The position numbers were made by a program, and so were the translations under genes. Below, piece after piece: positions 1 through 64,000 of a stretch of DNA of 64,000 bases (position 1 is the first letter of the stretch; each line of letters starts with the position of its first letter). Source of the stretch: Halomonas alkalicola. Its GTDB lineage: Bacteria; Pseudomonadota; Gammaproteobacteria; Pseudomonadales; Halomonadaceae. The notes beneath the pieces were generated by a model that was not told the origin of the DNA, made no database searches, and worked only from the letters and a program-made list of their open reading frames with translations. Location: the NCBI RefSeq assembly GCF_030704205.1, contig NZ_CP131913.1:1-64000 (forward strand), written 5' to 3'.

Positions 1-735
1 GTGCCGGTTGAAATCGTTGAGGTGATGCGTCGATCCACTCAAGGCATAACCCGACCCTATATTTGTCGTGGTGATGATGGTCATGTCTACTTCGTGAAAG
101 GAGTAGGCGCGGGACGGCGTAGTCAGCTATGCGAGTGGATCGCCGGCTCGCTTGCGCTGGAAATCGGTCTTCCGGTGGCACCTTTCGAGATCGTGCATGT
201 CCCCGATGAGCTGATAGAGCTCGAGGCTGGTCTGGATCTTGGCGACCTGGGGATCGGGCCCGCCTTTGCCTCGCGGGAATGCGGCGTATCGGAGCTGAGC
301 TTCAGCCGAGTGAAGGATGTGCCGAGCGAGCTGCAGCAGCAGGTGCTGGCTTTCGACTGGTGGATTCACAACGCAGACCGCATACTGACAGCCAGGGGTG
401 GCAATCCGAACCTGTTCTGGGATGAGGGAGCCGGTGAACTGGTAGTGATCGACCACAACCAGGCCTTTGATCAGGCCTTCGATCCGCATGACTTTCAAGC
501 GCACCATGTGTTCCGCGCCCAGGCGGCTACGATTCATCATGACTGGTTGCGCCGGCATGAGCTGGCCGATGCCATGATCGCGGCGCTGCAGCACTGGGAC
601 AGCATACTCGAACAGGTTCCCGAAGAGTGGTGGTACCTCGACGAGGAGCTAATCACCCGAGTCGATTTTGATCATGAAGCGATTCGCCAAGGGCTAGCCC
701 AGGTGAATCGCGACGAATTCTGGGGGTGGCAATGA
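1..735 (+). CDS. HipA-like kinase-fold protein (HipA_2 type)
   Basis: Protein of 244 residues resembling the small HipA-like family that usually sits beside a DUF3037 gene, as here. Visible motifs are a nucleotide-loop-like stretch near the N-terminus (VYFVKGVGAG), a catalytic-like WWIHNADR segment near residue 120 and a metal-site-like VVIDHNQAF near residue 150, laid out as in HipA kinases. It is much shorter than true HipA (about 420-440 residues) and lacks the HipA N-terminal domain. The frame opens with GTG at the first base of the window, so the true start could lie further upstream. It overlaps the next gene by an ATGA junction, which indicates translational coupling. Its substrate is unknown. 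Confidence 0.7.
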   Translation: MPVEIVEVMRRSTQGITRPYICRGDDGHVYFVKGVGAGRRSQLCEWIAGSLALEIGLPVAPFEIVHVPDELIELEAGLDLGDLGIGPAFASRECGVSELSFSRVKDVPSELQQQVLAFDWWIHNADRILTARGGNPNLFWDEGAGELVVIDHNQAFDQAFDPHDFQAHHVFRAQAATIHHDWLRRHELADAMIAALQHWDSILEQVPEEWWYLDEELITRVDFDHEAIRQGLAQVNRDEFWGWQ

Positions 736-1571
736 AGCGCATAGCGTGCCAGTACGTGATTGTACGTTTCATGCCCTATGTGGAAACTGGTGAGTTCGCC
801 AACGTCGGCGTGGTGATGATCTCTCCGCGCGACCGCTATTTCGGGTTCAAGTTAGAAACTCGGCGCTATGCACGGCTAACAAGCTTCTTCAAAGATCTGG
901 AGGGGCGGCTGTATCGCTCTGCTATTTATGCCGTTAAGCAAGAGCTGGAGCGCGTTCATGCACTACTCAAGGACACTGGGTTTGAACAGCGCTTCAAGCA
1001 CAACGACGAGGCATTCGCCAAGCAACTTTTTACGGAGCTCACTCGCCCTCGCGAAACGATGCTGCGTTTCAGCGAACCACGGGTAGTGTTGGCCGAAGAG
1101 CCTGAAAAGAAACTGGATGAGCTGTTTGGTTATTATGTCGAGCATAGCTTCGCGACCAAGCAATATCGCGAAACCGTGCTGGAAAGCCAGCTTCGTCGAC
1201 TACTGTACCAGGCAAAGCTCGGGGAGCGTTTTACTCCTGAGAAATTGGGCGATGCCGAGTATCACGTTAGCTTCCCCTTCGTTGAAAAGCAGCAGGCTGA
1301 GGTTGTGTGCGCCATTAAGCCGCTTAACCTAGGGCAGCAGGACTCTAGCCACATCGTCGAACATGGTGGCAAGTGGCAGTTTCGGATCAATGAGCTCAAA
1401 CGACGTCACCGCTTGCCCCGGCGTGTGCTCTTTGCCGTAGATGGGCCCGATGATGATAGCCAGCGGGGCGAGGCCTACCACCATGCCGTAGCGTTGCTGC
1501 AGCAGACCGGGGTCAGTGTCCTGCCGATGGCGCATAAAGATGCCGTGCTAGAGTTTGCCAAGGCAGAGTAA
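732..1571 (+). CDS. DUF3037 family protein
   Basis: Basic soluble protein of about 279 residues. The N-terminus (CQYVIVRFMPYVETGEFANV) is the typical opening of DUF3037 proteins, which are of unknown function and repeatedly found next to small HipA-like kinases. ATG at 732 overlaps the TGA of the preceding gene and is preferred over the in-frame GTG at 726. The pairing suggests that the two products work together, possibly as kinase and partner, but nothing in the sequence shows a catalytic motif here. Confidence 0.75.
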   Translation: MKRIACQYVIVRFMPYVETGEFANVGVVMISPRDRYFGFKLETRRYARLTSFFKDLEGRLYRSAIYAVKQELERVHALLKDTGFEQRFKHNDEAFAKQLFTELTRPRETMLRFSEPRVVLAEEPEKKLDELFGYYVEHSFATKQYRETVLESQLRRLLYQAKLGERFTPEKLGDAEYHVSFPFVEKQQAEVVCAIKPLNLGQQDSSHIVEHGGKWQFRINELKRRHRLPRRVLFAVDGPDDDSQRGEAYHHAVALLQQTGVSVLPMAHKDAVLEFAKAE

Positions 1572-1595
1572 GTGCGTTTTGCATCGGTAGTCAGT

Positions 1596-1838
1596 ATGGC
1601 GTACAAAGTTACTTATGTAGAAGCACTGTGCGATTACCGGTTGCGTGTAGTCTTTGCAGATGGCTCCAGTGGTGTTGTTTCGCTTAAGGACAGGTTGTTC
1701 GGTCCAGTGTTCGAGCCACTAAGAGATCCAGTTTTATTTTTTCTGGTAACCATCGATGAATTTGGGGTTGTCTGTTGGCCTAACGGTGCAGACCTAGCAC
1801 CTGATGCACTTTATAAGCAGATAGAGAAGGCTGCATAA
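1596..1838 (+). CDS. DUF2442 domain protein
   Basis: Small protein of 80 residues with the DUF2442 pattern: an N-terminal beta-strand ligand-like segment (YRLRVVFADGSSGVVSL) and a C-terminal WPNGADLAPDALY motif. DUF2442 proteins often accompany toxin-like DUF4160 genes, but no such partner is present here. The ATG at 1596 is preferred over the GTG at 1572, which lies immediately after the previous stop. It is probably cotranscribed with the two genes upstream. Confidence 0.7.
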   Translation: MAYKVTYVEALCDYRLRVVFADGSSGVVSLKDRLFGPVFEPLRDPVLFFLVTIDEFGVVCWPNGADLAPDALYKQIEKAA

Positions 1839-2220
1839 GGCCTTAGCGGGTTGGTAGCCTTCCCTTATCGCTAATATTCCATCAAATCAATCAGTTAACG
1901 AGACCGCCCAAAACGTGAAATCGCGTTTCCGGCATTTTTGACGCGGATTCCGCGAAACGCGATTTTCGGAAAAAATGCCGATTTTGGCCCTCAAGCGGCC
2001 GGCGGGACAGGGCAGCGAAACGGCAACATTTCCGGCCCGGTGGCAAAGATGCCGCCGATTTCATGGAGTGGCGTTTTCAGCAATAATTCCGATTTTTACT
2101 AGCGCCCTAACGAGTTTCAGGCAGAAAAATCCCCCCATTTTGCCGTGCCTGACCATCCTCGCGGTGTTCGCCAGGCCTGCACCGCATCGCGGGCCACTCT
2201 AGCGGAAAGCACCAAGCCCG

Positions 2221-2249
2221 CACCGCGCCGGGTCAGACTCCCGGCGGCG
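2221..2249 (-). repeat. type B repeat (GCCGCCGGGAGTCTGACCC)
   Basis: Read on the minus strand, this is GCCGCCGGGAGTCTGACCC followed by GGCGCGG. The same string occurs on the plus strand near 24735 and 25727. It contains the GTCTGACCC arm of the main repeat family but has different flanks. Confidence 0.6.
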
Positions 2250-2514
2250 AGCAGGGCCTAAGCCAATAGCCACAGCATTGATATATCGAAATGGCAGGGG
2301 TCTGACCCAAGCTGACCTCCAAGAGCTCGAATTATGAACACGATGCTTGCAGTCTCGTATGCACCTCAGCGAGCTGATCAGCTGCGACCCCTTCAGAAAA
2401 ACACTTGCCAATCCCTCTGCATCCTCTCCCCAAAAAACACCATGAAAGCGATTAGGCTGTGATTGCTAAAGCGAGGCGACTGACGAAAAGTAAGTTCGCT
2501 CGAAATGGCACATG

Positions 2515-2760
2515 GAGAATAAGCTCCACTGGTCCTTGGATGTGGCGTTGCGCGAAGATGCCTGCAAAAACCATCGCTATCAGGCGGCTTAAAATCTCGC
2601 TAGGGTTCGTCATATCGCCTTGACCTACTTGAAAGGGGAGATCCGTTTCAAAGGCGGCATCCTGCGAAAATAGAAGTAAGTTGCGCTGGACGAAACCTAT
2701 CTGGCGAACACTTCGGGGTGCAGTGGTTTATGCGCTTTCCTTGCGTCCGGCGCACTCATG
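2515..2760 (+). pseudogene. ISAs1-family transposase, C-terminal remnant
   Basis: Translation from 2515 gives ENKLHWSLDVALREDACKN, then an internal stop, then NLARVRHIALTYLKGE and KGGILRK. This matches the conserved C-terminal part of ISAs1-family transposases (HW.LDV..ED then RR.ALN.L). Stops at about 2590 and 2671 and a later frameshift show that it is dead. The N-terminal and catalytic core regions are missing. A second piece of the same family lies at about 6000-6074, on the other side of the AT-rich cassette. Confidence 0.65.
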
Positions 2761-2774
2761 ACAAGGCATAGATA

Positions 2775-3929
2775 ATGTCAAAATTAATTTTTTTTATGTT
2801 GCCTTTCGATTTCATGCGAGTGTTTTGGATAATCACTCCATTCGATTTGGTTGCTGTGATATATTTATTGTATTTGGCGACTGAAAAAAAACTCAGCGAT
2901 AAATTGTTGCTAACTTTTGTAATTTTGTTGTTTCCTATTTTTTCTATAATAGCAGCAGGTGGGATTAAAAATTCCTTTGTAGCAGATCAGCACTTTATAC
3001 TTGTTATGGGTTTGTTTGTTTCAGCTGTTAAAGGTTTTGTAGTAGTTGATGTGGTAGTTCGTGAAAAAAAAATCGACTTACATGCGTTAGCGATCGGGTT
3101 TTTAGTGTTGAACTTTGTTTCTTTGGCTTTGATATTGCAAGGATATGGGTTTAGTGGCTCAGGCCGTGCCCAAGGTGTTTTAAATCAATCAAATGCGTTG
3201 GGTGTATTTCAGAGCTTTGTATTTTCGCTAGCGCTGGTTATTATTTTTAAGTATCGGATTTTAGGTGCTTTGCTTCTCTTTAGTTCAATATTGTTATCCA
3301 TTGCATCAGGCTCTCGCGGCTCCTTTGTCACTATGGGGGTTGTGCTTATGTTTTACTTGTTTCTTATGGCTAGGCTAGATAAAAAAAGTAATATTGCTGT
3401 ATTGTTTACAGTAACATTTATCGCTGTTTTAATGACGTTGGGCGTTAATTATTTTGTAGAATATTTTGACCGGGTTGGCTTTGCTGGCGCCTCAAGAGTT
3501 GGGGATTTCTTGATGACTGTATTTGGTCATGAAGGGGGGTTTCGCCAAGAGTTTGAGGAGGCTCGTGGCAATCTTAATCTAGCTGCCTGGGATTACTTTT
3601 TATTAAATCCGTCAATTATTGGTGTCGGTTATGGGGAGGCGCTTTCAGTTCTCGATGGCGGTGCGCGTCCTCATAATATTATTTTTCTTTCTTTAATAGA
3701 GCTGGGGTTTCTTGGTTCATTTTACTTTCTTATTATTCTTGCTGTCTCTGGTTATTATTCTCTGAGGTTAGCGCTTTCAAGCAGATCAAACATATGGTTA
3801 TTTTTATTTTATGTTTGTTTTTGTCTTGCTGCGTTTAGAACACCTTTCTACTTCCTTGCAGCTATGCCATGGTTTGTGATAATCGGGTCTTGGTATTTTG
3901 GTTATATTAGAAAACAGGCGGTTATATGA
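2775..3929 (+). CDS. wzy: O-antigen polymerase-like membrane protein (Wzy)
   Basis: Very hydrophobic protein of 384 residues with about ten predicted membrane segments and a large extracytoplasmic loop around residues 215-300. This layout is typical of Wzy polymerases and O-antigen ligases, which join undecaprenyl-linked repeat units on the periplasmic face. Supporting motifs are the SGSRGSF stretch near residue 180 and the RPHNIIFLSLIELGF segment near residue 297, where ligase/polymerase proteins carry a conserved H-N. The coding sequence is clearly AT-rich relative to its neighbours, as is common for wzy. It overlaps the GT2 gene by ATGA. Polymerase rather than ligase is inferred from the adjacent flippase gene. 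Confidence 0.75.
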   Translation: MSKLIFFMLPFDFMRVFWIITPFDLVAVIYLLYLATEKKLSDKLLLTFVILLFPIFSIIAAGGIKNSFVADQHFILVMGLFVSAVKGFVVVDVVVREKKIDLHALAIGFLVLNFVSLALILQGYGFSGSGRAQGVLNQSNALGVFQSFVFSLALVIIFKYRILGALLLFSSILLSIASGSRGSFVTMGVVLMFYLFLMARLDKKSNIAVLFTVTFIAVLMTLGVNYFVEYFDRVGFAGASRVGDFLMTVFGHEGGFRQEFEEARGNLNLAAWDYFLLNPSIIGVGYGEALSVLDGGARPHNIIFLSLIELGFLGSFYFLIILAVSGYYSLRLALSSRSNIWLFLFYVCFCLAAFRTPFYFLAAMPWFVIIGSWYFGYIRKQAVI

Positions 3930-4708
3930 ATCCCTCTCTTTCAATCTGCATTCCTACTTATAACCGTGCAGGACTAGTCTCACAGTTGGTCCAGCGTCTC
4001 TTGTCCAACCCCGGCTCTTTCGAAATCTGCGTTCATGTCGATGGCTCGACAGATGACACGCTACACCGGCTATCCCAAATTCAAGACCCAAGGTTGCGAG
4101 TTTCCTCAGCCGAAAATCAGGGTAGAGCTGGCGCCTTAGTAGCGGCTGTTGCATCTGCCTCTGGGCGCTATTGCATGTTGTTCGACGATGATGATGATCT
4201 GAGCTCCGCTGGCCTGGCGCGCGTCTTAAGAGATTGCGCCGAACCTCTTCCAGATGGATGTGTAGGACGAGTTTATCACCTGGCTGATGAAGCTGGTATA
4301 AGGGTTGGCACTTCCTTTCCTGTTGAGCGATCTAATCTAGTTGCTCTTCGTGCAGATTATGGAGTCAGGGGGGATAAGAAAGAGGTTGTTCTTACCGAGC
4401 CACTGCGTGTCGCTATGAGAATCGACAAGACGTATCGGCGTGTACCAACATCGCTTTATTGGACGCGTCTTGCTATGACGCACGATATCTTGTGCATCAA
4501 TGAAGTGATCGGAAAAAAAAACTATCTCGAGGGTGGGATGTCGGACTCGATTAAGCGTCTCAAACAGCAGAATGCGGCGCCAATGATATTACTCCACAAG
4601 GCACGGCTGTCGGCATTTGTTCGCCGTCGCTTCAAGTCCTGGCGCTTTGCCGGTCGCTCTGTCGTTGCCATTTTGGCTTACAGCGCAAACAAGCTGAGAT
4701 TTCGTTGA
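3926..4708 (+). CDS. family 2 glycosyltransferase
   Basis: Protein of 260 residues with a GT-A fold signature: an N-terminal LSICIPTYNRAGLV motif, a HVDGSTDDT nucleotide-binding segment near residue 40, and a run of aspartates (FDDDDD) near residue 87 in the DXD position that binds the metal and UDP-sugar. It probably adds one sugar of the repeat unit on the cytoplasmic face of the membrane. It overlaps both neighbours by a few bases, so wzy-GT2-wzx form one translationally coupled unit. Acceptor and donor cannot be told from sequence. Confidence 0.85.
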   Translation: MNPSLSICIPTYNRAGLVSQLVQRLLSNPGSFEICVHVDGSTDDTLHRLSQIQDPRLRVSSAENQGRAGALVAAVASASGRYCMLFDDDDDLSSAGLARVLRDCAEPLPDGCVGRVYHLADEAGIRVGTSFPVERSNLVALRADYGVRGDKKEVVLTEPLRVAMRIDKTYRRVPTSLYWTRLAMTHDILCINEVIGKKNYLEGGMSDSIKRLKQQNAAPMILLHKARLSAFVRRRFKSWRFAGRSVVAILAYSANKLRFR

Positions 4709-5919
4709 TGCAACGGATGCCAATTCGTGTTGTAGGCGAAGTGATGTTCGCTCGAGTTCTTCCGGGCGCACTGAATCTCCTTGTTATCATTCTCGTTGGG
4801 CGGTATCTATCGGCGGTTGAGTACGGGCAGTTTTCACTGCTCCTAGCGACGATCACGCTCTTTGTATCGGTTGTTATTGGCCCTATAGAGCAGGCCATTG
4901 TTCCGCTGCATGCACGGCAGGCCTTGGCCGAAGGCAAAGGATCATTTGAGGGGCAGTTGTTAGGTGCTATAGTGTTTATAGTCGGAGTGTTAGGTATACT
5001 CACTCTTGGCTTCGTGCTTCTTGGGCTTGTGCAACCTGCTTGGTTGCTTCTTTTTTTATCATCATCTTTTTCTCGAGTGTTTCAGCCTATCTTGCGCGCC
5101 CGCTTGCAGTTTTGGAGTTATGGCTTAGCAGAGATAATGAAGGCTGCCGTCGCCCTAGTCTTTGTTGTCTTATTCCTCCGCTACACCCCTGATGCCTCGA
5201 CCGCGGTACTATTATATGCCATAGGGCTCTTTACTGGAACTGTAGTCGGTTGGATTTTGGCTGGGTTTCCGCTTCCCCGTTTGCCTAACCGGGCCTTTTT
5301 TAAGAACGTTATCCCCGTTGGCACAGGGCTTACTTCTTCTACGTTGGCTGAGGCTCTCCTTTTCGTGGGAGCGCGCTATGTGATAATGTTGTTCGGTTCG
5401 CCGCAGTTTTTGGGAGTGTTTTCATTCGCGCTGGATCTTGCCCAACGTAGTGTCGGGGTAATGATTAATATTGCGAGTTTTGCCATTATTCCTCGAGCTT
5501 ATGTGAAGTCGGCGCAGGGTGACGATCGGGTCTTCCGTAAAATGCTTGTCCGCGGTGCACTAACTGCGGGAGGGATGTCGCTCATCGTTTTCACCGGGAT
5601 CATGGGGCTTGAGTATTTCGGTATTATTGCGCAATATCTAGGGGATGGCTTTAGCGAGTTTGCGTTTATCGCAGTCTCGGCTGCCGTAGTCATCAATCGC
5701 CTAAAAAAACTCTCTGTTGATCCTGTACTCGTAAGCCGGGGCATCATAAGAGCAATCCCGATGGCCTACATCATGGTCGGCCCCTTCTCGTTGCTACTGA
5801 TATCAGGAGCGTTACTTTTGGACAGTGAGGCTTTGGTTCTTGCTATCTATGCCATCAGTTATTTTTTAGTTGCACTGCTTACGCTTGCTGCGTGTCGCAG
5901 TGTTACGAGAATGACATAA
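4708..5919 (+). CDS. wzx: polysaccharide flippase (Wzx-like)
   Basis: Membrane protein of about 403 residues with 12 or so hydrophobic segments and the N-terminal pattern of the polysaccharide biosynthesis/flippase family (ARVLPGALNLLVIILVGRYL). These proteins move undecaprenyl-diphosphate-linked repeat units across the inner membrane. ATG at 4708 shares its A with the TGA of the upstream gene (TGATG), so it is preferred over the TTG at 4705. It is the last gene of the AT-rich cassette and is followed by ISAs1 debris. Confidence 0.8.
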   Translation: MQRMPIRVVGEVMFARVLPGALNLLVIILVGRYLSAVEYGQFSLLLATITLFVSVVIGPIEQAIVPLHARQALAEGKGSFEGQLLGAIVFIVGVLGILTLGFVLLGLVQPAWLLLFLSSSFSRVFQPILRARLQFWSYGLAEIMKAAVALVFVVLFLRYTPDASTAVLLYAIGLFTGTVVGWILAGFPLPRLPNRAFFKNVIPVGTGLTSSTLAEALLFVGARYVIMLFGSPQFLGVFSFALDLAQRSVGVMINIASFAIIPRAYVKSAQGDDRVFRKMLVRGALTAGGMSLIVFTGIMGLEYFGIIAQYLGDGFSEFAFIAVSAAVVINRLKKLSVDPVLVSRGIIRAIPMAYIMVGPFSLLLISGALLLDSEALVLAIYAISYFLVALLTLAACRSVTRMT

Positions 5920-5999
5920 GGTCTCTTGGTGAGGGATTACTACATTCAGACATAGCTGAATGATGGCGTTACGCCGGCGGTAATGTCAAAGCTATCACC

Positions 6000-6074
6000 C
6001 GCCAGGGAAATGCATGACAAACCGACCTACAACTTGTGGCGATTGATGGCAAGACGCTGCGCGGCCCCTACTGA
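6000..6074 (+). pseudogene. ISAs1-family transposase, catalytic-motif remnant
   Basis: The frame around 6033-6071 reads LVAIDGKTLRGPY, the highly conserved first-aspartate motif (AIDGKTLRG) of ISAs1-family transposases, and ends in a stop. Nothing else of the element is recognisable. The surrounding gap of about 245 bases holds no gene. Confidence 0.7.
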
Positions 6075-6165
6075 GGTACATCGGTTGCTCGGCAGCTATA
6101 GAGCTAAGCTTAGTGGTTAATTCTAAATAATCACTTATTTTATAAGGTGTTTTGATGTTGAACGA

Positions 6166-7308
6166 GTGGCTGAAAAATCAGTGAAAGTCACACATATTAT
6201 CATTGGCCTGAATGTCGGTGGTGCCGAATTAATGCTCAAGCGCTTGATCGAGTCACACCGTGAGCAACCAGGCATCGAGCATTGTGTAATTTCGCTGACC
6301 GACAAGGGTGTGTTGGGGGAGCGGCTGACCAAGCAAGGAATTGCAGTGCATTGCTTGTATATGTCCTCCATCATTAAGGGCCCTATAACCTTTTTCAGGT
6401 TGCGCAGTTTGCTGAAGGCCTTTCGCCCCGATGTTGTCCATACTTGGATGTATCATGCTGATCTGCTGGGTGGGTTGGCAGCACGAAGTCTCGGCCTGCG
6501 GAATCTGGTGTGGTGCATTCGCAGTACCGAGATTCACAAAGGCGGCAGTAAGGTTACCCTGCTGATCCGTAAGGTATGTGCCTGGCTGTCAGGCTGGTTG
6601 CCTCGCGTAATTGTGTGCGCAGCAGACGCTTCCCGCAAAGTACATGAGGCGGTTGGCTATGCACCGCATAAAATGCAGGTGATACCAAACGGGTTTGAGC
6701 TTGATAAGTTGGTGTCCACGCAGAGCCCTAAAGCTAGTATTCGGGATTCGATGGGGATAAGTCAAGACTGTAAGCTTGTGGTGTCAATTGGCCGATATAA
6801 CCCTGTTAAAGACCACAAAACCTTTATCGAAGCGGCAGGGAAGGTGGCTTCACTGCGTGATGATGTCAAGTTTATACTGATTGGGCGTGACCTTGAGCGC
6901 TCGAATTCGCAGCTCATGGCTCTGATTGACGCAACAGCCCAGGCAGATACCTTTTATCTGTTGGGCGAGCGCAACGATGTCCCTGCCTGTCTACAAGCTA
7001 GTGATGTTTTTTGCCTGCATTCCGTTACCGAGGGCTTCCCCAATGTTTTGGGGGAGGCAATGGCCATTGGTTTGCCCTGTGTAACTACGGACGTAGGTGA
7101 TGCTGGCTACCTGTTAAATAACCCTGATTGGGTGGTGCCTGCTGCCACACCCGGTCAGCTTGCCGAGAAGCTCAATGCTTTGTTGTCCCTGCCACACGCT
7201 GAGAGGTTGGCACTGGGTGAAGCGGCAGCTTGCCGTATTCGTGAACATTTTACTATGGAAGTGATCAGTCGTCGCTATTACCAACTTTACACTTCGCTTC
7301 TCGACTAA
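6166..7308 (+). CDS. family 4 glycosyltransferase
   Basis: GT-B fold enzyme of 380 residues. The N-terminal domain opens with VTHIIIGLNVGGAELMLKRL, typical of GT4 enzymes. The C-terminal domain has SIGRYNPVKDHKTFIEA, FCLHSVTEGFPNVLGEAMA (the EX7E-type region) and a CVTTDVGDAG segment that bind the nucleotide-sugar. It likely adds a sugar to the growing lipid-linked unit. The start is uncertain: GTG at 6166 has a weak ribosome site, and GTG at 6181 is an alternative. Confidence 0.85.
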   Translation: MAEKSVKVTHIIIGLNVGGAELMLKRLIESHREQPGIEHCVISLTDKGVLGERLTKQGIAVHCLYMSSIIKGPITFFRLRSLLKAFRPDVVHTWMYHADLLGGLAARSLGLRNLVWCIRSTEIHKGGSKVTLLIRKVCAWLSGWLPRVIVCAADASRKVHEAVGYAPHKMQVIPNGFELDKLVSTQSPKASIRDSMGISQDCKLVVSIGRYNPVKDHKTFIEAAGKVASLRDDVKFILIGRDLERSNSQLMALIDATAQADTFYLLGERNDVPACLQASDVFCLHSVTEGFPNVLGEAMAIGLPCVTTDVGDAGYLLNNPDWVVPAATPGQLAEKLNALLSLPHAERLALGEAAACRIREHFTMEVISRRYYQLYTSLLD

Positions 7309-7338
7309 AGTTATTTTCCTTTTAAGATAGATTCTTTT

Positions 7339-8544
7339 ATGCATAATAACGCATTTAACTCTACTTTTCGGCTCGTGATCCTGGCTGGCTTCGCTCGCTC
7401 CCTTGTCAACTTCCGTGGCCCCTTGGTCAAGGCCCTTTGCGATGCTGGCCTCGAAGTCCATGCCATTGCCCCTGACCTCCACTATGACTTGGAAACCCAA
7501 TTGCAGCTTGAAGCTTGGGGTGTCATTACCCATGACGTGTCTATGCAGCGCACGGGCACCAATCTGCTGAGAGACCTGAAGACGCTACGCCATTTGTACC
7601 GTCTTTTCCGCGAAATCAAGCCCGATATATTGCTCGGCTACACTATCAAGCCGGTGATTTATGGCACCTTGGCGGCTTGGCTTGCCAAGGTGCCCAAGCG
7701 TTATGCGCTGATCACCGGGCTGGGGTATGCCTTCACTGGTGAGGCGCGAGGCAAGCGTGGGCTGATCCAACGCATGGTTCGTGGGCTCTATCGTCAGGCG
7801 CTGAAGCGTGCCGACCTGGTGTTCTTCCAGAACCCTGATGACGAGACGTTGTTCAGGCAACTCGGGCTTCTCAGCCAGGAGGCGCCTTCCAAGGTCGTCA
7901 ACGGCTCGGGGATCGATACTGCGCGGTTCACACAAGCTCCGCTGCCTAAGGGCAGCCCCAACTTTTTGCTGATCGCTCGCCTGCTGGGTGACAAGGGTGT
8001 ACGCGAGTACGTGGAGGCGGCGGCCTGGGTCCGTGAACGCCACCCGGAAATCACTTTCAAGGTCGTAGGCGATATCGATGCCAATCCAGACTCCATTACG
8101 CGGCAGGAGCTGGAAGCCTGGATCGCAGCAGGGCATATCGAGTACCTGGGCCGGCTGGATGACGTGCGCCCGGCGATTGCTGATTCGAGTGTCTATGTGC
8201 TGCCCAGCTATCGTGAAGGCACCCCGCGTACCGTGTTGGAGGCGATGGCCATGGGCCGACCGATCATTACCACCGATGCCCCCGGCTGCCGCGAGACGGT
8301 AGTGGAGGGCGAAAACGGGTACCTAGTGCCGGTGAAGTCTGTCGACCCTCTGGTCGGTGCGATGCAGCGCTTTATCGATCAGCCTGAGCTTGTGGCTAGG
8401 ATGGGGCAGCGGTCACGGGCCATCGCGGAAGAGAAGTACGACGTGCACAAGGTCAACGCGGTGATGCTAGAGGCGATGGGCATCGCCGTGCCCGTTGCAC
8501 AGCCGAGGCGCAGCAGTGCTATCGCCGATAGCGTGTTAGGCTAG
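7339..8544 (+). CDS. family 4 glycosyltransferase (PglA/WbpY-like)
   Basis: Protein of 401 residues with a GT4 layout: an N-terminal LVILAGFARSLVNFRGPLV loop, IKPVIYGTLAA and ALITGLGYAF in the acceptor domain, and VYVLPSYREGTPRTVLEAMA with ITTDAPGCRETV in the donor domain. Close relatives include enzymes adding HexNAc to a diNAcBac- or FucNAc-type lipid-linked sugar, which would suit the pglCDE-like genes downstream. That specificity is inferred. It ends 27 bases before the Septu-like ATPase gene, with no obvious terminator between them. Confidence 0.85.
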   Translation: MHNNAFNSTFRLVILAGFARSLVNFRGPLVKALCDAGLEVHAIAPDLHYDLETQLQLEAWGVITHDVSMQRTGTNLLRDLKTLRHLYRLFREIKPDILLGYTIKPVIYGTLAAWLAKVPKRYALITGLGYAFTGEARGKRGLIQRMVRGLYRQALKRADLVFFQNPDDETLFRQLGLLSQEAPSKVVNGSGIDTARFTQAPLPKGSPNFLLIARLLGDKGVREYVEAAAWVRERHPEITFKVVGDIDANPDSITRQELEAWIAAGHIEYLGRLDDVRPAIADSSVYVLPSYREGTPRTVLEAMAMGRPIITTDAPGCRETVVEGENGYLVPVKSVDPLVGAMQRFIDQPELVARMGQRSRAIAEEKYDVHKVNAVMLEAMGIAVPVAQPRRSSAIADSVLG

Positions 8545-8571
8545 AAATGCCCCTTACCAATCGAGCCCGCC

Positions 8572-9984
8572 ATGAAGCTCTCCCGCCTGGATCTCACTAA
8601 TTTTCGCTGCTTCGCTCAGCTGACCCTTGATCTCCACCCGTACCTGACGGTGCTGGTGGCCGAGAATGGCCAGGGCAAGTCGTCGGTGCTCGATGCGCTT
8701 CGCATCGCGCTATGGCCCTTCGTGGGCAGCTTCGATTTGGCCAGGGGGAATGCCAACGATCCAGGGAACGGCATTGCGATTGACGACGTGCGCCTGGTGA
8801 AAATGGCCAAGGGGGACATGGCCAGGCAATTGCCGGCAGAAGTGAGTGTGACGGGGGATTTCGGTACCGGCCGGGAGAAAACCTGGAGTCGCCGACGAAT
8901 CAGCGAGCGCAAGAGCACCAAGACCCGTGACGCGTCAGCGACCAGCTTCGTGAAGCAGTGGGCGGGCCAGCTGCAGCGCCAGGTGCGAGACCCGGACATG
9001 CCAGATCTGGACCTGCCGGTATTCGGCTACTACGGCACTGGCCGCTTATGGCAGGAGCAGAAGCTGACCACCAAGGCACGTCAGGCAGATGTTTCGGACG
9101 AAAGTGACTTCTACATCCGCACTTTTGCCTATCGAAACTGCCTCAATCCCGCTTCATCCTACAGCCACTTCCGGGAGTGGTTCACCTGGCTGTTCAAGAG
9201 CTACCGCGAGGAGCAGATCAGGCAGCTGGAATCTCTCAACAGCAACCAGGCGCCGATTGCTGCCGCCGAATCCATTCACGCCGTTCAGCAGGCCATCGAC
9301 AGCTTCCTCGAGCCTATAACGGGCTGGCACAGCCTGACCTATAGCGTCACGCACGAGAAGGCGCTGGTGCTGGAGCACCCCCAGCACGGCATCCTCAAGG
9401 TGGATCAGCTCAGCGATGGCATACGCAGCGTGCTGGCCATGGTGGGGGATATCGCCTACCGCAGTGTCAAGCTGAACCCTCAGCTTGGGCGTAAGGCCCC
9501 CCAGCAGGCCTCCGGCGTCATCCTGATTGATGAAGTGGATATGCATCTGCACCCGTTCTGGCAGCAGCGCATTCTCCAGCAGCTCAGGAAGGCTTTCCCC
9601 AGGCTGCAGTTCGTGGTGACCACTCACAGTCCCCAGGTGCTCAGCAGCGTGAAGCAGGAGCATGTGCGCCTGCTCAGCCAGGATGAGTCGGGGCAGTTCA
9701 TCGCGGCCACCCCAGTGGATACCCCCTATGGGCGGCTCAGTAGCGACGTGCTGGAAGCGGTGATGCACGTCAGCCCCTATCCGCCGGTCGATGAGCGCGA
9801 GGATCTTCGGCGCTTGACGCGGCTGGTCGACCAGGGGGCCCACGACAGCGCGGAAGCCCGTGAGCTGATGGACAAGCTGATTAACCAGCTTGGCGCCGCC
9901 CCCCCCGCGATGCAGAAGCTGCAGCGCAGTATCAGACGACAACAGGTGCTCAAGGATGCGGCACATTCACAAAGGCCTGAATAG
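8572..9984 (+). CDS. ptuA: AAA family ATPase, PtuA-like (Septu defence)
   Basis: Protein of 470 residues with an SMC/OLD-like ATPase core. It starts LSRLDLTNFRCF and has Walker A (ENGQGKSS) near residue 36, a long insert, a signature-like QLSDGIRSVLAM near residue 280, Walker B (VILIDEVDMHLHP) near residue 315 and a switch histidine in VVTTHSPQVLSS. This order is that of the ATPase of type I Septu systems and of retron-associated PtuA. The next gene encodes the HNH partner and overlaps it by 29 bases. No reverse transcriptase or msr-like gene lies beside it, so a stand-alone Septu is more likely than a retron. The likely role is anti-phage sensing that releases the nuclease. Confidence 0.75.
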   Translation: MKLSRLDLTNFRCFAQLTLDLHPYLTVLVAENGQGKSSVLDALRIALWPFVGSFDLARGNANDPGNGIAIDDVRLVKMAKGDMARQLPAEVSVTGDFGTGREKTWSRRRISERKSTKTRDASATSFVKQWAGQLQRQVRDPDMPDLDLPVFGYYGTGRLWQEQKLTTKARQADVSDESDFYIRTFAYRNCLNPASSYSHFREWFTWLFKSYREEQIRQLESLNSNQAPIAAAESIHAVQQAIDSFLEPITGWHSLTYSVTHEKALVLEHPQHGILKVDQLSDGIRSVLAMVGDIAYRSVKLNPQLGRKAPQQASGVILIDEVDMHLHPFWQQRILQQLRKAFPRLQFVVTTHSPQVLSSVKQEHVRLLSQDESGQFIAATPVDTPYGRLSSDVLEAVMHVSPYPPVDEREDLRRLTRLVDQGAHDSAEARELMDKLINQLGAAPPAMQKLQRSIRRQQVLKDAAHSQRPE

Positions 9985-10666
9985 CCCGAGGCCCCTGGCA
10001 AAGGCGCATGCCGCTCCGCCGGTCGACGCCGCAGGTGCCAGCAGCCGCTGGCAGGCTTTCTCCGGCAAGGCGCAGGTTCAGGAGGCCCTTCTTGATGAGC
10101 AGTACCAGCTGTGTGGCTACTCCGAGTTGAAGGCGGCACGCCATGGCGTGGGCGTACATATCGAGCACATCGAGCCGAAGAGCAGGGCGCCACAGCGCAC
10201 CTTCGAGCATGGCAACCTGATTGCCAGTGCACTGCACGCGGATGATCTTGGCAAATTGGCCCCGGCGGATCGCTTCGGCGGCCATGCCAAGGGGGAAGGG
10301 TATGATCCCGCTCGCTTCATCTCCCCGCTGGATCCGGATTGCAGCCGCTACTTCGCCTATGACAGCGATGGCATCGTCGGGCCCGCTGAGGGGCTTTCGG
10401 AGCATGACAGCGACAAGGCCGAGTACAACCACGGGCTGCTCAATCTCAATGCGCCCATTCTGGTGAACAAGCGGCGGACCCAGTGGGAAGAGCTGGATGA
10501 GCTCATCGAGCAACACGCTGAACGGGGCTGGTGCCTGGAAAGCCTCACGCACATCGAGCTGGTGCCCACTCTGGGCGCTCTGAGCTCCTTCTTCAGCATG
10601 AAGCGCCAACTGCTTGGGCCGCTGGCCGAGCAGGTCCTGCAACAGCACGCGCCGGCGCTCTCCTGA
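9956..10666 (+). CDS. ptuB: HNH endonuclease-like protein, PtuB-like (Septu defence)
   Basis: Protein of about 236 residues of the TIGR02646-type HNH family. The core motif is HIEHIEPKS near residue 62, followed by EHGNLIAS; these are the usual histidines and asparagine of the ββα-metal site. The zinc-knuckle positions look altered. The usual CxxC segment before the core reads CGYS, and the cysteine normally following NLxxS is alanine (LIASA). The structural zinc site may therefore be lost or replaced. The preferred start is ATG at 9956 (MRHIHKG), inside the ATPase gene; the frame remains open upstream. A nuclease that cuts phage or host DNA when released by the ATPase is the family expectation. 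Confidence 0.72.
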   Translation: MRHIHKGLNSPRPLAKAHAAPPVDAAGASSRWQAFSGKAQVQEALLDEQYQLCGYSELKAARHGVGVHIEHIEPKSRAPQRTFEHGNLIASALHADDLGKLAPADRFGGHAKGEGYDPARFISPLDPDCSRYFAYDSDGIVGPAEGLSEHDSDKAEYNHGLLNLNAPILVNKRRTQWEELDELIEQHAERGWCLESLTHIELVPTLGALSSFFSMKRQLLGPLAEQVLQQHAPALS

Positions 10667-10689
10667 TTCCTTAATCTTTCACGGCTTGA

Positions 10690-11304
10690 ATGACAACCAT
10701 GGTAAAACGCCTCTTCGATATTGTCGCATCACTCACGGCGCTTATTCTGCTTTCCCCGGTATTGCTGATCGTGGCGCTGCTTGTGCGCAGAAAACTCGGC
10801 TCCCCTGTGCTGTTCCGCCAGGTACGCCCCGGCCTGCATGGCAAGCCCTTTGAGATGATCAAGTTTCGCACCATGTTGGATGCTTATGATGACCAGGGCA
10901 AACCCTTGCCGAATGAGCAGCGTTTGACCCGGTTCGGTAAGCTTTTGCGTTCAACTAGCCTTGATGAGTTGCCTGAGCTTTGGAACGTGCTCAAGGGGGA
11001 TATGAGTCTGGTAGGACCGCGGCCATTGCTTGTTGAATATTTGCCACTTTACAGCAAGCATCAGGCTCGTCGCCATGAAGTGTGCCCAGGCGTCACGGGG
11101 TGGGCTCAGGTGAATGGGCGCAATGCTATCTCATGGGAAGAGAAGTTCAATTATGACGTGTGGTATGTAGATCATCAGTCATTCTGGTTGGATGTCAAGA
11201 TTCTGCTGCTTACTGTCAAGAAGGTGTTTGTGCGTGAAGGTATAAGCAGTAGCGAAAATGTCACCATGCCCAAGTTTAGAGGAAGTGATAATGGCGACTC
11301 ATGA
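10690..11304 (+). CDS. pglC: initiating phosphoglycosyl transferase (PglC-like)
   Basis: Small monotopic phosphoglycosyl transferase of 204 residues. It has one N-terminal re-entrant hydrophobic helix ([20 protein letters not shown]), then KFRTM, the catalytic [25 protein letters not shown] region (Asp-Glu pair) and the [13 protein letters not shown] motif. It transfers a phospho-sugar from a UDP-sugar to undecaprenyl phosphate and so starts repeat-unit synthesis. The short length matches PglC rather than the large WbaP/WcaJ type. The pglD- and pglE-like genes follow with overlaps, suggesting that the first sugar is a diacetamido-trideoxyhexose. Confidence 0.88.
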
Positions 11305-11947
11305 TGCGCCGCTTGTCATTGTCGGGGCCAGTGGGTGGGGCAAAGAGGTCGCTTGGCTCGCAAAGCGCGCCAACTTTGAAGTGAAAGGTTTTTTAGATGA
11401 CAATCCTAGCTTGCAGGAAAAGTCATTTTACAACCTTCCTGTTCTTGGTCATGTTCAGGATTGGCCATCATTTCCCTACTGTCAACTCCTTGTTGCCATT
11501 GCAGCCCCTCGCGTCAGAAAGAGAGTCGTTGAGCAGATTAAACGTTGTGGCTCGCCTCGATTTGCCACGCTCATCGATCCTGATGCTAGCGTTGATGCAG
11601 AGCTGACCAAGTTAGGAGAAGGCTCTGTGGTATGTGCAGGAACAGTAGTGACAGCTGATGTGAAAATAGGTGAGCACGTCATTATCAACAAGCTCTGCAG
11701 TGTTGGTCATGATGTTGTATTAGAGAGCTTTTCTACACTTGCTCCTAAAGTCATGTTGGGTGGCCATGTTCATATCCATGCAGGGGCAGAGGTAGGTGCG
11801 TCTTCAGCGGTCAGGCAAGGTGTCGAAATTGGCACGGGAGCGATGGTCGGAATGGGCAGCCTGGTACTCAAGGATATTGAGCCCAACTGCCTTATCGTAG
11901 GCTCACCAGCTGCCACCCTCAGACGCTTAGAGGATTTCAATGCTTAA
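11291..11947 (+). CDS. pglD: sugar O/N-acyltransferase (PglD-like)
   Basis: Protein of 218 residues combining an N-terminal Rossmann-like PglD domain (LVIVGASGWGKEVAWLAK) with C-terminal left-handed beta-helix hexapeptide repeats. A catalytic-type histidine lies in NKLCSVGHDVVLESFSTLAP. The family acetylates the 4-amino group of a UDP-4-amino-sugar. ATG at 11291, behind a GAGGAAGTGAT ribosome site, is preferred; it overlaps the pglC-like gene by 14 bases, and the stop overlaps the aminotransferase start. The order C-D-E matches bacillosamine-type pathways. Confidence 0.85.
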   Translation: MATHDAPLVIVGASGWGKEVAWLAKRANFEVKGFLDDNPSLQEKSFYNLPVLGHVQDWPSFPYCQLLVAIAAPRVRKRVVEQIKRCGSPRFATLIDPDASVDAELTKLGEGSVVCAGTVVTADVKIGEHVIINKLCSVGHDVVLESFSTLAPKVMLGGHVHIHAGAEVGASSAVRQGVEIGTGAMVGMGSLVLKDIEPNCLIVGSPAATLRRLEDFNA

Positions 11948-13178
11948 CGGACCCTTTTCCCCCTGGCCCTCCTTCACCGAAGAAGAGGCCCAGGCGGTGC
12001 AGCGTGTGCTGCTCTCCAACAAGGTGAACTACTGGACCGGCCAGGAAGGGCGAGAGTTCGAGCGTGAGTTCGCTGCCTTTGCCGGTAGCGAATACGCCAT
12101 TGCCGTTTCCAACGGCACCACGGCGCTTGACCTGGCCCTGAAGGGGCTGGGCATCGGCGAAGGCGAGGGCAGGGGCCGTGATGAGGTGATCGTCACCTCG
12201 CGTACCTTCCTGGCCTCAGCCTCCAGCATCGTTACCGCTGGGGCGGTACCGGTGTTTGCCGATGTGGATCGCGATTCCCAGAACATCACCGCCGAGACCG
12301 TGGCCGAGAAGATCACCGCCAATACACGGGCGATCCTTGCTGTGCATCTCGCCGGCTGGCCCTGCGAGATGGATGCGCTGATGTCGTTGGCCGAGCAGCA
12401 TGGACTCTTTGTGATCGAGGACTGTGCCCAGGCCCAGGCCCATGGAGCTCGCTACTTCGGACGCAGCGTGGGCAGCATCGGCCATGTGGGTTGCTGGTCT
12501 TTCTGCCAGGACAAGATCATGACCACCGGCGGGGAAGGGGGCATGGTTACCACCAACGACGAGGCGCTGTGGCGCCGCATGTGGGCCTACAAGGACCATG
12601 GCAAGAGCTGGGAGGCGGTCTACGAGCGGGAGCATCCGCCCGGTTTCCGCTGGCTGCACGAGAGCTTCGGCACCAACTGGCGGCTGACCGAGATGCAATC
12701 GGCCATCGGGCGCATTCAGCTGGCTCGCATGCCGGAGTGGAAGGCGGCGCGCCAGGCCAATGCCGAGCGTATCTGGCAGACCGCTGCCGAGTGCCGTGGG
12801 CTGCGTGTGCCGGAGTTTCGTTGTAGTACCCAGTGTGGCCATGATTGCGCCCAGCAAAGTGGCTGTGAGCATGCCGCCTACAAGTGCTATGTGTTCGTGG
12901 AGCCGGAGCAGTTAGCGGAAGGCTGGGACCGCGACCGCATCATGAACGAGATCGTCGGCCGCGGCGTACCCTGCTTCTCCGGCTCCTGCTCGGAGGTGTA
13001 CCTGGAGAAAGCGTTCGACGGCACCGGTTTCCGGCCTGAAGAGCCGCTGCCCGTGGCTAGAGAGCTCGGCGAGACGAGTCTGATGTTCCTCTGTCACCCC
13101 ACGCTGACCGAGGCGGAGATCGACAAGACCTGCCGCGTGCTGCGGGAGGTGATGGGGGAGGCGGCTCAACCCGCTTAG
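11940..13178 (+). CDS. pglE: PLP-dependent sugar aminotransferase (PglE-like, DegT/DnrJ family)
   Basis: Enzyme of 412 residues of the DegT/DnrJ/EryC1/StrS family. Visible motifs are SNGTTALDLALKGLG (cofactor phosphate loop), VIEDCAQAQAHGA (Asp-Glu pair holding the pyridine ring) and WSFCQDKIMTTGGEGGM, with the PLP-binding lysine in QDKIMT. It is expected to aminate C4 of the UDP-4-keto-6-deoxy-HexNAc made by a WbpM/PglF-type dehydratase; such a gene begins at 63.4 kb. A cysteine-rich insert near residues 295-315 (CSTQCGHDCAQQSGCEH) is unusual among these enzymes and could bind a metal. GC content is clearly higher than in the wzy cassette. Confidence 0.85.
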   Translation: MLNGPFSPWPSFTEEEAQAVQRVLLSNKVNYWTGQEGREFEREFAAFAGSEYAIAVSNGTTALDLALKGLGIGEGEGRGRDEVIVTSRTFLASASSIVTAGAVPVFADVDRDSQNITAETVAEKITANTRAILAVHLAGWPCEMDALMSLAEQHGLFVIEDCAQAQAHGARYFGRSVGSIGHVGCWSFCQDKIMTTGGEGGMVTTNDEALWRRMWAYKDHGKSWEAVYEREHPPGFRWLHESFGTNWRLTEMQSAIGRIQLARMPEWKAARQANAERIWQTAAECRGLRVPEFRCSTQCGHDCAQQSGCEHAAYKCYVFVEPEQLAEGWDRDRIMNEIVGRGVPCFSGSCSEVYLEKAFDGTGFRPEEPLPVARELGETSLMFLCHPTLTEAEIDKTCRVLREVMGEAAQPA

Positions 13179-13218
13179 CCCGCTGGCTTGGCTGCTTTCT
13201 CCGGTGCTGGCGTAGCCC

Positions 13219-13290
13219 CCTGGGTCAGACCCTTAAGCCAGCTTAGGCAAAGAGCGCGCCTAAGCCGGCTGAAGTGTCCGACCCGGCGGG
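13219..13290. repeat. REPIN-type palindromic repeat, copy 1
   Basis: Inverted pair of arms: GGGTCAGACCCTTAAGCCAG then CTTAGGC, a short loop, GCCTAAGCCGGCTGAAGTGT and CCGACCC. It lies in the 344-base gap after the aminotransferase gene; apart from the operator-like repeat at 13473-13491, the rest of that gap shows nothing recognisable. This is the leftmost full member of a family found throughout 13-39 kb. Confidence 0.8.
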
Positions 13291-13472
13291 GGCGGGGCGT
13301 TAGCGACCGGCCGCACCGCCAACGCCTGCGTGATAAGGTCCGGCCCGCGGCGCTGTCTTCTGGTCCGGTGGGCGTTCGGTGTTTGCAGACGCTGCATGCC
13401 AGCCTGTCTTTCAGCGTGGAGCTGTTCTGGTAATTTTCTTGTGCCCGTGGGGGAACGTCCCTCGGCGAATGG

Positions 13473-13491
13473 TGTAAAGTAAGATGTAAAG
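13473..13491 (+). promoter_or_regulatory. operator-like direct repeat (TGTAAAG x2, 12-bp period)
   Basis: TGTAAAGT at 13473-13480 and TGTAAAG at 13485-13491 are direct repeats with a period of 12, about 30 bases before the TIGR04255 gene. The second TIGR04255-HTH module has TGTATAG twice with the same 12-base period at 29339-29357. The HTH protein of each module is the obvious candidate to bind there. Confidence 0.5.
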
Positions 13492-13522
13492 CTTCGCCGA
13501 TATTCAGGCTTTCACCCTCAGG

Positions 13523-14320
13523 ATGCTGACTGCTATGAGCCCCCCCGCAACGCAAGCTCCCGTGTTCTATGCCCTTGCCCAGATCAAGTTCAACTGGATT
13601 GAGCAGATGGCCAACTATGTGGGGCCGTTGCAGGACGCGCTGCGCCGTCAGGGCTATCCGGACTACCGTGAAGACCATCAGCTGCACGTGCAGGTGACTC
13701 CCGGGCCCCAGTGGGATGTGCAACGTCAAGAGGTCAAGCGCTGGGTATTCACCGACCAGGCGCAACAGGAAGGTTTCATCCTGCTCAAGGACACCCTGAT
13801 CTTTCAGACAGCCCGGTATTCTCGCTTCACGGCGTTCAAGCAGGCCGTGCTGAAGGGGCTAGAGGCGCTGCACCACGAGGTGGAGCTGGCTTTTGTCGAC
13901 CGCATCGGCCTGCGCTATCTGGATGCGATCCTCCCCTCTCCGGCCTACCCGCTGGAGGCCTTGCTGAACCCTGGCCTGATCGGTCTATATCGTGAGGTTG
14001 CCGGCGCCCCCCAGCACACCGTGACAGAAACCGTCAGTCACGTGGTGGGGGGCACTCTCGTCATCCGCACGCTGCTTTCCGCGCAGGGGGTGGCATTGCC
14101 GCCGGATTTGCAGCCGATGTCGCTGCAGCTGGATGCACGGATTGCGGCATCGCAGGGCGGTGAGGCTGCCGTGCTGGATAGTGATTATTTCGTGACGCAG
14201 CGACAAAGCTTCGATGCCCAGGCCGTGGAACGCCAGCTGGATGCCTCGCATGACGTGATTATCGAGGCGTTTCGGATGGCGACCACGGACCAGGCGAGGA
14301 GAGAGCTATGGCAACTGTAA
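13523..14320 (+). CDS. TIGR04255 family protein, module 1
   Basis: Protein of 265 residues of the TIGR04255 family, whose function is unknown. Typical features are an N-terminal strand (FYALAQIKFNW), a mid-section FQTARYSRFTAFKQAVLKGL and the family hallmark DRIGLRYLDAI near residue 130. There is no signal peptide or membrane segment. ATG at 13523 and ATG at 13535 are both possible starts. It overlaps the HTH gene downstream by 13 bases. A paralogous TIGR04255-HTH pair is present at 29.4-30.7 kb. Confidence 0.75.
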   Translation: MLTAMSPPATQAPVFYALAQIKFNWIEQMANYVGPLQDALRRQGYPDYREDHQLHVQVTPGPQWDVQRQEVKRWVFTDQAQQEGFILLKDTLIFQTARYSRFTAFKQAVLKGLEALHHEVELAFVDRIGLRYLDAILPSPAYPLEALLNPGLIGLYREVAGAPQHTVTETVSHVVGGTLVIRTLLSAQGVALPPDLQPMSLQLDARIAASQGGEAAVLDSDYFVTQRQSFDAQAVERQLDASHDVIIEAFRMATTDQARRELWQL

Positions 14321-14967
14321 ACGTCGAGCATAGCGGCGGTAGTGGGGCGAGCGGCTCCACCTGGGGGTGGGGCGCCGGCGCCCGTCAAACGGTGGCCATC
14401 GCCGCGACCTGCTTTCTCGTTCCTGTCACCTTGGGCGGTGAGCCGGGTTCAGGCGGAGCCGTCACCCCGGAGGCGGCACTGTCACGCCACCAATGGCTCC
14501 AGGACGCCTCGATTGACGTCACTACCGCAACATCGGAAGAAGCGGTCGAGCTGCGCACCCCTGCCGAACGACTGGAATGGATTCGTCAGGCGCTGGGATT
14601 GACGGTGACCGATCTGGCGCGCCTGCTGGGGAGCTCTCGCCCGACCGTCTATGCCTGGCTCAATGGCCAGGAGCCTCGCCCTGACGTCCAAGCACGGCTC
14701 GCCAGGCTGGAGCAGCAGGCCGAGGCGGTCGCTGCCTGCGAGTTGCCGCGCCTCAACAAGCTGATACGGCGCCCCCTGCGCTGTGGTGGCAGCCTGCTGG
14801 AGCGCTTGCAGCAGGATGACCCACTGGAACCGGCCCTCGTCGAGCTGCGGGCGCTGTCGCAGCGTGAGCAGGCGTCTCGTTACCGGCACAAGGGGCAGGT
14901 CGGGACAACTCGCACGATGCGCGAGGCGCTGGATGATGTGGCAACCCCCCTGGATTCTCGAGGGTAG
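14308..14967 (+). CDS. HTH protein paired with TIGR04255, module 1
   Basis: Protein of 219 residues. The N-terminal 60 residues are glycine-rich with one hydrophobic stretch (QTVAIAATCFLVPVTLGG). The middle (residues about 90-135) is a helix-turn-helix, ERLEWIRQALGLTVTDLARL then GSSRPTVYAWLNG, with EPRP following the recognition helix. The C-terminal third is helical and charged. The protein in the second module has the same order: variable N-terminus, HTH with R-LYAW-GSEPR, then a helical tail. It probably represses its own operon, and it may be the antitoxin-like or sensor partner of TIGR04255; that role is inference. Confidence 0.65.
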   Translation: MATVNVEHSGGSGASGSTWGWGAGARQTVAIAATCFLVPVTLGGEPGSGGAVTPEAALSRHQWLQDASIDVTTATSEEAVELRTPAERLEWIRQALGLTVTDLARLLGSSRPTVYAWLNGQEPRPDVQARLARLEQQAEAVAACELPRLNKLIRRPLRCGGSLLERLQQDDPLEPALVELRALSQREQASRYRHKGQVGTTRTMREALDDVATPLDSRG

Positions 14968-14970
14968 ACG

Positions 14971-15804
14971 GTGGCGAGCGATTGGACACGGTCGATGCCC
15001 TGGTCGCAAGGCAGCCTGATTGGTATCGATGACATGGCGACGATGGGATTGGCCGCGGATGACGATGGTGGCTGGGGGGTAGTGATCACTCACGACTGTG
15101 ATCTCGCCAATGATGATCTGGCCCTTGAGCCCTTTGTCGAAGTGATCGTCGCAAGTCCTATGGACGTACCGGATGGCAACTGCCGCCATGCCAAGAACGC
15201 TCGACGGCTCCATCTCGACTGGCAGCGAGCCGATACGGTCCTGTGCCTGGAGCTCTCGGCGACTCGAAAGTGTCGCGTTGCCAAGCGCAACCTGGCGGGC
15301 GTCGCTCCGGTGGCAGATGCCATCCTGGCGCCGGCGGATAAGCATATCCTGCAGAGCTGGCTGGCGGCTCGGTATCGCCGACAGGCGTTGCCCGACAGCC
15401 TGGTGGAGCGGCTGCGGTATGTTTTCCAGCGCCTGGAGAAGAAGGGCAAGACACAGGCATCGACGGTCATTGGCTATTGGCTATCCTTCGCACCGGCCGG
15501 CGAGCTGCCGGCTGAGGAGCCGTATGACCTGGATATCAGCATTGTCTACACCATCGATTCGCCGGACGCCGATACGGCGGCTTTGGCTATTGTCGACGAG
15601 GTGAGCGGCCGTTTCGCAGAGCTCGTGGCCAAGTCGGGGGCTGGCGGCGTCGTGCTGGGGGTATGCGAGGCTTTTTCCGAAGAAGAATTCACGCTTCGCG
15701 ACATCCGTCAGCACGTGGAATACCGCCTGGACTACCTCAGCAATCGAGCTTTCCCGGATGGGGTGGAACTGGATTCGCCCACTAACATGCAAGGACTTAC
15801 ATGA
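14971..15804 (+). CDS. unknown protein with [12 protein letters not shown] motif
   Basis: Soluble protein of 277 residues that I do not recognise as a named family. It begins with GTG three bases after the HTH gene stop and overlaps the epimerase gene by ATGA, so it is the third gene of the TIGR04255-HTH operon. A striking segment near residue 38 reads [20 protein letters not shown], with a conserved-looking HDCDLA core and an E-P after it. The second module at 29 kb lacks this gene. The H-D-C-D cluster could form a metal or active site, but no function is assigned. Confidence 0.6.
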
Positions 15805-16823
15805 AAATCCTCGTGACCGGCAACGCCGGCTTTATCGGTTTCCACACCGCCAAGCGCCTGCTGGAGCGCGGCGACAGCGTGGTTGGCTTCGACGTGGTCA
15901 ACGACTACTACGACCCGGCGATCAAGGAGGCGCGCCTCAAGATCCTGGAGGAGACCGCAGCGCGCACCGGCAGCGAGTATGTGTTCGTGCGGGAGGATCT
16001 GGCCGATCTGGCGGCGGTGAACGCGGCCTTCGAGGCCCACAAGCCCGAGCGGGTGATCCACCTGGCGGCCCAGGCCGGGGTGCGCTATTCGCTGGAGAAC
16101 CCCCACGCCTACGTGCAAAGCAACCTGGTGGCCTTCACCCATATCCTGGAGGCGTGCCGCCATCACAAGGTCGAGCACCTGACCTACGCCAGCACCAGCA
16201 GCGTCTATGGCGCCAATACCAAGATGCCCTTCTCGGAGCACGAGGGGGTCAACCATCCGCTGCAGTTCTACGCCGCCACCAAGAAGGCCAACGAGCTGAT
16301 GGCCCACAGCTACAGCCATCTGTTCGGCCTGCCCACCACCGGTCTGCGCTTCTTTACCGTCTACGGCCCCTGGGGCCGCCCGGACATGGCGCTCTTCCTG
16401 TTCACCAAGAAGACCCTGGCGGGCGAGCCGATCCCGGTGTTCAATCACGGCAATCACACCCGCGATTTCACCTACGTGGATGACATCGTGGAGGGGGTGA
16501 TCCGCGCCAGCGACGATATCGCAGTACCCAACCTCGAGTGGAACAGCGATGCCCCGGACCCGGCCACCAGCAACGCCCCCTACCGGATCTTCAATATCGG
16601 CAACAACGACCCGGTGAAGCTCTCCGCCTATATCGAGGCGATCGAGGAGGCGCTGGGCAAGGAGGCGATCAAGGAGCTGCTGCCGCTGCAGCCCGGCGAC
16701 GTGCCGGATACCTACGCCGACTCCACTGAGCTGGAGAAGGCGGTAGGCTACAAGCCCGCCACGCCGGTGAAGGAAGGCGTGGCCAACTTTGTGGCTTGGT
16801 ACCGGGATTTTTATCGGGTGTAG
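15801..16823 (+). CDS. UDP-glucuronate 4-epimerase-like
   Basis: Extended short-chain dehydrogenase/epimerase of 340 residues. It has the NAD-binding [11 protein letters not shown] at the N-terminus, [15 protein letters not shown], and the catalytic Ser/Tyr/Lys in STSSVYG and [25 protein letters not shown] is the pattern seen in UDP-glucuronate 4-epimerases, which interconvert UDP-GlcA and UDP-GalA. With the Ugd gene just downstream making UDP-GlcA, this would supply UDP-GalA to the polysaccharide. The ATGA overlap with the unknown gene upstream suggests coupled translation. Confidence 0.85.
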
Positions 16824-16864
16824 GTGGTAGCTGGTGGCACTGCCCCGGGTGGTGGCGCGGCCCC

Positions 16865-16930
16865 GGGGTCAGACCCTTAAGCAGTCTTAGGCAAAAAGCA
16901 CGCCCAAGCCGGCTTAAGTGTCCGACCCCT
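16865..16930. repeat. REPIN-type palindromic repeat, copy 2
   Basis: GGGGTCAGACCCTTAAGCAG, CTTAGGC, a loop, then GCCGGCTTAAGTGT and CCGACCCC. It lies between the epimerase gene and ugd, starting 42 bases after the epimerase stop. Confidence 0.85.
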
Positions 16931-16982
16931 TCTTTGGTGGCGCCCCTGCGTGGGCGGCCGGTGCGATTCAAGGAGTTAAGTA

Positions 16983-18332
16983 ATGCGAGTGACAGTGTTT
17001 GGCACCGGCTATGTGGGCCTGGTGCAGGGGACGATCCTGGCCGATGTGGGCCATGAGGTGGTCTGCGTGGATGTGGATGCGGAGAAGATCGCCAGGCTGG
17101 AGCAGGGCATCATCCCCATCTATGAGCCGGGCCTGGAGGGCCTGGTGAAGGAGAACCACGCCGCCGGGCGGCTGCGCTTTACCACCGATGCGGCCATGGC
17201 CGTGGCGCATGGCGATATCCAGTTTATCGCCGTGGGCACGCCGCCGGACGAGGATGGCAGCGCCGATCTGCAGTATGTGCTCAAGGTGGCCGAGACCATC
17301 GCCGAGCATATGGCGGCCCACCGCATCATCGTGGATAAATCCACCGTGCCGGTGGGCACCGCCGACAAGGTGCGTAAGCGGGTAAGCGAGGTGATCGAGG
17401 CCCGGGCCAAGGCGGGCGAAGTGAGCGCAGAACTCACCTTTGATGTGGTCTCGAACCCGGAGTTTCTCAAGGAAGGCAGCGCCGTGGCCGACTGCCAGAA
17501 ACCCGACCGCATCATCATCGGCACCGAGGATGCGCATACGGTGGAGGTGATGCGCGAGCTCTACGCTCCCTTCAGCCGCCAGCACGAGAAGATCATCGTG
17601 ATGGACGTGAAGAGCGCCGAGCTGACCAAGTACGCCGCCAACTGCATGCTGGCCACCAAGATCAGCTTCATGAACGAGATCGCCAACCTGGCCGAGCGGC
17701 TGGGGGCGGATATCGAGGCGGTGCGCCAGGGCATCGGCTCCGACCCGCGCATCGGCTACCACTTCATCTACCCCGGCGTGGGCTACGGCGGCTCCTGCTT
17801 CCCCAAGGACGTGCAGGCGCTGATCCGCACCGCCGACGGTATCGACTTCGACGCCAAGGTGCTCAAGGCGGTGGAGGCGCGCAACGCCGAGCAGAAGACC
17901 ACCCTGTTCGCCAAGATCCGCGACCACTTCGAAGGCGAGCTGGCCGGCAAGACCTTCGCCGTGTGGGGGCTTTCCTTCAAGCCCAACACCGACGACATGC
18001 GCGAGGCCCCCAGCCGGGTGCTGATGGAGGCGCTGTGGGAGGCCGGCGCTCGGGTGCAGGCCTATGACCCCGAGGCCATGGAGGAGACCCAGCGCCTCTA
18101 CGGCCACCGCGACGAGCTGACCCTCTGCGGCACCAAGGAGGCGGCCCTGAAGGGCGCCGACGCCCTGGTGATCGTCACCGAGTGGCAGAGCTTCCGCGCC
18201 CCGGACTTTGAGCTGATCAAGGCGCAGCTCAGCCAGCCGGTGCTCTTCGACGGCCGCAACATGTTTGAGCCCGCCCGCATGGCGAAGAAGGGCTTTACCT
18301 ACTACTCGGTGGGGCGGCTGCCGCAGGGGTAG
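16983..18332 (+). CDS. ugd: UDP-glucose 6-dehydrogenase
   Basis: Enzyme of 449 residues with the usual three parts: an N-terminal NAD domain ([21 protein letters not shown]), a central helix with [20 protein letters not shown], and a C-terminal domain. The catalytic cysteine lies in [13 protein letters not shown] near residue 264. It oxidises UDP-glucose to UDP-glucuronate with two NAD. A strong AAGGAG ribosome site precedes ATG at 16983. It differs in length and sequence from the E. coli-type Ugd copies at 25.8 and 37.0 kb, so it is not a recent duplicate of them. Confidence 0.93.
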
Positions 18333-18420
18333 TGGTCGCCCAGCGGGGGTGGTGGCGCCGCCCAGCGGGGTGCTCTCCCACAGGGGTGGCGCCCCGCCCA
18401 CCGGGGGGCGCCCCTCCACC

Positions 18421-18505
18421 GGGGTCAGACCCTTCGGCAAACTTAGGCCAACCCCCGCCTAAGTGTGCCGAAGTGTCCGACCCCTGCGTTTAAGTGTCTG
18501 ACCCT
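18421..18505. repeat. REPIN-type palindromic repeat, copy 3, plus extra half-arm
   Basis: GGGGTCAGACCCTTCGGCAA, CTTAGGC, loop, GCCTAAGTGTGCCGAAGTGT, CCGACCCC, then an additional half-arm TTAAGTGTCTGACCC ending at about 18504. It fills the gap between ugd and the TviB-like gene. Confidence 0.87.
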
Positions 18506-18523
18506 GCAATCAAGGATCTTTCG

Positions 18524-19801
18524 ATGGTGAATATGGACAATGTGCGTCTGGGCGTGATCGGCCTGGGCTATGTGGGCCTGCCGCTGGCGGTGGAGTTTGG
18601 CAAGGTGCTGCCCACCGTGGGCTTCGATATCAACACCAAGCGCATCGCGGAGCTTCGCGACGGCGTGGACCATACCCTGGAGGTGGAGCCGGAGCTGCTG
18701 GCCGAGGCGAGCCAGCTGAGCTTCGAAAGCGAGGTTGAGGCGCTCAGGGCCTGCAACGTCTATATCGTCACCGTGCCTACGCCGATCGATTCGAGCCGCC
18801 GGCCGGACCTGACGCCCTTGATCCGCGCCAGTGAGACCCTGGGCCAGGTGGTGGGGCAGGGTGACGTGGTGATCTATGAGTCCACCGTCTACCCGGGCGC
18901 CACCGAAGAGGCGTGCATCCCGGTGGTGGAGCGGGTCTCCGGGCTCACCTACAACCGCGACTTCTTCGCCGGCTATAGCCCCGAGCGGATCAACCCGGGC
19001 GACAAGGAGCACCGCGTCACCACCATCAAGAAGGTGACCTCCGGGTCCACCCCCGAGGTGGCCGACTTCGTGGATGCGCTCTACGGCCGGGTGATCACCG
19101 CCGGGACCCACAAGGCGAGCTCCATCGCCGTGGCCGAGGCCGCCAAGGTGATCGAGAACACCCAGCGCGATATCAACATCGCCCTGATCAACGAGCTGGC
19201 GGTGATCTTCAACCGCCTGGGGATCGACACTGAGGAGGTGCTCCAGGCCGCCGGTACCAAGTGGAACTTCCTGCCGTTCCGCCCGGGGCTGGTGGGCGGC
19301 CACTGCATCGGCGTGGACCCCTACTACCTGACCCACCGGGCGGAGCAGGTGGGCTACCACCCGGAGATGATCCTCGCCGGGCGGCGCATCAACGACGGCA
19401 TGGGCGCCTACGTGGCGAGCCAGCTGATCAAGCAGATGATCAAGCGGCGCATCCACGTGGAGGGCGCCCGGGTGCTGGTGATGGGCCTCACCTTCAAGGA
19501 GAACTGCCCGGACCTGCGCAACACCCGGGTGGTGGATATCCTCAGTGAGCTGGCCGACTACAACGTGGCGGTGGATGTCTTTGACCCCCAGGTGAACAAG
19601 GCCGAGGCCGAGGCGGAGTACGGCATCCGCCCGGTTCAGGCCCCCGAGGCCGGCGTCTACGACGCGGTGATACTCGCCGTGGCCCACCGCGAGTTCCAGG
19701 CGCTTGGCGCTGAGGGCATCCGCGCCTGGGGCAAGCCCGAGCACGTGCTCTATGATCTCAAGTACGTGCTGCCCAAGGAGAGCGTGGACCTGAGGCTGTA
19801 A
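18524..19801 (+). CDS. tviB: UDP-N-acetylglucosamine 6-dehydrogenase (TviB/WbpA-like)
   Basis: Nucleotide-sugar dehydrogenase of 425 residues. The NAD motif [18 protein letters not shown] is at the N-terminus, [11 protein letters not shown] and [14 protein letters not shown] follow, and the catalytic cysteine is in [15 protein letters not shown] near residue 255. These motifs match the TviB/WbpO/WecC group rather than Ugd and fit oxidation of UDP-HexNAc to the uronic acid. ATG at 18524 after AAGGAT is preferred; the frame stays open back into the upstream repeat. The TviC-like epimerase gene follows, the same pair as in Vi antigen and WbpO/WbpP loci. Confidence 0.9.
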
Positions 19802-19824
19802 TCCACCTTTGTGGCCTCTCCCCC

Positions 19825-19890
19825 GGGGTCAGACCCTTCGGCAAACTTAGGCCAACCCCCGCCTAAGTGTGCCGAAGTGTCTGACCCCTG
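19825..19890. repeat. REPIN-type palindromic repeat, copy 4
   Basis: Same type A arms as the 18421 copy, with GTCTGACCCC at the right end. It lies between the tviB- and tviC-like genes. It is followed by a short tandem string (GGCATTGTGG twice) before the ribosome site of the next gene. Confidence 0.87.
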
Positions 19891-19939
19891 GCATTGTGGC
19901 CACCCCTGGCATTGTGGTGCCTGCAATCAAAGGAACGTC

Positions 19940-20980
19940 ATGAGTCGTTACGAAACCCTGCGGGGCGAGCTTGCCGCCGCGCCGCGTACCTGGCTGGTGA
20001 CCGGCTGTGCCGGCTTCATCGGCAGCAACCTGCTGGAGACCCTGCTCAGGCTCGACCAGCGCGTGGTGGGCCTGGACAACTTCGCCACCGGCTTTCAGGC
20101 CAACCTGGATGAGGTGCGCTCGCTTGTCAGCGCCGAGCAGTGGGCGCGCTTCACCTTCATCGAGGGCGATATCTGCGACCCGGCCACCTGCCGGGCGGCG
20201 GTGATCCTCGATGGCAAGCCGGTAAACCATGTGCTGCACCAGGCGGCGCTGGGCTCGGTGCCGCGCTCCATCGCCGACCCGATCGCCAGCAACGCGGCCA
20301 ACATCGGCGGGCAGCTCAACATGCTGGTGGCCGCCAAGGACGCCGGGGTGACGAGCTTCGTCTATGCGGCCTCGAGCTCCACCTATGGCGACCACCCGGC
20401 GCTGCCCAAGGTGGAGGAGCGCATCGGCAAGCCGCTGTCGCCCTATGCGGTGACCAAGGTGGTCAACGAGATGTATGCCGACGTCTTCGCGCGGACCTAC
20501 GGCTTCAAGGCCACCGGGCTTCGCTACTTCAACGTGTTCGGCAAGCGCCAGAACCCCAACGGCGCCTATGCGGCGGTGATCCCCAAGTGGGCCGGCGCCA
20601 TGCTCACCGACGAGACGCTGTTCATCAACGGCGACGGCGAGACCAGCCGCGATTTCTGCTATATCGCCAACGCGGTGCAGGCCAACCTGCTGGCGGCCAC
20701 CGCGGACGACGCGGCCCAGGGGGAGGTCTACAACGTGGCGGTGAGCGGGCGCACCACCCTGAACCAGCTGTTCGAGTACCTGCGCGCCGCCCTGGCCGAG
20801 CAGGGGGTGAGCTACGCCCAGGCCCCCACCTACCGCGACTTCCGCCCCGGCGACGTGCGCCACTCCCAGGCGGACATCGGCAAGGCCAGCCGCTTGCTCG
20901 GCTACGCCCCCAGCCACACCATCGTGGAAGGCATCAGCGAGGCCATGCCCTGGTACATCGAGCACTTCCGGCGGGGGTGA
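19940..20980 (+). CDS. tviC: UDP-N-acetylglucosamine 4-epimerase (TviC/WbpP-like)
   Basis: Extended SDR epimerase of 346 residues. The NAD-binding motif is [19 protein letters not shown], and the catalytic serine/tyrosine/lysine lie in [15 protein letters not shown] and [20 protein letters not shown] and [16 protein letters not shown] are characteristic of the WbpP/TviC group acting on UDP-GlcNAc or its uronic acid. With the dehydrogenase upstream it would provide UDP-GalNAcA. ATG at 19940 has an AAAGGAACG ribosome site; an in-frame extension to 19811 is only repeat sequence. Confidence 0.9.
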
Positions 20981-20989
20981 GGATGCCCC

Positions 20990-21125
20990 GGGGTCAGACC
21001 CTTCGGCAAACTTAGGCCAACCCCCGCCTAAGTGTACCGAAGTGTCCGACCCCTGCGGCCGAGCCCTGCTTAGGGGTTGTACCCTTAAGTAAACGTCGAA
21101 GCCTGGCCATGCGCCGGGCTTCTTA
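20990..21125. repeat. composite palindromic repeat, copy 5 (type A plus type C)
   Basis: A full type A palindrome (20990-21053) is linked by GCGGCCGAGCCCTGC to a half-unit CTTAGGGGTTGTACCCTTAA. The stem AAGCCTGGC-CAT-GCGCCGGGCTT at about 21101-21122 then ends it. The same half-unit plus GC stem recurs at 24601 and 34265. The GC stem could act as a terminator for the polysaccharide operon. Confidence 0.8.
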
Positions 21126-21198
21126 GTTGTTGGGAGGAGGTGGGGTCGGTTAAGAAAAAATCGTTGCTTGGTTGTGAACTGAAGATTTTCTTGCTGTA

Positions 21199-22758
21199 GT
21201 GAAGGAAATATCCCACGCCTCGGGCATGATGATGAAAAACGTTGGCTATGCGCACCTTCATGAACACCTGGCGCTGGGTGTCCTGCCGCCGCGATGCCCG
21301 GCACGCGTGCGGCCGGTGACGCGCCTGACGCGGTTCGGGGAGGAGCTGGCGGTTCCGCCGGAGCGTTCGCCTGCCGATGATGACCTGCTCGCCCATATGC
21401 TGTTCGCCCTGAAGCATGAGGGCGTGGATCTGGCCATTCTCGCCGAATCGCTGCCTCATCTGCCGGTTGATGCGCTGGTGGCATCCTTGGAGGCGTCACC
21501 CAACGGCATCTACCTGCGCCGTTTGGCCTATCTCTATGAGGCCTTCGTGGCGCCTCTGCCGCTTGAGCCTGCGGTAAAAGGGCGCAGCGTGCCGCTGTTC
21601 GATCCCAAGCACTATGTGACAGGCCCTGCCAGCCGCAATAGCCGGTGGCGGGTGAACGTCAATGGTCTGGGTACCCTCAGCTACTGCGCCGTCGTGCGGC
21701 GAACGCCTGAGATTGAGGCGCTACTGAAGGAAGATATACTGGCCGAGGCGCGTGCCTTCATGGCGTCGCTGCCACCGGGCATGCTGGACCGCGCGATCCA
21801 GTGGGCCTATTTAAGCGAGACGCAATCTTCGTTCGAGATCGAGCGCGAATCACCCTCTCCCGACAAGCAGCAGCGCTTCATGCAGCTGCTGCGAAAGGCA
21901 CATGACGGCCAGCCGCTGGATGAGGGCTACCTGGTGGCGCTTCAGAACAGCGTCGTCAGCAACCCCTTCGATAAGGCGGCGGCCTTTCGTCATGAGCAGA
22001 ACTACCTGCACAACGGGCTGCCGGGGGCTATCGGTGTCAGCTATCTGCCGCCACCTCCGGCGCTCTGTGACACCCTGATGGCAGCGCTCATGGGGTGGGC
22101 CAATGCACTGTCCGAGCCCGGTGGCGAAACGAGCTTCGAGCGGGTGCCGGCACTGGTGGCCGCTACCGTGATCTCGTTCGGTTTCTTTTTCCTGCACCCC
22201 TTCATGGACGGCAATGGCCGCATCTCCCGGTTTCTGCTGCATCATATGCTGTGCCGGCTGGGCGAGTTACCACGCGGCAATCTGCTACCCATTTCCATTG
22301 CCATGAAGCGCCATGAGGGGGAGTATCTGGCGGCACTCGAAGCCTTCTCGGCACCGGCTCGTGAACAGTGGCGGGTCAACTGGATCGACGCCGACCATCA
22401 TGATTTTCACTTCGCTGGGAGCGAAAGCCTCTATCGATATTGGGATGCTACCCAGGCCGTGGCCTTCACGCTGAGCATGGCACGCGAGGCGCTGAGGGAA
22501 GACTTGAAGGCGGAAACTCGCTATCTGGCCTGTTTCGATCGCGTCTATCGCGCCATCGACGCCCGTTTCGATGTGCGCGGCAGCGACCTGTCACGCCTGG
22601 TGATGATGTGCCTGAGCCAGGGTGGCCTGCTGTCGAAGAATCGCCGCCGGCAGTTTCGCTACCAGGTGCCGGAGGAGGCGCTGGACGCCATCGAAGCGGA
22701 AACCCGCAAAGCCCTCGACGAGTGCGCTGATCAGGGTCAGACCCTTCGACACCTTTAG
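21199..22758 (+). CDS. Fic family protein
   Basis: Protein of up to 519 residues with the Fic core HPFMDGNGRISR at about residue 333, which is the AMPylation/phosphotransfer active site. Upstream, SETQSSFEIERE near residue 210 resembles the inhibitory helix of class II Fic proteins (S-x3-E type), although the usual glycine after the glutamate is arginine. The C-terminal region looks helical and may bind DNA or a target. The start is uncertain: GTG at 21199 or ATG at 21226. The last residues (QGQTLRHL) and the stop are encoded by the palindromic repeat beginning at 22734, so the native C-terminus has been replaced. Confidence 0.85.
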   Translation: MKEISHASGMMMKNVGYAHLHEHLALGVLPPRCPARVRPVTRLTRFGEELAVPPERSPADDDLLAHMLFALKHEGVDLAILAESLPHLPVDALVASLEASPNGIYLRRLAYLYEAFVAPLPLEPAVKGRSVPLFDPKHYVTGPASRNSRWRVNVNGLGTLSYCAVVRRTPEIEALLKEDILAEARAFMASLPPGMLDRAIQWAYLSETQSSFEIERESPSPDKQQRFMQLLRKAHDGQPLDEGYLVALQNSVVSNPFDKAAAFRHEQNYLHNGLPGAIGVSYLPPPPALCDTLMAALMGWANALSEPGGETSFERVPALVAATVISFGFFFLHPFMDGNGRISRFLLHHMLCRLGELPRGNLLPISIAMKRHEGEYLAALEAFSAPAREQWRVNWIDADHHDFHFAGSESLYRYWDATQAVAFTLSMAREALREDLKAETRYLACFDRVYRAIDARFDVRGSDLSRLVMMCLSQGGLLSKNRRRQFRYQVPEEALDAIEAETRKALDECADQGQTLRHL

Positions 22759-22798
22759 GCCAACCCCCGCCTAAGGGTGCCGAAGTGTCTGACCCCTG
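22734..22798. repeat. REPIN-type palindromic repeat, copy 6 (inside Fic gene end)
   Basis: GGGTCAGACCCTTCGACA, CTTTAGGC, loop, GCCTAAGGGTGCCGAAGTGT, CTGACCCC. It overlaps the last eight codons of the Fic gene and supplies its TAG stop. GCGGCCGAGCCCTGC follows, as at 21055. Confidence 0.87.
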
Positions 22799-22858
22799 CG
22801 GCCGAGCCCTGCTCAGCTAGGGTTATCAACAAGTTACGTCTGGAGCTTAAGGCCGCCA

Positions 22859-24616
22859 ATGTTGACGCACGACGAGTTCGAGCAAGCCATCAAGGCCCTG
22901 CTGGCCCCCCTCTCTGCGGAGCAGTTGCGTGCCCTGCTGCAGCGCTGTGCCGAGGAGACTCACCCGCTCCAGCGCCAGGCGTTCATCGAGCGCCTGCGCC
23001 ATCACTGTCTGGAGGGGCATGAGCCGAGCAGCTCAACCGCCGGTAATCGTTGCACCCTGTCGGCACGCTTGGCCGAGATGCAGGCCCAGCTCGAGGCCAT
23101 CGCCCAGGCCGAGCCGGAGTGGGGCGCTTTCGACGAAGAGGACGGGTGCGGGCCTTTTGCCCCTGTGATGCCCGACCTCTTCGACCTGTTGGACGAGGCG
23201 GCTACCTGCCTGTCTCAGGCAGATCCCCAAACAGCCCGAGAGACCTATGCGGCGATCTGGGCGATGGTAGAGATCGAGAACGACTATGGTCACTCGCCGA
23301 GCTTGGAAGAGGTCGATGAGGCCATTGCCCGTGAGCATGCGGCGCGCTATCTGCGCGCGGTCTATCTGACCACCGCTGCCGAGCAGCGGGTTGACGCACT
23401 GCTGGAGGCGGCCAGCCGGGTCTGCTTGGCCGGGAGCGTGTCGCCCGTCGTGGTTCGCTGCTGCACACTCCGGGAGATCGCCGGGGTGGCCTCGACGCCA
23501 TTGCCTGGCTGGGAAGCCTTTCTTGGTCGCCTTGCGAGCGAACGGCAGACGCCCCGATCGCTGCTCGAGTATCAGTGGCTGCGGGAAGCCTTGGCCAGCC
23601 ACCAGGGCCTAGAGGGGATCGCAACTCTTGCCAAGCGGGCCGGGTCGGGCATGCCCCGGCTGTGGCTGGACTGGGTGAGCGGGGCCATTCGGCAGGGCGA
23701 TCTGTCACAGGCGTCGGCTGCCTGGCAGGCGGCCCAGTCGCACTTTGCCCGTGGGGCCGGGATCTGGCACGAGTTCGCCGAGTGCTTCCAGGAAGATGAG
23801 CGCTGGCTCGCGCTGCCCCAGGCGGCAACCATTGCCTTCGAAGCCCTGCTGGCCAAGCCCTGCGCCCAGTGGCTTCAGGCTCTCCAGGCGGCCTGCCTGG
23901 AGAATGGCGCTCGCCAACGGCGGCTCAGGGAAGCCGCCGCCTGGCTGGCGACGGCGGCACAGCAGGGCGGTCCGCCCAGTGCCCAGGGCGCCGCCGCGTC
24001 GCTCGCAGGCGCCTTGGCGGATGGCCCGGCGCGCCTGGACCAGTGGCTAGTGCGCCCCACATCCTTCGCGCCTTGGGGGCCGATGGCCGTGTTGGCGTGG
24101 TGCCTCGCCGGTGATCTGCGCCAGGCCGAAGGGCTGCTCCCCTCCCGGCAGGACAGCCTGGGGTGGTCGCTGGGCGATAGTCCCAGCTGGGCGCTGTTTG
24201 CTTGTCTGCCCACGCTGCTGGCAGAACGGCCGGTAGCGGAGATCGGCCCGGCGGCCCAGGCCATGTGGCGGCAGCTGATTGTTACGAGCCCCGGCGAAAG
24301 CGGCGCCATCGCTGAGCCCCTCAACCAGGCTATGCTAATGGCCTGCCGGCAGACGCCACTCCAGCCCGACGAGAAGCAGGCCTGGCTGCACTGGTGCGCC
24401 GAAACGGCGACCGAGCGCTGCCATTCGATCGTTTCCGCCCAGCACCGCAAGGCCTACGCCAGGGCGGCGACCTGCGTGGCGCTATGCCGAGAAACGGCCC
24501 AGGCCATGGGGCAAGCGGCTAGCGGAGACGATCTGGTCCAGCGCATACGGCAGCGCTACCCACGGCATACTGCCTTCCAGCGCGCCCTCGACCAGGCCCT
24601 GGGGTCAGACCCTTAA
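22859..24616 (+). CDS. unknown 585-residue alpha-helical protein
   Basis: I do not recognise this protein. It is alanine- and leucine-rich, almost entirely helical in appearance, and looks like a solenoid of helical repeats (for example AARYLRAVYLTTAAEQRVDA and WLDWVSGAIRQGDLSQASAA). It has no signal peptide, membrane segment or catalytic motif. The N-terminal segment MLTHDEFEQAIKALLAPLS recalls SWIM-associated or helical scaffold proteins, but this is weak. The final residues GSDP and the TAA stop come from a palindromic repeat that begins at 24601. It stands alone between the Fic gene and a truncated ImmA/IrrE gene. Confidence 0.65.
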   Translation: MLTHDEFEQAIKALLAPLSAEQLRALLQRCAEETHPLQRQAFIERLRHHCLEGHEPSSSTAGNRCTLSARLAEMQAQLEAIAQAEPEWGAFDEEDGCGPFAPVMPDLFDLLDEAATCLSQADPQTARETYAAIWAMVEIENDYGHSPSLEEVDEAIAREHAARYLRAVYLTTAAEQRVDALLEAASRVCLAGSVSPVVVRCCTLREIAGVASTPLPGWEAFLGRLASERQTPRSLLEYQWLREALASHQGLEGIATLAKRAGSGMPRLWLDWVSGAIRQGDLSQASAAWQAAQSHFARGAGIWHEFAECFQEDERWLALPQAATIAFEALLAKPCAQWLQALQAACLENGARQRRLREAAAWLATAAQQGGPPSAQGAAASLAGALADGPARLDQWLVRPTSFAPWGPMAVLAWCLAGDLRQAEGLLPSRQDSLGWSLGDSPSWALFACLPTLLAERPVAEIGPAAQAMWRQLIVTSPGESGAIAEPLNQAMLMACRQTPLQPDEKQAWLHWCAETATERCHSIVSAQHRKAYARAATCVALCRETAQAMGQAASGDDLVQRIRQRYPRHTAFQRALDQALGSDP

Positions 24617-24676
24617 CCCTGCTGAGGGGTCGTACCCTTAAGGCAACTTCGAAGCCCTGCCATGTGCCGGGCTTCT
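24601..24676. repeat. type C repeat, copy 7 (supplies gene end)
   Basis: GGGGTCAGACCCTTAACCCT, GCTGAGGGGTCGTACCCTTA, then GGCAACTTCGAAGCCCTGCC and ATGTGCCGGGCTTC. The left arm encodes the last codons and stop of the 585-residue protein. The GC-rich stem (AAGCCCTGC/GCCGGGCTT) may terminate transcription. Confidence 0.8.
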
Positions 24677-24734
24677 TGGTTAGGCCCTTGCCAACTTGGC
24701 AGGCGAGTGTCGTGCCGATGGCTGGCGGAGAGGC

Positions 24735-24770
24735 CGCCGCCGGGAGTCTGACCCGGCGGGGTGCGGCGTT
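24735..24770 (+). repeat. type B repeat
   Basis: GCCGCCGGGAGTCTGACCC followed by GGCGGGGTGCGGCG. It is a copy of the string at 25727 and, inverted, at 2221. Confidence 0.65.
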
Positions 24771-24847
24771 GTTAACGCCAGAGCGTTCGATTCAGGGGCG
24801 GAATCTGTCCTTCTGTCAGGCTGCCGGGCCGAAGCTCCTGCTACACT

Positions 24848-25561
24848 TTGCCCAGCAAGACACTGAATCCGAACAGAGGGAATTGGGAAGCGTACTTCCG
24901 CGATCTGGTTCAGCGCATCGAGCGGCTGGGCATTCTTGTCATGCGCAGCGGCATTGTCGGGAACAACACGCGGCGAGTGTTGAGCGTGGAGGAATTTCGC
25001 GGCTTCGCTATCGCCGACCCCGTCGCACCGGTGATCTTCATCAATGCGGCCGATGTGCCTGAAGCGCGCCTGTTCACGCTTGTGCATGAGCTGGCTCATA
25101 TCTGGCTGGGAGAGTCCGGGATTTCCGATGGCGATCCAGCCAACCGCAGGCGCACCGAGAAGCTGTGCCATGCGGTCGCGGCGGAATTTCTGGTGCCGGA
25201 GGCAGAGTTTTTGCCACTGTGGCAGGAAGTAGAGGATTGGAAAGCCAACCTGGCGCCGCTGGCCGCGCATTTTCATGTGAGCCAGTGGGTGATTGCTCGC
25301 CGGGCCCAGGAACTCGAACTGATTGCAGAGCAGGACTACCGGCAATATGTGGTCAATCGGCTGGAGGCCTACCGCCATAGGGAAGAACGCGGTGGACCAA
25401 GCTTCGATCGTGTGGTCCCCGGGCGGGTCAGCAAACGCCTGGCCCAGGCGGTGGCAAGTGAGGCGATGAGCGGGCGGCTGTTGCTGAGAGATGCCTACCG
25501 GCTGATTGGCGTGAGACCACATAGGCTCAAGACGTTTGCCCGCAAGGAGCTCGGCCTGTGA
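24848..25561 (+). pseudogene. ImmA/IrrE-type metallopeptidase, N-terminally truncated
   Basis: The frame encodes an ImmA/IrrE family peptidase domain with the zinc site HELAH in FTLVHELAHIWLGESG near residue 82 and a downstream glutamate in AAEFLVPEAEF. Family members of this subtype normally have an N-terminal XRE helix-turn-helix domain and run to about 370-400 residues. Here only about 237 residues remain and no HTH is encoded upstream. The first codon of the open frame is a TTG without a ribosome site, and the sequence immediately upstream contains repeat elements. A deletion of the 5' half is the simplest reading; an internal start making a stand-alone peptidase cannot be excluded. Confidence 0.7.
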
Positions 25562-25570
25562 CCCGCTGGC

Positions 25571-25680
25571 GGGGTCAGACCCTTAAGCCGATTTAGGGGT
25601 CTGACCCTTCGGCCAACCTCAGTCAACCTGGAAGCCACTGGCGTAGCTCCTTGGGTCAGCCCCTTGGGTCAGACCCCTGC
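25571..25680. repeat. palindromic repeat cluster, copy 8
   Basis: GGGGTCAGACCCTTAAGCCG, TTTAGGGGTCTGACCCTTCG, then separated degenerate arms near 25651 and 25666 (TTGGGTCAGCCCC, TTGGGTCAGACCCC). The arrangement suggests nested or repeated insertion and decay. Confidence 0.75.
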
Positions 25681-25726
25681 CACCTTGCCAGGCCTGTGTG
25701 GTGCCAGTAGCTTGGGCGGTGCTCGC

Positions 25727-25760
25727 CGCCGGGAGTCTGACCCGGTGAGGCGCGGCGCCG
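25727..25760 (+). repeat. type B repeat
   Basis: GCCGCCGGGAGTCTGACCC followed by GGTGAGGCGCGGCG. It is followed closely by a further degenerate arm (GGGATCAGACCC) just before the ugd copy. Confidence 0.65.
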
Positions 25761-25806
25761 GTGGGATCAGACCCGGATGTCAAAGCTTGAAACATAAGGA
25801 ACTGCT

Positions 25807-26975
25807 GTGAACATAGCCATTGCCGGTACCGGCTACGTCGGTCTCTCCAACGCCATGCTGCTGGCCCAGCACAACCGGGTCGTGGCGGTGGATATCGTCC
25901 CCGAGCGGGTCGCGATGCTGAACGAGGGGCGCTCGCCCATCGAGGATGCCGAGATCAGCGAGTTCCTGGCCCACCGCCAGCTGGACTTCACGGCGACCCT
26001 GAACAAGGAGGCCGCCTACCGCGAGGCCGACTTCGTGGTGATCGCGACCCCCCCACCGACTACGACCCGAAGACCAACACCTTCGATACCTCGAGCGTCG
26101 AGGCGGTGATCCAGGACGTGATGGCGATCAATCCGGCGGCGGTGATGGTGATCAAGTCCACCGTGCCGGTGGGCTACACCGCGGAGGCGAGCCGGCGCTT
26201 CGGCACCGAGAACCTGCTCTTCTCGCCGGAGTTCCTGCGCGAGGGCAGGGCGCTCTACGACAATCTCCACCCGTCGCGGATCATCGTCGGCGAGCACTCC
26301 GCCCGGGCCGAGACCTTCGCCGGCCTGCTCAGGCAGGGGGCGCTGGACGACGAAATCCCGGTGCTCTTCACCAACAGCACCGAGGCGGAGGCGATCAAGC
26401 TCTTCGCCAACACCTATCTCGCCATGCGGGTGGCCTACTTCAACGAGCTGGACAGCTACGCCGAGACCCACGGCCTGGATACCCGCCAGATCATCGAAGG
26501 CGTGGGGCTCGACCCGCGCATCGGCAAGCACTACAACAACCCCTCCTTCGGCTACGGCGGCTACTGCCTGCCCAAGGACACCAAGCAGCTACTGGCCAAC
26601 TACCAAGACGTGCCGAGCAACATCATCGCGGCCATCGTCGATGCCAACCGCACCCGCAAGGACTTCATCGCCGAGCAGATCCTAAAGCGCCAGCCGCGGG
26701 TGGTGGGGGTCTACCGGCTGATCATGAAGACCGGCTCCGATAACTTCCGCGCCAGCGCCATGCAGGGTGTGATGAAGCGCATCAAGGCCAAGGGCATCGA
26801 GGTGGTGGTCTATGAGCCGGTGCTCGCCGAGGAGACCTTCTACGGCTCCCGGGTGATCCGCGACCTCGACGCCTTCAAGGCGCTCTCCGACGTCATCCTG
26901 AGCAACCGCATGGCCGAGGAGCTCAACGACGTCGCCGAGAAGGTCTACACCCGCGACCTCTTCGGCAGCGACTGA
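25807..26975 (+). pseudogene. ugd: UDP-glucose 6-dehydrogenase, frameshifted copy
   Basis: This is a near-identical duplicate of the intact E. coli-type ugd at 37005-38171, including the GTG start and the bases GGAACTGCT just before it. Seven consecutive C residues at about 26048-26054 replace five in the intact copy (IATPTDYDP becomes IATPPPTTT). The frame is lost there: residues 1-80 or so are in one frame and the remaining 290, with the catalytic [10 protein letters not shown] motif, in another. The rest of the gene has kept its reading frame and differs mainly at synonymous positions and near the C-terminus. That points to a recent event, to reversible slippage, or to a sequencing error in the C tract. 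Confidence 0.88.
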
Positions 26976-27001
26976 CCGAACGCTCCCGCCATCCAGCCCC
27001 C

Positions 27002-27066
27002 GGGGTCAGACCCTTCAGCCAACTTAGGCAAACAGCCGCCTAAGTTTCCTGGAGTGTCTGGCCCCT
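27002..27066. repeat. REPIN-type palindromic repeat, copy 9
   Basis: GGGGTCAGACCCTTCAGCCA, CTTAGGC, loop, GCCTAAGTTTCCTGGAGTGT, CTGGCCCC. It lies between the frameshifted ugd copy and the MqsR-like gene. Confidence 0.82.
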
Positions 27067-27137
27067 TTGTGTTAGGCCGAGTCCAACCGCCTGCTGCCGG
27101 GACGGGGCTATTGCAATACCAAGGGGTGGTTACCATA

Positions 27138-27557
27138 ATGGTAAGTAGAACTAACGTCAGCCGCTATGCTGGAGCGCCGCCGGAGCACGGTGATCACGAC
27201 CGTACCATTGCAGGAGGCCCACTCTATCCCGCGTCAGATGTGTTAGCGGCACTGCAGGACAAGGGGTTGGTGCTGTGGACGCAGCGCTCGATCAGGAGGG
27301 CGCAGGAGCTCGGACTGGATGCCGATGACGTTGCGGACCTACTTCGTTCGGCTTTGCAGCAGGGACGTTACAAAAACAGTGAGTGGTGCCAGCAGAAGCC
27401 CGACGGCCCCTGGGCGGCCAGCGACGTTTACCTGTTGACGCGCCATGAATGGAATGACAGAGCCTTTCGTGAACTCCCAGCACACTACTATCTGAAATTT
27501 GCTTTGGCCAAGAGTGGACGCCTGGTATTGACGGTGTCGTGCCATGTCCAGACCTGA
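27138..27557 (+). CDS. mqsR: MqsR-family toxin
   Basis: Protein of 139 residues with the MqsR/RelE-like mRNA interferase pattern. Segments include LYPASDVLAALQDKGLVLWT, a helix RRAQELGLDADDVADLL, and the C-terminal DVYLLTRHEWND then YYLKFALAKSGRLVLTVSCH, which is the typical beta-sheet end. It would cleave mRNA when freed of its antitoxin. ATG at 27138 is chosen because the open frame upstream runs into the palindromic repeat. It is the first gene of a three-gene operon with an MqsA-like antitoxin and a SecB-like protein. Confidence 0.82.
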   Translation: MVSRTNVSRYAGAPPEHGDHDRTIAGGPLYPASDVLAALQDKGLVLWTQRSIRRAQELGLDADDVADLLRSALQQGRYKNSEWCQQKPDGPWAASDVYLLTRHEWNDRAFRELPAHYYLKFALAKSGRLVLTVSCHVQT

Positions 27558-27572
27558 TGCCAAGGAGGCGCT

Positions 27573-28196
27573 ATGACAGCCCACCAGGATATGCTCTGCC
27601 CCATCTGTGAGGCGGGGACGTTGACGCCTCAAATCGCCGAGAACGAGGTGACGTACAAGGGCCATACACGGAGCCTGCCGTTGCTGATGTCTGTCTGCCA
27701 GGCCTGCGGTTCCGAGCAGGCCAGTGCCCAGCAGACGCGCGACAACAAGCGCACGATGCTGGCCTTCCGCAAGGAGGTGGATGGCCTGTTGACGGGGGCC
27801 GAGCTGCGTGCACTGCGAGACCGCCTGGGTATCTCCCAGGCACAGGCCGCACGGTTGTTCGGCGGCGGTCCGGTCGCCTTCTCCAAGTATGAGAACGATG
27901 ATGTGGCCCAGTCCGAGGCCATGGACCGCCTGATTCGACTGGCGGCGGATGTGCCGCAGGCATTGCGCTGGCTGGCACAACGTGCCGGGGACGCTGAACT
28001 GGCGAGCGCTGTTACCACCCAGGGATTCTGTGATTACCTGGCTGCCATGGGGCGCTACGCGCAAACCGTTGCCGTGCTGTCCCGTTCGATCGATGTCCAG
28101 CATCGTTACTCCGAGCCCCGGCAGGTCATTCGATTGTCGCGTATTGGTGAAGATCACGGCCGCTGGACCCAGCGCGAGGAAACCCTAGTGCTCTGA
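27573..28196 (+). CDS. mqsA: MqsA-family antitoxin
   Basis: Protein of 207 residues in two parts: an N-terminal zinc-binding domain with CPICEAGTL and CQACGSEQ (two CxxC pairs), and a C-terminal HTH near residues 70-130 (LRDRLGISQAQAARLFGGGP then AFSKYENDD) as in MqsA. It carries a tail of about 70 residues beyond E. coli MqsA, which may be the chaperone-addiction region seen in toxin-antitoxin-chaperone systems. An AAGGAGG ribosome site lies between it and the toxin stop 16 bases upstream. It should neutralise MqsR and repress the operon. Confidence 0.85.
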   Translation: MTAHQDMLCPICEAGTLTPQIAENEVTYKGHTRSLPLLMSVCQACGSEQASAQQTRDNKRTMLAFRKEVDGLLTGAELRALRDRLGISQAQAARLFGGGPVAFSKYENDDVAQSEAMDRLIRLAADVPQALRWLAQRAGDAELASAVTTQGFCDYLAAMGRYAQTVAVLSRSIDVQHRYSEPRQVIRLSRIGEDHGRWTQREETLVL

Positions 28197-28209
28197 AGGA
28201 GCCCATGGC

Positions 28210-28704
28210 ATGAGCGTCCAACTGCAAATGTCCCCCCTGCAGCTCAAGGAGCTGCTGTATAAAAAGATTTTGATAGAAGCGGCGGTGGATCTGACTGAGG
28301 CGGAGGGCTACTGGGCGCCAACCTTCGACTTCGAAGGAGTGAAGTTGGTGGCCGATCTTGCCGTTGGTTTCGCCAAGGGCCAGCAGGACGATCCCAGGCA
28401 GTTCATGGTCGAAATGACGGTGGCGATCCCCAACAATCCAGAAGATGGCAAGCGGGCCCCTTATACCCTAGATATCCAGGCCCAGGCATGGATTGAAGTC
28501 GCCGATGGCATTCCCAAGGACAAGCGGCGTGAGATCGTGGAGGTCAATGGCGCCTCCCTGATCCTCGGCGCGATTCGTGAGCTGGTATTGCAGGTAACCG
28601 GGAGGTCCGGGCTAGGCCCCATGCTGCTGCCGACGCTGCGATTCCTCCCGCAGCCAGCCCCGGGGTCAGACCCTTCGGCAAACTTAGGCAAAACCCACGC
28701 CTAA
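28210..28704 (+). CDS. SecB-like chaperone of a toxin-antitoxin-chaperone operon
   Basis: Protein of 164 residues resembling SecB-like chaperones: a beta-rich N-terminal half (MSPLQLKELLYKKILIEAAV, then LVADLAVGFAKG) and a C-terminal helix INGA/ILGAIRELVLQVTGRS followed by GPMLLPTLRF, which is the SecB GP-x-LP-x-x-F signature. It starts 13 bases after the MqsA-like gene. In TAC systems the chaperone binds the antitoxin tail and is needed for its stability. The last 15 residues ([14 protein letters not shown]) and stop are translated from the palindromic repeat at 28662, so the native C-terminus was altered. Confidence 0.7.
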   Translation: MSVQLQMSPLQLKELLYKKILIEAAVDLTEAEGYWAPTFDFEGVKLVADLAVGFAKGQQDDPRQFMVEMTVAIPNNPEDGKRAPYTLDIQAQAWIEVADGIPKDKRREIVEVNGASLILGAIRELVLQVTGRSGLGPMLLPTLRFLPQPAPGSDPSANLGKTHA

Positions 28705-28765
28705 GTGTCCCGAAGTGTCCGACCCCTGCGGCCGAGCCCCGCTTAGGGGTCGTACCCTAAAGTTG
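28662..28765. repeat. composite palindromic repeat, copy 10 (inside SecB-like gene end)
   Basis: A type A palindrome (28662-28727) is followed by GCGGCCGAGCCCC and a half-unit GCTTAGGGGTCGTACCCTAA. The left arm is translated as the C-terminus of the SecB-like protein. Confidence 0.85.
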
Positions 28766-28786
28766 ACTTCGGTAAAGCGCGGTAAT

Positions 28787-28813
28787 GAAAAGCCCGCCTA
28801 CGGGGCGGGTGCC
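28787..28813 (-). terminator. rho-independent terminator of the small minus-strand gene
   Basis: On the minus strand: CCCGCC-CCGTA-GGCGGG followed by CTTTTC, starting 18 bases past the stop of the 52-residue gene. On the plus strand the same stem has no T run. Confidence 0.7.
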
Positions 28814-28830
28814 TGGACGACGACGAAGGA

Positions 28831-28989
28831 TCAAGAAGACTTGTGAGCTGCCTTCTGCAGCACCAGCTGTTGACGCTGGTTGGCGCGTTCAATCACCTGA
28901 CGATAGACATCACGCTTGCGCTCAGGGCTGGCGTCGCGGATGAATGCGGACAGGGGGCTGCTGCAGGTCTTGGCGTCTTTGGTCATCAT
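28831..28989 (-). CDS. small conserved-looking protein, 52 residues
   Basis: A short minus-strand gene starting MMTKDAKTCSSPLSAFIRD and continuing as a charged amphipathic helix (SPERKRDVYRQVIERANQR) to the end. A good ribosome site (GAGGAAG) lies eight bases before the first ATG, and a terminator hairpin follows the stop, so this strand is preferred over the overlapping plus-strand frame. I do not know a function; the composition suggests a small cytoplasmic helical protein. It stands alone between two palindromic repeats. Confidence 0.7.
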   Translation of the reverse strand: MMTKDAKTCSSPLSAFIRDASPERKRDVYRQVIERANQRQQLVLQKAAHKSS

Positions 28990-29076
28990 AGCGGCTTCCT
29001 CGTCTTCTCGGCGAGCTTCTGCAGAAGAGGCTGGCGAGCGTATCCTTCGGCAATGTAGGTGTCAATTCAGCCCACC

Positions 29077-29142
29077 GGGGTCAGGCCCTTCGGCAAACTT
29101 AGGCAAAACCCCCGCCTAAGTGTGCCGAAGTGTCCGACCCCT
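29077..29142. repeat. REPIN-type palindromic repeat, copy 11
   Basis: GGGGTCAGGCCCTTCGGCAA, CTTAGGC, loop, GCCTAAGTGTGCCGAAGTGT, CCGACCCC. It is followed by TTTGACCCTCCGCCCG, also seen after the copy at 36242. Confidence 0.87.
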
Positions 29143-29240
29143 GCCTTTGACCCTCCGCCCGGTTGGCGCCGTCGTCATCCGCCCCTGGGTCAAGCCCGAG
29201 CACGTGCTTGGCCATGCGAGTGGCCTGCTTCATCAGCCCT

Positions 29241-29285
29241 CGGGGTCAGGCCCTTAAGGGCGCTTAGGGGTCGGAGCCTTAAGGT
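29241..29285. repeat. type C repeat, copy 12
   Basis: GGGGTCAGGCCCTTAAGGGC, GCTTAGGGGTCGGAGCCTTA, AGGTGACTT. It sits just upstream of the operator-like repeat of the second TIGR04255 module. The roughly 100 bases between this and copy 11 show no gene. Confidence 0.8.
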
Positions 29286-29338
29286 GACTTTGAGCTCTGT
29301 CGAACGCCTGGGCCAAGTGGTGGTCTGTGGTAGTCGTG

Positions 29339-29357
29339 TGTATAGTTGAGTGTATAG
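29339..29357 (+). promoter_or_regulatory. operator-like direct repeat (TGTATAG x2, 12-bp period)
   Basis: TGTATAGT at 29339-29346 and TGTATAG at 29351-29357, spaced exactly 12 bases as in the first TIGR04255 module (13473-13491), and 22 bases before the ATG at 29380. The shared form is TGTAWAGT-N4-TGTAWAG. Confidence 0.5.
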
Positions 29358-29379
29358 TTTTCTGATGGGGGGAGCACTG

Positions 29380-30183
29380 ATGGGCCAGTCGGTCCGCTAT
29401 CCCAAGCTGGAACGCCAGCCGCTGTCGCTGGTGCTGGCAGAGTTTCGTTTCTCGCCCCTGCAGGCGTCGGTAAGTCGTCTGTTTGCCTTGCAGGAACAGA
29501 TGCAGCAGGCCTTCGGCAAGCTGGAGGAGTACACCACTCACACCCTGCGTCTGGCACCGGACGGCAGCCAGGAGAAGGCCAGCGGCTGGGGGTTCCTGTT
29601 CCGTGCCGAGGCGGGGGATAGCCTGGTTCTGGTCGAGCCGGAACGACTGGTTTATATCACGTCCCACTACCCTCGATTTCCGGCCTTTGCCGCACGCTGC
29701 ATGGAGGCGGTGACCCTGCTGGAAGAGGCCCTGGCACCCGGCCAGCTGCTGCGCGTCGGGTTGCGTTTCAATGATGTGGTGGTGCCCGGCCAGGGGGAGT
29801 CGCTGGAGGCCTACCTGGACAGCAGCCTGCTGCCGCCGGCTGCCCTGGCGTCTCTGGCAGGCCCACTGGCAGGGCACCGTACTGAAACCCAGGTGGAGAC
29901 CGATGCGGGGCGACTTGTGGTGCGCGCCCTGGTGAGCGGGCACGGCCTTGCGGTGATGCCGGATATCGACCCGCATGTTCAGCTGGCCCAGCCGGACGAG
30001 GTGCCTCGCGACAGGCTCACCGCTGTGCTCGATTTCGATCACTTCTGGCGCGCCGAGCAGAACCAGGCCGAGGCGTTTTCTCGGGTGGCGGTTCACCGCC
30101 GCCTGGAGGCGCTTCATGAACCCGCGAGGGAGGCCTTCTGGCGCGTTACCACCGAGTGGGCAAGGAGGGAGCGATGGTCCTAG
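29380..30183 (+). CDS. TIGR04255 family protein, module 2
   Basis: Protein of about 267 residues of the TIGR04255 family: PLSLVLAEFRFSPL near the N-terminus, a central VYITSHYPRFPAFAARCMEA and the hallmark LLRVGLRFNDVVV near residue 128. It corresponds segment by segment to the module 1 protein at 13.5 kb but is clearly diverged. ATG at 29380 has a GGGGGGAG ribosome site; ATG at 29365 is possible. It overlaps its HTH partner by 10 bases. Confidence 0.75.
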   Translation: MGQSVRYPKLERQPLSLVLAEFRFSPLQASVSRLFALQEQMQQAFGKLEEYTTHTLRLAPDGSQEKASGWGFLFRAEAGDSLVLVEPERLVYITSHYPRFPAFAARCMEAVTLLEEALAPGQLLRVGLRFNDVVVPGQGESLEAYLDSSLLPPAALASLAGPLAGHRTETQVETDAGRLVVRALVSGHGLAVMPDIDPHVQLAQPDEVPRDRLTAVLDFDHFWRAEQNQAEAFSRVAVHRRLEALHEPAREAFWRVTTEWARRERWS

Positions 30184-30743
30184 TCATCCAGAGCCAAGCA
30201 CCGGCACAGCCTCAACTGGCAGAGCTGGGCTGGGGGGATACGGCTTTCACTGATTGGCTGCTGGACAGCAGCGGCGGCTCTGTGCGGCGCTTCTTTTCAG
30301 ACGCTTCAGGGAGCCGGAGGGGCCTGCGTCAGCTGCCCGGCCTGCGGGCTGGGGACGAGGCGAATGGCAACGGTAGCGCCGCATCGCCTCTGGTGCAGCG
30401 GCTGGACGCTATTGCCGACAGCTTTGCGCTGAATCACCAGCAGCTGGCAGATGCCTGCGGAGTCTCCCGTGCCGCCTTGTATGCCTGGCGGGATGGCTCA
30501 GAGCCTCGGCGGGGCGCCCTGCAGCGTATTTCGGCCCTGCATCGGGCGGCACTCGATTGGCAACGCTCCGGTTTTCCCCGGCCAACTGCCACCCTGCAGC
30601 TGCCTCTGTTCAAGCAGCACAGCCTGCTGGACCTGCTCTGTGCCACACCGTTGGATCTCGAGGCTATCCACTTTCTGGGAATGCGTCTGGCGCTTCGCGA
30701 CACGGAAGTCTCGGCAGGCGAGCTGTATGACCCGTTCCGGTGA
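30174..30743 (+). CDS. HTH protein paired with TIGR04255, module 2
   Basis: Protein of 189 residues. A glycine/serine-rich N-terminal 75 residues precedes an HTH at about residues 75-115 (LVQRLDAIADSFALNHQQLA, then GVSRAALYAWRDGSEPR), followed by a helical tail. The recognition helix region (SR..LYAW..GSEPR) closely matches the module 1 partner (SRPTVYAWLNGQEPR). An AAGGAGGG ribosome site lies inside the end of the TIGR04255 gene. No homologue of the third module 1 gene follows; a TnpB element comes next. Confidence 0.65.
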   Translation: MVLVIQSQAPAQPQLAELGWGDTAFTDWLLDSSGGSVRRFFSDASGSRRGLRQLPGLRAGDEANGNGSAASPLVQRLDAIADSFALNHQQLADACGVSRAALYAWRDGSEPRRGALQRISALHRAALDWQRSGFPRPTATLQLPLFKQHSLLDLLCATPLDLEAIHFLGMRLALRDTEVSAGELYDPFR

Positions 30744-30770
30744 GAGCGCGTGACCAAAAGGCGCGACAAG

Positions 30771-30791
30771 CCTCGGCACTTCAGGCCGAGG
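30771..30791. repeat. hairpin at left end of the TnpB element
   Basis: CCTCGGC-ACTTCAG-GCCGAGG, a seven-base-pair stem 65 bases before the tnpB start, followed by a TATAAT-like box near 30821. Subterminal hairpins of this kind mark the ends of IS200/IS605 elements. The exact left cleavage site was not identified. Confidence 0.5.
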
Positions 30792-31217
30792 AAGGATAGC
30801 GCGGACGCCGAAGGCGTCCTATAATGCTGGATGCATATACAAACTCTGAGTCTTTATGCAACGCCTCCAAGCCTTCAAATATGAGCTGATGCCCAACGGC
30901 GAGCAGGTGCGGAAAATGCGCCAGTTTGCCGGCATGGCGCGGTTCGTTTTCAACCGGGGGCTGGCGTTGCAAAAGGAGCAGTATGAAGCCGGTGAGAAGA
31001 AGTTGGGCTACGCGGCTTTGTGCAAGCAACTCACCGGCTGGCGCAATAGCGCCGAGACACCTTGGCTCCGGGATGGCCCGATCCACCCGCTCCAGCAGTC
31101 GCTGAAGGATCTGGAGCGCGCCTACGCTAACTTCTTCGCCAAGCGTGCAGACTTCCCGCGCTTCAAGAAGAAAGGGCAGCGCGACAGCTTCCGCTATCCC
31201 GATCCGAAACAGATCAA

Positions 31218-32935
31218 CCCGCCTTATTCACGAGGGCGCTGATTGAGCGGTCTGAAGGTACTGGCTGTTGGCATTGCTTATCAGGATTCGCCTCTTCAGC
31301 GCGAGTGGCTGTTGAGTAATGCCAGAACGCAGCCCTTTTCCTACTTACTTATAGCTCTTTGGAATCAATGGCGGCCGTCCAAGCAGCCGTGATCGCCGAC
31401 CGCCGCTCCGGTCGCTCGCTTTCTGATGCTGTGGTGGTCTCGCAGGAGCGTCAGCTCAGTGCGGTCAGCTTCGGTAGCCCCTTCAGCAGCGTCGGCCACC
31501 ACTTGTCGGCGGCGGCACCCAGATGAACGGTGATTCGCCGAGCGTGCAGCCTCAGCGTGGCGGCGACCTTGAGCACCTGCTCGCGCATCCGGCTCAGGCT
31601 CCAGCCTTGTCGGGTTTGCCGCTCCAGGAGGCAGCGCAGGCCATGCAGGACCTGGTAGGCGTAGAGACTGAGCAGCAAGCTCACCTCGTTGCGCGCCATC
31701 ACGTCCTGAACGGTGGAGGCGCCGCGATCGGTCGACGAGAGGTGCACGTCGAGCGCCGACTTCACTTCGCCCATGTGCGCCTCGGCGCTGCCGCGCTTGC
31801 GATAGAGTGCTAGGACCTTCTCTGGCGGCCAGTCGAACTTGCTGAGGTTGGTGACCAGGAAGAAGGCATGCAGCAGCAGGTCATCGGGGCGCTCCTGCAC
31901 GACCAGCACGACGCGCCGTGGTGCCGGCCAGGAACCGGCTTGGTACTCAAGGTCATGGCACCATTCTCGAGGCTGTTCAGGCGGTCGGCCGCGGGGCCGC
32001 TTCAGGTAGGGCGCCGCCAATTTTTGCAGGCCCTTGTGGCTGCGTAACCGGCCCAGATACTCGATGTCGCGCTCTTCCAGCGCCTCCAGCGTGTCGTTGT
32101 CGGTGAATCCGGCATCGATGCGCACCCGAACCTGGGCGCCAGTGCTCTCGTTGAGCCGCGTCACCAGATGGGGGATCCATGTATCGGCATTCTCAGCCGG
32201 GCCGGCGTTGCCCTCGCGTAGCAGGCCACCGACCATGTCGCCTGTTTCGGCCAGCGAGGCGACCAGCGGCGAGTAGATGCGGGTACCGTAAAGGCCATGG
32301 TAGGCCGAGCCACCTTGGTGACCGTGGACCTCGATCGGCAGGCCGTCGATGTCCAGCGTCAGCTGCTTGGGGCGCTCGCCGTTCTTCAGCGAGGTCAGGC
32401 GCCAGAGCACCAGCCGCAGCAGGCCTTCGTGCACGGCATCGATGTTGTCGTTGCGGCCGAGGCAGGTCAGCAGCCGCGACAGCGTGGCTTGAGACGGCCG
32501 GTCCTGCGCCAATGGCGTCGTCCCGCGCGCGTCGCTACAGGCCAACTGCCAGAGCGGGTCACGGCGCAGCGTGTCGGTATCGCTGAGATCGATCCAGCCC
32601 ATCGCGCGCTGCAGCACCAGGGTGCGTAGCTGACTGGCCAGGGAGTGGCGGATACGCAGCGGGTGACGCGGATCGACCAGGTTGTCTTCGAGCGCCTCAA
32701 TCACGCCGCTGTTGTCGAGGGCTTCACGCAGCAACAAAGCGCCGCTGTCGCTGGTGGTGCGGTGGCCGCTCAGCTCGACACGGACAGAGCCGTTGCACGA
32801 GGGCGTCCAGGTGGATAGGCTTTCACCCATAGCGGATGGCTCCCTTGGATCAGGTTCTTGGCGGAACACACTGAATTTTCAAGAGGATACCATCCGCTAT
32901 CTTCGTTTTCAGGCCGGTCTCATGAATAAGGCGGG
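31218..32935 (-). mobile_element. IS1380-family insertion sequence, copy 1
   Basis: Element of 1718 bases with terminal inverted repeats starting CCCGCCTTATTCA. It is flanked by a 5-base target duplication ATCAA (31213-31217 and 32936-32940) inside tnpB. A copy of the same length lies in opposite orientation at 46583-48300. Confidence 0.92.
31451..32830 (-). CDS. IS1380-family transposase, copy 1
   Basis: DDE transposase of 459 residues from ATG at 32830 (MGESLSTWTPSCNG); an in-frame extension of 13 residues is possible. Family features are SGALLLREALDNSGVIEALE near the N-terminus, LTLDIDGLPIEVHGHQ (first Asp), RVRIDAGFTDNDTLEALEE (second Asp), and YRKRGSAEAHMGEVKSAL with the catalytic Glu in the Y-x2-R-G-x-AE-x4-E context. 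The translated sequence is identical to that of copy 2 at 46688-48067, which indicates very recent transposition. Confidence 0.93.
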   Translation of the reverse strand: MGESLSTWTPSCNGSVRVELSGHRTTSDSGALLLREALDNSGVIEALEDNLVDPRHPLRIRHSLASQLRTLVLQRAMGWIDLSDTDTLRRDPLWQLACSDARGTTPLAQDRPSQATLSRLLTCLGRNDNIDAVHEGLLRLVLWRLTSLKNGERPKQLTLDIDGLPIEVHGHQGGSAYHGLYGTRIYSPLVASLAETGDMVGGLLREGNAGPAENADTWIPHLVTRLNESTGAQVRVRIDAGFTDNDTLEALEERDIEYLGRLRSHKGLQKLAAPYLKRPRGRPPEQPREWCHDLEYQAGSWPAPRRVVLVVQERPDDLLLHAFFLVTNLSKFDWPPEKVLALYRKRGSAEAHMGEVKSALDVHLSSTDRGASTVQDVMARNEVSLLLSLYAYQVLHGLRCLLERQTRQGWSLSRMREQVLKVAATLRLHARRITVHLGAAADKWWPTLLKGLPKLTALS

Positions 32936-33981
32936 ATCAAGCTCGATCAAGGAAACAGCCGCATCTTCCTGCCCAAGCTCGGCTGGCTGCGTTTTCGCAA
33001 GAGCCGCGAGGTACTGGGGGTGGTGAAGAACGTCACCGTCAGCCAGTCGTCGGGGCGATGGTTCGTCTCGATTCAGACCGAGCGCGAGGTCGCCGTGCCA
33101 GCGCCAACCGGCGGCGCGGTGGGCATCGACCTGGGCGTGGCGCGGTTCGCCACACTCTCCGATGGCAGCTACCTGGCACCCCTCAACAGTGTCAGAACGC
33201 ACCAGGCGGCGCTGCGCAAGGCGCAGCAAGCCATGAGTCGCAAGGTCAAGTTCAGCAACAACTGGAAGAAGGCCAAGGCCCGCGTCCAGAAACGCCAGGC
33301 TCACATCGCCAATGCCCGGCGCGACTACCTGCACAAGGCTTCCACCACGATCAGCCAAAACCACGCGCTCGTGGTGCTGGAAGACCTGCAGGTAGGCAAC
33401 ATGGCGCGCTCGGCCAGAGGCAGTGCCGAGCAGCCAGGCCGCCATGTCCGGCAGAAATCTGGCCTCAACCGCTCGATCCTCGACCAGGGCTGGTACGAGT
33501 TCCGGCGTCAGCTCGACTACAAGTTGGCCTGGCGCGGGGCGCATCTGGTGGTTGTGCCACCGCACAACACCAGCCGCACCTGCCCCGAGTGCGGGCATGT
33601 GGCTGCGGGGAACCGGCGCAGCCAGGCCCGCTTTGCCTGTGTCGAATGTGGCTACCAGGCCAATGCCGACCAGGTCGCGGCCATCAATGTGCTAAGGGCA
33701 GGACATGCCCGGTTCGCCTGTGAAGTGAGTGGTGCAGTCAGGCCGCCAGCAGCAGGAACCCACCGAAGCGACTCAGGAGTGGCTCAATGCCGCGCCTGAG
33801 CGCCGTAGGAATCCTCTTCCTTTCCGCCGTTGGCGGCAGCTGCCTAAGCAGCTGAGGGAGGGGAGGACGTCAATGAGCAAACCACGTCGGCTTGTAAAGC
33901 TGACGACGACGAAGGGGGTGGGCTGCGTCTGCTGCGCCCCCAACACACTGTGCTTGGCACGCCACAAGGAGAAGGATCTTC

Positions 33982-34248
33982 ATGAAGTACGCCGCACTGC
34001 CCATTGGTCTCTTGACCGTGTTTCTGGTCGCCGGCTGTTCGAGCGATAACGAGGCGGAGAGAGTCTATACCGTCGAGGAATACACGGAGGACTTGAGCAT
34101 GGCCGAAGAGGTTGTCGAGCGCTGCCGCAACAACCCCGGCCAGCTGCAGGATGATCCCAACTGCATCAATGCTTCCGAAGCCGTCGCCCGGCATCGACTG
34201 ATCGGCTCCGGCGAGGGTGCCCAGATGCCGAGCATCACCGGCGACTGA
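33982..34248 (+). CDS. EexN-like lipoprotein
   Basis: Lipoprotein of 88 residues with a lipobox LVAGCSS after a hydrophobic signal, then YTVEEYTEDLSMAEEVVERC and RNNPGQLQDDPNCINAS. This pattern, including the two conserved cysteines, is that of EexN-family proteins, named for conjugative entry exclusion. No conjugation genes are nearby, so it may be a relic or may have another envelope role. A ribosome site (AAGGAGAAGG) precedes ATG at 33982. Confidence 0.75.
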   Translation: MKYAALPIGLLTVFLVAGCSSDNEAERVYTVEEYTEDLSMAEEVVERCRNNPGQLQDDPNCINASEAVARHRLIGSGEGAQMPSITGD

Positions 34249-34264
34249 GCACCTCGGATGCCCC

Positions 34265-34340
34265 GGGGTCAGACCCTTAAGCCCGCTTAGGGGTCGTACC
34301 CTTAAGGGAACTTCGAAGCCCGGCCATGTGCCGGGCTTCG
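34265..34340. repeat. type C repeat, copy 13
   Basis: GGGGTCAGACCCTTAAGCCC, GCTTAGGGGTCGTACCCTTA, AGGGAACTTCGAAGCCCGGC, then ATGTGCCGGGCTTC. It is closely similar to the copy at 24601 and lies immediately downstream of the lipoprotein gene. The stem GAAGCCCGGC/GCCGGGCTTC could act as a terminator. Confidence 0.82.
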
Positions 34341-34496
34341 GCGTTGTTGCTGCGCGAGGAGGCTGATTCCTGCGCCAGCCCGTGGCATCGCCGGCGGCTG
34401 CCTGAGAAGTGGGCAGCGTTGCCTGCTAGGGTGGGGGGAGGGCAGTGCCTTTGCCTGTAACGCTGTCCCATGTCGCAGACTGGGGCCTGCTGAATG

Positions 34497-34609
34497 TTTC
34501 CCTAGCGGGATACAAACCGCCCTGCTGCCAGCAGAGAGAGAATTTTCCCGATAGGGATAATTACATTGACACCGGCGTCGAAGGCTCTTAATTTTCCCTA
34601 ACGGGAAAA
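34497..34609 (+). promoter_or_regulatory. hipBA promoter with three HipB-type operators
   Basis: Three inverted-repeat sites, TTTCCCTAGCGGGATA (34497), TTTTCCCGATAGGGATAA (34543) and TTTTCCCTAACGGGAAAA (34592), are spaced 46 and 49 bases apart. A promoter candidate, TTGACA at 34566 and TAATTT at 34589 with a 17-base spacer, runs into the third site. This is the expected arrangement for autorepression by HipB. Confidence 0.7.
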
Positions 34610-34624
34610 CTATTGGAGCGTTTC

Positions 34625-34861
34625 ATGCGCCTCGGCACCCCAATTCATGATGCCGCTACCCTTGGCCGGCTGATCCGACAGACGCGAAAGCAGCAGAACC
34701 TGACGCTCGAAACGCTGGCAGGCCTTTGCGGGTTGAGCATACGTTTCCTCAGCGAACTGGAGAACGGCCGAGAAACCTGCAGCCTGGTGCGCGTGCTGCT
34801 GGTGCTTGATGCCCTGGGAATAGAGCTGACCGCCGAACCGCCCGAGACAGGTGCATCATGA
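34625..34861 (+). CDS. hipB: HipB-like antitoxin, XRE family
   Basis: Protein of 78 residues with one XRE helix-turn-helix: LGRLIRQTRKQQNLTLETLA, GLSIRFLSELENGRETCSL. HipB binds HipA and represses the operon. ATG at 34625 has GGAG eleven bases upstream; a TTG at 34613 is also in frame. The stop overlaps the hipA start (ATGA). Confidence 0.88.
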   Translation: MRLGTPIHDAATLGRLIRQTRKQQNLTLETLAGLCGLSIRFLSELENGRETCSLVRVLLVLDALGIELTAEPPETGAS

Positions 34862-36129
34862 GCCAGCACCATACCCTGAACGTTTGGCGTGAGCATCGCC
34901 TGGTCGGTACCCTGTGGCGAGGTAGCGGCGAACGCCTGATCGGCTTCGAATACGATAGCGAATGGCAAGCCACCGGCCACGCCATTTCCAACAGCCTGCC
35001 GCTGGAAAAACGCACCTGGCTACCCGAAGAACAAACGGCCCATCGCTGGTTCGGCAACCTGCTACCCGAAGAGCAAGCCCGCACCGCGCTGCTCAAGCGG
35101 CTTGCCATCCCCGACGACGATTTCGCCCTACTGGCCGCCATCGGTGGCGACTGCGCCGGCGCACTCACTCTTCTTCCGCCTGAGCAGCAGCCGGCCAGCC
35201 AATGGGAAACGACACCGCTTGCGCTGGACAAACTCGCGCAATGGGCCGCCTACCGCGAGCGCTACTCGCTGATGGGCTCCGATGGCGATGACCACCTCCC
35301 ACGCCTCTCGTTGGCAGGAGCTCAGGATAAAATTCCGGTAGTGCTCGACAACGGCGAGCTCAAACTGCCGCGGGGGGCTACCCCTTCGTCGCATATTCTC
35401 AAGTTCGCCGTGGAAGGCCGCGAACTGATCGTCTTGAACGAACTTTTTCTCAACACGCTAGCACGCCTCGCCGGACTGGCCTGCCCCACCACGACACTGG
35501 GCCAGGCGGAAGGCCATGCCTACCTGCTGGTGGAACGCTATGACAGAAGCGATATCGGTACCCAGGCGCTGCGCCGCCTTCATCAGGAAGACTTCTGTCA
35601 GGCCATGGGGCTCTCGCGAATCGAGAAGTACCAGGTGCCGGATGGCCCGCGTTTCGGGCAGTGCATTGCCGCGGCCCGACAAGCCTGTCGCCCCAGCGCC
35701 ACCTCGATCCAGCACCTGCTGCGCTGGCAAATTTTCAACGTCCTGGTCGGCAACACCGATGGTCATGCCAAGAACCTATCGCTGCTACAGAACGAGCGAG
35801 GTCAATGGCAAATCGCCCCCGCCTACGACCTGGTAGGCACTCTGGTGCTGGGCTACCACCGCGACCTGGCTTTCTCGGTCGGTGATCGGTTCAATTCTCG
35901 GCAACTGCTGCCCCGCGACTGGCAAGCCTTCGCCAAGGAGTGTCGCTTCAGCTACCCCTTCGTGCGCCGCGAGATACACTCACTCGCCGCCAGGCTGCAG
36001 GAATTGCTGGTGGCCGATGAACTGCGGCAGGCCTTGAGCGATGCAGGGCTGAGCGAACATGGCTGGGTAAGGCTTCAGCAGCAGCGCCAGCATATTCGGT
36101 CTCAATGCAACAAGGCGCAGCGCTGGTAG
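34858..36129 (+). CDS. hipA: HipA-like serine/threonine kinase toxin
   Basis: Protein of 423 residues with full-length HipA architecture: an N-terminal couple-HipA domain (LNVWREHRLVGTLWR), the glycine-rich loop RLSLAGAQDKIPV near residue 150, ILKF, HQEDFCQAMG near 242, the catalytic loop FNVLVGNTDGHAKNLSLL near 297 and metal-binding APAYDLVGT near 320. HipA phosphorylates a translation factor such as GltX in E. coli; the target here is not known. The residues needed for activity appear to be present. Confidence 0.9.
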   Translation: MSQHHTLNVWREHRLVGTLWRGSGERLIGFEYDSEWQATGHAISNSLPLEKRTWLPEEQTAHRWFGNLLPEEQARTALLKRLAIPDDDFALLAAIGGDCAGALTLLPPEQQPASQWETTPLALDKLAQWAAYRERYSLMGSDGDDHLPRLSLAGAQDKIPVVLDNGELKLPRGATPSSHILKFAVEGRELIVLNELFLNTLARLAGLACPTTTLGQAEGHAYLLVERYDRSDIGTQALRRLHQEDFCQAMGLSRIEKYQVPDGPRFGQCIAAARQACRPSATSIQHLLRWQIFNVLVGNTDGHAKNLSLLQNERGQWQIAPAYDLVGTLVLGYHRDLAFSVGDRFNSRQLLPRDWQAFAKECRFSYPFVRREIHSLAARLQELLVADELRQALSDAGLSEHGWVRLQQQRQHIRSQCNKAQRW

Positions 36130-36162
36130 TAAGTGAACCGTACCGGCTTTCTGAGGATGCCT

Positions 36163-36313
36163 CGGGGTCAGATGCCTCGGGGTCAGACCCTTCGGCAAAC
36201 TTAGGCAAAACCCCCGCCTAAGTGTGCCGAAGGGTCCGACCCCTGCCTTAGTGTGCCGAAGTGTCCGACCCCTGCCTTTGACCCTCCGCCCGCTTCGGGC
36301 TTGCGAGGGTCAA
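36163..36313. repeat. palindromic repeat with internal tandem duplications, copy 14
   Basis: The left arm is preceded by a tandem GATGCCTCGGGGTCA pair (36157-36186), and the right arm GTGTGCCGAAGTGTCCGACC is followed by a second copy of itself (near 36251). After this comes a hairpin TTGACCCTC...GAGGGTCAA at 36275-36313, whose right side contains the stop codon of the convergent antitoxin gene and may terminate it. Confidence 0.82.
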
Positions 36314-36624
36314 GGGGCCGGAGGCTGGGACATCGGTTTGATGGTCAGCTGTAGCCCCAGGGCGTTGGCGACCTTGTTGATGGTGGAGAAGGCGGGATTG
36401 CCTTCACCTGAAAGCGCCTTGTAAAGCCCCTCTCGGCTCATGCCGACCTCTTTGGCCAGCTGGCTCATGTTGCGTGCACGGGCAACGTCACCCAGAGCGG
36501 CAGCGAGGAGTGAGGGATCATTCTCTTCCATCACGGCTTCCAGGTAGGCGGCGATCTCCTCTTCGGTCTGGAGGTACTCGGCGGTGTCGTAGTGGCTGAA
36601 TGTCACCTGTGGTTGGGTTGCCAT
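36310..36624 (-). CDS. higA: HigA-like antitoxin (addiction-module HTH)
   Basis: Protein of 104 residues of the probable addiction-module antidote family: an N-terminal segment FSHYDTAEYLQTEEEIAAYL, then an HTH VARARNMSQLAKEVGMSREGLYKALSGEG. It starts 3 bases after the toxin stop, so the order is toxin first, as usual for this class. It binds the RelE/HigB-like toxin and represses the operon. Confidence 0.88.
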   Translation of the reverse strand: MATQPQVTFSHYDTAEYLQTEEEIAAYLEAVMEENDPSLLAAALGDVARARNMSQLAKEVGMSREGLYKALSGEGNPAFSTINKVANALGLQLTIKPMSQPPAP

Positions 36625-36627
36625 GGG

Positions 36628-36924
36628 TTACTCCTTCCACTGCTTGGCAATGGCTTTGGCTTGCTCCATGTCGCTGGGCTGGCTGCCCTTGTCGCCCCCG
36701 CAGAGTAGGACGACTACAATGGGGCCTCGGGTAAGGTAGTAGACCCGGTAGCCGGGGCCATGCGGTATGCGCAGTTCCGAGATACCTTCACCGACAGGTT
36801 TGACATCGCCGGGGTTGCCGAGGCTGAGCCGTCTGAGCCGCACCGTGATCTTGGCACGGGCCCGAGTGTCACGAAGGCTGCGCAGCCACTGATCAAAGAC
36901 ATCGGTTTTGATAAGCTTGATCAT
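36628..36924 (-). CDS. higB: RelE/HigB-family toxin
   Basis: Protein of 98 residues of the phage-derived Gp49/HigB-like type: FDQWLRSLRDTRARAKITVR, LRRLSLGNPGDVKPVGEGIS, ELRIPHGPGYRVYYL and LLCGGDKGSQPSDMEQAKAI. It is predicted to be an mRNA interferase or gyrase-type growth inhibitor held in check by the antitoxin gene 3 bases downstream. Its promoter lies in the short gap before the intact ugd gene, which runs the other way. Confidence 0.88.
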   Translation of the reverse strand: MIKLIKTDVFDQWLRSLRDTRARAKITVRLRRLSLGNPGDVKPVGEGISELRIPHGPGYRVYYLTRGPIVVVLLCGGDKGSQPSDMEQAKAIAKQWKE

Positions 36925-37004
36925 ATGTGAACCCTAGTTGACAGCTCGTGTGATGTCAACTGTGGTTATCGGATCCTGCTAGCTGCTCATGAGAAGGAAC
37001 TGCT

Positions 37005-38171
37005 GTGAACATTGCCATTGCCGGTACCGGCTACGTCGGTCTCTCCAACGCCATGCTGCTGGCCCAGCACAACCGGGTCGTGGCGGTGGATATCGTCCCC
37101 GAGCGGGTCGCGATGCTGAACGAGGGGCGCTCGCCCATCGAGGATGCCGAGATCAGCGAGTTCCTGGCCCACCGCCAGCTGGACTTCACGGCGACCCTGA
37201 ACAAGGAGGCCGCCTACCGCGAGGCCGACTTCGTGGTGATCGCGACCCCCACCGACTACGACCCGAAGACCAACACCTTCGATACCTCGAGCGTCGAGGC
37301 GGTGATCCAGGACGTGATGGCGATCAATCCGGGCGCGGTGATGGTGATCAAGTCCACCGTGCCGGTGGGCTACACCGCGGAGGCCAGCCGGCGCTTCGGC
37401 ACCGAGAACCTGCTCTTCTCGCCGGAGTTCCTGCGCGAGGGCAGGGCGCTCTACGATAACCTGCACCCGTCGCGGATCATCGTCGGCGAGCACTCCGCCC
37501 GGGCCGAGGCCTTCGCCGGCCTGCTCAGGCAGGGGGCGCTGGACGACGAGATCCCGGTGCTCTTCACCAACAGCACCGAGGCGGAGGCGATCAAGCTCTT
37601 CGCCAACACCTATCTCGCCATGCGGGTGGCCTACTTCAACGAGCTCGACAGCTACGCCGAGACCCACGGCCTGGATACCCGCCAGATCATCGAGGGCGTG
37701 GGGCTCGACCCGCGCATCGGAAAGCACTACAACAACCCCTCCTTCGGCTACGGCGGCTACTGCCTGCCCAAGGACACCAAGCAGCTCCTGGCCAACTACC
37801 AGGACGTGCCGAGCAACATCATCGCGGCCATCGTCGATGCCAACCGCACCCGCAAGGACTTCATCGCCGAGCAGATCCTCAAGCGCCAGCCCCGGGTGGT
37901 GGGGGTCTACCGGCTGATCATGAAGACCGGCTCCGACAACTTCCGCGCCAGCGCCATGCAGGGCGTGATGAAGCGCATCAAGGCCAAGGGCATCGAGGTG
38001 GTGGTCTATGAGCCGGTGCTCGCCGAGGAGACCTTCTACGGCTCGCGGGTGATCCGCGACCTCCACGCCTTCAAGGCCGAGGCCGACGTGATCCTGTCGA
38101 ACCGCATGGCCGCCGAGCTCCAGGACGTCGCCGAGAAGGTCTACACCCGCGACCTCTTCGGCAGCGACTGA
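37005..38171 (+). CDS. ugd: UDP-glucose 6-dehydrogenase, E. coli type
   Basis: Enzyme of 388 residues that follows the E. coli Ugd sequence along its whole length: [52 protein letters not shown], the catalytic cysteine in [16 protein letters not shown], and the C-terminal [11 protein letters not shown]. It makes UDP-glucuronate. GTG start with AAGGAACTGCT upstream. It is the intact partner of the frameshifted copy at 25807-26975, and the two lie as direct repeats 11.2 kb apart. Confidence 0.95.
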
Positions 38172-38183
38172 GCGAACCAACCT

Positions 38184-38262
38184 TCGGGGTCAACCTTCGG
38201 GGTCAGACCCTTCGGCAAACTTAGGCCAACCCCCGCCTAAGTCTTCTGAAGGGTCTGACCCC
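38184..38262. repeat. REPIN-type palindromic repeat, copy 15, abutting the RAYT gene
   Basis: A duplicated left half-arm (CCTTCGGGGTCAA then CCTTCGGGGTCAGACCC), CTTAGGC, loop, GCCTAAGTCTTCTGAAGGGT, CTGACCCC. On the minus strand it begins directly after the stop codon of the RAYT transposase. Confidence 0.88.
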
Positions 38263-38916
38263 CTATGGGGATTGCCCCGACAGCCGTTCCCGCCAGGCCT
38301 CGCTGCCGAAGGCGTGGCCGCGGCGAGTCTGCTGGCGGATCTCCTCCAGGGTGGCGTCGGGCAGGGGCGCGTCGAAGAGCTGGCGGTAGTGGTGCCGGCG
38401 CCGGCGCTGCTCGGGGTCGCGGGCGCTGGCCAGGTAGAGCGCATGGGGCGTGACCCGCGGGTCCTCGGCGCCCAGGGCGTTGGCCGGGTAGCTGGACCAG
38501 CGGTAGTCGCCGGGATGGGCGACCATGCCGGCCCGCACCGGATTCAGCTCGATATAGCGGTAGCAGGCGAAGAGGTAGTCTTCTTCGCCGATGAGGCAGG
38601 AGTAGTAACGGCCCTCGAAGAGCCCGCCGGTACGCTCATGGCGCCGGTTGAAGTACTGTGCGTAGCGCTGCCCGAGGCTCTTCATCAGCAGGCTGACGCC
38701 CTGCGGGTCGTCGCGGGGCGTGGCCAGCAGGTGGAAGTGATTGGTCATCAGCACATAGGCGTGCACGTCGACCCGATACTCCCGGCGAGCCTCGTCAAGC
38801 AGATCGAGAAAACGCTCGGCATCGCTGCGGAAGTGAAAGCAGGTGCCGCGGTTGTTCCCGCGCTGCACCAGGTGCACCGGTATACTGGGCAGAAGAATAC
38901 GAGTCGGGCGGGGCAT
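38263..38916 (-). CDS. REP-associated tyrosine transposase (RAYT)
   Basis: Y1 HUH transposase-like protein of 217 residues. Motifs in order are PTRILLPSIPVHLVQRGNNR at the N-terminus, the metal-binding H-x-H in MTNHFHLLATP near residue 64, FNRRHERTGGLFEGRYYSCL near 98, and the catalytic tyrosine region YRYIELNPVRAGMV near 125, followed by YRWSSYPANALG. This is the standard motif order of RAYT/TnpA-REP proteins, which cut and join single-stranded REP hairpins. ATG at 38916 is preferred over 38934. It is flanked by palindromic repeats at 38184-38262 and 38981-39018, the usual signature of a RAYT with its own REPs. Confidence 0.92.
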   Translation of the reverse strand: MPRPTRILLPSIPVHLVQRGNNRGTCFHFRSDAERFLDLLDEARREYRVDVHAYVLMTNHFHLLATPRDDPQGVSLLMKSLGQRYAQYFNRRHERTGGLFEGRYYSCLIGEEDYLFACYRYIELNPVRAGMVAHPGDYRWSSYPANALGAEDPRVTPHALYLASARDPEQRRRRHHYRQLFDAPLPDATLEEIRQQTRRGHAFGSEAWRERLSGQSP

Positions 38917-38980
38917 GGCCAATCCCCCTTTCATGGCGTGCGGTGGCCTGCCTCAGTGTAGCCCAACCTCAGCCCCCTTC

Positions 38981-39018
38981 GGGGTCAGACCCTTAAATTC
39001 CCTTAAGGGTCTGACCCC
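38981..39018. repeat. perfect palindromic repeat, copy 16, upstream of the RAYT gene
   Basis: GGGGTCAGACCCTTAA at 38981-38996 is mirrored by TTAAGGGTCTGACCCC at 39003-39018, with six bases between. It is a perfect 16-base-pair stem, 64 bases from the RAYT start and 20 bases before the YdcF-type gene on the other strand. Confidence 0.92.
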
Positions 39019-39038
39019 GCCAGCCAACGTGGTGTTGC

Positions 39039-39773
39039 ATGTACGATACGATCAAGGCGCTGGCGTCCCAGCTGCTGATGCCGCTGCCCGTCAGCCTGGG
39101 GCTGATGGCATTGGGCCTCGCGCTGATGGCCTGGCGCTGCCGCCGTGCGGGTGTGGCGGCAGCGGCTATCGGCCTGGCGGTTCTGATGCTGGCCAGCTGG
39201 GGGCCCGTCGCCGAGCGTCTCCTGGAACCGCTCGAGACGCGCTATCCGGCACTGCAGACGCTGCCAGAGGGGGAGGGCTTGGTCGCGGTGGTGGTGCTGG
39301 GGGGCGGTTGGCGACCCGAGGCGCCGCGCTCGAGCGTGAGCCGCTTGAACGACAGCTCGGCGATTCGCCTGATGGAGGGCATCCGGCTGTGGCGACAGAA
39401 CCCTGAGCTGCCGCTGGTGGTCACCGGTGCCAGCCGTGATCCCGATATTGCCCCGGTGGCCCGGGGCTATGCCACTGCCGCCGCAGAGCTGGGCGTGCCG
39501 GAAGGGCGCCTGACGGTGCTGGACTGGCCCACCGATACCGGCCTGGAAGCCCAGGCCGTTCGTGAGGCCCTGGGCGAGGGCGCGCGGGTGGTGCTGGTCA
39601 CCTCCGCGTCGCATATGCCGCGCTCAATGCGTCACTTCCGACAGGCCGGACTCGAGCCCCTGGCGGCGCCCACCCACTACCTGACCCAGCCTGATCAAGC
39701 CGGCCAGCTGCGCCATTGGGTGCCATCGGCCAGCCACCTACGCAAGTCGGAGCGGGCGTTGTTAGGGAGCTAG
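39039..39773 (+). CDS. YdcF/ElyC/SanA-type envelope protein
   Basis: Protein of 244 residues with two N-terminal membrane segments (LLMPLPVSLGLMALGLALMA, GVAAAAIGLAVLMLASW) and a periplasmic DUF218 domain: AVVVLGGGW near residue 84, PLVVTGAS near 127, and VVLVTSASHMPRSMRHFRQA near 185. ElyC-type proteins affect undecaprenyl-carrier use and envelope polysaccharide synthesis, which would suit this locus; the exact role is unknown. It is the last host-type gene before the island. Confidence 0.85.
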   Translation: MYDTIKALASQLLMPLPVSLGLMALGLALMAWRCRRAGVAAAAIGLAVLMLASWGPVAERLLEPLETRYPALQTLPEGEGLVAVVVLGGGWRPEAPRSSVSRLNDSSAIRLMEGIRLWRQNPELPLVVTGASRDPDIAPVARGYATAAAELGVPEGRLTVLDWPTDTGLEAQAVREALGEGARVVLVTSASHMPRSMRHFRQAGLEPLAAPTHYLTQPDQAGQLRHWVPSASHLRKSERALLGS

Positions 39774-40822
39774 CGCACTGTTAGGAAGTAAGCTATTTTT
39801 CAATCAAGCTTTTACAAAATAATAGGTGAGAAGCAGATGAGAGCAATTCTAGTAATTGCTTATGCACAAGCACCGGCAAGAACTTTTTTATGAATCTGGT
39901 GTGGTCGACAACCGACCTTGTCATCGGCGGGCATGCGTATCCTGAGTTCCCAATTCTGCTATGGGATAGTATGGAGAGCTGTCGGCCTGCCAATCTGTTT
40001 CTGCGTTACTACCTACTGCGCGGTGCCGTAGGATCTCAGAAATCGTGGGATCCGGTAGGGAGAGCGTTGTATGACTATTTCAGCTTTCTGCAGGCTCACG
40101 AGCTGGAATGGGATAAGTGTGACCGTGGCGAAGCAAAGAGCTTGGTTGCGGCTTACCGAGACTACTCCTTGTATACGGTGAAGCTACAACGCAGCACTGT
40201 CCGAAACCGTCTCACCTATGTGACCCTCTTCTACGAATACGCCCAGCGGCAACGGTGGATCACAACTCTGCCATTCGGATACGAGGATCGAATAGTTAAA
40301 CGTAAGCACCGTTTACTGTCGCATACCGAAAGCAGTGGTGGCCGTGCGTCCATGCGCGACGTCATGCCGCGCGCCCATTACAATTTGCCGAAGTTTCTAT
40401 CTACATCGGAAATCACGCTTTTGTTGGAGGCAGCGACCAACGTTCATCACAACATGATTGTGCGGCTAGCGTTGGGTACTGGATTACGGAAGCAAGAACT
40501 AGCGACTTTCCCGCTGCGTTATATTTTCGATCCTGAGCTTCGAGGTGACCAGTCGCGGAATGTAAGGGTAACCTTAGATCCAGAGGACGGGAGCGGCATG
40601 AAGACCAAGGGCAGTAAGCCCCGGGTCATCTACATTTCTCGCAATCTCATGGGGAATCTCAACTTCTACGCCAAGCACCGGCGCGGGGAGCGGGCCTCTC
40701 TGAGCCGTCGCCAGCATGCGCCGTTGTTTCTAAACCAAACGGGGGAGCCTTACAGCTTGGATGGCAAGGGGCTTGATCGGATCGTCCGTCTCATTGGACG
40801 CCGGGCCGGGCTGGAAGTCTGG

Positions 40823-42209
40823 GGTAGTGTCCCGTCAAGTGGTGTAACAGCGGGTGAGGCCACCGCGGCCTTCGCTGACTGTTACGCCGCCTCCTCGTGA
40901 ATCAATTGTTCGGTGCCTGCCTCAGTCGCCTCCTTGAGCACCGGGGCCAGGCTCTCCAGGCTCAGGTACCGGCGGCTGACTTGCCATTCATCGTTCTGCT
41001 CCAGCAGTACCGCTCCGACCAGGCGCGTCACCGACGCGTTGTTGGGGAAGATCCCGACGACGTTGCTGCGCCGTTTGATCTCCTTGTTCAGCCGCTCCAA
41101 GCAGTTCGTGGACGCCAACTTCGGCCAGTGATCTTTCGGGAAGGCCATGAACGCCAGCACGTCCTCCTCGGCGCTATCCATGCAGTCCGCCGCCTTGGCG
41201 AAGCGCTCACGCAGGCTGTCGGCCACCTGCCGCCACTGGCGCGTCGCTGCGGCTTGATCCGGCTGGGCAAAGGCCGTGCGCACCGCCGCCGAGATCGCTG
41301 GCTGGTGGGCCTTAGGGACCTGCGAGAGCACGTTGCGCATGAAGTGCACTCGACAGCGTTGCCAGCCCGCCCCAGTCAGTACCGTCGCGATCGCCTTTTT
41401 CAGCCCCTCGTGAGCGTCGGAGATGACCAGGCGAGTGCCCTTCAGCCCCCGGGCCACCAGCGAGCGTAGGAACGCCGTCCAGAAGCCCTCCGTCTCAGCC
41501 GGACCTGCGGAGAGGCCCAGCACCTCACGGTAACCGTCCTGATTCACCGCCGTGGCCACCACCACCGCCTGGCTCGCTACCGGGCCGTGCTCTCGACTCT
41601 TGATATAGGTCGCGTCGAGCCATACGTAGGGCCAGTGCCCCTCCAGCGGCCGCTCCAGGAAGCTCTGGACGCGCTCATCGATCGAGGCGCACAGTCGGGA
41701 GACCTGCGACTTGGAGATCCCGGTCATCCCCATGGCCTGGACCAGCTCGTCGACCTTACGAGTTGAGATGCCCTGCACGTAGGCCTCCTGCACCACCGCC
41801 GTGAGCGCTTGCTCGCTCATCCGCCGCGGCTCGAGGAAGCCGGGGAAGTAGCTGCCCTGGCGGAGCTTGGGGACCTTGAGATCCACTCGGCCCATAAACG
41901 CGTCTCCAACGGCCGCTCCCGGTAGCCATTGCGCCGGTTGACCCGCTCCTCGGAGCGCTCGTGGCGATCGGCCCCGCACAGCTCGGCCACCTCGTGCTCC
42001 ATCAGCTCCTGGAGCATGAAGGCCAGCGTCTCACGCAGGAAGTCCGGTGCCACCGCTCGCTTTTCAAGCAGCTCCGTCAGTGCCATGCTCTTGTTGGTCA
42101 TCGTGGGGTTCCTTCGGTTGGTTGCGTGTTTGGCGACTTGCAACTTTATCGAAGGCCCATGGTGACCTCATCCTCCCGTCTGAATTACACCTCTTCCCGG
42201 GACGTTACC
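40823..42209 (-). mobile_element. IS256-family insertion sequence
   Basis: Element of 1387 bases. The left end is GGTAGTGTCCCGTCAAGTGG and the right end, read inward, GGTAACGTCCCGGGAAGAGG, so the terminal inverted repeats are imperfect. It is flanked by an 8-base target duplication AAGTCTGG (40815-40822 and 42210-42217) within the recombinase gene. Confidence 0.9.
40882..42101 (-). pseudogene. IS256-family transposase, frameshifted
   Basis: The N-terminal part from ATG at 42101 reads MTNKSMALTELLEKRAV to [12 protein letters not shown]. The remainder ([20 protein letters not shown] onward) is in another frame, with the break near 41898 where CGCGTTTATGGGC replaces the expected in-frame junction. 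The second part keeps the family motifs [14 protein letters not shown] (Asp), [15 protein letters not shown] (Asp) and [20 protein letters not shown] (Glu). As a single-frame family member it should be inactive unless the break is an assembly error or a programmed shift. Confidence 0.83.
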
Positions 42210-42434
42210 AAGTCTGGCCTCACAAACTGCGACATACCTATGCTACCCATACCTTGGTTACCCTACAGCGCAACCGTGCCACCAATAAGATAGAGCCGCT
42301 TGCCTTCCTGCAAATGCAGCTGGGGCATGCTTCTATCCAAACTACGATGGTCTATCTGCATTTGATCAATGAACTGGCCGATGAGGCGGTACTTATCTAC
42401 GCAGAGGAGTTGGACGAATTGGCGGGTATGGTTC

Positions 42435-44111
42435 ATGGGTAAGCGTAAAGTCTTTCTTAAGACGGACTTGTCTACTCCGGAGATCACCCACGAGCGGGAT
42501 GGCGCCGGTTGCGTCAAGCTCCTTGATTCTATTCCCCCGCGTGATACCAAGGTGCATTATAGTCCCAATCCGTATGGTGCTCGCGTCTTCGATTTTGCAC
42601 CATGGTATGGCGCTGGTATTGACGATCTCACCTATGCCTGCCAGCGGCAGATCGAACGCTTCATTGACAAGCAGGACTCAGATATCGAGTCATCCACCAT
42701 TTTGGGCTATTGTCAGACGGGGCTGAGGCGTTTTCTGGACTTTTCAGTCATGTACGCCGCCACGCTGCAGCGGTCGCTGCGCCTCTCCGACGTCGACCGC
42801 ACCATGATCGACGGTTACATGAGCTTCCTACGTGACAAAGGCTACGCTGCGTGTTCCCAGCGGGTGTCTTATTATTACACCAAGGCGGTGCTATCCGCCC
42901 TAGCACGGCGATCGTTAATAGTGGTTGTATCCGATGGTGATGAAGTAACTTTTCCCAAAAATCCTTATCCTAACTCGCACCGCGCCGCCAAGGGCGAAAA
43001 GCCTCTGTCCGCGTCTGAGCGGAGGTTGGTTGCAGTGGCCTTGCGGCGTGCGATTCAGCCTCTCTTCTCTGCAGATGCCAAATCGCCTGATTCTTATATG
43101 CTCTCCGTCGCACTTTTCGTCGTGGCCCTTCACACCGGCCGTAATGCCACTCCGCTTGTCGAGATGCCAATTGACTGCTTTAGGGCGCATCCGAAAGACA
43201 GCACTGAGTTCCTGGCTTTTTACAAACGACGAGGACACACTTCCAGCAGGGTAGCCCTGCGTGCGGAGTCCGATATTGATCGCGTAGTTGAGTCCATGCC
43301 GACGGTTCGACCCGGCGTTGGTCGGCTTATTCGTCGGGTCATCGAGCTGACCCGCGACGTGCGCGCCCAGGCTCCCGCGGAACTCGCCGACCGGGTCTGG
43401 CTCTACTACTCAACCTGCAATCAACACTCGTGTGTACAGCCTCTCACGCTGACTATGCTCAGTGACAAAATCGCCGATTTTGTCTCGAACCATGCCCTCA
43501 AGGATTCGGATGGGCGACCGCTACGCCTGACCATCGGAAGACTGAGAAAGACGTTCGTTAATCGGATCTACGAGTTGCTTGATGGCGACATCCTCACCAC
43601 AGCAGTAGCTGCGGGTAACCAGGTGCGCATTACCGATCAGCACTACCTTCGGCCGGGGGAGGATGCGGTGAAGAACTGGCTGTTCATGGGACAGTGCCTG
43701 GTGCAGGAATTGATCACGAACACGTTAGGTGCCACGGAGAGGACCCCGGTGGGCCGGTGCTCCGACAATCAGCATGGCCAGTTTGCGCCCGCGCGTGACG
43801 GTGAAGTGTGCCAGAGCTTTCTCAACTGTCTTCGTTGCCGCAACTACGTCGTCACTGGTGATGATCTTTGGCGCCTGTTCTCGTTTTATTGGCGAGTGCT
43901 TAAAGAACGCTCTCGCGTCGATAGGCGCCGTTGGGAACGTCACCTAAGCCACATTCCCCGGCTCATCGATCGCGATGTTATTTATCAAGGCCTTTCGAAG
44001 AAGGTATTTACCCAAGCCCAGGTCGATGCGGCACGCGAGCGTGCACGTAACAACCCGCACCCCTTCTGGGCGAGTGATACGATCTTTGTGTCACTTGGAG
44101 ATCTGGCATGA
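42435..44111 (+). CDS. ginB: tyrosine recombinase-like protein, GinB-like
   Basis: Protein of 558 residues. The N-terminal half is a core-binding-like region (STILGYCQTGLRRFLDFSVM). The catalytic half has Arg in ALHTGRNATPLVEM near residue 240, a box II in which the usual H-x-x-R reads GRLRKTFVNRIYE, and a Tyr in RITDQHYLRP near 405. The C-terminal part has a Cys cluster CQSFLNCLRCRNYVVT. It is larger than simple phage integrases, as is usual for the second gene of this recombinase set. ATG at 42435 overlaps the previous gene; its stop overlaps the next start (ATGA). Confidence 0.8.
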   Translation: MGKRKVFLKTDLSTPEITHERDGAGCVKLLDSIPPRDTKVHYSPNPYGARVFDFAPWYGAGIDDLTYACQRQIERFIDKQDSDIESSTILGYCQTGLRRFLDFSVMYAATLQRSLRLSDVDRTMIDGYMSFLRDKGYAACSQRVSYYYTKAVLSALARRSLIVVVSDGDEVTFPKNPYPNSHRAAKGEKPLSASERRLVAVALRRAIQPLFSADAKSPDSYMLSVALFVVALHTGRNATPLVEMPIDCFRAHPKDSTEFLAFYKRRGHTSSRVALRAESDIDRVVESMPTVRPGVGRLIRRVIELTRDVRAQAPAELADRVWLYYSTCNQHSCVQPLTLTMLSDKIADFVSNHALKDSDGRPLRLTIGRLRKTFVNRIYELLDGDILTTAVAAGNQVRITDQHYLRPGEDAVKNWLFMGQCLVQELITNTLGATERTPVGRCSDNQHGQFAPARDGEVCQSFLNCLRCRNYVVTGDDLWRLFSFYWRVLKERSRVDRRRWERHLSHIPRLIDRDVIYQGLSKKVFTQAQVDAARERARNNPHPFWASDTIFVSLGDLA

Positions 44112-45982
44112 ACCGCACGGATTCCCTTGTCCGAGGGGTAGAATACCCTGTCGGGGCGTTAGACGACGCCACGATTATCAGCAGTTACATCATGGAGGGC
44201 CGCAGGGTGGTTGTGAGCCGCTATGGTGATGAGCGATGGCTCTTTGTGAACACTCCCACCAACCAACCGAAGGGATGCCGTCAAGTCTACTTCAAGCGGT
44301 TTCCCGAGAGATTCCGGCCTGTTGTGAAGGCGGTGCTCTATCGGTACATGACGCGCGGCCGCGTGGGCATGGATCGGCCGACCGACCGCGTCATAGTCAA
44401 GCTCGCCAGCGACTTGAAGCCATTCATTGACTATCTCGCCAGCTTAGGCATTGCACGCCTTGGCGATATTCGCGCGGAGACGTGTCAAGGGTATGTCGAA
44501 GCTTGCCGGCGCCACGTCTGGGCTAGCAAAACCGGCGAGCGACGTTTGAAAGCAGCGTCTCTAGGACACCGCTTGTGTGCTGTCGAACGGCTACATGAGT
44601 TGAGCCAATACACGGACGACGCCATGCCAGAACCCCCGTGGCCTGATACGTCCTACTCCCACATCGCCAATCTGACAGGCCGAGGCACAAGCTACCGTGG
44701 CGGCAAAACGCCGCTTATTCCTGACGAGATCTTTTCGGCGCTCTTCCAGCGCGCCTGGGCCGTAATCAAAGGGGCGGCGCCAATCTTGAATCTGCGTGAT
44801 AAGTGGGTTGAGCTGAAGGCTAACGAAGGCCAGGAATGGAATAAACATGTCGCTACCAAACGCTTGCGTAAATTTTTGCAGTCGCGGAATTGGGCCGGTC
44901 CTGCGAAGTTCGGCAAGGCAGTGCGGGACATCCGGCCGGCGTGCTACATCGTAATCGCCAGTTTGTCTGGATGCCGAAATCACGAATTGGCATTCCTGCA
45001 ATCTGGCGCCGTCCGCAGCACCCTTGAGCCAAGTGATCGTGAAGGCGAAGAGCCACTACGCTACTGGTGGATGGAAGCGAAGTCCACGAAGACCGGCGAG
45101 GGCGTGACCGAATGGATGATCCCTGAAGCGGCAGTGACTGCCATCCGTGTCTTGGAACGCTGGGCGGCCCCCTACCAAGCGGATATTGAACGTGAGGTGG
45201 CGGAGCGCCGAAAGGCTAACTCCAACGATATCGAGATCCCTGCGGCACTAAAACATCGGTACGCTGTGTTTCTTGGCGCCGAGCCACGCCGAGGGAACCA
45301 AGTACGGACCCTATCCAATCAACAAGTCAATAACGATTTACGAAGGTTCGTTCGGGACTGCGAATTGAGTTGGGACATAGCCAGCCATCAGTTTAGACGA
45401 AAGTTCGCCAATTACGCGGCACGTAGTCAGTTCGGTGATCTGCGATACCTTAAACAGCACTTCAAGCACTGGTCGATGGACATGACTCTCGGCTACGCTC
45501 TGAACGAATCACAGGAAATGGCGTTGTATGCCGAAGTGCAGAACGAGCTAGATAATATCAAGTCAGAAGTGGTTGAGATCTGGCTTGAACCAGGTGCGCC
45601 GCTCGCAGGCGGATACGGGGAGAATATTGCCACTTGGCGTGGAACGAATCCCGTGACGTTGTTCAAGAGCCATAAGCATATGGTCCGCTCCCTAGCTGAG
45701 AGTACGTCCATTCGCAGCAACGGCCATGCTTGGTGCACAGCCGACGACAACCTGTGCATTGGCAACGATATCGAGCGCTCTCGATGCAGTGGCTGCAAGA
45801 ACGCAGTGATCGACGTGCGGCACCGACCGATTTATCAGGGGCTGCTAACGCACCTCAACGAAGTCGCCTCTTGCGACGACATTGGGCCTAGCGGGCGGAA
45901 GATGGTAAAACGCGACCAGCAGCGCTGTCAGCATGTAATCCAATCCCTGGATGGAGAGGCCCCGAGAATGGCAGATGAATAA
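44108..45982 (+). CDS. ginC: tyrosine recombinase-like protein, GinC-like
   Basis: Protein of 624 residues with recombinase motifs in the middle: Arg in ASLSGCRNHELAFL near residue 285, box II ASHQFRRKFANYAA near 430, then HFKHWSMDMTLGYA with the candidate nucleophile Tyr near 461. The C-terminus carries a probable zinc site (CTADDNLCIGN, RCSGCKNAV) as in other third-position recombinases. It overlaps GinB-like and GinD-like genes on either side, so all four are one operon. Confidence 0.8.
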   Translation: MNRTDSLVRGVEYPVGALDDATIISSYIMEGRRVVVSRYGDERWLFVNTPTNQPKGCRQVYFKRFPERFRPVVKAVLYRYMTRGRVGMDRPTDRVIVKLASDLKPFIDYLASLGIARLGDIRAETCQGYVEACRRHVWASKTGERRLKAASLGHRLCAVERLHELSQYTDDAMPEPPWPDTSYSHIANLTGRGTSYRGGKTPLIPDEIFSALFQRAWAVIKGAAPILNLRDKWVELKANEGQEWNKHVATKRLRKFLQSRNWAGPAKFGKAVRDIRPACYIVIASLSGCRNHELAFLQSGAVRSTLEPSDREGEEPLRYWWMEAKSTKTGEGVTEWMIPEAAVTAIRVLERWAAPYQADIEREVAERRKANSNDIEIPAALKHRYAVFLGAEPRRGNQVRTLSNQQVNNDLRRFVRDCELSWDIASHQFRRKFANYAARSQFGDLRYLKQHFKHWSMDMTLGYALNESQEMALYAEVQNELDNIKSEVVEIWLEPGAPLAGGYGENIATWRGTNPVTLFKSHKHMVRSLAESTSIRSNGHAWCTADDNLCIGNDIERSRCSGCKNAVIDVRHRPIYQGLLTHLNEVASCDDIGPSGRKMVKRDQQRCQHVIQSLDGEAPRMADE

Positions 45983-46385
45983 GACACGGAAGAACGCGGA
46001 CGCGCGCGAGAAAGATCTGCGCATGGCGATACAGCGCATCAAGCATGGTCGCTCCCACACCGGCGCCAAGAATTTGAGCATCGCAGCGGTAGCGCGCGAG
46101 ACGGGTGTCTCAGCTGCACTAATCCACAACCACTATCCGGCCATTGCCGAGGCTATACGCGTTGAACGAGGACGGGATGGCCGTAGCGAGCGTGACGCGA
46201 AGCACCAACAACTCCGTGAACTGCGTGAAAAATCCCGCATGCTGCGACAGCAACTTGAGGATATGAGAACTCAAGTGGCACGTCTGACCTCACTCAATGA
46301 GGTTCTGCTCGCGGAAAACGAGGCCCTTCGCTCGCGTCTGGGCGAGGGGCAGGTGATCCACATTCAGCCTCGCATCGTAATTTAA
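45975..46385 (+). CDS. ginD: small HTH/coiled-coil protein, GinD-like
   Basis: Protein of 136 residues with an HTH of TetR-like appearance (NLSIAAVARETGVSAALIHN, HYPAIAEAIR) followed by a heptad-rich coiled coil (LRELREKSRMLRQQLEDMRT to ENEALRSRLGEG). It is the accessory gene at the end of the three-recombinase operon and would help recombination or recognise the ends. ATG at 45975 overlaps the GinC-like gene by 8 bases. Confidence 0.8.
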   Translation: MNKTRKNADAREKDLRMAIQRIKHGRSHTGAKNLSIAAVARETGVSAALIHNHYPAIAEAIRVERGRDGRSERDAKHQQLRELREKSRMLRQQLEDMRTQVARLTSLNEVLLAENEALRSRLGEGQVIHIQPRIVI

Positions 46386-46420
46386 AAAATGGACAAAAAA
46401 AATCTAATGTGGGCTATAAT

Positions 46421-46470
46421 CCCTGAATTCAAGCAATAAGCGCAGCACCTGCGGTGTTCAGGGCTTATTG
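46421..46470. repeat. hairpin repeat after the recombinase operon (candidate recombination site)
   Basis: CCCTGAATTCAAGCAATAA (46421-46439) is repeated exactly at 48952-48970. In both places CAATAA starts an inverted repeat: here CAATAAGC (46434) pairs with GCTTATTG (46463), with CACC-TGC-GGTG nested inside. It lies 35 bases after the GinD-like gene. Confidence 0.6.
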
Positions 46471-46582
46471 ATACTTTCCGAAGAACTCCTGTGCCGGTGC
46501 CACCGAGTTCGACAGATAAAAGCGTAAGTTGCAGTTTTTCCAGGAAAAACGTTTACGAAATTTGCACTACAACAACCATTAA

Positions 46583-48300
46583 CCCGCCTTATTCATGAGA
46601 CCGGCCTGAAAACGAAGATAGCGGATGGTATCCTCTTGAAAATTCAGTGTGTTCCGCCAAGAACCTGATCCAAGGGAGCCATCCGCTATGGGTGAAAGCC
46701 TATCCACCTGGACGCCCTCGTGCAACGGCTCTGTCCGTGTCGAGCTGAGCGGCCACCGCACCACCAGCGACAGCGGCGCTTTGTTGCTGCGTGAAGCCCT
46801 CGACAACAGCGGCGTGATTGAGGCGCTCGAAGACAACCTGGTCGATCCGCGTCACCCGCTGCGTATCCGCCACTCCCTGGCCAGTCAGCTACGCACCCTG
46901 GTGCTGCAGCGCGCGATGGGCTGGATCGATCTCAGCGATACCGACACGCTGCGCCGTGACCCGCTCTGGCAGTTGGCCTGTAGCGACGCGCGCGGGACGA
47001 CGCCATTGGCGCAGGACCGGCCGTCTCAAGCCACGCTGTCGCGGCTGCTGACCTGCCTCGGCCGCAACGACAACATCGATGCCGTGCACGAAGGCCTGCT
47101 GCGGCTGGTGCTCTGGCGCCTGACCTCGCTGAAGAACGGCGAGCGCCCCAAGCAGCTGACGCTGGACATCGACGGCCTGCCGATCGAGGTCCACGGTCAC
47201 CAAGGTGGCTCGGCCTACCATGGCCTTTACGGTACCCGCATCTACTCGCCGCTGGTCGCCTCGCTGGCCGAAACAGGCGACATGGTCGGTGGCCTGCTAC
47301 GCGAGGGCAACGCCGGCCCGGCTGAGAATGCCGATACATGGATCCCCCATCTGGTGACGCGGCTCAACGAGAGCACTGGCGCCCAGGTTCGGGTGCGCAT
47401 CGATGCCGGATTCACCGACAACGACACGCTGGAGGCGCTGGAAGAGCGCGACATCGAGTATCTGGGCCGGTTACGCAGCCACAAGGGCCTGCAAAAATTG
47501 GCGGCGCCCTACCTGAAGCGGCCCCGCGGCCGACCGCCTGAACAGCCTCGAGAATGGTGCCATGACCTTGAGTACCAAGCCGGTTCCTGGCCGGCACCAC
47601 GGCGCGTCGTGCTGGTCGTGCAGGAGCGCCCCGATGACCTGCTGCTGCATGCCTTCTTCCTGGTCACCAACCTCAGCAAGTTCGACTGGCCGCCAGAGAA
47701 GGTCCTAGCACTCTATCGCAAGCGCGGCAGCGCCGAGGCGCACATGGGCGAAGTGAAGTCGGCGCTCGACGTGCACCTCTCGTCGACCGATCGCGGCGCC
47801 TCCACCGTTCAGGACGTGATGGCGCGCAACGAGGTGAGCTTGCTGCTCAGTCTCTACGCCTACCAGGTCCTGCATGGCCTGCGCTGCCTCCTGGAGCGGC
47901 AAACCCGACAAGGCTGGAGCCTGAGCCGGATGCGCGAGCAGGTGCTCAAGGTCGCCGCCACGCTGAGGCTGCACGCTCGGCGAATCACCGTTCATCTGGG
48001 TGCCGCCGCCGACAAGTGGTGGCCGACGCTGCTGAAGGGGCTACCGAAGCTGACCGCACTGAGCTGACGCTCCTGCGAGACCACCACAGCATCAGAAAGC
48101 GAGCGACCGGAGCGGCGGTCGGCGATCACGGCTGCTTGGACGGCCGCCATTGATTCCAAAGAGCTATAAGTAAGTAGGAAAAGGGCTGCGTTCTGGCATT
48201 ACTCAACAGCCACTCGCGCTGAAGAGGCGAATCCTGATAAGCAATGCCAACAGCCAGTACCTTCAGACCGCTCAATCAGCGCCCTCGTGAATAAGGCGGG
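46583..48300 (+). mobile_element. IS1380-family insertion sequence, copy 2
   Basis: Element of 1718 bases with the same ends as copy 1, in opposite orientation, flanked by the 5-base duplication ATTAA (46578-46582 and 48301-48305). Confidence 0.92.
46688..48067 (+). CDS. IS1380-family transposase, copy 2
   Basis: Its predicted protein is identical to that of the copy at 31451-32830, including the three acidic catalytic motifs. The gene is intact and the element carries complete ends, so it is probably active. The roughly 230 bases after its stop belong to the element's right end. Confidence 0.93.
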   Translation: MGESLSTWTPSCNGSVRVELSGHRTTSDSGALLLREALDNSGVIEALEDNLVDPRHPLRIRHSLASQLRTLVLQRAMGWIDLSDTDTLRRDPLWQLACSDARGTTPLAQDRPSQATLSRLLTCLGRNDNIDAVHEGLLRLVLWRLTSLKNGERPKQLTLDIDGLPIEVHGHQGGSAYHGLYGTRIYSPLVASLAETGDMVGGLLREGNAGPAENADTWIPHLVTRLNESTGAQVRVRIDAGFTDNDTLEALEERDIEYLGRLRSHKGLQKLAAPYLKRPRGRPPEQPREWCHDLEYQAGSWPAPRRVVLVVQERPDDLLLHAFFLVTNLSKFDWPPEKVLALYRKRGSAEAHMGEVKSALDVHLSSTDRGASTVQDVMARNEVSLLLSLYAYQVLHGLRCLLERQTRQGWSLSRMREQVLKVAATLRLHARRITVHLGAAADKWWPTLLKGLPKLTALS

Positions 48301-48480
48301 ATTAAGCCATGCAAATGCTTGATTTCTAGACAGAAATACGCGATATCGTAACGCTGTCCCCTATTTTCTCTTACATAGCAAGATTCAGCCCAGCTGGCCA
48401 ATACTGCAAGGAAACGGCTCGAAACGTGTCACTACAGGGATTCTGACAGGGAGTTGCAAACTTACTGAACCTTCAGTCCA

Positions 48481-48520
48481 CAGGTGCCAGTTTCAGGCCA
48501 AAATCGGACTGGAAGTGTCT
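48481..48520 (+). repeat. inverted-repeat partner of 59887-59929
   Basis: The core TCAGGCCAAAATCGG then CTGGAAGTGTC is matched on the opposite strand at 59887-59929 (32 of 37 positions agree by eye). The two copies bracket the cupin, chlorite dismutase, reductase and cofactor genes. Otherwise the 270 bases from the IS1380 end to the cupin gene contain no recognisable gene. Confidence 0.6.
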
Positions 48521-48575
48521 AACTCGGTGTCCCCCGGCAAAGCCGAGGGAATACCTTATTTATTAATGTGAATGC

Positions 48576-48938
48576 CTATTTCTCAGACAACGCAAAACCG
48601 GCATTGCCCGGTGCAACCACTGAGACAAATATGAACGGTACGGGGCCAGAGTTCATTGCACCATGCACTTGCCCAAGTTTTGCTATGGCAATATCTCCGG
48701 CTTTAAGTAAGGTGACTATGCCGTCACCTTGATAATACTCGGCCTCACCTGAGATAACCGTCCAAGTATCTTGGCCGTGAGGGTGGACATGAGCGGCTAT
48801 TTCTTGCCCAGGATGGGCATGCCAAACAACAACGGCAGAGTCGTTGGTTTCCATAACCACCGAACGAATTGGTTCGCCGTTAGACGGGCGAATATATTCT
48901 GCAACCGGAAAGATCCTTGATTCTGTTTTCATATCCAT
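48576..48938 (-). CDS. cupin domain protein
   Basis: Single-domain cupin of 120 residues. The first motif is WHAHPGQEIAAHVHPHGQDT with VISGEAEYY, and the second is LKAGDIAIAKLGQVHGAMN; together they supply the metal-binding histidines and glutamate. The frame includes two possible starts (48938 and 48932). The function is unknown; it is divergent to the chlorite dismutase gene and separated from it by decayed elements. Possible roles include detoxification of reactive chlorine products, but this is only contextual. Confidence 0.8.
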   Translation of the reverse strand: MDMKTESRIFPVAEYIRPSNGEPIRSVVMETNDSAVVVWHAHPGQEIAAHVHPHGQDTWTVISGEAEYYQGDGIVTLLKAGDIAIAKLGQVHGAMNSGPVPFIFVSVVAPGNAGFALSEK

Positions 48939-48951
48939 ACCCTATTTAAAA

Positions 48952-48991
48952 CCCTGAATTCAAGCAATAACAACGCAACAGCGAGTTATTG
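48952..48991. repeat. second copy of the hairpin repeat (candidate recombination site)
   Basis: CCCTGAATTCAAGCAATAA followed by an inverted repeat CAATAAC (48965) / GTTATTG (48985). The 19 leading bases are identical to 46421-46439, while the loop differs. Confidence 0.6.
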
Positions 48992-49039
48992 TCAAATCCT
49001 GTGTACAGCGAGTCAGGCGGCAGCCCTGCCTGCCTGACT

Positions 49040-49240
49040 GATTGGTCAAGGATTCGCCATCCTGAACTTGACGTTGTTCCAGCTTGTTGAACCCCTTGAT
49101 CCGCTTCCATCGCTGCTGAGCGCTCTGAAGCAGCTTGAAGACCATCGGGTCTGCGCCTTCATCTCGAAGGTTCGCATCGAGATAGATCTGCGTGGTCTCC
49201 ACCGATTCGTGTCCGAGCCACAATGCAATCACAGAACGAC
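49040..49240 (-). pseudogene. tyrosine recombinase C-terminal fragment
   Basis: The minus strand encodes RRSVIALWLGHESVETTQIY then LDANLRDEGAD and a degraded tail. This is the box III histidine and nucleophile tyrosine end of a common Xer-like integrase family. The N-terminal and box I/II parts are absent. Confidence 0.75.
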
Positions 49241-49264
49241 GGAGCCGTCCTGCTGACCGTGGAC

Positions 49265-49764
49265 CTAGAAGGGTAGGCAATCGATGTCCAGCGTCAGCCG
49301 CTTGGGGCGCTCGCCGTTCTTCAGCGAGGTCAGGCGCCAGACCACCAACCGCAGCAGGCCTTCGTGCACGGCATCGATGTTGTCGTTGCGCCCGTGGCAG
49401 GTCAGCAGCCGCGACAGCGTGGCTTGAGACGGCCGGTCCTGGGCCAGTGGCATCAACCCGCGAGCATCGCTGCAGGCCAGCTGCCAGAGCGGGTCACGGC
49501 ACAGCGTGTCGGTATCGCTGAGGTCAATCCAGCCCATCGCGCGCTGCAGCACCAAGGTGCGCAACTGGCTGGCCAGCGAATGGCGGATACGCAGCGGGTG
49601 GCGGCGATCGACTAGGTTGTCCTCCAGTGCCTCGATCACCCGCTGTTAGCGAGGGCTTCACGCAGCAGCATAGCGCCGCTGTCGCTGGAGGTGCGCTGGC
49701 CGTCGAGCTTAACGCGGATGGACCCATTGCAGGAAGTCCAGGTGGATAGGCGGCTTTCACCCAT
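49265..49764 (-). pseudogene. IS1380-family transposase, decayed N-terminal fragment
   Basis: The minus strand reads LSTWTSCNGSIRV, SSDSGAMLLREAL and VIEALEDNLVDRRHPLRIRH to RLTLDIDCLPF. It is clearly homologous to the N-terminal third of the intact IS1380 transposases in this window but diverged, with a frameshift near 49640 and a stop where the intact protein has DGLPIEV. It is therefore an older insertion of a related element, not a product of the two recent copies. Confidence 0.85.
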
Positions 49765-49868
49765 GGCGAGTAGTCCTCTTGAATCGCTTTCTGGCAGGAA
49801 CATCTTGATTCTACGTGAGAATGATACTCGTTATTTTCTGTCTCAGGCCGGTGAGTTAGGCGGTTTTA

Positions 49869-49882
49869 TTGATTTGAGTCAA
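49869..49882 (+). promoter_or_regulatory. FNR/CRP-family box upstream of cld
   Basis: TTGAT-TTGA-GTCAA, one mismatch from the FNR consensus TTGAT-N4-ATCAA, 104 bases before the cld start. The island's own Crp/Fnr protein (58001-58747) has the matching recognition-helix residues (E-x-x-S-R). This would give control by oxygen or nitrogen-oxide signals. Confidence 0.65.
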
Positions 49883-49970
49883 TAAATTCCCCCCACCTTC
49901 GTCTATATTTACAAGACGATAGGATCTGGGGGGTTACCCTACAACTATCGATTAAGAATCTCACTTCTGA

Positions 49971-50843
<873 letters not shown>

Positions 50844-50882
50844 CGTTTGGGCGCTCACAATAGAAAAAAATAGGAGAAAACG

Positions 50883-53432
50883 ATGACATCAGCATCAAGA
50901 CGTAACTTTATTAAGGGAAGTTTGGCTGTGCTTGCTGCGGGCGGCATGATTAACCCTTTCAGTCGAACCAGCGCCGCCTTGGCGGCGTTGGTCCAGACTG
51001 ACGCGCGCCCATGGGAACAAACGATGCGAGATAAGTTCTTGGGGGAGACAAAGTTTCGTGCCGTCAATATGCCAAACTGCACGGGGGCCTGCGGATGGAA
51101 CGTGTTCGTGAAGGACGGCATCGTTCAACGGGTGGAACCTCCCCTCGATTACCCGGACGATGAGTATAATCCGCGTGGGTGCATGAAGGGTCAAACCTAT
51201 CACCGCCGGGTGTACGGAGCAGACCGGGTCAAATACCCCATGAGGCGTGTGGGTGGTCGCGGTGCGGGTGTTTGGGAACGGCTCAGTTGGGACGAAGCAT
51301 TTGACTACATTGCCTCCGAACTCAAACGGATTTCGGAAAAATATGGCAGTGAAACGATCTGGCTTTACCCTCCTGTGCCAGCCACCGGGTTGGTAAAACA
51401 GGGAGCTGGCGAGCGATTCGCTTCGGTAAACAGCTTCGGTATAGGTACATTCTTTAATTGGTACGGTGATCTTCCCCTTAATCAACCTATCACGTGGAAC
51501 GTTAAGAGTGAAGAGCACGAGTTTCGGGATGCGCTCAACACTAAATACGCGATCATCTGGGGGTCCGATATGTTTCAAACTCGGATGCCTGATGCACATT
51601 TTTTCACGGATATCAGAGCGAAAGGGGTAAAGATTGTTTATATTGCACCCTACTATGATCCCACAGCAAGCGGTGTTGACGAATGGGTAAAACTTCGTCC
51701 CGGAACTGATGCGGCATTGGCGCTCGGCATGTGTCATGTCGTTGTCAAAAAAGGACTCACAGACGAGGCGCACATCCGCCGTACTACAAGCGGCCCGCTG
51801 CTCATCCGAGATGATAACGGAAAATACCTCAAGGCCTCTGATGTGGATCCCGAGGGCGATTCTGACACCTTCATGGTGCTTGATCCCAACTCAGAAACAC
51901 CTGTTCCCGACGTGTATTTCAGCGACGAACCACCGCTGACGGGGAGCTGGTCGGTCAAGCTTGCGAATGGTGAAACGATCTCCTGCTCTACCTCGCATAC
52001 GTTGTTTCTCAAAACGCTTGATGAGCACGATCCAGAAACGGTCTTTGAGATTACCGGCGTGCCAGTTGAAGTCATTGAACGGATTGCAGTGGAATATGCC
52101 TCTGCAGATCCGGCGAGTATCTGGACCGGCACCGGCATTAACCATTGGTACCACGGAGACCTGATGGGGAGATGCGTCATTGCCTTAGGATGCTTGACGG
52201 GTAATATCGGTAAACAAGGTGGAGGCGTCAGCCCTTGGTCCGGCCAGCACAAGGTGCGTATCGATCCAACCGAGTACTTACACCCGAAGAAAAATGAGGA
52301 CGGCTCCGAGCGTTACCGCCCACTTCCGCTCGACACAACATATGTCGTGCAAGGCCCGACAGAAACGATGGCCGAAAAGGAAAAGTATTGGCGTCAAGTT
52401 CGGTGTATCTGGGCGGCGGGGGGTAATCTCTTTGGCCAGGCTTCGGACCAAGCCAAATTTTCGAAGATTTTACAAGACGAAATCGAGTTTATTGTTTCTC
52501 CCGAAATACAGATGAGCACCACCGCTCAACTTGCCGACATTGTGCTTCCCATTGTTAGCTGGTACGAGCTTCCGATGGATCTCGTTACAACGCCTGCTCA
52601 CCCGTACATTCAGTTGCATGAGGGTGCGTTAAAGCCGATGTATGAGGCGAAGTCCGACATAGAGGTCTACTACGAAGTCAGCAAGCGATTGGGAACCGGC
52701 GATATCTTCGAATATAACCATCCCGAGCAAGTCGTTGATCTTTTGTTGAAGACTGGTGGTCCGCTAGTGGAAGGCATAACGCTGGACCGAATAAAAAAAG
52801 AGCGGGTTATCAAGGTTAATATGCTGTCTGATACCTACGTCCCCTTCACCGAAGAGGTTCAAGGTAAGAAAAAGTTTACTACTGCTTCGGGGCGTCAAGA
52901 GCTCTATAAAGATGAAGATAGGTTTATTGAATACGGTGAACAGTTGCCTATCCATAAAGAACCTAAAACCGCAACACCATATGGGCCATCGAAGGTTTGG
53001 CGTGAAGCAAAAAAAGAGCGTAACCCTCTGATGCAAAGCTATCCGCTCGTTTATCACGCGAGACATACGCGGTGGAGCGTTCATTCCTCCTGGAGAACGA
53101 CGGAAATTCTCCTTAAATTGGATGACATCGGAGAACCTTTGCTCGAGTTGAATTATGAGGAAGCTGCGAAGCGTGGCCTAGAAGCAGGTTCGTACGCTAT
53201 GGCTTACAACCAGCACGGTTATGTCAAAGCGAAAGTAAAAATTCGCGAATCCGTTCCACCAGGTGCCGTGGTAATTTATTTTGGATGGCAACGTCAACAG
53301 ATTCGAGAGGGTCACTGGAATAGTCTCAGTCACAACCCTATCAACCCTATCCATGAAATTTATTTCGAGCCAAATTTCTGGGGGCCTGTGTCCGGGCATT
53401 TCGATCAAATCTGCGAAGTCACGAAAGCTTGA
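50883..53432 (+). CDS. molybdopterin oxidoreductase catalytic subunit, chlorate/perchlorate reductase-like
   Basis: DMSO-reductase-superfamily enzyme of 849 residues. A Tat signal (SRRNFIKGSLAVLAAGGM) directs the folded protein to the periplasm. The N-terminal iron-sulfur motif has Cys66, Cys70 and Cys100 (NCTGACGW, RGCMKG); the first ligand position (residue 62) appears to be Asn where NarG-type enzymes have His. Downstream, YAIIWGSDMFQTRMPDAHFF and IYFGWQRQQIREGHWNSLSH fit the cofactor pockets. Lying 40 bases after cld and followed by a four-cluster iron-sulfur subunit, it is best read as the chlorate- or perchlorate-reducing subunit. It is somewhat shorter than known ClrA/PcrA, so the oxyanion substrate should be treated as unproven. 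Confidence 0.8.
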   Translation: MTSASRRNFIKGSLAVLAAGGMINPFSRTSAALAALVQTDARPWEQTMRDKFLGETKFRAVNMPNCTGACGWNVFVKDGIVQRVEPPLDYPDDEYNPRGCMKGQTYHRRVYGADRVKYPMRRVGGRGAGVWERLSWDEAFDYIASELKRISEKYGSETIWLYPPVPATGLVKQGAGERFASVNSFGIGTFFNWYGDLPLNQPITWNVKSEEHEFRDALNTKYAIIWGSDMFQTRMPDAHFFTDIRAKGVKIVYIAPYYDPTASGVDEWVKLRPGTDAALALGMCHVVVKKGLTDEAHIRRTTSGPLLIRDDNGKYLKASDVDPEGDSDTFMVLDPNSETPVPDVYFSDEPPLTGSWSVKLANGETISCSTSHTLFLKTLDEHDPETVFEITGVPVEVIERIAVEYASADPASIWTGTGINHWYHGDLMGRCVIALGCLTGNIGKQGGGVSPWSGQHKVRIDPTEYLHPKKNEDGSERYRPLPLDTTYVVQGPTETMAEKEKYWRQVRCIWAAGGNLFGQASDQAKFSKILQDEIEFIVSPEIQMSTTAQLADIVLPIVSWYELPMDLVTTPAHPYIQLHEGALKPMYEAKSDIEVYYEVSKRLGTGDIFEYNHPEQVVDLLLKTGGPLVEGITLDRIKKERVIKVNMLSDTYVPFTEEVQGKKKFTTASGRQELYKDEDRFIEYGEQLPIHKEPKTATPYGPSKVWREAKKERNPLMQSYPLVYHARHTRWSVHSSWRTTEILLKLDDIGEPLLELNYEEAAKRGLEAGSYAMAYNQHGYVKAKVKIRESVPPGAVVIYFGWQRQQIREGHWNSLSHNPINPIHEIYFEPNFWGPVSGHFDQICEVTKA

Positions 53433-53458
53433 CCGCTTAAACCGAATGGAGAGAAAAA

Positions 53459-54328
53459 ATGTCAGAAGAACTTTGGCAAAAATACTACGGTCAACCAAAC
53501 CCCAAATACGGGAATCGTGCGCAATATGGTATGTTGATCGACATAAATAAGTGTATCGGCTGCCATTCCTGCACGATGGCCTGCAAGCAAACTTGGACGA
53601 GCGGGCCGGGCCAGGAGGATATGTTCTGGAACAGCGTCGCAACTGCGCCCTATGGAAAGTATCCACGTCATGGTGAAGACACGGAAAGTCATAACGAGTA
53701 TGACTATCGGTACTCGAACCTTTATCAGGACACACCAAAAGGAACCTTCCCAGACGTCTGGCAATTTTATTTGGCAAGGCCGTGCAACCATTGCGCCGAC
53801 CCAGCATGTCTTCCGGCATGCCCTACACGGTCAATATATAAGAACGACGACGGAATTGTATTGATTGATCAAGATACCTGCAAAGGCTTTCAAACCTGCG
53901 TCAAAGCTTGTCCCTACGACAAAATTTACTTCAACACTGCTACGGGAAAATCGGAGAAGTGTATTTTCTGTTTCCCACTCTTGGAGAAGGGACAAGAACC
54001 GCAATGTGTGAAGAGCTGTGTTGGAAAGATTCGAATTTTCGGAAACTTAATGGATCCAGAAAGTACGATTTCAAAACTAATTCGCGATCCGTCTCTTGGT
54101 GTACAGCCTTATGACCCCGAAGTAGGCCTCAAGGCGACCCATCGCAATATCAGTGAAGGCGAACGCCGTCAATATCGCCCGGACTTCGGAACTATTCCAT
54201 CTGTCTGGTACGTCCCTCCAAGGAATATTCCACCAGAAGAGGTTGAAAAGTACTTTGGATATGCGATGCAGGGGTTTATCCAGGAGCCAAACCCTGTGCC
54301 GGAAAGGATTAAGATCAAAAACCTCTGA
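53459..54328 (+). CDS. iron-sulfur beta subunit of the chlorate/perchlorate reductase-like enzyme
   Basis: Protein of 289 residues with four cysteine groups for four clusters: CIGCHSCTMACKQTW, CNHCADPACLPACP, CKGFQTCVKACP and CIFCFPLLEKGQEPQCVKSC. This is the NarH/ClrB/SerB layout, passing electrons from a cytochrome to the molybdenum subunit. It has no signal peptide and is expected to be co-exported with the Tat-bearing alpha subunit. It begins 26 bases after the alpha gene. Confidence 0.88.
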   Translation: MSEELWQKYYGQPNPKYGNRAQYGMLIDINKCIGCHSCTMACKQTWTSGPGQEDMFWNSVATAPYGKYPRHGEDTESHNEYDYRYSNLYQDTPKGTFPDVWQFYLARPCNHCADPACLPACPTRSIYKNDDGIVLIDQDTCKGFQTCVKACPYDKIYFNTATGKSEKCIFCFPLLEKGQEPQCVKSCVGKIRIFGNLMDPESTISKLIRDPSLGVQPYDPEVGLKATHRNISEGERRQYRPDFGTIPSVWYVPPRNIPPEEVEKYFGYAMQGFIQEPNPVPERIKIKNL

Positions 54329-54360
54329 AGTCGCGACTTTAGGACAAGGACAATAGTGCT

Positions 54361-55072
54361 ATGATCGAAATGAAAAAAATGCCCGCCTCGAACAGTTCCG
54401 AACATGCAGTGGCAAGGGGGCAAATCTATCACTTCCTGGAATTGGCATTCGGCCACCCTGCTGAAGAGGGAATTGAGTATTTCCGACGAGAATCTACGGA
54501 AACATTGCTATACGAAACCTTAGAAAAGATTGAGGACTCCTCTGCTTTTGATAAAGAAATGCATGATTGCTTTGAACGGTTTTTCGAAAACCTCAGGAAA
54601 TCTTCCGTTGAAAAGATTGAGGGAGATTACATCATGCTCTTCGCGAGTAATTATCCGATGGTTCCGTGCCCACCCTACGGATCTTTTTTTTACAGAAAAT
54701 GAACATAAGCGCCTAGAGGAGATGACGGCGATCAAGGAAGCGTACCAAGAATCCGGTCTAGCGTTGTCTGAGAAGCACGAGGAACTTCCGGACCATCTTG
54801 GCGTGGAGCTTGAATTTCTTCAATATTTAAGCTTTCGAGAGGGTGAAAGCCTGAAAGATGAAGAAGGGGAAATCGTTAAGTTTTGGAGGTCCAAGCAAGC
54901 TCACTTTCTTGATCGTTTTTCCGTTCCCTTTGTGACACAGTTGGCCTTGATCGCCAAAAAGACGGAGCCAGATAATATCTACACCGATTTGCTTTGTGCC
55001 ATTCAGTATTTTGTCGATCACCACAGTCGTGAATTCGCCGCGGCAACATTTTATCGATCATCACAATCGTGA
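54361..55072 (+). pseudogene. TorD/NarJ-like chaperone, frameshifted
   Basis: The first part (54361-54702) encodes ARGQIYHFLELAFGHPAEEG and GDYIMLFASNYPMVPCPPYG, typical of TorD-family maturation chaperones. The family continuation (FTENEHKRLEEMTAIKEAY, LPDHLGVELEFLQYLSF) is in another frame that begins in a run of eight T residues at 54684-54691; one T fewer would join them. At the 3' end a 40-base tandem duplication changes the C-terminus. It should load the molybdenum cofactor into the reductase. As written it is broken, unless slippage restores it or the T run is miscalled. Confidence 0.8.
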
Positions 55073-55087
55073 ATTTGCCGCGGCAAC
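55009..55087 (+). repeat. 40-base tandem duplication at the end of the chaperone gene
   Basis: TTTTGTCGATCACCACAGTC then GTGAATTCGCCGCGGCAAC (55009-55047) is repeated with few changes at 55049-55087. Because 40 is not a multiple of three, the second unit is read out of frame and ends at a TGA. Without it the gene would end AATSEDN. Confidence 0.8.
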
Positions 55088-55119
55088 GTCGGAAGATAAT
55101 TGAGTATGGAGGGCTTGTG

Positions 55120-55587
55120 ATGAGAACCCAATGTGCGCTTTTTGGAATACTCGTAGTCAGCGCCACGCTGACTGCAACATCAGCATTCTCTCAGGAAAGT
55201 TCAGAGGAAAAACTGAATTCGTTTCAGTCGATGCCAAGTCCGGTACCTCCTTCATATTTAAAGACGGGAGAAGAAGTGTCAACCGAAATCGGACGTGCAG
55301 TTTATATAGAAAATTGTTCCGTGTGTCATGGATTATTCGGACGGGGTTATGGGCCTAGATTTTCGACCCGCCTAGATTTTCAATACATCCCGGACTTTTC
55401 GCAGACCTATATGACAGATGGCCGTGACGATGCATTGATGGAGGCAATCAGAGAAGGCCTGCACAGGCTGGAGGCGCCATCGATTACCATGCCGCAGTTC
55501 AAGTATATTTTGTCACAGCCCGATATTGAAAGCGTCGTTGAATATCTAAAAATACTGCCTGAGATTGCGCCACCACTCTTGGAATAG
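55120..55587 (+). CDS. periplasmic c-type cytochrome
   Basis: Protein of 155 residues with a Sec signal peptide (ALFGILVVSATLTATSAFSQ) and one heme-binding motif CSVCH near residue 70 followed by GLFGRGYGPRF. A possible axial methionine is in SITMPQF. It lies in the position of the cytochrome subunit of related reductase operons and could be either a third subunit or an electron carrier to the reductase. GAGGG precedes ATG at 55120. Confidence 0.8.
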   Translation: MRTQCALFGILVVSATLTATSAFSQESSEEKLNSFQSMPSPVPPSYLKTGEEVSTEIGRAVYIENCSVCHGLFGRGYGPRFSTRLDFQYIPDFSQTYMTDGRDDALMEAIREGLHRLEAPSITMPQFKYILSQPDIESVVEYLKILPEIAPPLLE

Positions 55588-55798
55588 CTATCCACTTGTG
55601 ATTGATCTGGCAGTTGGCAGCATGGCGTCCATGCTGTGGAGATGCCGGTGGGTTCTGTCCACTTAACCTTCTTGCTTGGCTTGCGAACGACGGCATTCCT
55701 TCGGCAATGCTTTACCATGACAGATGAAGAGCGCGGCGAACTCAATGCGTGAGTCCGTCGTCGACGGCAGAAATATCATTTGACCTCTGGGGAGAAAT

Positions 55799-56116
55799 AT
55801 GAAAGCTATTTATGCTTCCACTTTGCTATCTCTGACAATGACGCTTGCAGTGAGTGCTTTTGCCGATGAGAAGGCACAGGAGATCATTAGTGGTCGTGGA
55901 TGCGTGGCCTGTCACGCAACCGACAGCCAGCGGGTCGGTCCTTCCTACAAGGCCATATCAGAGCACTATGATCACAATGAAGAAACTGTGGCTTTCCTGG
56001 TGGACAGGATTCGCCGCGGTGGTGCCGGAAGTTTCGGGAAGGTCCCGATGCCGCCGAACGGAAAAGTCAGCGAAGAAGAAGCCCGAGTAATTGTGGAGTG
56101 GATCTTCACTCTTTGA
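55799..56116 (+). CDS. small cytochrome c (c551/c552 class)
   Basis: Protein of 105 residues with a signal peptide ending AFADE, a heme motif CVACHATDSQRVGPSYKAIS and an axial methionine in KVPMPPNGKVS. This is the pattern of class I cytochrome c551. It probably carries electrons from the respiratory chain to the periplasmic reductase. A 211-base gap before it contains no gene that I can identify. Confidence 0.88.
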   Translation: MKAIYASTLLSLTMTLAVSAFADEKAQEIISGRGCVACHATDSQRVGPSYKAISEHYDHNEETVAFLVDRIRRGGAGSFGKVPMPPNGKVSEEEARVIVEWIFTL

Positions 56117-56197
56117 TATTGGCCGAGTAGCGCTCGCTGACGCCTGTTTGGTGGCAGCGTGAACACACTATTTCTTTTTTTTCATCGAGTATTAGCT

Positions 56198-56794
56198 ATG
56201 GGCCATGCTTCAGAAAATACTACCTTCGTTTCTCTGAGAATCGCAATTCTCACCGTTTCAGACACGCGAGGTCTAGAGCAGGATGGTAGCGGGGATCTCC
56301 TGCGCTTATCGGTAACAAAAGCCGGCCACGAGTTGGTAGTGCGCAGTATCGTCCCCGATGATATTTATCGGTTGCGCGCGACTGTCTCCCAGTGGGTTGC
56401 CCAGCCAGATATTCAGGTGATACTGGTCAACGGTGGTACCGGATTCACCGTGCGTGATACCACGCCCGAAGCTCTCATGCCTCTGTTTGATCGCGTGATA
56501 GACGGCTATGGTGAACTCTTCCGGCACCTCTCCTACGAGAGCATTGGCGCCTCTACCATCCAGTCTCGTGCCGTGGCCGGTGTGGCCAACCGTACCCTGA
56601 TCTTTTCCATGCCGGGATCGCCTAAGGCCTGTGCCACCGCCTGGGACGGCATCCTCGCAGGCCAGCTCGATGCCCGGACCCGCCCGTGCAATTTTGTCGC
56701 CATGGTGATTCCGGACCACGATTCATGCGAGTCTCGCCAGGTACACCAGGAGCAGTTGGTTGGCGATGTTGCGAACCAAGAGGCTTCACCATGA
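56198..56794 (+). CDS. moaB: molybdenum cofactor protein MoaB
   Basis: Protein of 198 residues of the MoaB/MogA family: LRIAILTVSDTRGLEQDGSG, VIVNGGTG-type QVILVNGGTGFTVRDTTPEAL, FRHLSYESIGASTIQSRAVA and the cofactor loop FSMPGSPKACATAWDGIL. It adenylates molybdopterin before metal insertion. ATG at 56198 is taken as the start; an upstream GTG at 56159 is in frame. The ATGA overlap with moeA shows coupling. It belongs to the island's own molybdenum cofactor supply. Confidence 0.9.
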   Translation: MGHASENTTFVSLRIAILTVSDTRGLEQDGSGDLLRLSVTKAGHELVVRSIVPDDIYRLRATVSQWVAQPDIQVILVNGGTGFTVRDTTPEALMPLFDRVIDGYGELFRHLSYESIGASTIQSRAVAGVANRTLIFSMPGSPKACATAWDGILAGQLDARTRPCNFVAMVIPDHDSCESRQVHQEQLVGDVANQEASP

Positions 56795-58041
56795 CATGCT
56801 TTTGTTATACTAAGCCAACTGTGCCGCTGCTCGATTTGTTTGTTGCTCGATCAAAGATTCTGTCAAGCGTCAAACCCGTGCGGGGAGAGCATCTCGTGGC
56901 CTTGGAGCAGGCGTCGGGACGGGTGCTGGCTCGTGATCTCGCGGCACGGATCGACATGCCGGGCGTTGACAACAGCGCGATGGACGGCTTCGCCTTGCGC
57001 GTTGAAGAGATCGGTGAATCCGGCCTGCCAGTGGTGCTGCGCGTGCCGGCGGGAGCCCATGTGTCAACGCTGTCCGAGGGTGGTTGTGCCCGCATCTTCA
57101 CCGGCGCCCCGGTGCCCTCAGGGGCCAACTGTGTAGTGCCCCAGGAGCGGACTCGGCTGGATGACGCCGGGCGCGTCTACGTCGACGGCGAAGCTCGGCC
57201 CGGCGCCAATATTCGCCGTCGTGGCGAGGAGTACCGTGAAGGAGACACGCTGCTGACGGCAGGCTGGACGTTGGACGCCGCCGCGCTGGCGCTGCTGGCG
57301 AGCCAGGGCATCGCCGAGGTGCCGGTGCTTCCACGGCTCAAGGTGGCGCTTATCTCCACCGGCGACGAGCTGATCGAGCCGGGTGAGTCGTTCGCCCCCG
57401 GGCAGGTATACGACAGCAATCGAGTGATACTCAAGGCACTGCTGGAGCAGCTCGACTGTGACGTGTTCGATCTTGGCATTCTTGCCGACGATCCCGACGC
57501 CCTGCGGGAGGCCTTCATCGCCGCCCGCGACGGTACCAACCTTGTGGTCTGTACCGGCGGCGTGTCGGTGGGCGAGGAGGACCACGTTCGGCCCGTGCTG
57601 GATGAGTTGGGCGAGCTTTCATTCCATGGTGTGGCGATCAAGCCGGGCAAGCCCTTCGCGTTTGGCTACCTGGATAACGGTTCACCCGAAGGTGTCCCGC
57701 TGATCGGTCTGCCAGGCAACCCGGTGGCCTCGCTGGTCGGATGGCAACTGCTGGCCAGGCCCTTTGTCCAAGGCTGTCAAGGGCGAGAGGTGCCACCACT
57801 GCAGCAGTTCGCCGTGCGAGCGGGGTTCTCCCGGCGGGCCAGTCCCGGGCGGCGGGAGCTGCTGCGGGTAGTGCTCGATTGGTCGGGCAGCCAGCCGGTC
57901 GCCCGGCTGGCTGGTGGACAGGGCTCCCATATGCTGCGTGCCGCCAGCCAGGCGCACGGTTATCTAATGATGGCCGCCGATATCGACGTGGAGGAAGGTG
58001 ATGAGTACCCCTATCTGCCAGCTGGACAATTCGATGCTTGA
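56791..58041 (+). CDS. moeA: molybdopterin molybdenumtransferase MoeA
   Basis: Protein of 416 residues with the MoeA order of motifs: ALEQASGRVLARDLAARIDM, the DNSAMDGFAL loop near residue 66, IFTGAPVPSGANCVV, the GDEL signature in ISTGDELIEPGE near 190, CTGGVSVGEEDHV near 255 and IGLPGNPVASLVGW near 307. It inserts molybdate into adenylated molybdopterin. It overlaps moaB upstream and the Crp/Fnr gene downstream. Confidence 0.93.
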   Translation: MTCFCYTKPTVPLLDLFVARSKILSSVKPVRGEHLVALEQASGRVLARDLAARIDMPGVDNSAMDGFALRVEEIGESGLPVVLRVPAGAHVSTLSEGGCARIFTGAPVPSGANCVVPQERTRLDDAGRVYVDGEARPGANIRRRGEEYREGDTLLTAGWTLDAAALALLASQGIAEVPVLPRLKVALISTGDELIEPGESFAPGQVYDSNRVILKALLEQLDCDVFDLGILADDPDALREAFIAARDGTNLVVCTGGVSVGEEDHVRPVLDELGELSFHGVAIKPGKPFAFGYLDNGSPEGVPLIGLPGNPVASLVGWQLLARPFVQGCQGREVPPLQQFAVRAGFSRRASPGRRELLRVVLDWSGSQPVARLAGGQGSHMLRAASQAHGYLMMAADIDVEEGDEYPYLPAGQFDA

Positions 58042-58747
58042 GCCCAGGTCTGTCCCTCGAGAGCTTAAGGACCTGATACACGGTGTATCGTGGTTGAGTG
58101 ACCTACCTAGTGGCGATGTCGCATCCCTGCTGGAAGCTTCCAAGGTGTTGGTGCTGGGTAGTCGCGAATGGTTGTTCCATAAGGATGAGGCGGCAGACTG
58201 GCTGTATATCGTGATTGATGGTGCGCTAAGGCTGGCACGTTCAACAGGCGATAACCGCTTTGTTACCATTCGGTGCATAGGGCGCGGAGATTGCCTTGGA
58301 GAGTTAAGCCTTGCATCTCCTGAATGTACTCATCTTTTTTCTGGAGAAACGCTTTGCCCAAGCCGTATTCTCGCCATTCCTACGGCATGTTGCCGTGATG
58401 TATTGGAGCGCCAGCCCCGTTGTCATGCCCAGCTCATGAGTCGCCTTGCGCTCAGCCTCACTGAGCATCTCGTCGATATGGCATTGCTGGCCCAAGCCAA
58501 TGCCATGACGCGAGTGATCGACTACCTCTTGCGTCAGGTGCCATCAGGATCCACTAATTTCCCTCTTGCAATATCATTACCACTTCCCAAACGCTGGCTA
58601 GCCAACCAGTTGGGCATGGCGCCGGAAACACTGTCACGCTTATTAGCCAAACTGCGCGATACTGGTGCCATTGATGGCTACGGCCAGAAGCTCATTATTC
58701 GAGATCCGGAAATCCTGAATAACATGTTGACTAATGCCGAGCTTTGA
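58001..58747 (+). CDS. Crp/Fnr-family transcription regulator
   Basis: Protein of 248 residues: an N-terminal cyclic-nucleotide-like sensor domain (LFHKDEAADWLYIVIDGALR, GDCLGELSL) and a C-terminal winged helix (LPLPKRWLANQLGMAPETLSRLLAKLRDTGAI). The recognition helix has E-x-x-S-R (PETLSR), the residues that read TTGAT half-sites. It lacks the N-terminal cysteine cluster of FNR, so its signal is not an FNR-type iron-sulfur centre, unless other cysteines serve. ATG at 58001 follows GAGGAAGG inside moeA. The likely target is the box at 49869. Confidence 0.88.
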   Translation: MSTPICQLDNSMLEPRSVPRELKDLIHGVSWLSDLPSGDVASLLEASKVLVLGSREWLFHKDEAADWLYIVIDGALRLARSTGDNRFVTIRCIGRGDCLGELSLASPECTHLFSGETLCPSRILAIPTACCRDVLERQPRCHAQLMSRLALSLTEHLVDMALLAQANAMTRVIDYLLRQVPSGSTNFPLAISLPLPKRWLANQLGMAPETLSRLLAKLRDTGAIDGYGQKLIIRDPEILNNMLTNAEL

Positions 58748-58771
58748 GAAGCGTCGACGTAAAGGGGTGAG

Positions 58772-59767
58772 ATGACCATGCAAAGTCTGATCGACGGCTT
58801 CGGCCGCACCGTGCGCTACGTTCGCCTGTCGGTCACCGACCGTTGCGACTTCCGCTGCGTCTACTGCATGGCCGAGGAGATGACCTTCCTGCCCCGCGCC
58901 CAGGTGTTGACCCTGGAGGAGATGGCCACCCTGTGCCGGGTCTTCGTCGAGCTCGGCGCGGAGAAGATCCGCCTCACCGGCGGCGAGCCGCTGGTCAGGC
59001 GCAACATCGAGACCCTGGTCGCCGAGGTTGGGGCCCTGCCGGGCCTGCGCGACTTCGCCATGACCACCAACGGCGCCGGCCTCGTCAAGGCCGCCCAGGC
59101 GCTGCGCGAGGGCGGCCTGAAGCGGCTCAATATCAGCCTCGATACCCTGGACCCCTACCGCTTCCGCGAGCTGACCCGCACCGGCAGCCTGGACAGGGTC
59201 ATCGATGGCATCCGTGCCGCGTGCGATGCCGGTTTCGAGCGCATCAAGCTCAACGCCCTGATCCTCAAGGGGCGCAACGACGACGAAGTGCTCGACCTGG
59301 TCGACTTCGCCCGTGCCGAAGGCGTGGATATCAGCTTCATCGAGGAGATGCCGCTGGGCGAGACCATTGGCCACGACCGCACCGAGACCTTCTGCTCGAG
59401 CGATACGGTGCGCGCAACCATCGAGGCGCGTCATGCGCTGGTGCCCACCACCGAGAGCACCCTGGGGCCGTCGAAGTATTACCGCATGGCCGACAGCGAC
59501 TCGCGGGTTGGCTTTATCTCGCCCCACAGCCACAACTTCTGCGCCGCCTGCAACCGGGTGCGGGTTACCGCCGAGGGCCGCCTGCTGCTGTGCCTGGGCA
59601 ACGAGCACTCAGTCGACCTGCGCGCGGTGATGCGCCGTCACCCCGGCGATCTTGAACGGCTCAAGGCCGTCATCGTCGCCGCCATGCTGAAGAAGCCCGA
59701 GCGGCATCACTTCACCACCGACGGTGACGTGCAGGTGGTGCGGTTCATGAACATGACCGGGGGCTAG
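58772..59767 (+). CDS. moaA: GTP 3',8-cyclase MoaA
   Basis: Radical SAM enzyme of 331 residues. The N-terminal cluster is [13 protein letters not shown] and the C-terminal cluster [20 protein letters not shown]. The protein ends in the Gly-Gly needed for activity (MNMTGG). It performs the first step of molybdenum cofactor synthesis from GTP. GC content is noticeably higher than that of cld and the reductase genes, so it may have been added from a different source. Confidence 0.95.
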
Positions 59768-59886
59768 CCAAAGCTGACCGCCTGGTGGCGGCCAGTGGCC
59801 CAGGGCGGCAAGCACGCTCTCGCGGGACTTCCGCTTACGCTCGGCTTAGAGCACCTGCTCATCGATGATGGCAGCGCCCCCGACTT

Positions 59887-59929
59887 CGACACTTCCAGCC
59901 CGATTTTGGCCTGATTTCGGCACCCGTGG
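59887..59929 (-). repeat. inverted-repeat partner of 48481-48520
   Basis: The minus strand reads GGTGCCGAAATCAGGCCAAA then ATCGGGCTGGAAGTGTC. It is the right-hand member of the pair that brackets the chlorate gene set, 14 bases before the proposed left end of the IS1634-family element. The rest of the 267-base gap after moaA shows no gene. Confidence 0.6.
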
Positions 59930-59942
59930 TCCGAGGATTCAG

Positions 59943-61745
59943 TTAGTTAGGCAATTTCTGCCAAATTCTTTGTAGTGACATGTTTTTCTCATGGTTCTTT
60001 GCCATCTATCTCATGGCCGGACTATTGTGGTGACATGTTTGTCAAAGTCACCAAATCCGGCCCGCGTCGCTACGTGAAGCTCGTCGAGTCTTTCCGCGAC
60101 GAGGCCGGCAAGTCGCGCCAACGCGTGATCGCGACGCTGGGCCGCCTGGAGGCCGTCACCGCCGGGGAATCCAGCGCGCTGATCAACGGCCTACTGCGGG
60201 TCTCCGGCCAGCCCTCTCTCGAAGAAGGCACCGGCGAGACCGACTTCGCGCCGGCGCGCTCCGTCGGCGACACCTGGCTGTTGACCTCGCTCTGGAAAGA
60301 GCTTGGCTTGGATGACGCCTTCCGCCGTGTGCTGCGCAGCAAGCGGCAGTTCGATGCCGAGCGGCTGCTGCGGGTCATGGTGTTCAACCGCCTCTGCGAT
60401 CCCGAATCCAAGCTCGGCGTGCTGCGCTGGTTGGAGGATGTGCTGGTGCCCGATGTCGATACGGCCTCGATCCGTCATCAGCATCTGCTGCGCACCATGG
60501 ACACCCTGTCGGACTGCAGCGAAACGCTCAATGATGTACTGGCTCAGCAGCTCAAACCGCTGATCGATCAAGAGCTGTCGATCGTTTTTTACGACCTCAC
60601 CACGATCCGAGCAGAAGGCCAGACATCGATCGAAGGTGATGTGCGCCATTACGGGCCTTCGAAGGAAGGCGGCATCGGCCGACAGTTCATGTTGGGCGTC
60701 GTGCAGACGGCGGAAGGGCTGCCCATTCACCACGAGGTATTCGATGGCAACGTCGCGGAAACCAAGACGCTGCTGCCGACCATCGAGACCGTCACCCAGC
60801 GCTTCAACGTGCGACGCGTGGTGCTGGTGGCCGACCGTGGTTTGTTGTCTCTGGACAACCTGGAAGCCCTGTCCGCTGTGCGTATCGAGGGTCGTTCCCT
60901 GGAATTCATCCTGGCCGTGCCGGGCCGCCGTTACGGCGAGTTCGACGACCTATTGAAGGCGTTTCATCAGACGCACTGCCAGGACGCCGATCGCGAAGCC
61001 TACGGCGAGATGGCCTGGCAGGGTCATCGACTGATCGTGGCGCATCGGCCGGAAGTCGCCAAGGGTCAGACAACCGCGCGTGACCAGAAGATCGAGGCGC
61101 TGCAGGCTGATGCGCGCCAGTGGTTCGAGAAGCTGGACAACCAGGATGCCGGACGCCGCTATCGTGGCAGAAAGCTCTCCGACGCCGGCGTCACCGCCAG
61201 GTTCTACAAGGCGGTCACAGACGCTCACCTCGGTCATATTCTCAAGGTCGATCTGACCGCTGAGACGTTCAATTACGTACTCGATCAGCGGGCCCTTGAT
61301 CGCGCCCGCATGATGGATGGCAAGCTACTGTTGGTCACCAACATGACCGATCACGAGCCGCCGCAGATCGTCGAGCGCTACCGCTCGCTGGCTGACATCG
61401 AGCGCGGCTTCCGGGTGCTGAAGAGCGACATCGAGATCGCGCCGGTCTACCACCGGCTGCCGGATCGCATCCGTGTTCATGCCTTGATCTGCTTCCTCGC
61501 CTTGGTGCTTTACCGGGTGCTGAGGCTGCGGCTTAAGGCCAGCGATCACCCGCTGTCGCCGACGCGGGCGCTGGAAATTGCCCGCAAGATCCAATTCCAC
61601 CAGGTCCTGCTTCACCGTCGTGAGACGGCGAGCGGCCTGACCAAACTGAAGCCTGAACAACGCGACCTTTTCGAAGCGATTGGCCTGCCGGCACCTGCCG
61701 CATCACGCTTGTAGTGCGAATTTTGAAAAGGAGTTTCCAGACTAA
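59943..61745 (+). mobile_element. IS1634-family insertion sequence (ends tentative)
   Basis: Element of about 1.8 kb around an intact transposase. Proposed ends are TTAGTTAGGCAATTTC on the left and, read inward, TTAGTCTGGAAACTCC on the right, with TCAG on both sides as a possible target duplication. The inverted repeats are weak, so the ends are uncertain by some tens of bases. Confidence 0.6.
60035..61714 (+). CDS. IS1634-family transposase
   Basis: DDE transposase of 559 residues from ATG at 60035 (MFVKVTKSGPRRYVKLVESF). Motifs are IVFYDLTTIRAEG (Asp), GLPIHHEVFDGNVAETKTLL with VVLVADRGLLSLDNL (Asp), and YRSLADIERGFRVLKSDIEI near residue 458 with the catalytic Glu. The frame is complete. 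Confidence 0.92.
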   Translation: MFVKVTKSGPRRYVKLVESFRDEAGKSRQRVIATLGRLEAVTAGESSALINGLLRVSGQPSLEEGTGETDFAPARSVGDTWLLTSLWKELGLDDAFRRVLRSKRQFDAERLLRVMVFNRLCDPESKLGVLRWLEDVLVPDVDTASIRHQHLLRTMDTLSDCSETLNDVLAQQLKPLIDQELSIVFYDLTTIRAEGQTSIEGDVRHYGPSKEGGIGRQFMLGVVQTAEGLPIHHEVFDGNVAETKTLLPTIETVTQRFNVRRVVLVADRGLLSLDNLEALSAVRIEGRSLEFILAVPGRRYGEFDDLLKAFHQTHCQDADREAYGEMAWQGHRLIVAHRPEVAKGQTTARDQKIEALQADARQWFEKLDNQDAGRRYRGRKLSDAGVTARFYKAVTDAHLGHILKVDLTAETFNYVLDQRALDRARMMDGKLLLVTNMTDHEPPQIVERYRSLADIERGFRVLKSDIEIAPVYHRLPDRIRVHALICFLALVLYRVLRLRLKASDHPLSPTRALEIARKIQFHQVLLHRRETASGLTKLKPEQRDLFEAIGLPAPAASRL

Positions 61746-61774
61746 TCAGTGGATTACGCTTCTATCTGTCGAAC

Positions 61775-62340
61775 TTGGGGGTGCCAATTAGCTCAGTTTT
61801 TTTCTATGAATCCAGGTTCGAAAGCTATAGCACGGTGGCCGGTCAGTTTTTTGGTCTGGTGTCGCTGGCACTCTGCGTCTGGGCCTTTTCCAGCAAGCAG
61901 GACGATCGGCTATTGATGCTGCTGCTCTCGGCCAACGTGGCCTTCGCGTTACAGTTCATGTTTTTTGAGAGCTGGACTGCCGCTGCGTTGTCATTGCTGG
62001 TGATTGCGCGCATTGCGCTCGCACGCCGCTATCCGGGCAGTAAAGTGGCAATGGCAATTGTGTTGGCAGCAAGCGGTGTGGCTTCCGTGCTCACCTGGCA
62101 GAGTTGGGCAGACCTGCCCGCCATCGTGGCGATGGTGTTGGGTACGCTGGGCATGTTTCTGCTCCGCGGCATTCCCATGCGTGTCTTCCTGGGTCTGGCA
62201 GCATTAGCCAGGACACTCAGTCATGTCCTGGCTGGCTCGGTCGGACAATGGCCGAAGTACTCGTGGTCTTGACCAATGCAATTACCATTCATCGCCTCTA
62301 CCGAGAAAAAAACTTTATCCGGGAGTCCTCGACTAGTTAG
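61775..62340 (+). pseudogene. ygjV: YgjV-like inner membrane protein, broken at both ends
   Basis: The frame encodes AGQFFGLVSLALCVWAFSSK, ANVAFALQFMFFESWTAAAL and GTLGMFLLRGIPMRVFLGLA, matching the YgjV family of small four-helix membrane proteins. The normal start is missing (the frame opens at a TTG beside the IS1634 end). Near 62245 the frame shifts, since the family C-terminus (TMAEVLVVLTNAITIHRLYR) is in the next frame. It probably marks the host side of the island's right boundary. No gene is visible from 62341 to 62470. Confidence 0.72.
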
Positions 62341-62470
62341 GAAGCCGGAAGCTAGGCAATTCAATGCGTTAACGATAGATAACAGTTAGTAAGGCTCCCA
62401 AGGCGTTGTATGAGGCGCTGGGCCTGCTGGCCGTGGGCTGGGAGCATGAGGGTTAGCCCCACCGTCCCCC

Positions 62471-62508
62471 GGGGTCAGACCCTTAAGGGGAATTAAGGGT
62501 CTGACCCT
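62471..62508. repeat. palindromic repeat, copy 17
   Basis: GGGGTCAGACCCTTAA mirrored by TTAAGGGTCTGACCCT, with six bases between. It closely resembles the copy at 38981 beside the RAYT gene. It is the first member of the family after the 23 kb gap formed by the island. Confidence 0.9.
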
Positions 62509-62565
62509 GAAGAAGGCTTCGAAGCCCGGCCTCTACCCTGCCTGCCACGGCGCTCCGGGCGCCCG

Positions 62566-63035
62566 GCGGTGCCGGTGGCGGTGAACATCTCCTCGCTGCA
62601 GTTCCGCCGAGGGGGGCTGGAAGAGGTGAAAGCGGCGCTGAACGCGTCAGGTCTTCCCGCGGAGTGCCTGGACGGCGCCGACCAGGCCATTGAACTGATC
62701 GACCAGCCCAAGGCGTTGGGCGTTCACGTGGCCCTGAACGACTTCGATACCGGTTCTCCAGCCTGAGCTATCTGCGCGGCCTGCCGATTCATAAGGACAA
62801 GCTGGACCGTGCCTTCATCGAGCATATTCTCACGGAGCTGGTCTTGGTCGCCGAGGGCATCGAGGCCTCGGCGCAGCAGCAGGATCTGGTCCAGCGCGGC
62901 TGCGGGGTGATGATAAGTAAGGGCGACGGCGGTGAATCTCGCGGAGTGTTCTACACGGGTGTCGGCCCAGGACTACACGGTGTGTCGGTGTTCTCCACTA
63001 TGGGGGCGTCACCCGCGCGGCTTAAGCTGGCTTAA
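62566..63035 (+). pseudogene. EAL-domain phosphodiesterase remnant
   Basis: Fragments of a cyclic-di-GMP phosphodiesterase: PVAVNISSLQFRRGGLEEVK, LNASGLPAECL, KALGVHVALNDFDTGS, then in another frame SYLRGLPIHKDKLDRAFIEH, and VVAEGIEASAQQQDLVQRGC. These are EAL-domain motifs in the correct order, but the catalytic EAL segment between the first and second pieces is deleted and several frameshifts are present. It is nonfunctional. Confidence 0.8.
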
Positions 63036-63053
63036 ATCGATGGGAGGGACCCC

Positions 63054-63266
63054 ATGTCATCTATCAGCCTTGAGCGCGATGCGGTTGGTACTTTCATCCT
63101 GAGCTGCCGCTGCGGCAGCGTCGAGATCGGGCGCGGTGAGATCCGTTGGCAGGCGTTCGAGATCGAGCCCCGGCCCAACAGTCTCGCCCTGGTCACCTGC
63201 AAGCAGTGTCAGGCTCAGGCCCAGCTGAGCGACCCCAAGCCTGCCATAGAGGGTGCCTCCTGCTAG
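63054..63266 (+). CDS. small cysteine-containing protein, 70 residues
   Basis: Unrecognised small protein with two cysteine pairs, SCRCGSVEIG and TCKQCQAQ, which could bind zinc. The start ATG at 63054 is preceded by GGGAGGGACCCC. It stands alone between the EAL remnant and the WbpM-like gene and may be real, but there is little to support a function. Confidence 0.5.
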   Translation: MSSISLERDAVGTFILSCRCGSVEIGRGEIRWQAFEIEPRPNSLALVTCKQCQAQAQLSDPKPAIEGASC

Positions 63267-63427
63267 CCCGGCGCCCCACTCCTGCCTTTCGTTGTAATCC
63301 CTGTCTTACATCAGCTGTCGTCAATCTGGCGCTTCAGGAAACTGAAGTGTCGGCCCGGTACTGGTAGAATCGTACTTTCTTCTGATGTTTCTCCTCATCA
63401 CGGATGAGAGGACTCCTGCCTGTGATA

Positions 63428-64000
63428 ATGACGCTGCTCCAACCCCTGTTCCGGCTGCCACGCCGGCAGAAACGCTTGCTGCAGTTGGCGGCCGACAGCC
63501 TGCTGATCACGCTGAGCTTCCTGCTGGCGATGCTGCTGCGCCTGGACAGCTGGGCCTTCGTGACCCAGCCCCGGGTGTGGTGGGTGCTGCCCGTGGTGAT
63601 CCCGGTGAGCCTTGTGATCTTCATTCGTCTGGGCTTCTACCGGGCGGTGATCCGCTACATGAGCATGAAGGCGGTGAAGGCGGTGGCGGCCGGGGTAGGG
63701 GCCTCCGCGCTGGCGCTGCTGGTGGTCAACTACCTGTTCCAGCTGCCGGTGCCGCGTTCGGTGCCGTTCATCTACGCCATGCTGGCCTTGCTGACCGTGG
63801 GCGGGGTGCGCTTTGCCCTGCGCGGGATCTACCTGCGCAACCAGCTGCGCTACAAGACGCGGGTGGTGATCTATGGCGCCGGGGCGGCGGGTCGCCAGCT
63901 GGTGCAGTCGCTGCGCCACGGCACCGAGTACGAGGCGGTGGGCTTCGCCGACGATGCGCGCAGCCTGGAGGGCGCCTTCATCCAGGGGCTGAAGGTCTAT
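63428..64000 (+). CDS. WbpM/PglF-like UDP-HexNAc 4,6-dehydratase, N-terminal part
   Basis: The frame is open to the end of the window (191 codons). It has four N-terminal membrane helices (LLQLAADSLLITLSFLLAML, VVWWVLPVV-type segment, AVAAGVGASALALLVVNYLF, SVPFIYAMLALLTVGGV) and then the first Rossmann domain with VVIYGAGAAGRQLVQSLRHG, the layout of the large membrane-bound WbpM/PglF/CapD dehydratases. It would make the UDP-4-keto-6-deoxy-HexNAc used by the pglE- and pglD-like enzymes. GTG at 63422 or ATG at 63428 may be the start. The catalytic SDR domain lies beyond the window. Confidence 0.85.
   Translation, partial: MTLLQPLFRLPRRQKRLLQLAADSLLITLSFLLAMLLRLDSWAFVTQPRVWWVLPVVIPVSLVIFIRLGFYRAVIRYMSMKAVKAVAAGVGASALALLVVNYLFQLPVPRSVPFIYAMLALLTVGGVRFALRGIYLRNQLRYKTRVVIYGAGAAGRQLVQSLRHGTEYEAVGFADDARSLEGAFIQGLKVY

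Follow-up and report, generated by a model that had tools for sequence, protein, structure and literature searches.

A mobile three-gene operon of a TIGR04255 gene, an HTH gene and a gene for a predicted MazF/CcdB-type fold in Halomonas alkalicola

What does a TIGR04255 gene do next to an overlapping helix-turn-helix (HTH) gene, and why does such a pair occur twice in the genome of Halomonas alkalicola? The question is raised by a stretch of 64,000 nucleotides (contig NZ_CP131913.1, positions 1 to 64,000), called the window here, for which a preliminary description proposed two modules of an undescribed two-gene stress or defence system. Both modules have been confirmed by profile scores and open reading frame coordinates. 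The first TIGR04255 gene, A1, extends on the forward strand from 13523 or 13535 to 14320 (TIGR04255 profile, E 2.8e-37); the second, A2, lies on the same strand at about 29380..30183 and also matches the profile, with alternative starts at 29350, which falls within the operator described below, and at 29365. The whole-protein scores are 128.9 bits for A1 and 109.2 bits for A2, at a curated NCBIfam cut-off of 30, and these two are the only matches to the family in the whole genome of 3,611,010 bases. The 3' end of A1 is overlapped by gene B1 and that of A2 by gene B2, which bears out the proposed coupling of the genes. Pfam gave no match for either A protein (E ≤1), and a search of solved structures by sequence, with A1 as the query, returned no match. 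The predicted structure of A1 has a mean pLDDT of 93.3, and the fold match of A is weak; a guanidino kinase gave the best re-aligned structure rows and was rejected as too weak.

Gene B1 (14308..14967, forward strand) encodes an HTH protein, a probable autorepressor or antitoxin, with clear HTH profile matches and, at its N-terminus, the GSGG form of a GTGG motif. The HTH protein encoded by B2 (30156 or 30174 (ATG) to 30743, forward strand) gives weak HTH matches (Pfam HTH_3, E 0.012, under the family cut-off) and is recognised by its alignment to other B proteins (34% over 104 residues, E 6.7e-17). The recognition segments, SRPTVYAWLNGQEPR in B1 and SRAALYAWRDGSEPR in B2, are indeed similar, as had been claimed; the two-residue gap given for the common SR and YAW elements is to be corrected to three residues. 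A membrane anchor in B was considered and rejected, as a hydrophobic stretch is present in merely 34 of 87 proteins; the conserved feature of B is therefore the GTGG-type motif, found in 69 of 88 B proteins, compared to 5.1% in shuffled sequences.

The genes described so far do not make up the complete unit. Three bases behind B1 begins gene C1 (14971..15804, forward strand, 277 residues), which was overlooked when a two-gene system was proposed, and the true unit is A-B-C, not A-B. The local A, B and C profiles used to establish this derive from proteins of the window and the plasmids, with nine further hits added for C, so that a match of the window and plasmid loci is built in. Genome contigs scanned with the C alignment yielded 59 loci, 57 of them in the order A-B-C, and viral contigs yielded 50 loci with C, 48 of them in this order. 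The four loci outside it are L101 and L106, located at contig ends, L083, with B and C and no A found, and L154, a lone C fragment. Searching plasmids with tblastn identified C in 10 records, all of which carry A; the order A-B-C was found in 9/9 fetched loci with C, the Gloeocapsopsis record being left out of this count.

Judged from the record titles, the hosts include Pseudomonadota, Cyanobacteriota, Acidobacteriota, Bacteroidota, Verrucomicrobiota, Myxococcota, Desulfobacterota, Deinococcota, Actinomycetota and Spirochaetota, where single phyla may be contaminants because many host records are metagenome bins. A, B and C have diverged in parallel (Mantel r 0.86-0.89, 0/999 permutations; 14 partial or redundant loci removed, the remaining 107 thinned to 60). 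The distribution is sporadic: within the host's family A occurs in 3/250 genomes and C in 1/250, the genome studied here included, and among annotated phage records C was found in 2/50,697, both of them Acinetobacter phage assemblies. The nearest named relatives of C1 and of B1 are from Halomonas. In the C gene of Meiothermus (L008:6001-6807) an in-frame stop lies near the conserved N-terminal W-x-QG motif, and the annotated start is downstream.

The second module has no such gene. At the place where C2 would begin (30744..31242, forward strand) a short stretch without any relative of C is followed by a TnpB-like fragment (30856-31242) with Cas12f/Cas12u-type matches, and downstream of it by a transposase-like gene at 31451, presumably IS1380-like. 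No second C gene is present in the window, and the C profile yields C1 alone in the whole genome, apart from one chance-level match of 29 residues (E 0.03). The relatives of A2 point to what is missing. Those found independently of C have C beside them in 4/4 plasmid records and in 2/2 other genomes of the class (sample of 274), and the twelve best matches of A2 among all fetched loci, those lacking C included in the comparison, carry B and C, most of these loci having been fetched via C. The top match is an Acinetobacter plasmid copy with 32% identity, and A2 is nearest to Acinetobacter/Vibrio-type copies. As the relatives found without reference to C carry it, module 2 is best read, on sequence grounds, as a diverged pair of A and B from which C has been lost, and transposon activity is the simplest reading of the loss.

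Upstream of each A gene lies a direct repeat with a 12-bp period, as previously described and at the correct coordinates: TGTAAAG-N5-TGTAAAG at 13473..13491 (operator 1, TGTAAAGTAAGATGTAAAG) and TGTATAG-N5-TGTATAG at 29339..29357 (operator 2, TGTATAGTTGAGTGTATAG), both on the forward strand. The pattern TGTAWAG-N5-TGTAWAG, with at most one mismatch, has two matches in the window, compared to a shuffled mean of 0.01; without mismatches it occurs exactly twice in the whole genome, once before each A, and its reversed control does not occur there. Scans around operator 1 detected neither promoter nor terminator, and an Rfam scan of 13000-39500 gave no match.

The shared architecture of the operators recurs across distant bacteria. 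After removal of 4 short upstream regions and 10 duplicates from 121 loci with A and C, 107 unique loci remained, of which 86 possess two TGTMAA hexamers exactly 12 bp apart before A. In random control windows from the same loci, which may still contain the operator itself, the pair was found in 22/2140. A motif-free count gave a similar picture, with 8-mer repeats of at least 7/8 identity at lag 12 in 70/107 upstream regions and in 44/535 controls; the second commonest lag was 19 (27/107). Almost all operator copies are on one strand (251 vs 13), and the median distance from the end of the TGTMAA pair to the start of A homology is 38.5 bp (86 loci). The strict pair is absent from 21/107 upstream regions, a few of which are without a clear repeat.

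The half-site follows the recognition helix of B. Where Q or P stands after SR, the TGTMAA pair is present in 81/93 loci, the other 12 lacking the strict pair and some of them any visible repeat. Where K, R or T stands there, the pair is present in 0/8 loci, and seven of these eight, among which two pairs are near-identical so that the independent number is smaller, still repeat a heptamer perfectly at lag 12, but with a different half-site. Six of the 107 loci could not be typed by the recognition helix. Module 2, with SRA and TGTATAG, agrees with this pattern. That the half-site changes together with the helix, at constant spacing, speaks indirectly for binding of the repeat by B; the 12 loci with Q or P and no strict pair speak against it. 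From sequence comparison it is likely that B binds the 12-bp repeat and autoregulates A-B-C, and the earlier suggestion of a likely autoregulator agrees with this co-variation and with the restriction of the operator to the two modules in the genome.

The nature of C has been addressed mainly through structure prediction. Its N-terminal domain is predicted to adopt the barrel fold of the MazF/CcdB toxins (PemK/MazF/CcdB superfamily) and is followed by a b-b-a-b region. In Foldseek searches with the C model the best E-values were 3e-3 with query TM-scores near 0.3, unrelated rows appearing from rank 16. A viral structure library gave no row at E ≤0.001; the best one there was an unnamed Pandoravirus protein (E 2.6e-3, query TM 0.20), and one PemK-like row had an E-value of 0.12. 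Sequence comparison revealed no such link: C matches none of the Pfam families (E ≤1), PemK/MazF (PF02452) included, its profile aligned with 23 PemK proteins at an hhalign probability of 0.2%, thus without signal, and a search of solved structures by sequence with C1 gave two chance-level rows alone. A large protein collection contains 565 relatives of C1 at E up to 0.001, and among the best 120 of these none bears a precomputed Pfam domain. The Arg-Pro segment of MazF was not seen at the tentatively aligned place in C, the register being taken from a non-significant alignment. A MazF/CcdB-type toxin fold in the N-terminal domain of C is a prediction of structural modelling, and C is probably toxic to the cell when released.

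The TIGR04255 family extends well beyond this operon. In a phylum-wide sample it was found in 30/398 genomes, and among the 31 loci obtained from them (33 matches minus 2 without a locus) a B-type gene occurs in 8 and C in 6, the two modules of the window counted. At seven TIGR04255 loci (six of these 31, together with one from the host-family search: L018, L028, L032, L043, L045, L004 and L040) a WDG-motif protein of 163-206 residues is encoded directly behind A. These operons share the A family with A-B-C and differ in the partner, which matches neither the B nor the C profile. On a Rhizobium plasmid (L017:5866-8039) the TIGR04255 gene has two other overlapping partners without a C match and lies directly behind a multiubiquitin/ThiF/DUF6527 cluster; no repeat is visible within 140 bases before it. 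Consequently the idea of a general TIGR04255-HTH pair is not supported, and the refuting condition named in the preliminary description, TIGR04255 genes without HTH partners, applies to the family as a whole and not to the A-B-C branch. With a B-type gene at 8/31 loci and a WDG protein at others, TIGR04255 is a shared component of several operons. The family is named in no paper found by a search that excluded bioRxiv and most subscription papers, and in the available text of the literature on three-component toxin-antitoxin systems with MazF-like members no mention of the A-B-C operon was found.

The location of the operon in prophages is informative with regard to function. The DNA of one prophage copy matches 19/5426 E. 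coli genomes at 20 places, all chromosomal; 18 matches have at least 99% identity over at least 80% of the query, and one has 64.5% over 77%. In the two E. coli regions opened, the operon (WP_000106358, WP_001368407 and WP_021576385, accessions mentioned nowhere in the literature searched) is located in a P2-like prophage between a replication gene with a DinI-like neighbour and a portal gene, which is incomplete in one of them. Among the viral loci 23/50 have a replication gene upstream and a portal or terminase gene downstream, and 29/50 have at least one of these flanks; among the genome loci both P2-type flanks occur in 0/59 and one flank in 1/59. The gpA-gpQ location thus applies to the prophage copies, not to the copy in the window. 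This interval of P2 phages has been described as an anti-phage hotspot, in which, according to the available text, old-tin, 3/8 further cloned systems and likewise a system of phage AC1 blocked phages (Rousset et al. 2022, PMC9122126). PADLOC gave no match to A or C of the window, and PADLOC-DB of 2023, searched with A and C of E. coli, gave none either (E ≤10).

The surroundings in the window are in line with the proposed setting beside toxin-antitoxin and defence-type genes, as judged from the profile matches of the neighbours. An MqsA-family antitoxin gene (E 1.2e-36) and a gene with a SecB match under the cut-offs occupy 27573-28704 and may form a toxin-antitoxin-chaperone module, the toxin of which would possibly be encoded at 27054-27557. 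A Fic protein (21199-22758; PADLOC candidate PDC-S24, E 4.7e-164) has as its neighbour a protein of 585 residues (22859-24616), for which neither Pfam (E ≤0.001) nor PADLOC (E ≤0.01) gave a match. Further along the window are a HipA-like kinase gene (34858-36129) and, at 36310-36924, an addiction antidote gene of the HI1420 type next to a short gene. UDP-glucose/GDP-mannose dehydrogenase-type genes are located at 16983-18332 (named from sequence) and, by Pfam, at 18494-19801, 26106-26975 and 37005-38171.

An imperfect palindrome of about 64 bp (GGGTCAGACCCTT...AAGTGTCCGACCCC) occurs at 11 sites (13222, 16866, 18422, 19826, 20991, 22734, 27003, 28663, 29078, 36180 and 38200), all within 25 kb of the 3.61-Mb genome and 0.4-7 kb apart. 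The copies separate units, namely A-B-C, UDP-glucose dehydrogenases, an epimerase, Fic and toxin-antitoxin genes; all four dehydrogenase-type genes, one of them shortened, are in this region. Shorter related palindromes are also present, one at 62472. At a stricter cut-off the palindrome was found in 4/90 genomes of the genus, including the one studied here; the other three have two copies each, about 2.7-3.6 kb apart, with one pair flanking a PemK gene. At L047 one copy precedes A. The palindrome resembles a REP-type element or a boundary between cassettes.

Gene content and order, the operator and its co-variation with the helix, the location and the congruent divergence of A, B and C are all read from the sequences; repression, toxicity, the role of A and defence are what we infer from them. 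The preferred reading, to which a probability of about 0.6 is given, is that A-B-C is a mobile, autoregulated, three-gene toxin-antitoxin-like system, probably serving competition between mobile elements. Module 1 would be a complete copy of the operon. B would act as an HTH autorepressor that recognises the tandem heptamers, with their 12-bp spacing, immediately in front of A, and would probably contribute to restraining C as well. C would be the effector, with its MazF/CcdB-fold domain and a second region, probably toxic once released, and A most likely a sensor or neutralising partner linking a trigger, for instance phage infection, to C. The operon is carried by plasmids and prophages, and those prophages that are P2-like have it in the hotspot for phage-exclusion genes, the occupation of which suggests competition against other phages, maintenance of the element, or both, as the likely role. 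A stress or defence function, as the preliminary description had it, is favoured by this location and by the predicted fold of C. A more far-reaching and rather speculative version would make TIGR04255 a general sensor or control component joined to several unrelated effector cassettes, here guarding an unrecognised MazF/CcdB-fold toxin of a phage-borne immune system; the HTH switch would read the tandem repeat, whose 12-bp spacing is fixed, and B would, through its GTGG motif, provide the link freeing C once A senses infection.

Among known systems, MazEF, PemK-Kid and CcdAB resemble A-B-C in that a DNA-binding gene directly precedes the gene for a (here predicted) MazF/CcdB barrel, and also in likely autoregulation and in mobility. 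In contrast to these, C is longer (277 residues), with an extra region and no detectable sequence relation, and the operon opens with a third gene, A. Toxin-antitoxin-chaperone systems with a SecB-like protein likewise consist of three adjacent genes, and their third component may control toxin release; however, A belongs to TIGR04255 and not to SecB, and the gene order and folds differ. The anti-phage cassettes of the P2 gpA-gpQ interval (old-tin and others) share the location and size class with the operon, whereas the proteins differ, as judged from the text of that paper (PMC9122126).

The occurrence of C in 10 plasmid records and on 50 viral contigs, together with its predicted toxin-type fold, would also suit an addiction module that stabilises the carrier plasmids, prophages and islands and does not itself act against phages. 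The P2 hotspot, too, holds non-defence genes such as partition systems, as far as the available text goes; the same text, however, presents this cos-proximal site, used repeatedly by the operon, as a source of phage-blocking systems (PMC9122126), and a third conserved gene exceeds the needs of simple addiction, so that pure addiction is rated as unlikely. Of low probability is an exchange of roles, in which A would be the active enzyme and the C barrel would serve for binding or neutralisation. An accessory regulatory operon that does no harm, its barrel being non-toxic, is improbable as well: C has no sequence link to toxins and, to our knowledge, no phenotype is known, but the sporadic, mobile distribution noted above, the recurrence in distant bacteria and the position in a defence hotspot argue against it. 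Finally, the operon might already be known under another name, for example as the three-gene system from the same hotspot that protects against P1 (PMC9122126). As that system is described, in the text available, without a clear predicted domain, while the annotation of B in E. coli names a transcriptional regulator, and as PADLOC-DB 2023, which may itself lack the system, does not match the E. coli A or C, this identity is very improbable.

With A-B-C taken as a toxin-antitoxin-like operon, the finding means that a three-gene unit with a predicted toxin fold, hidden from sequence searches, is shared by distant bacteria and is also placed in a recognised hotspot of anti-phage genes. The operon gives the orphan TIGR04255 family a testable context, and the fixed spacing together with the helix-dependent half-site makes B a clean case for DNA-binding specificity.
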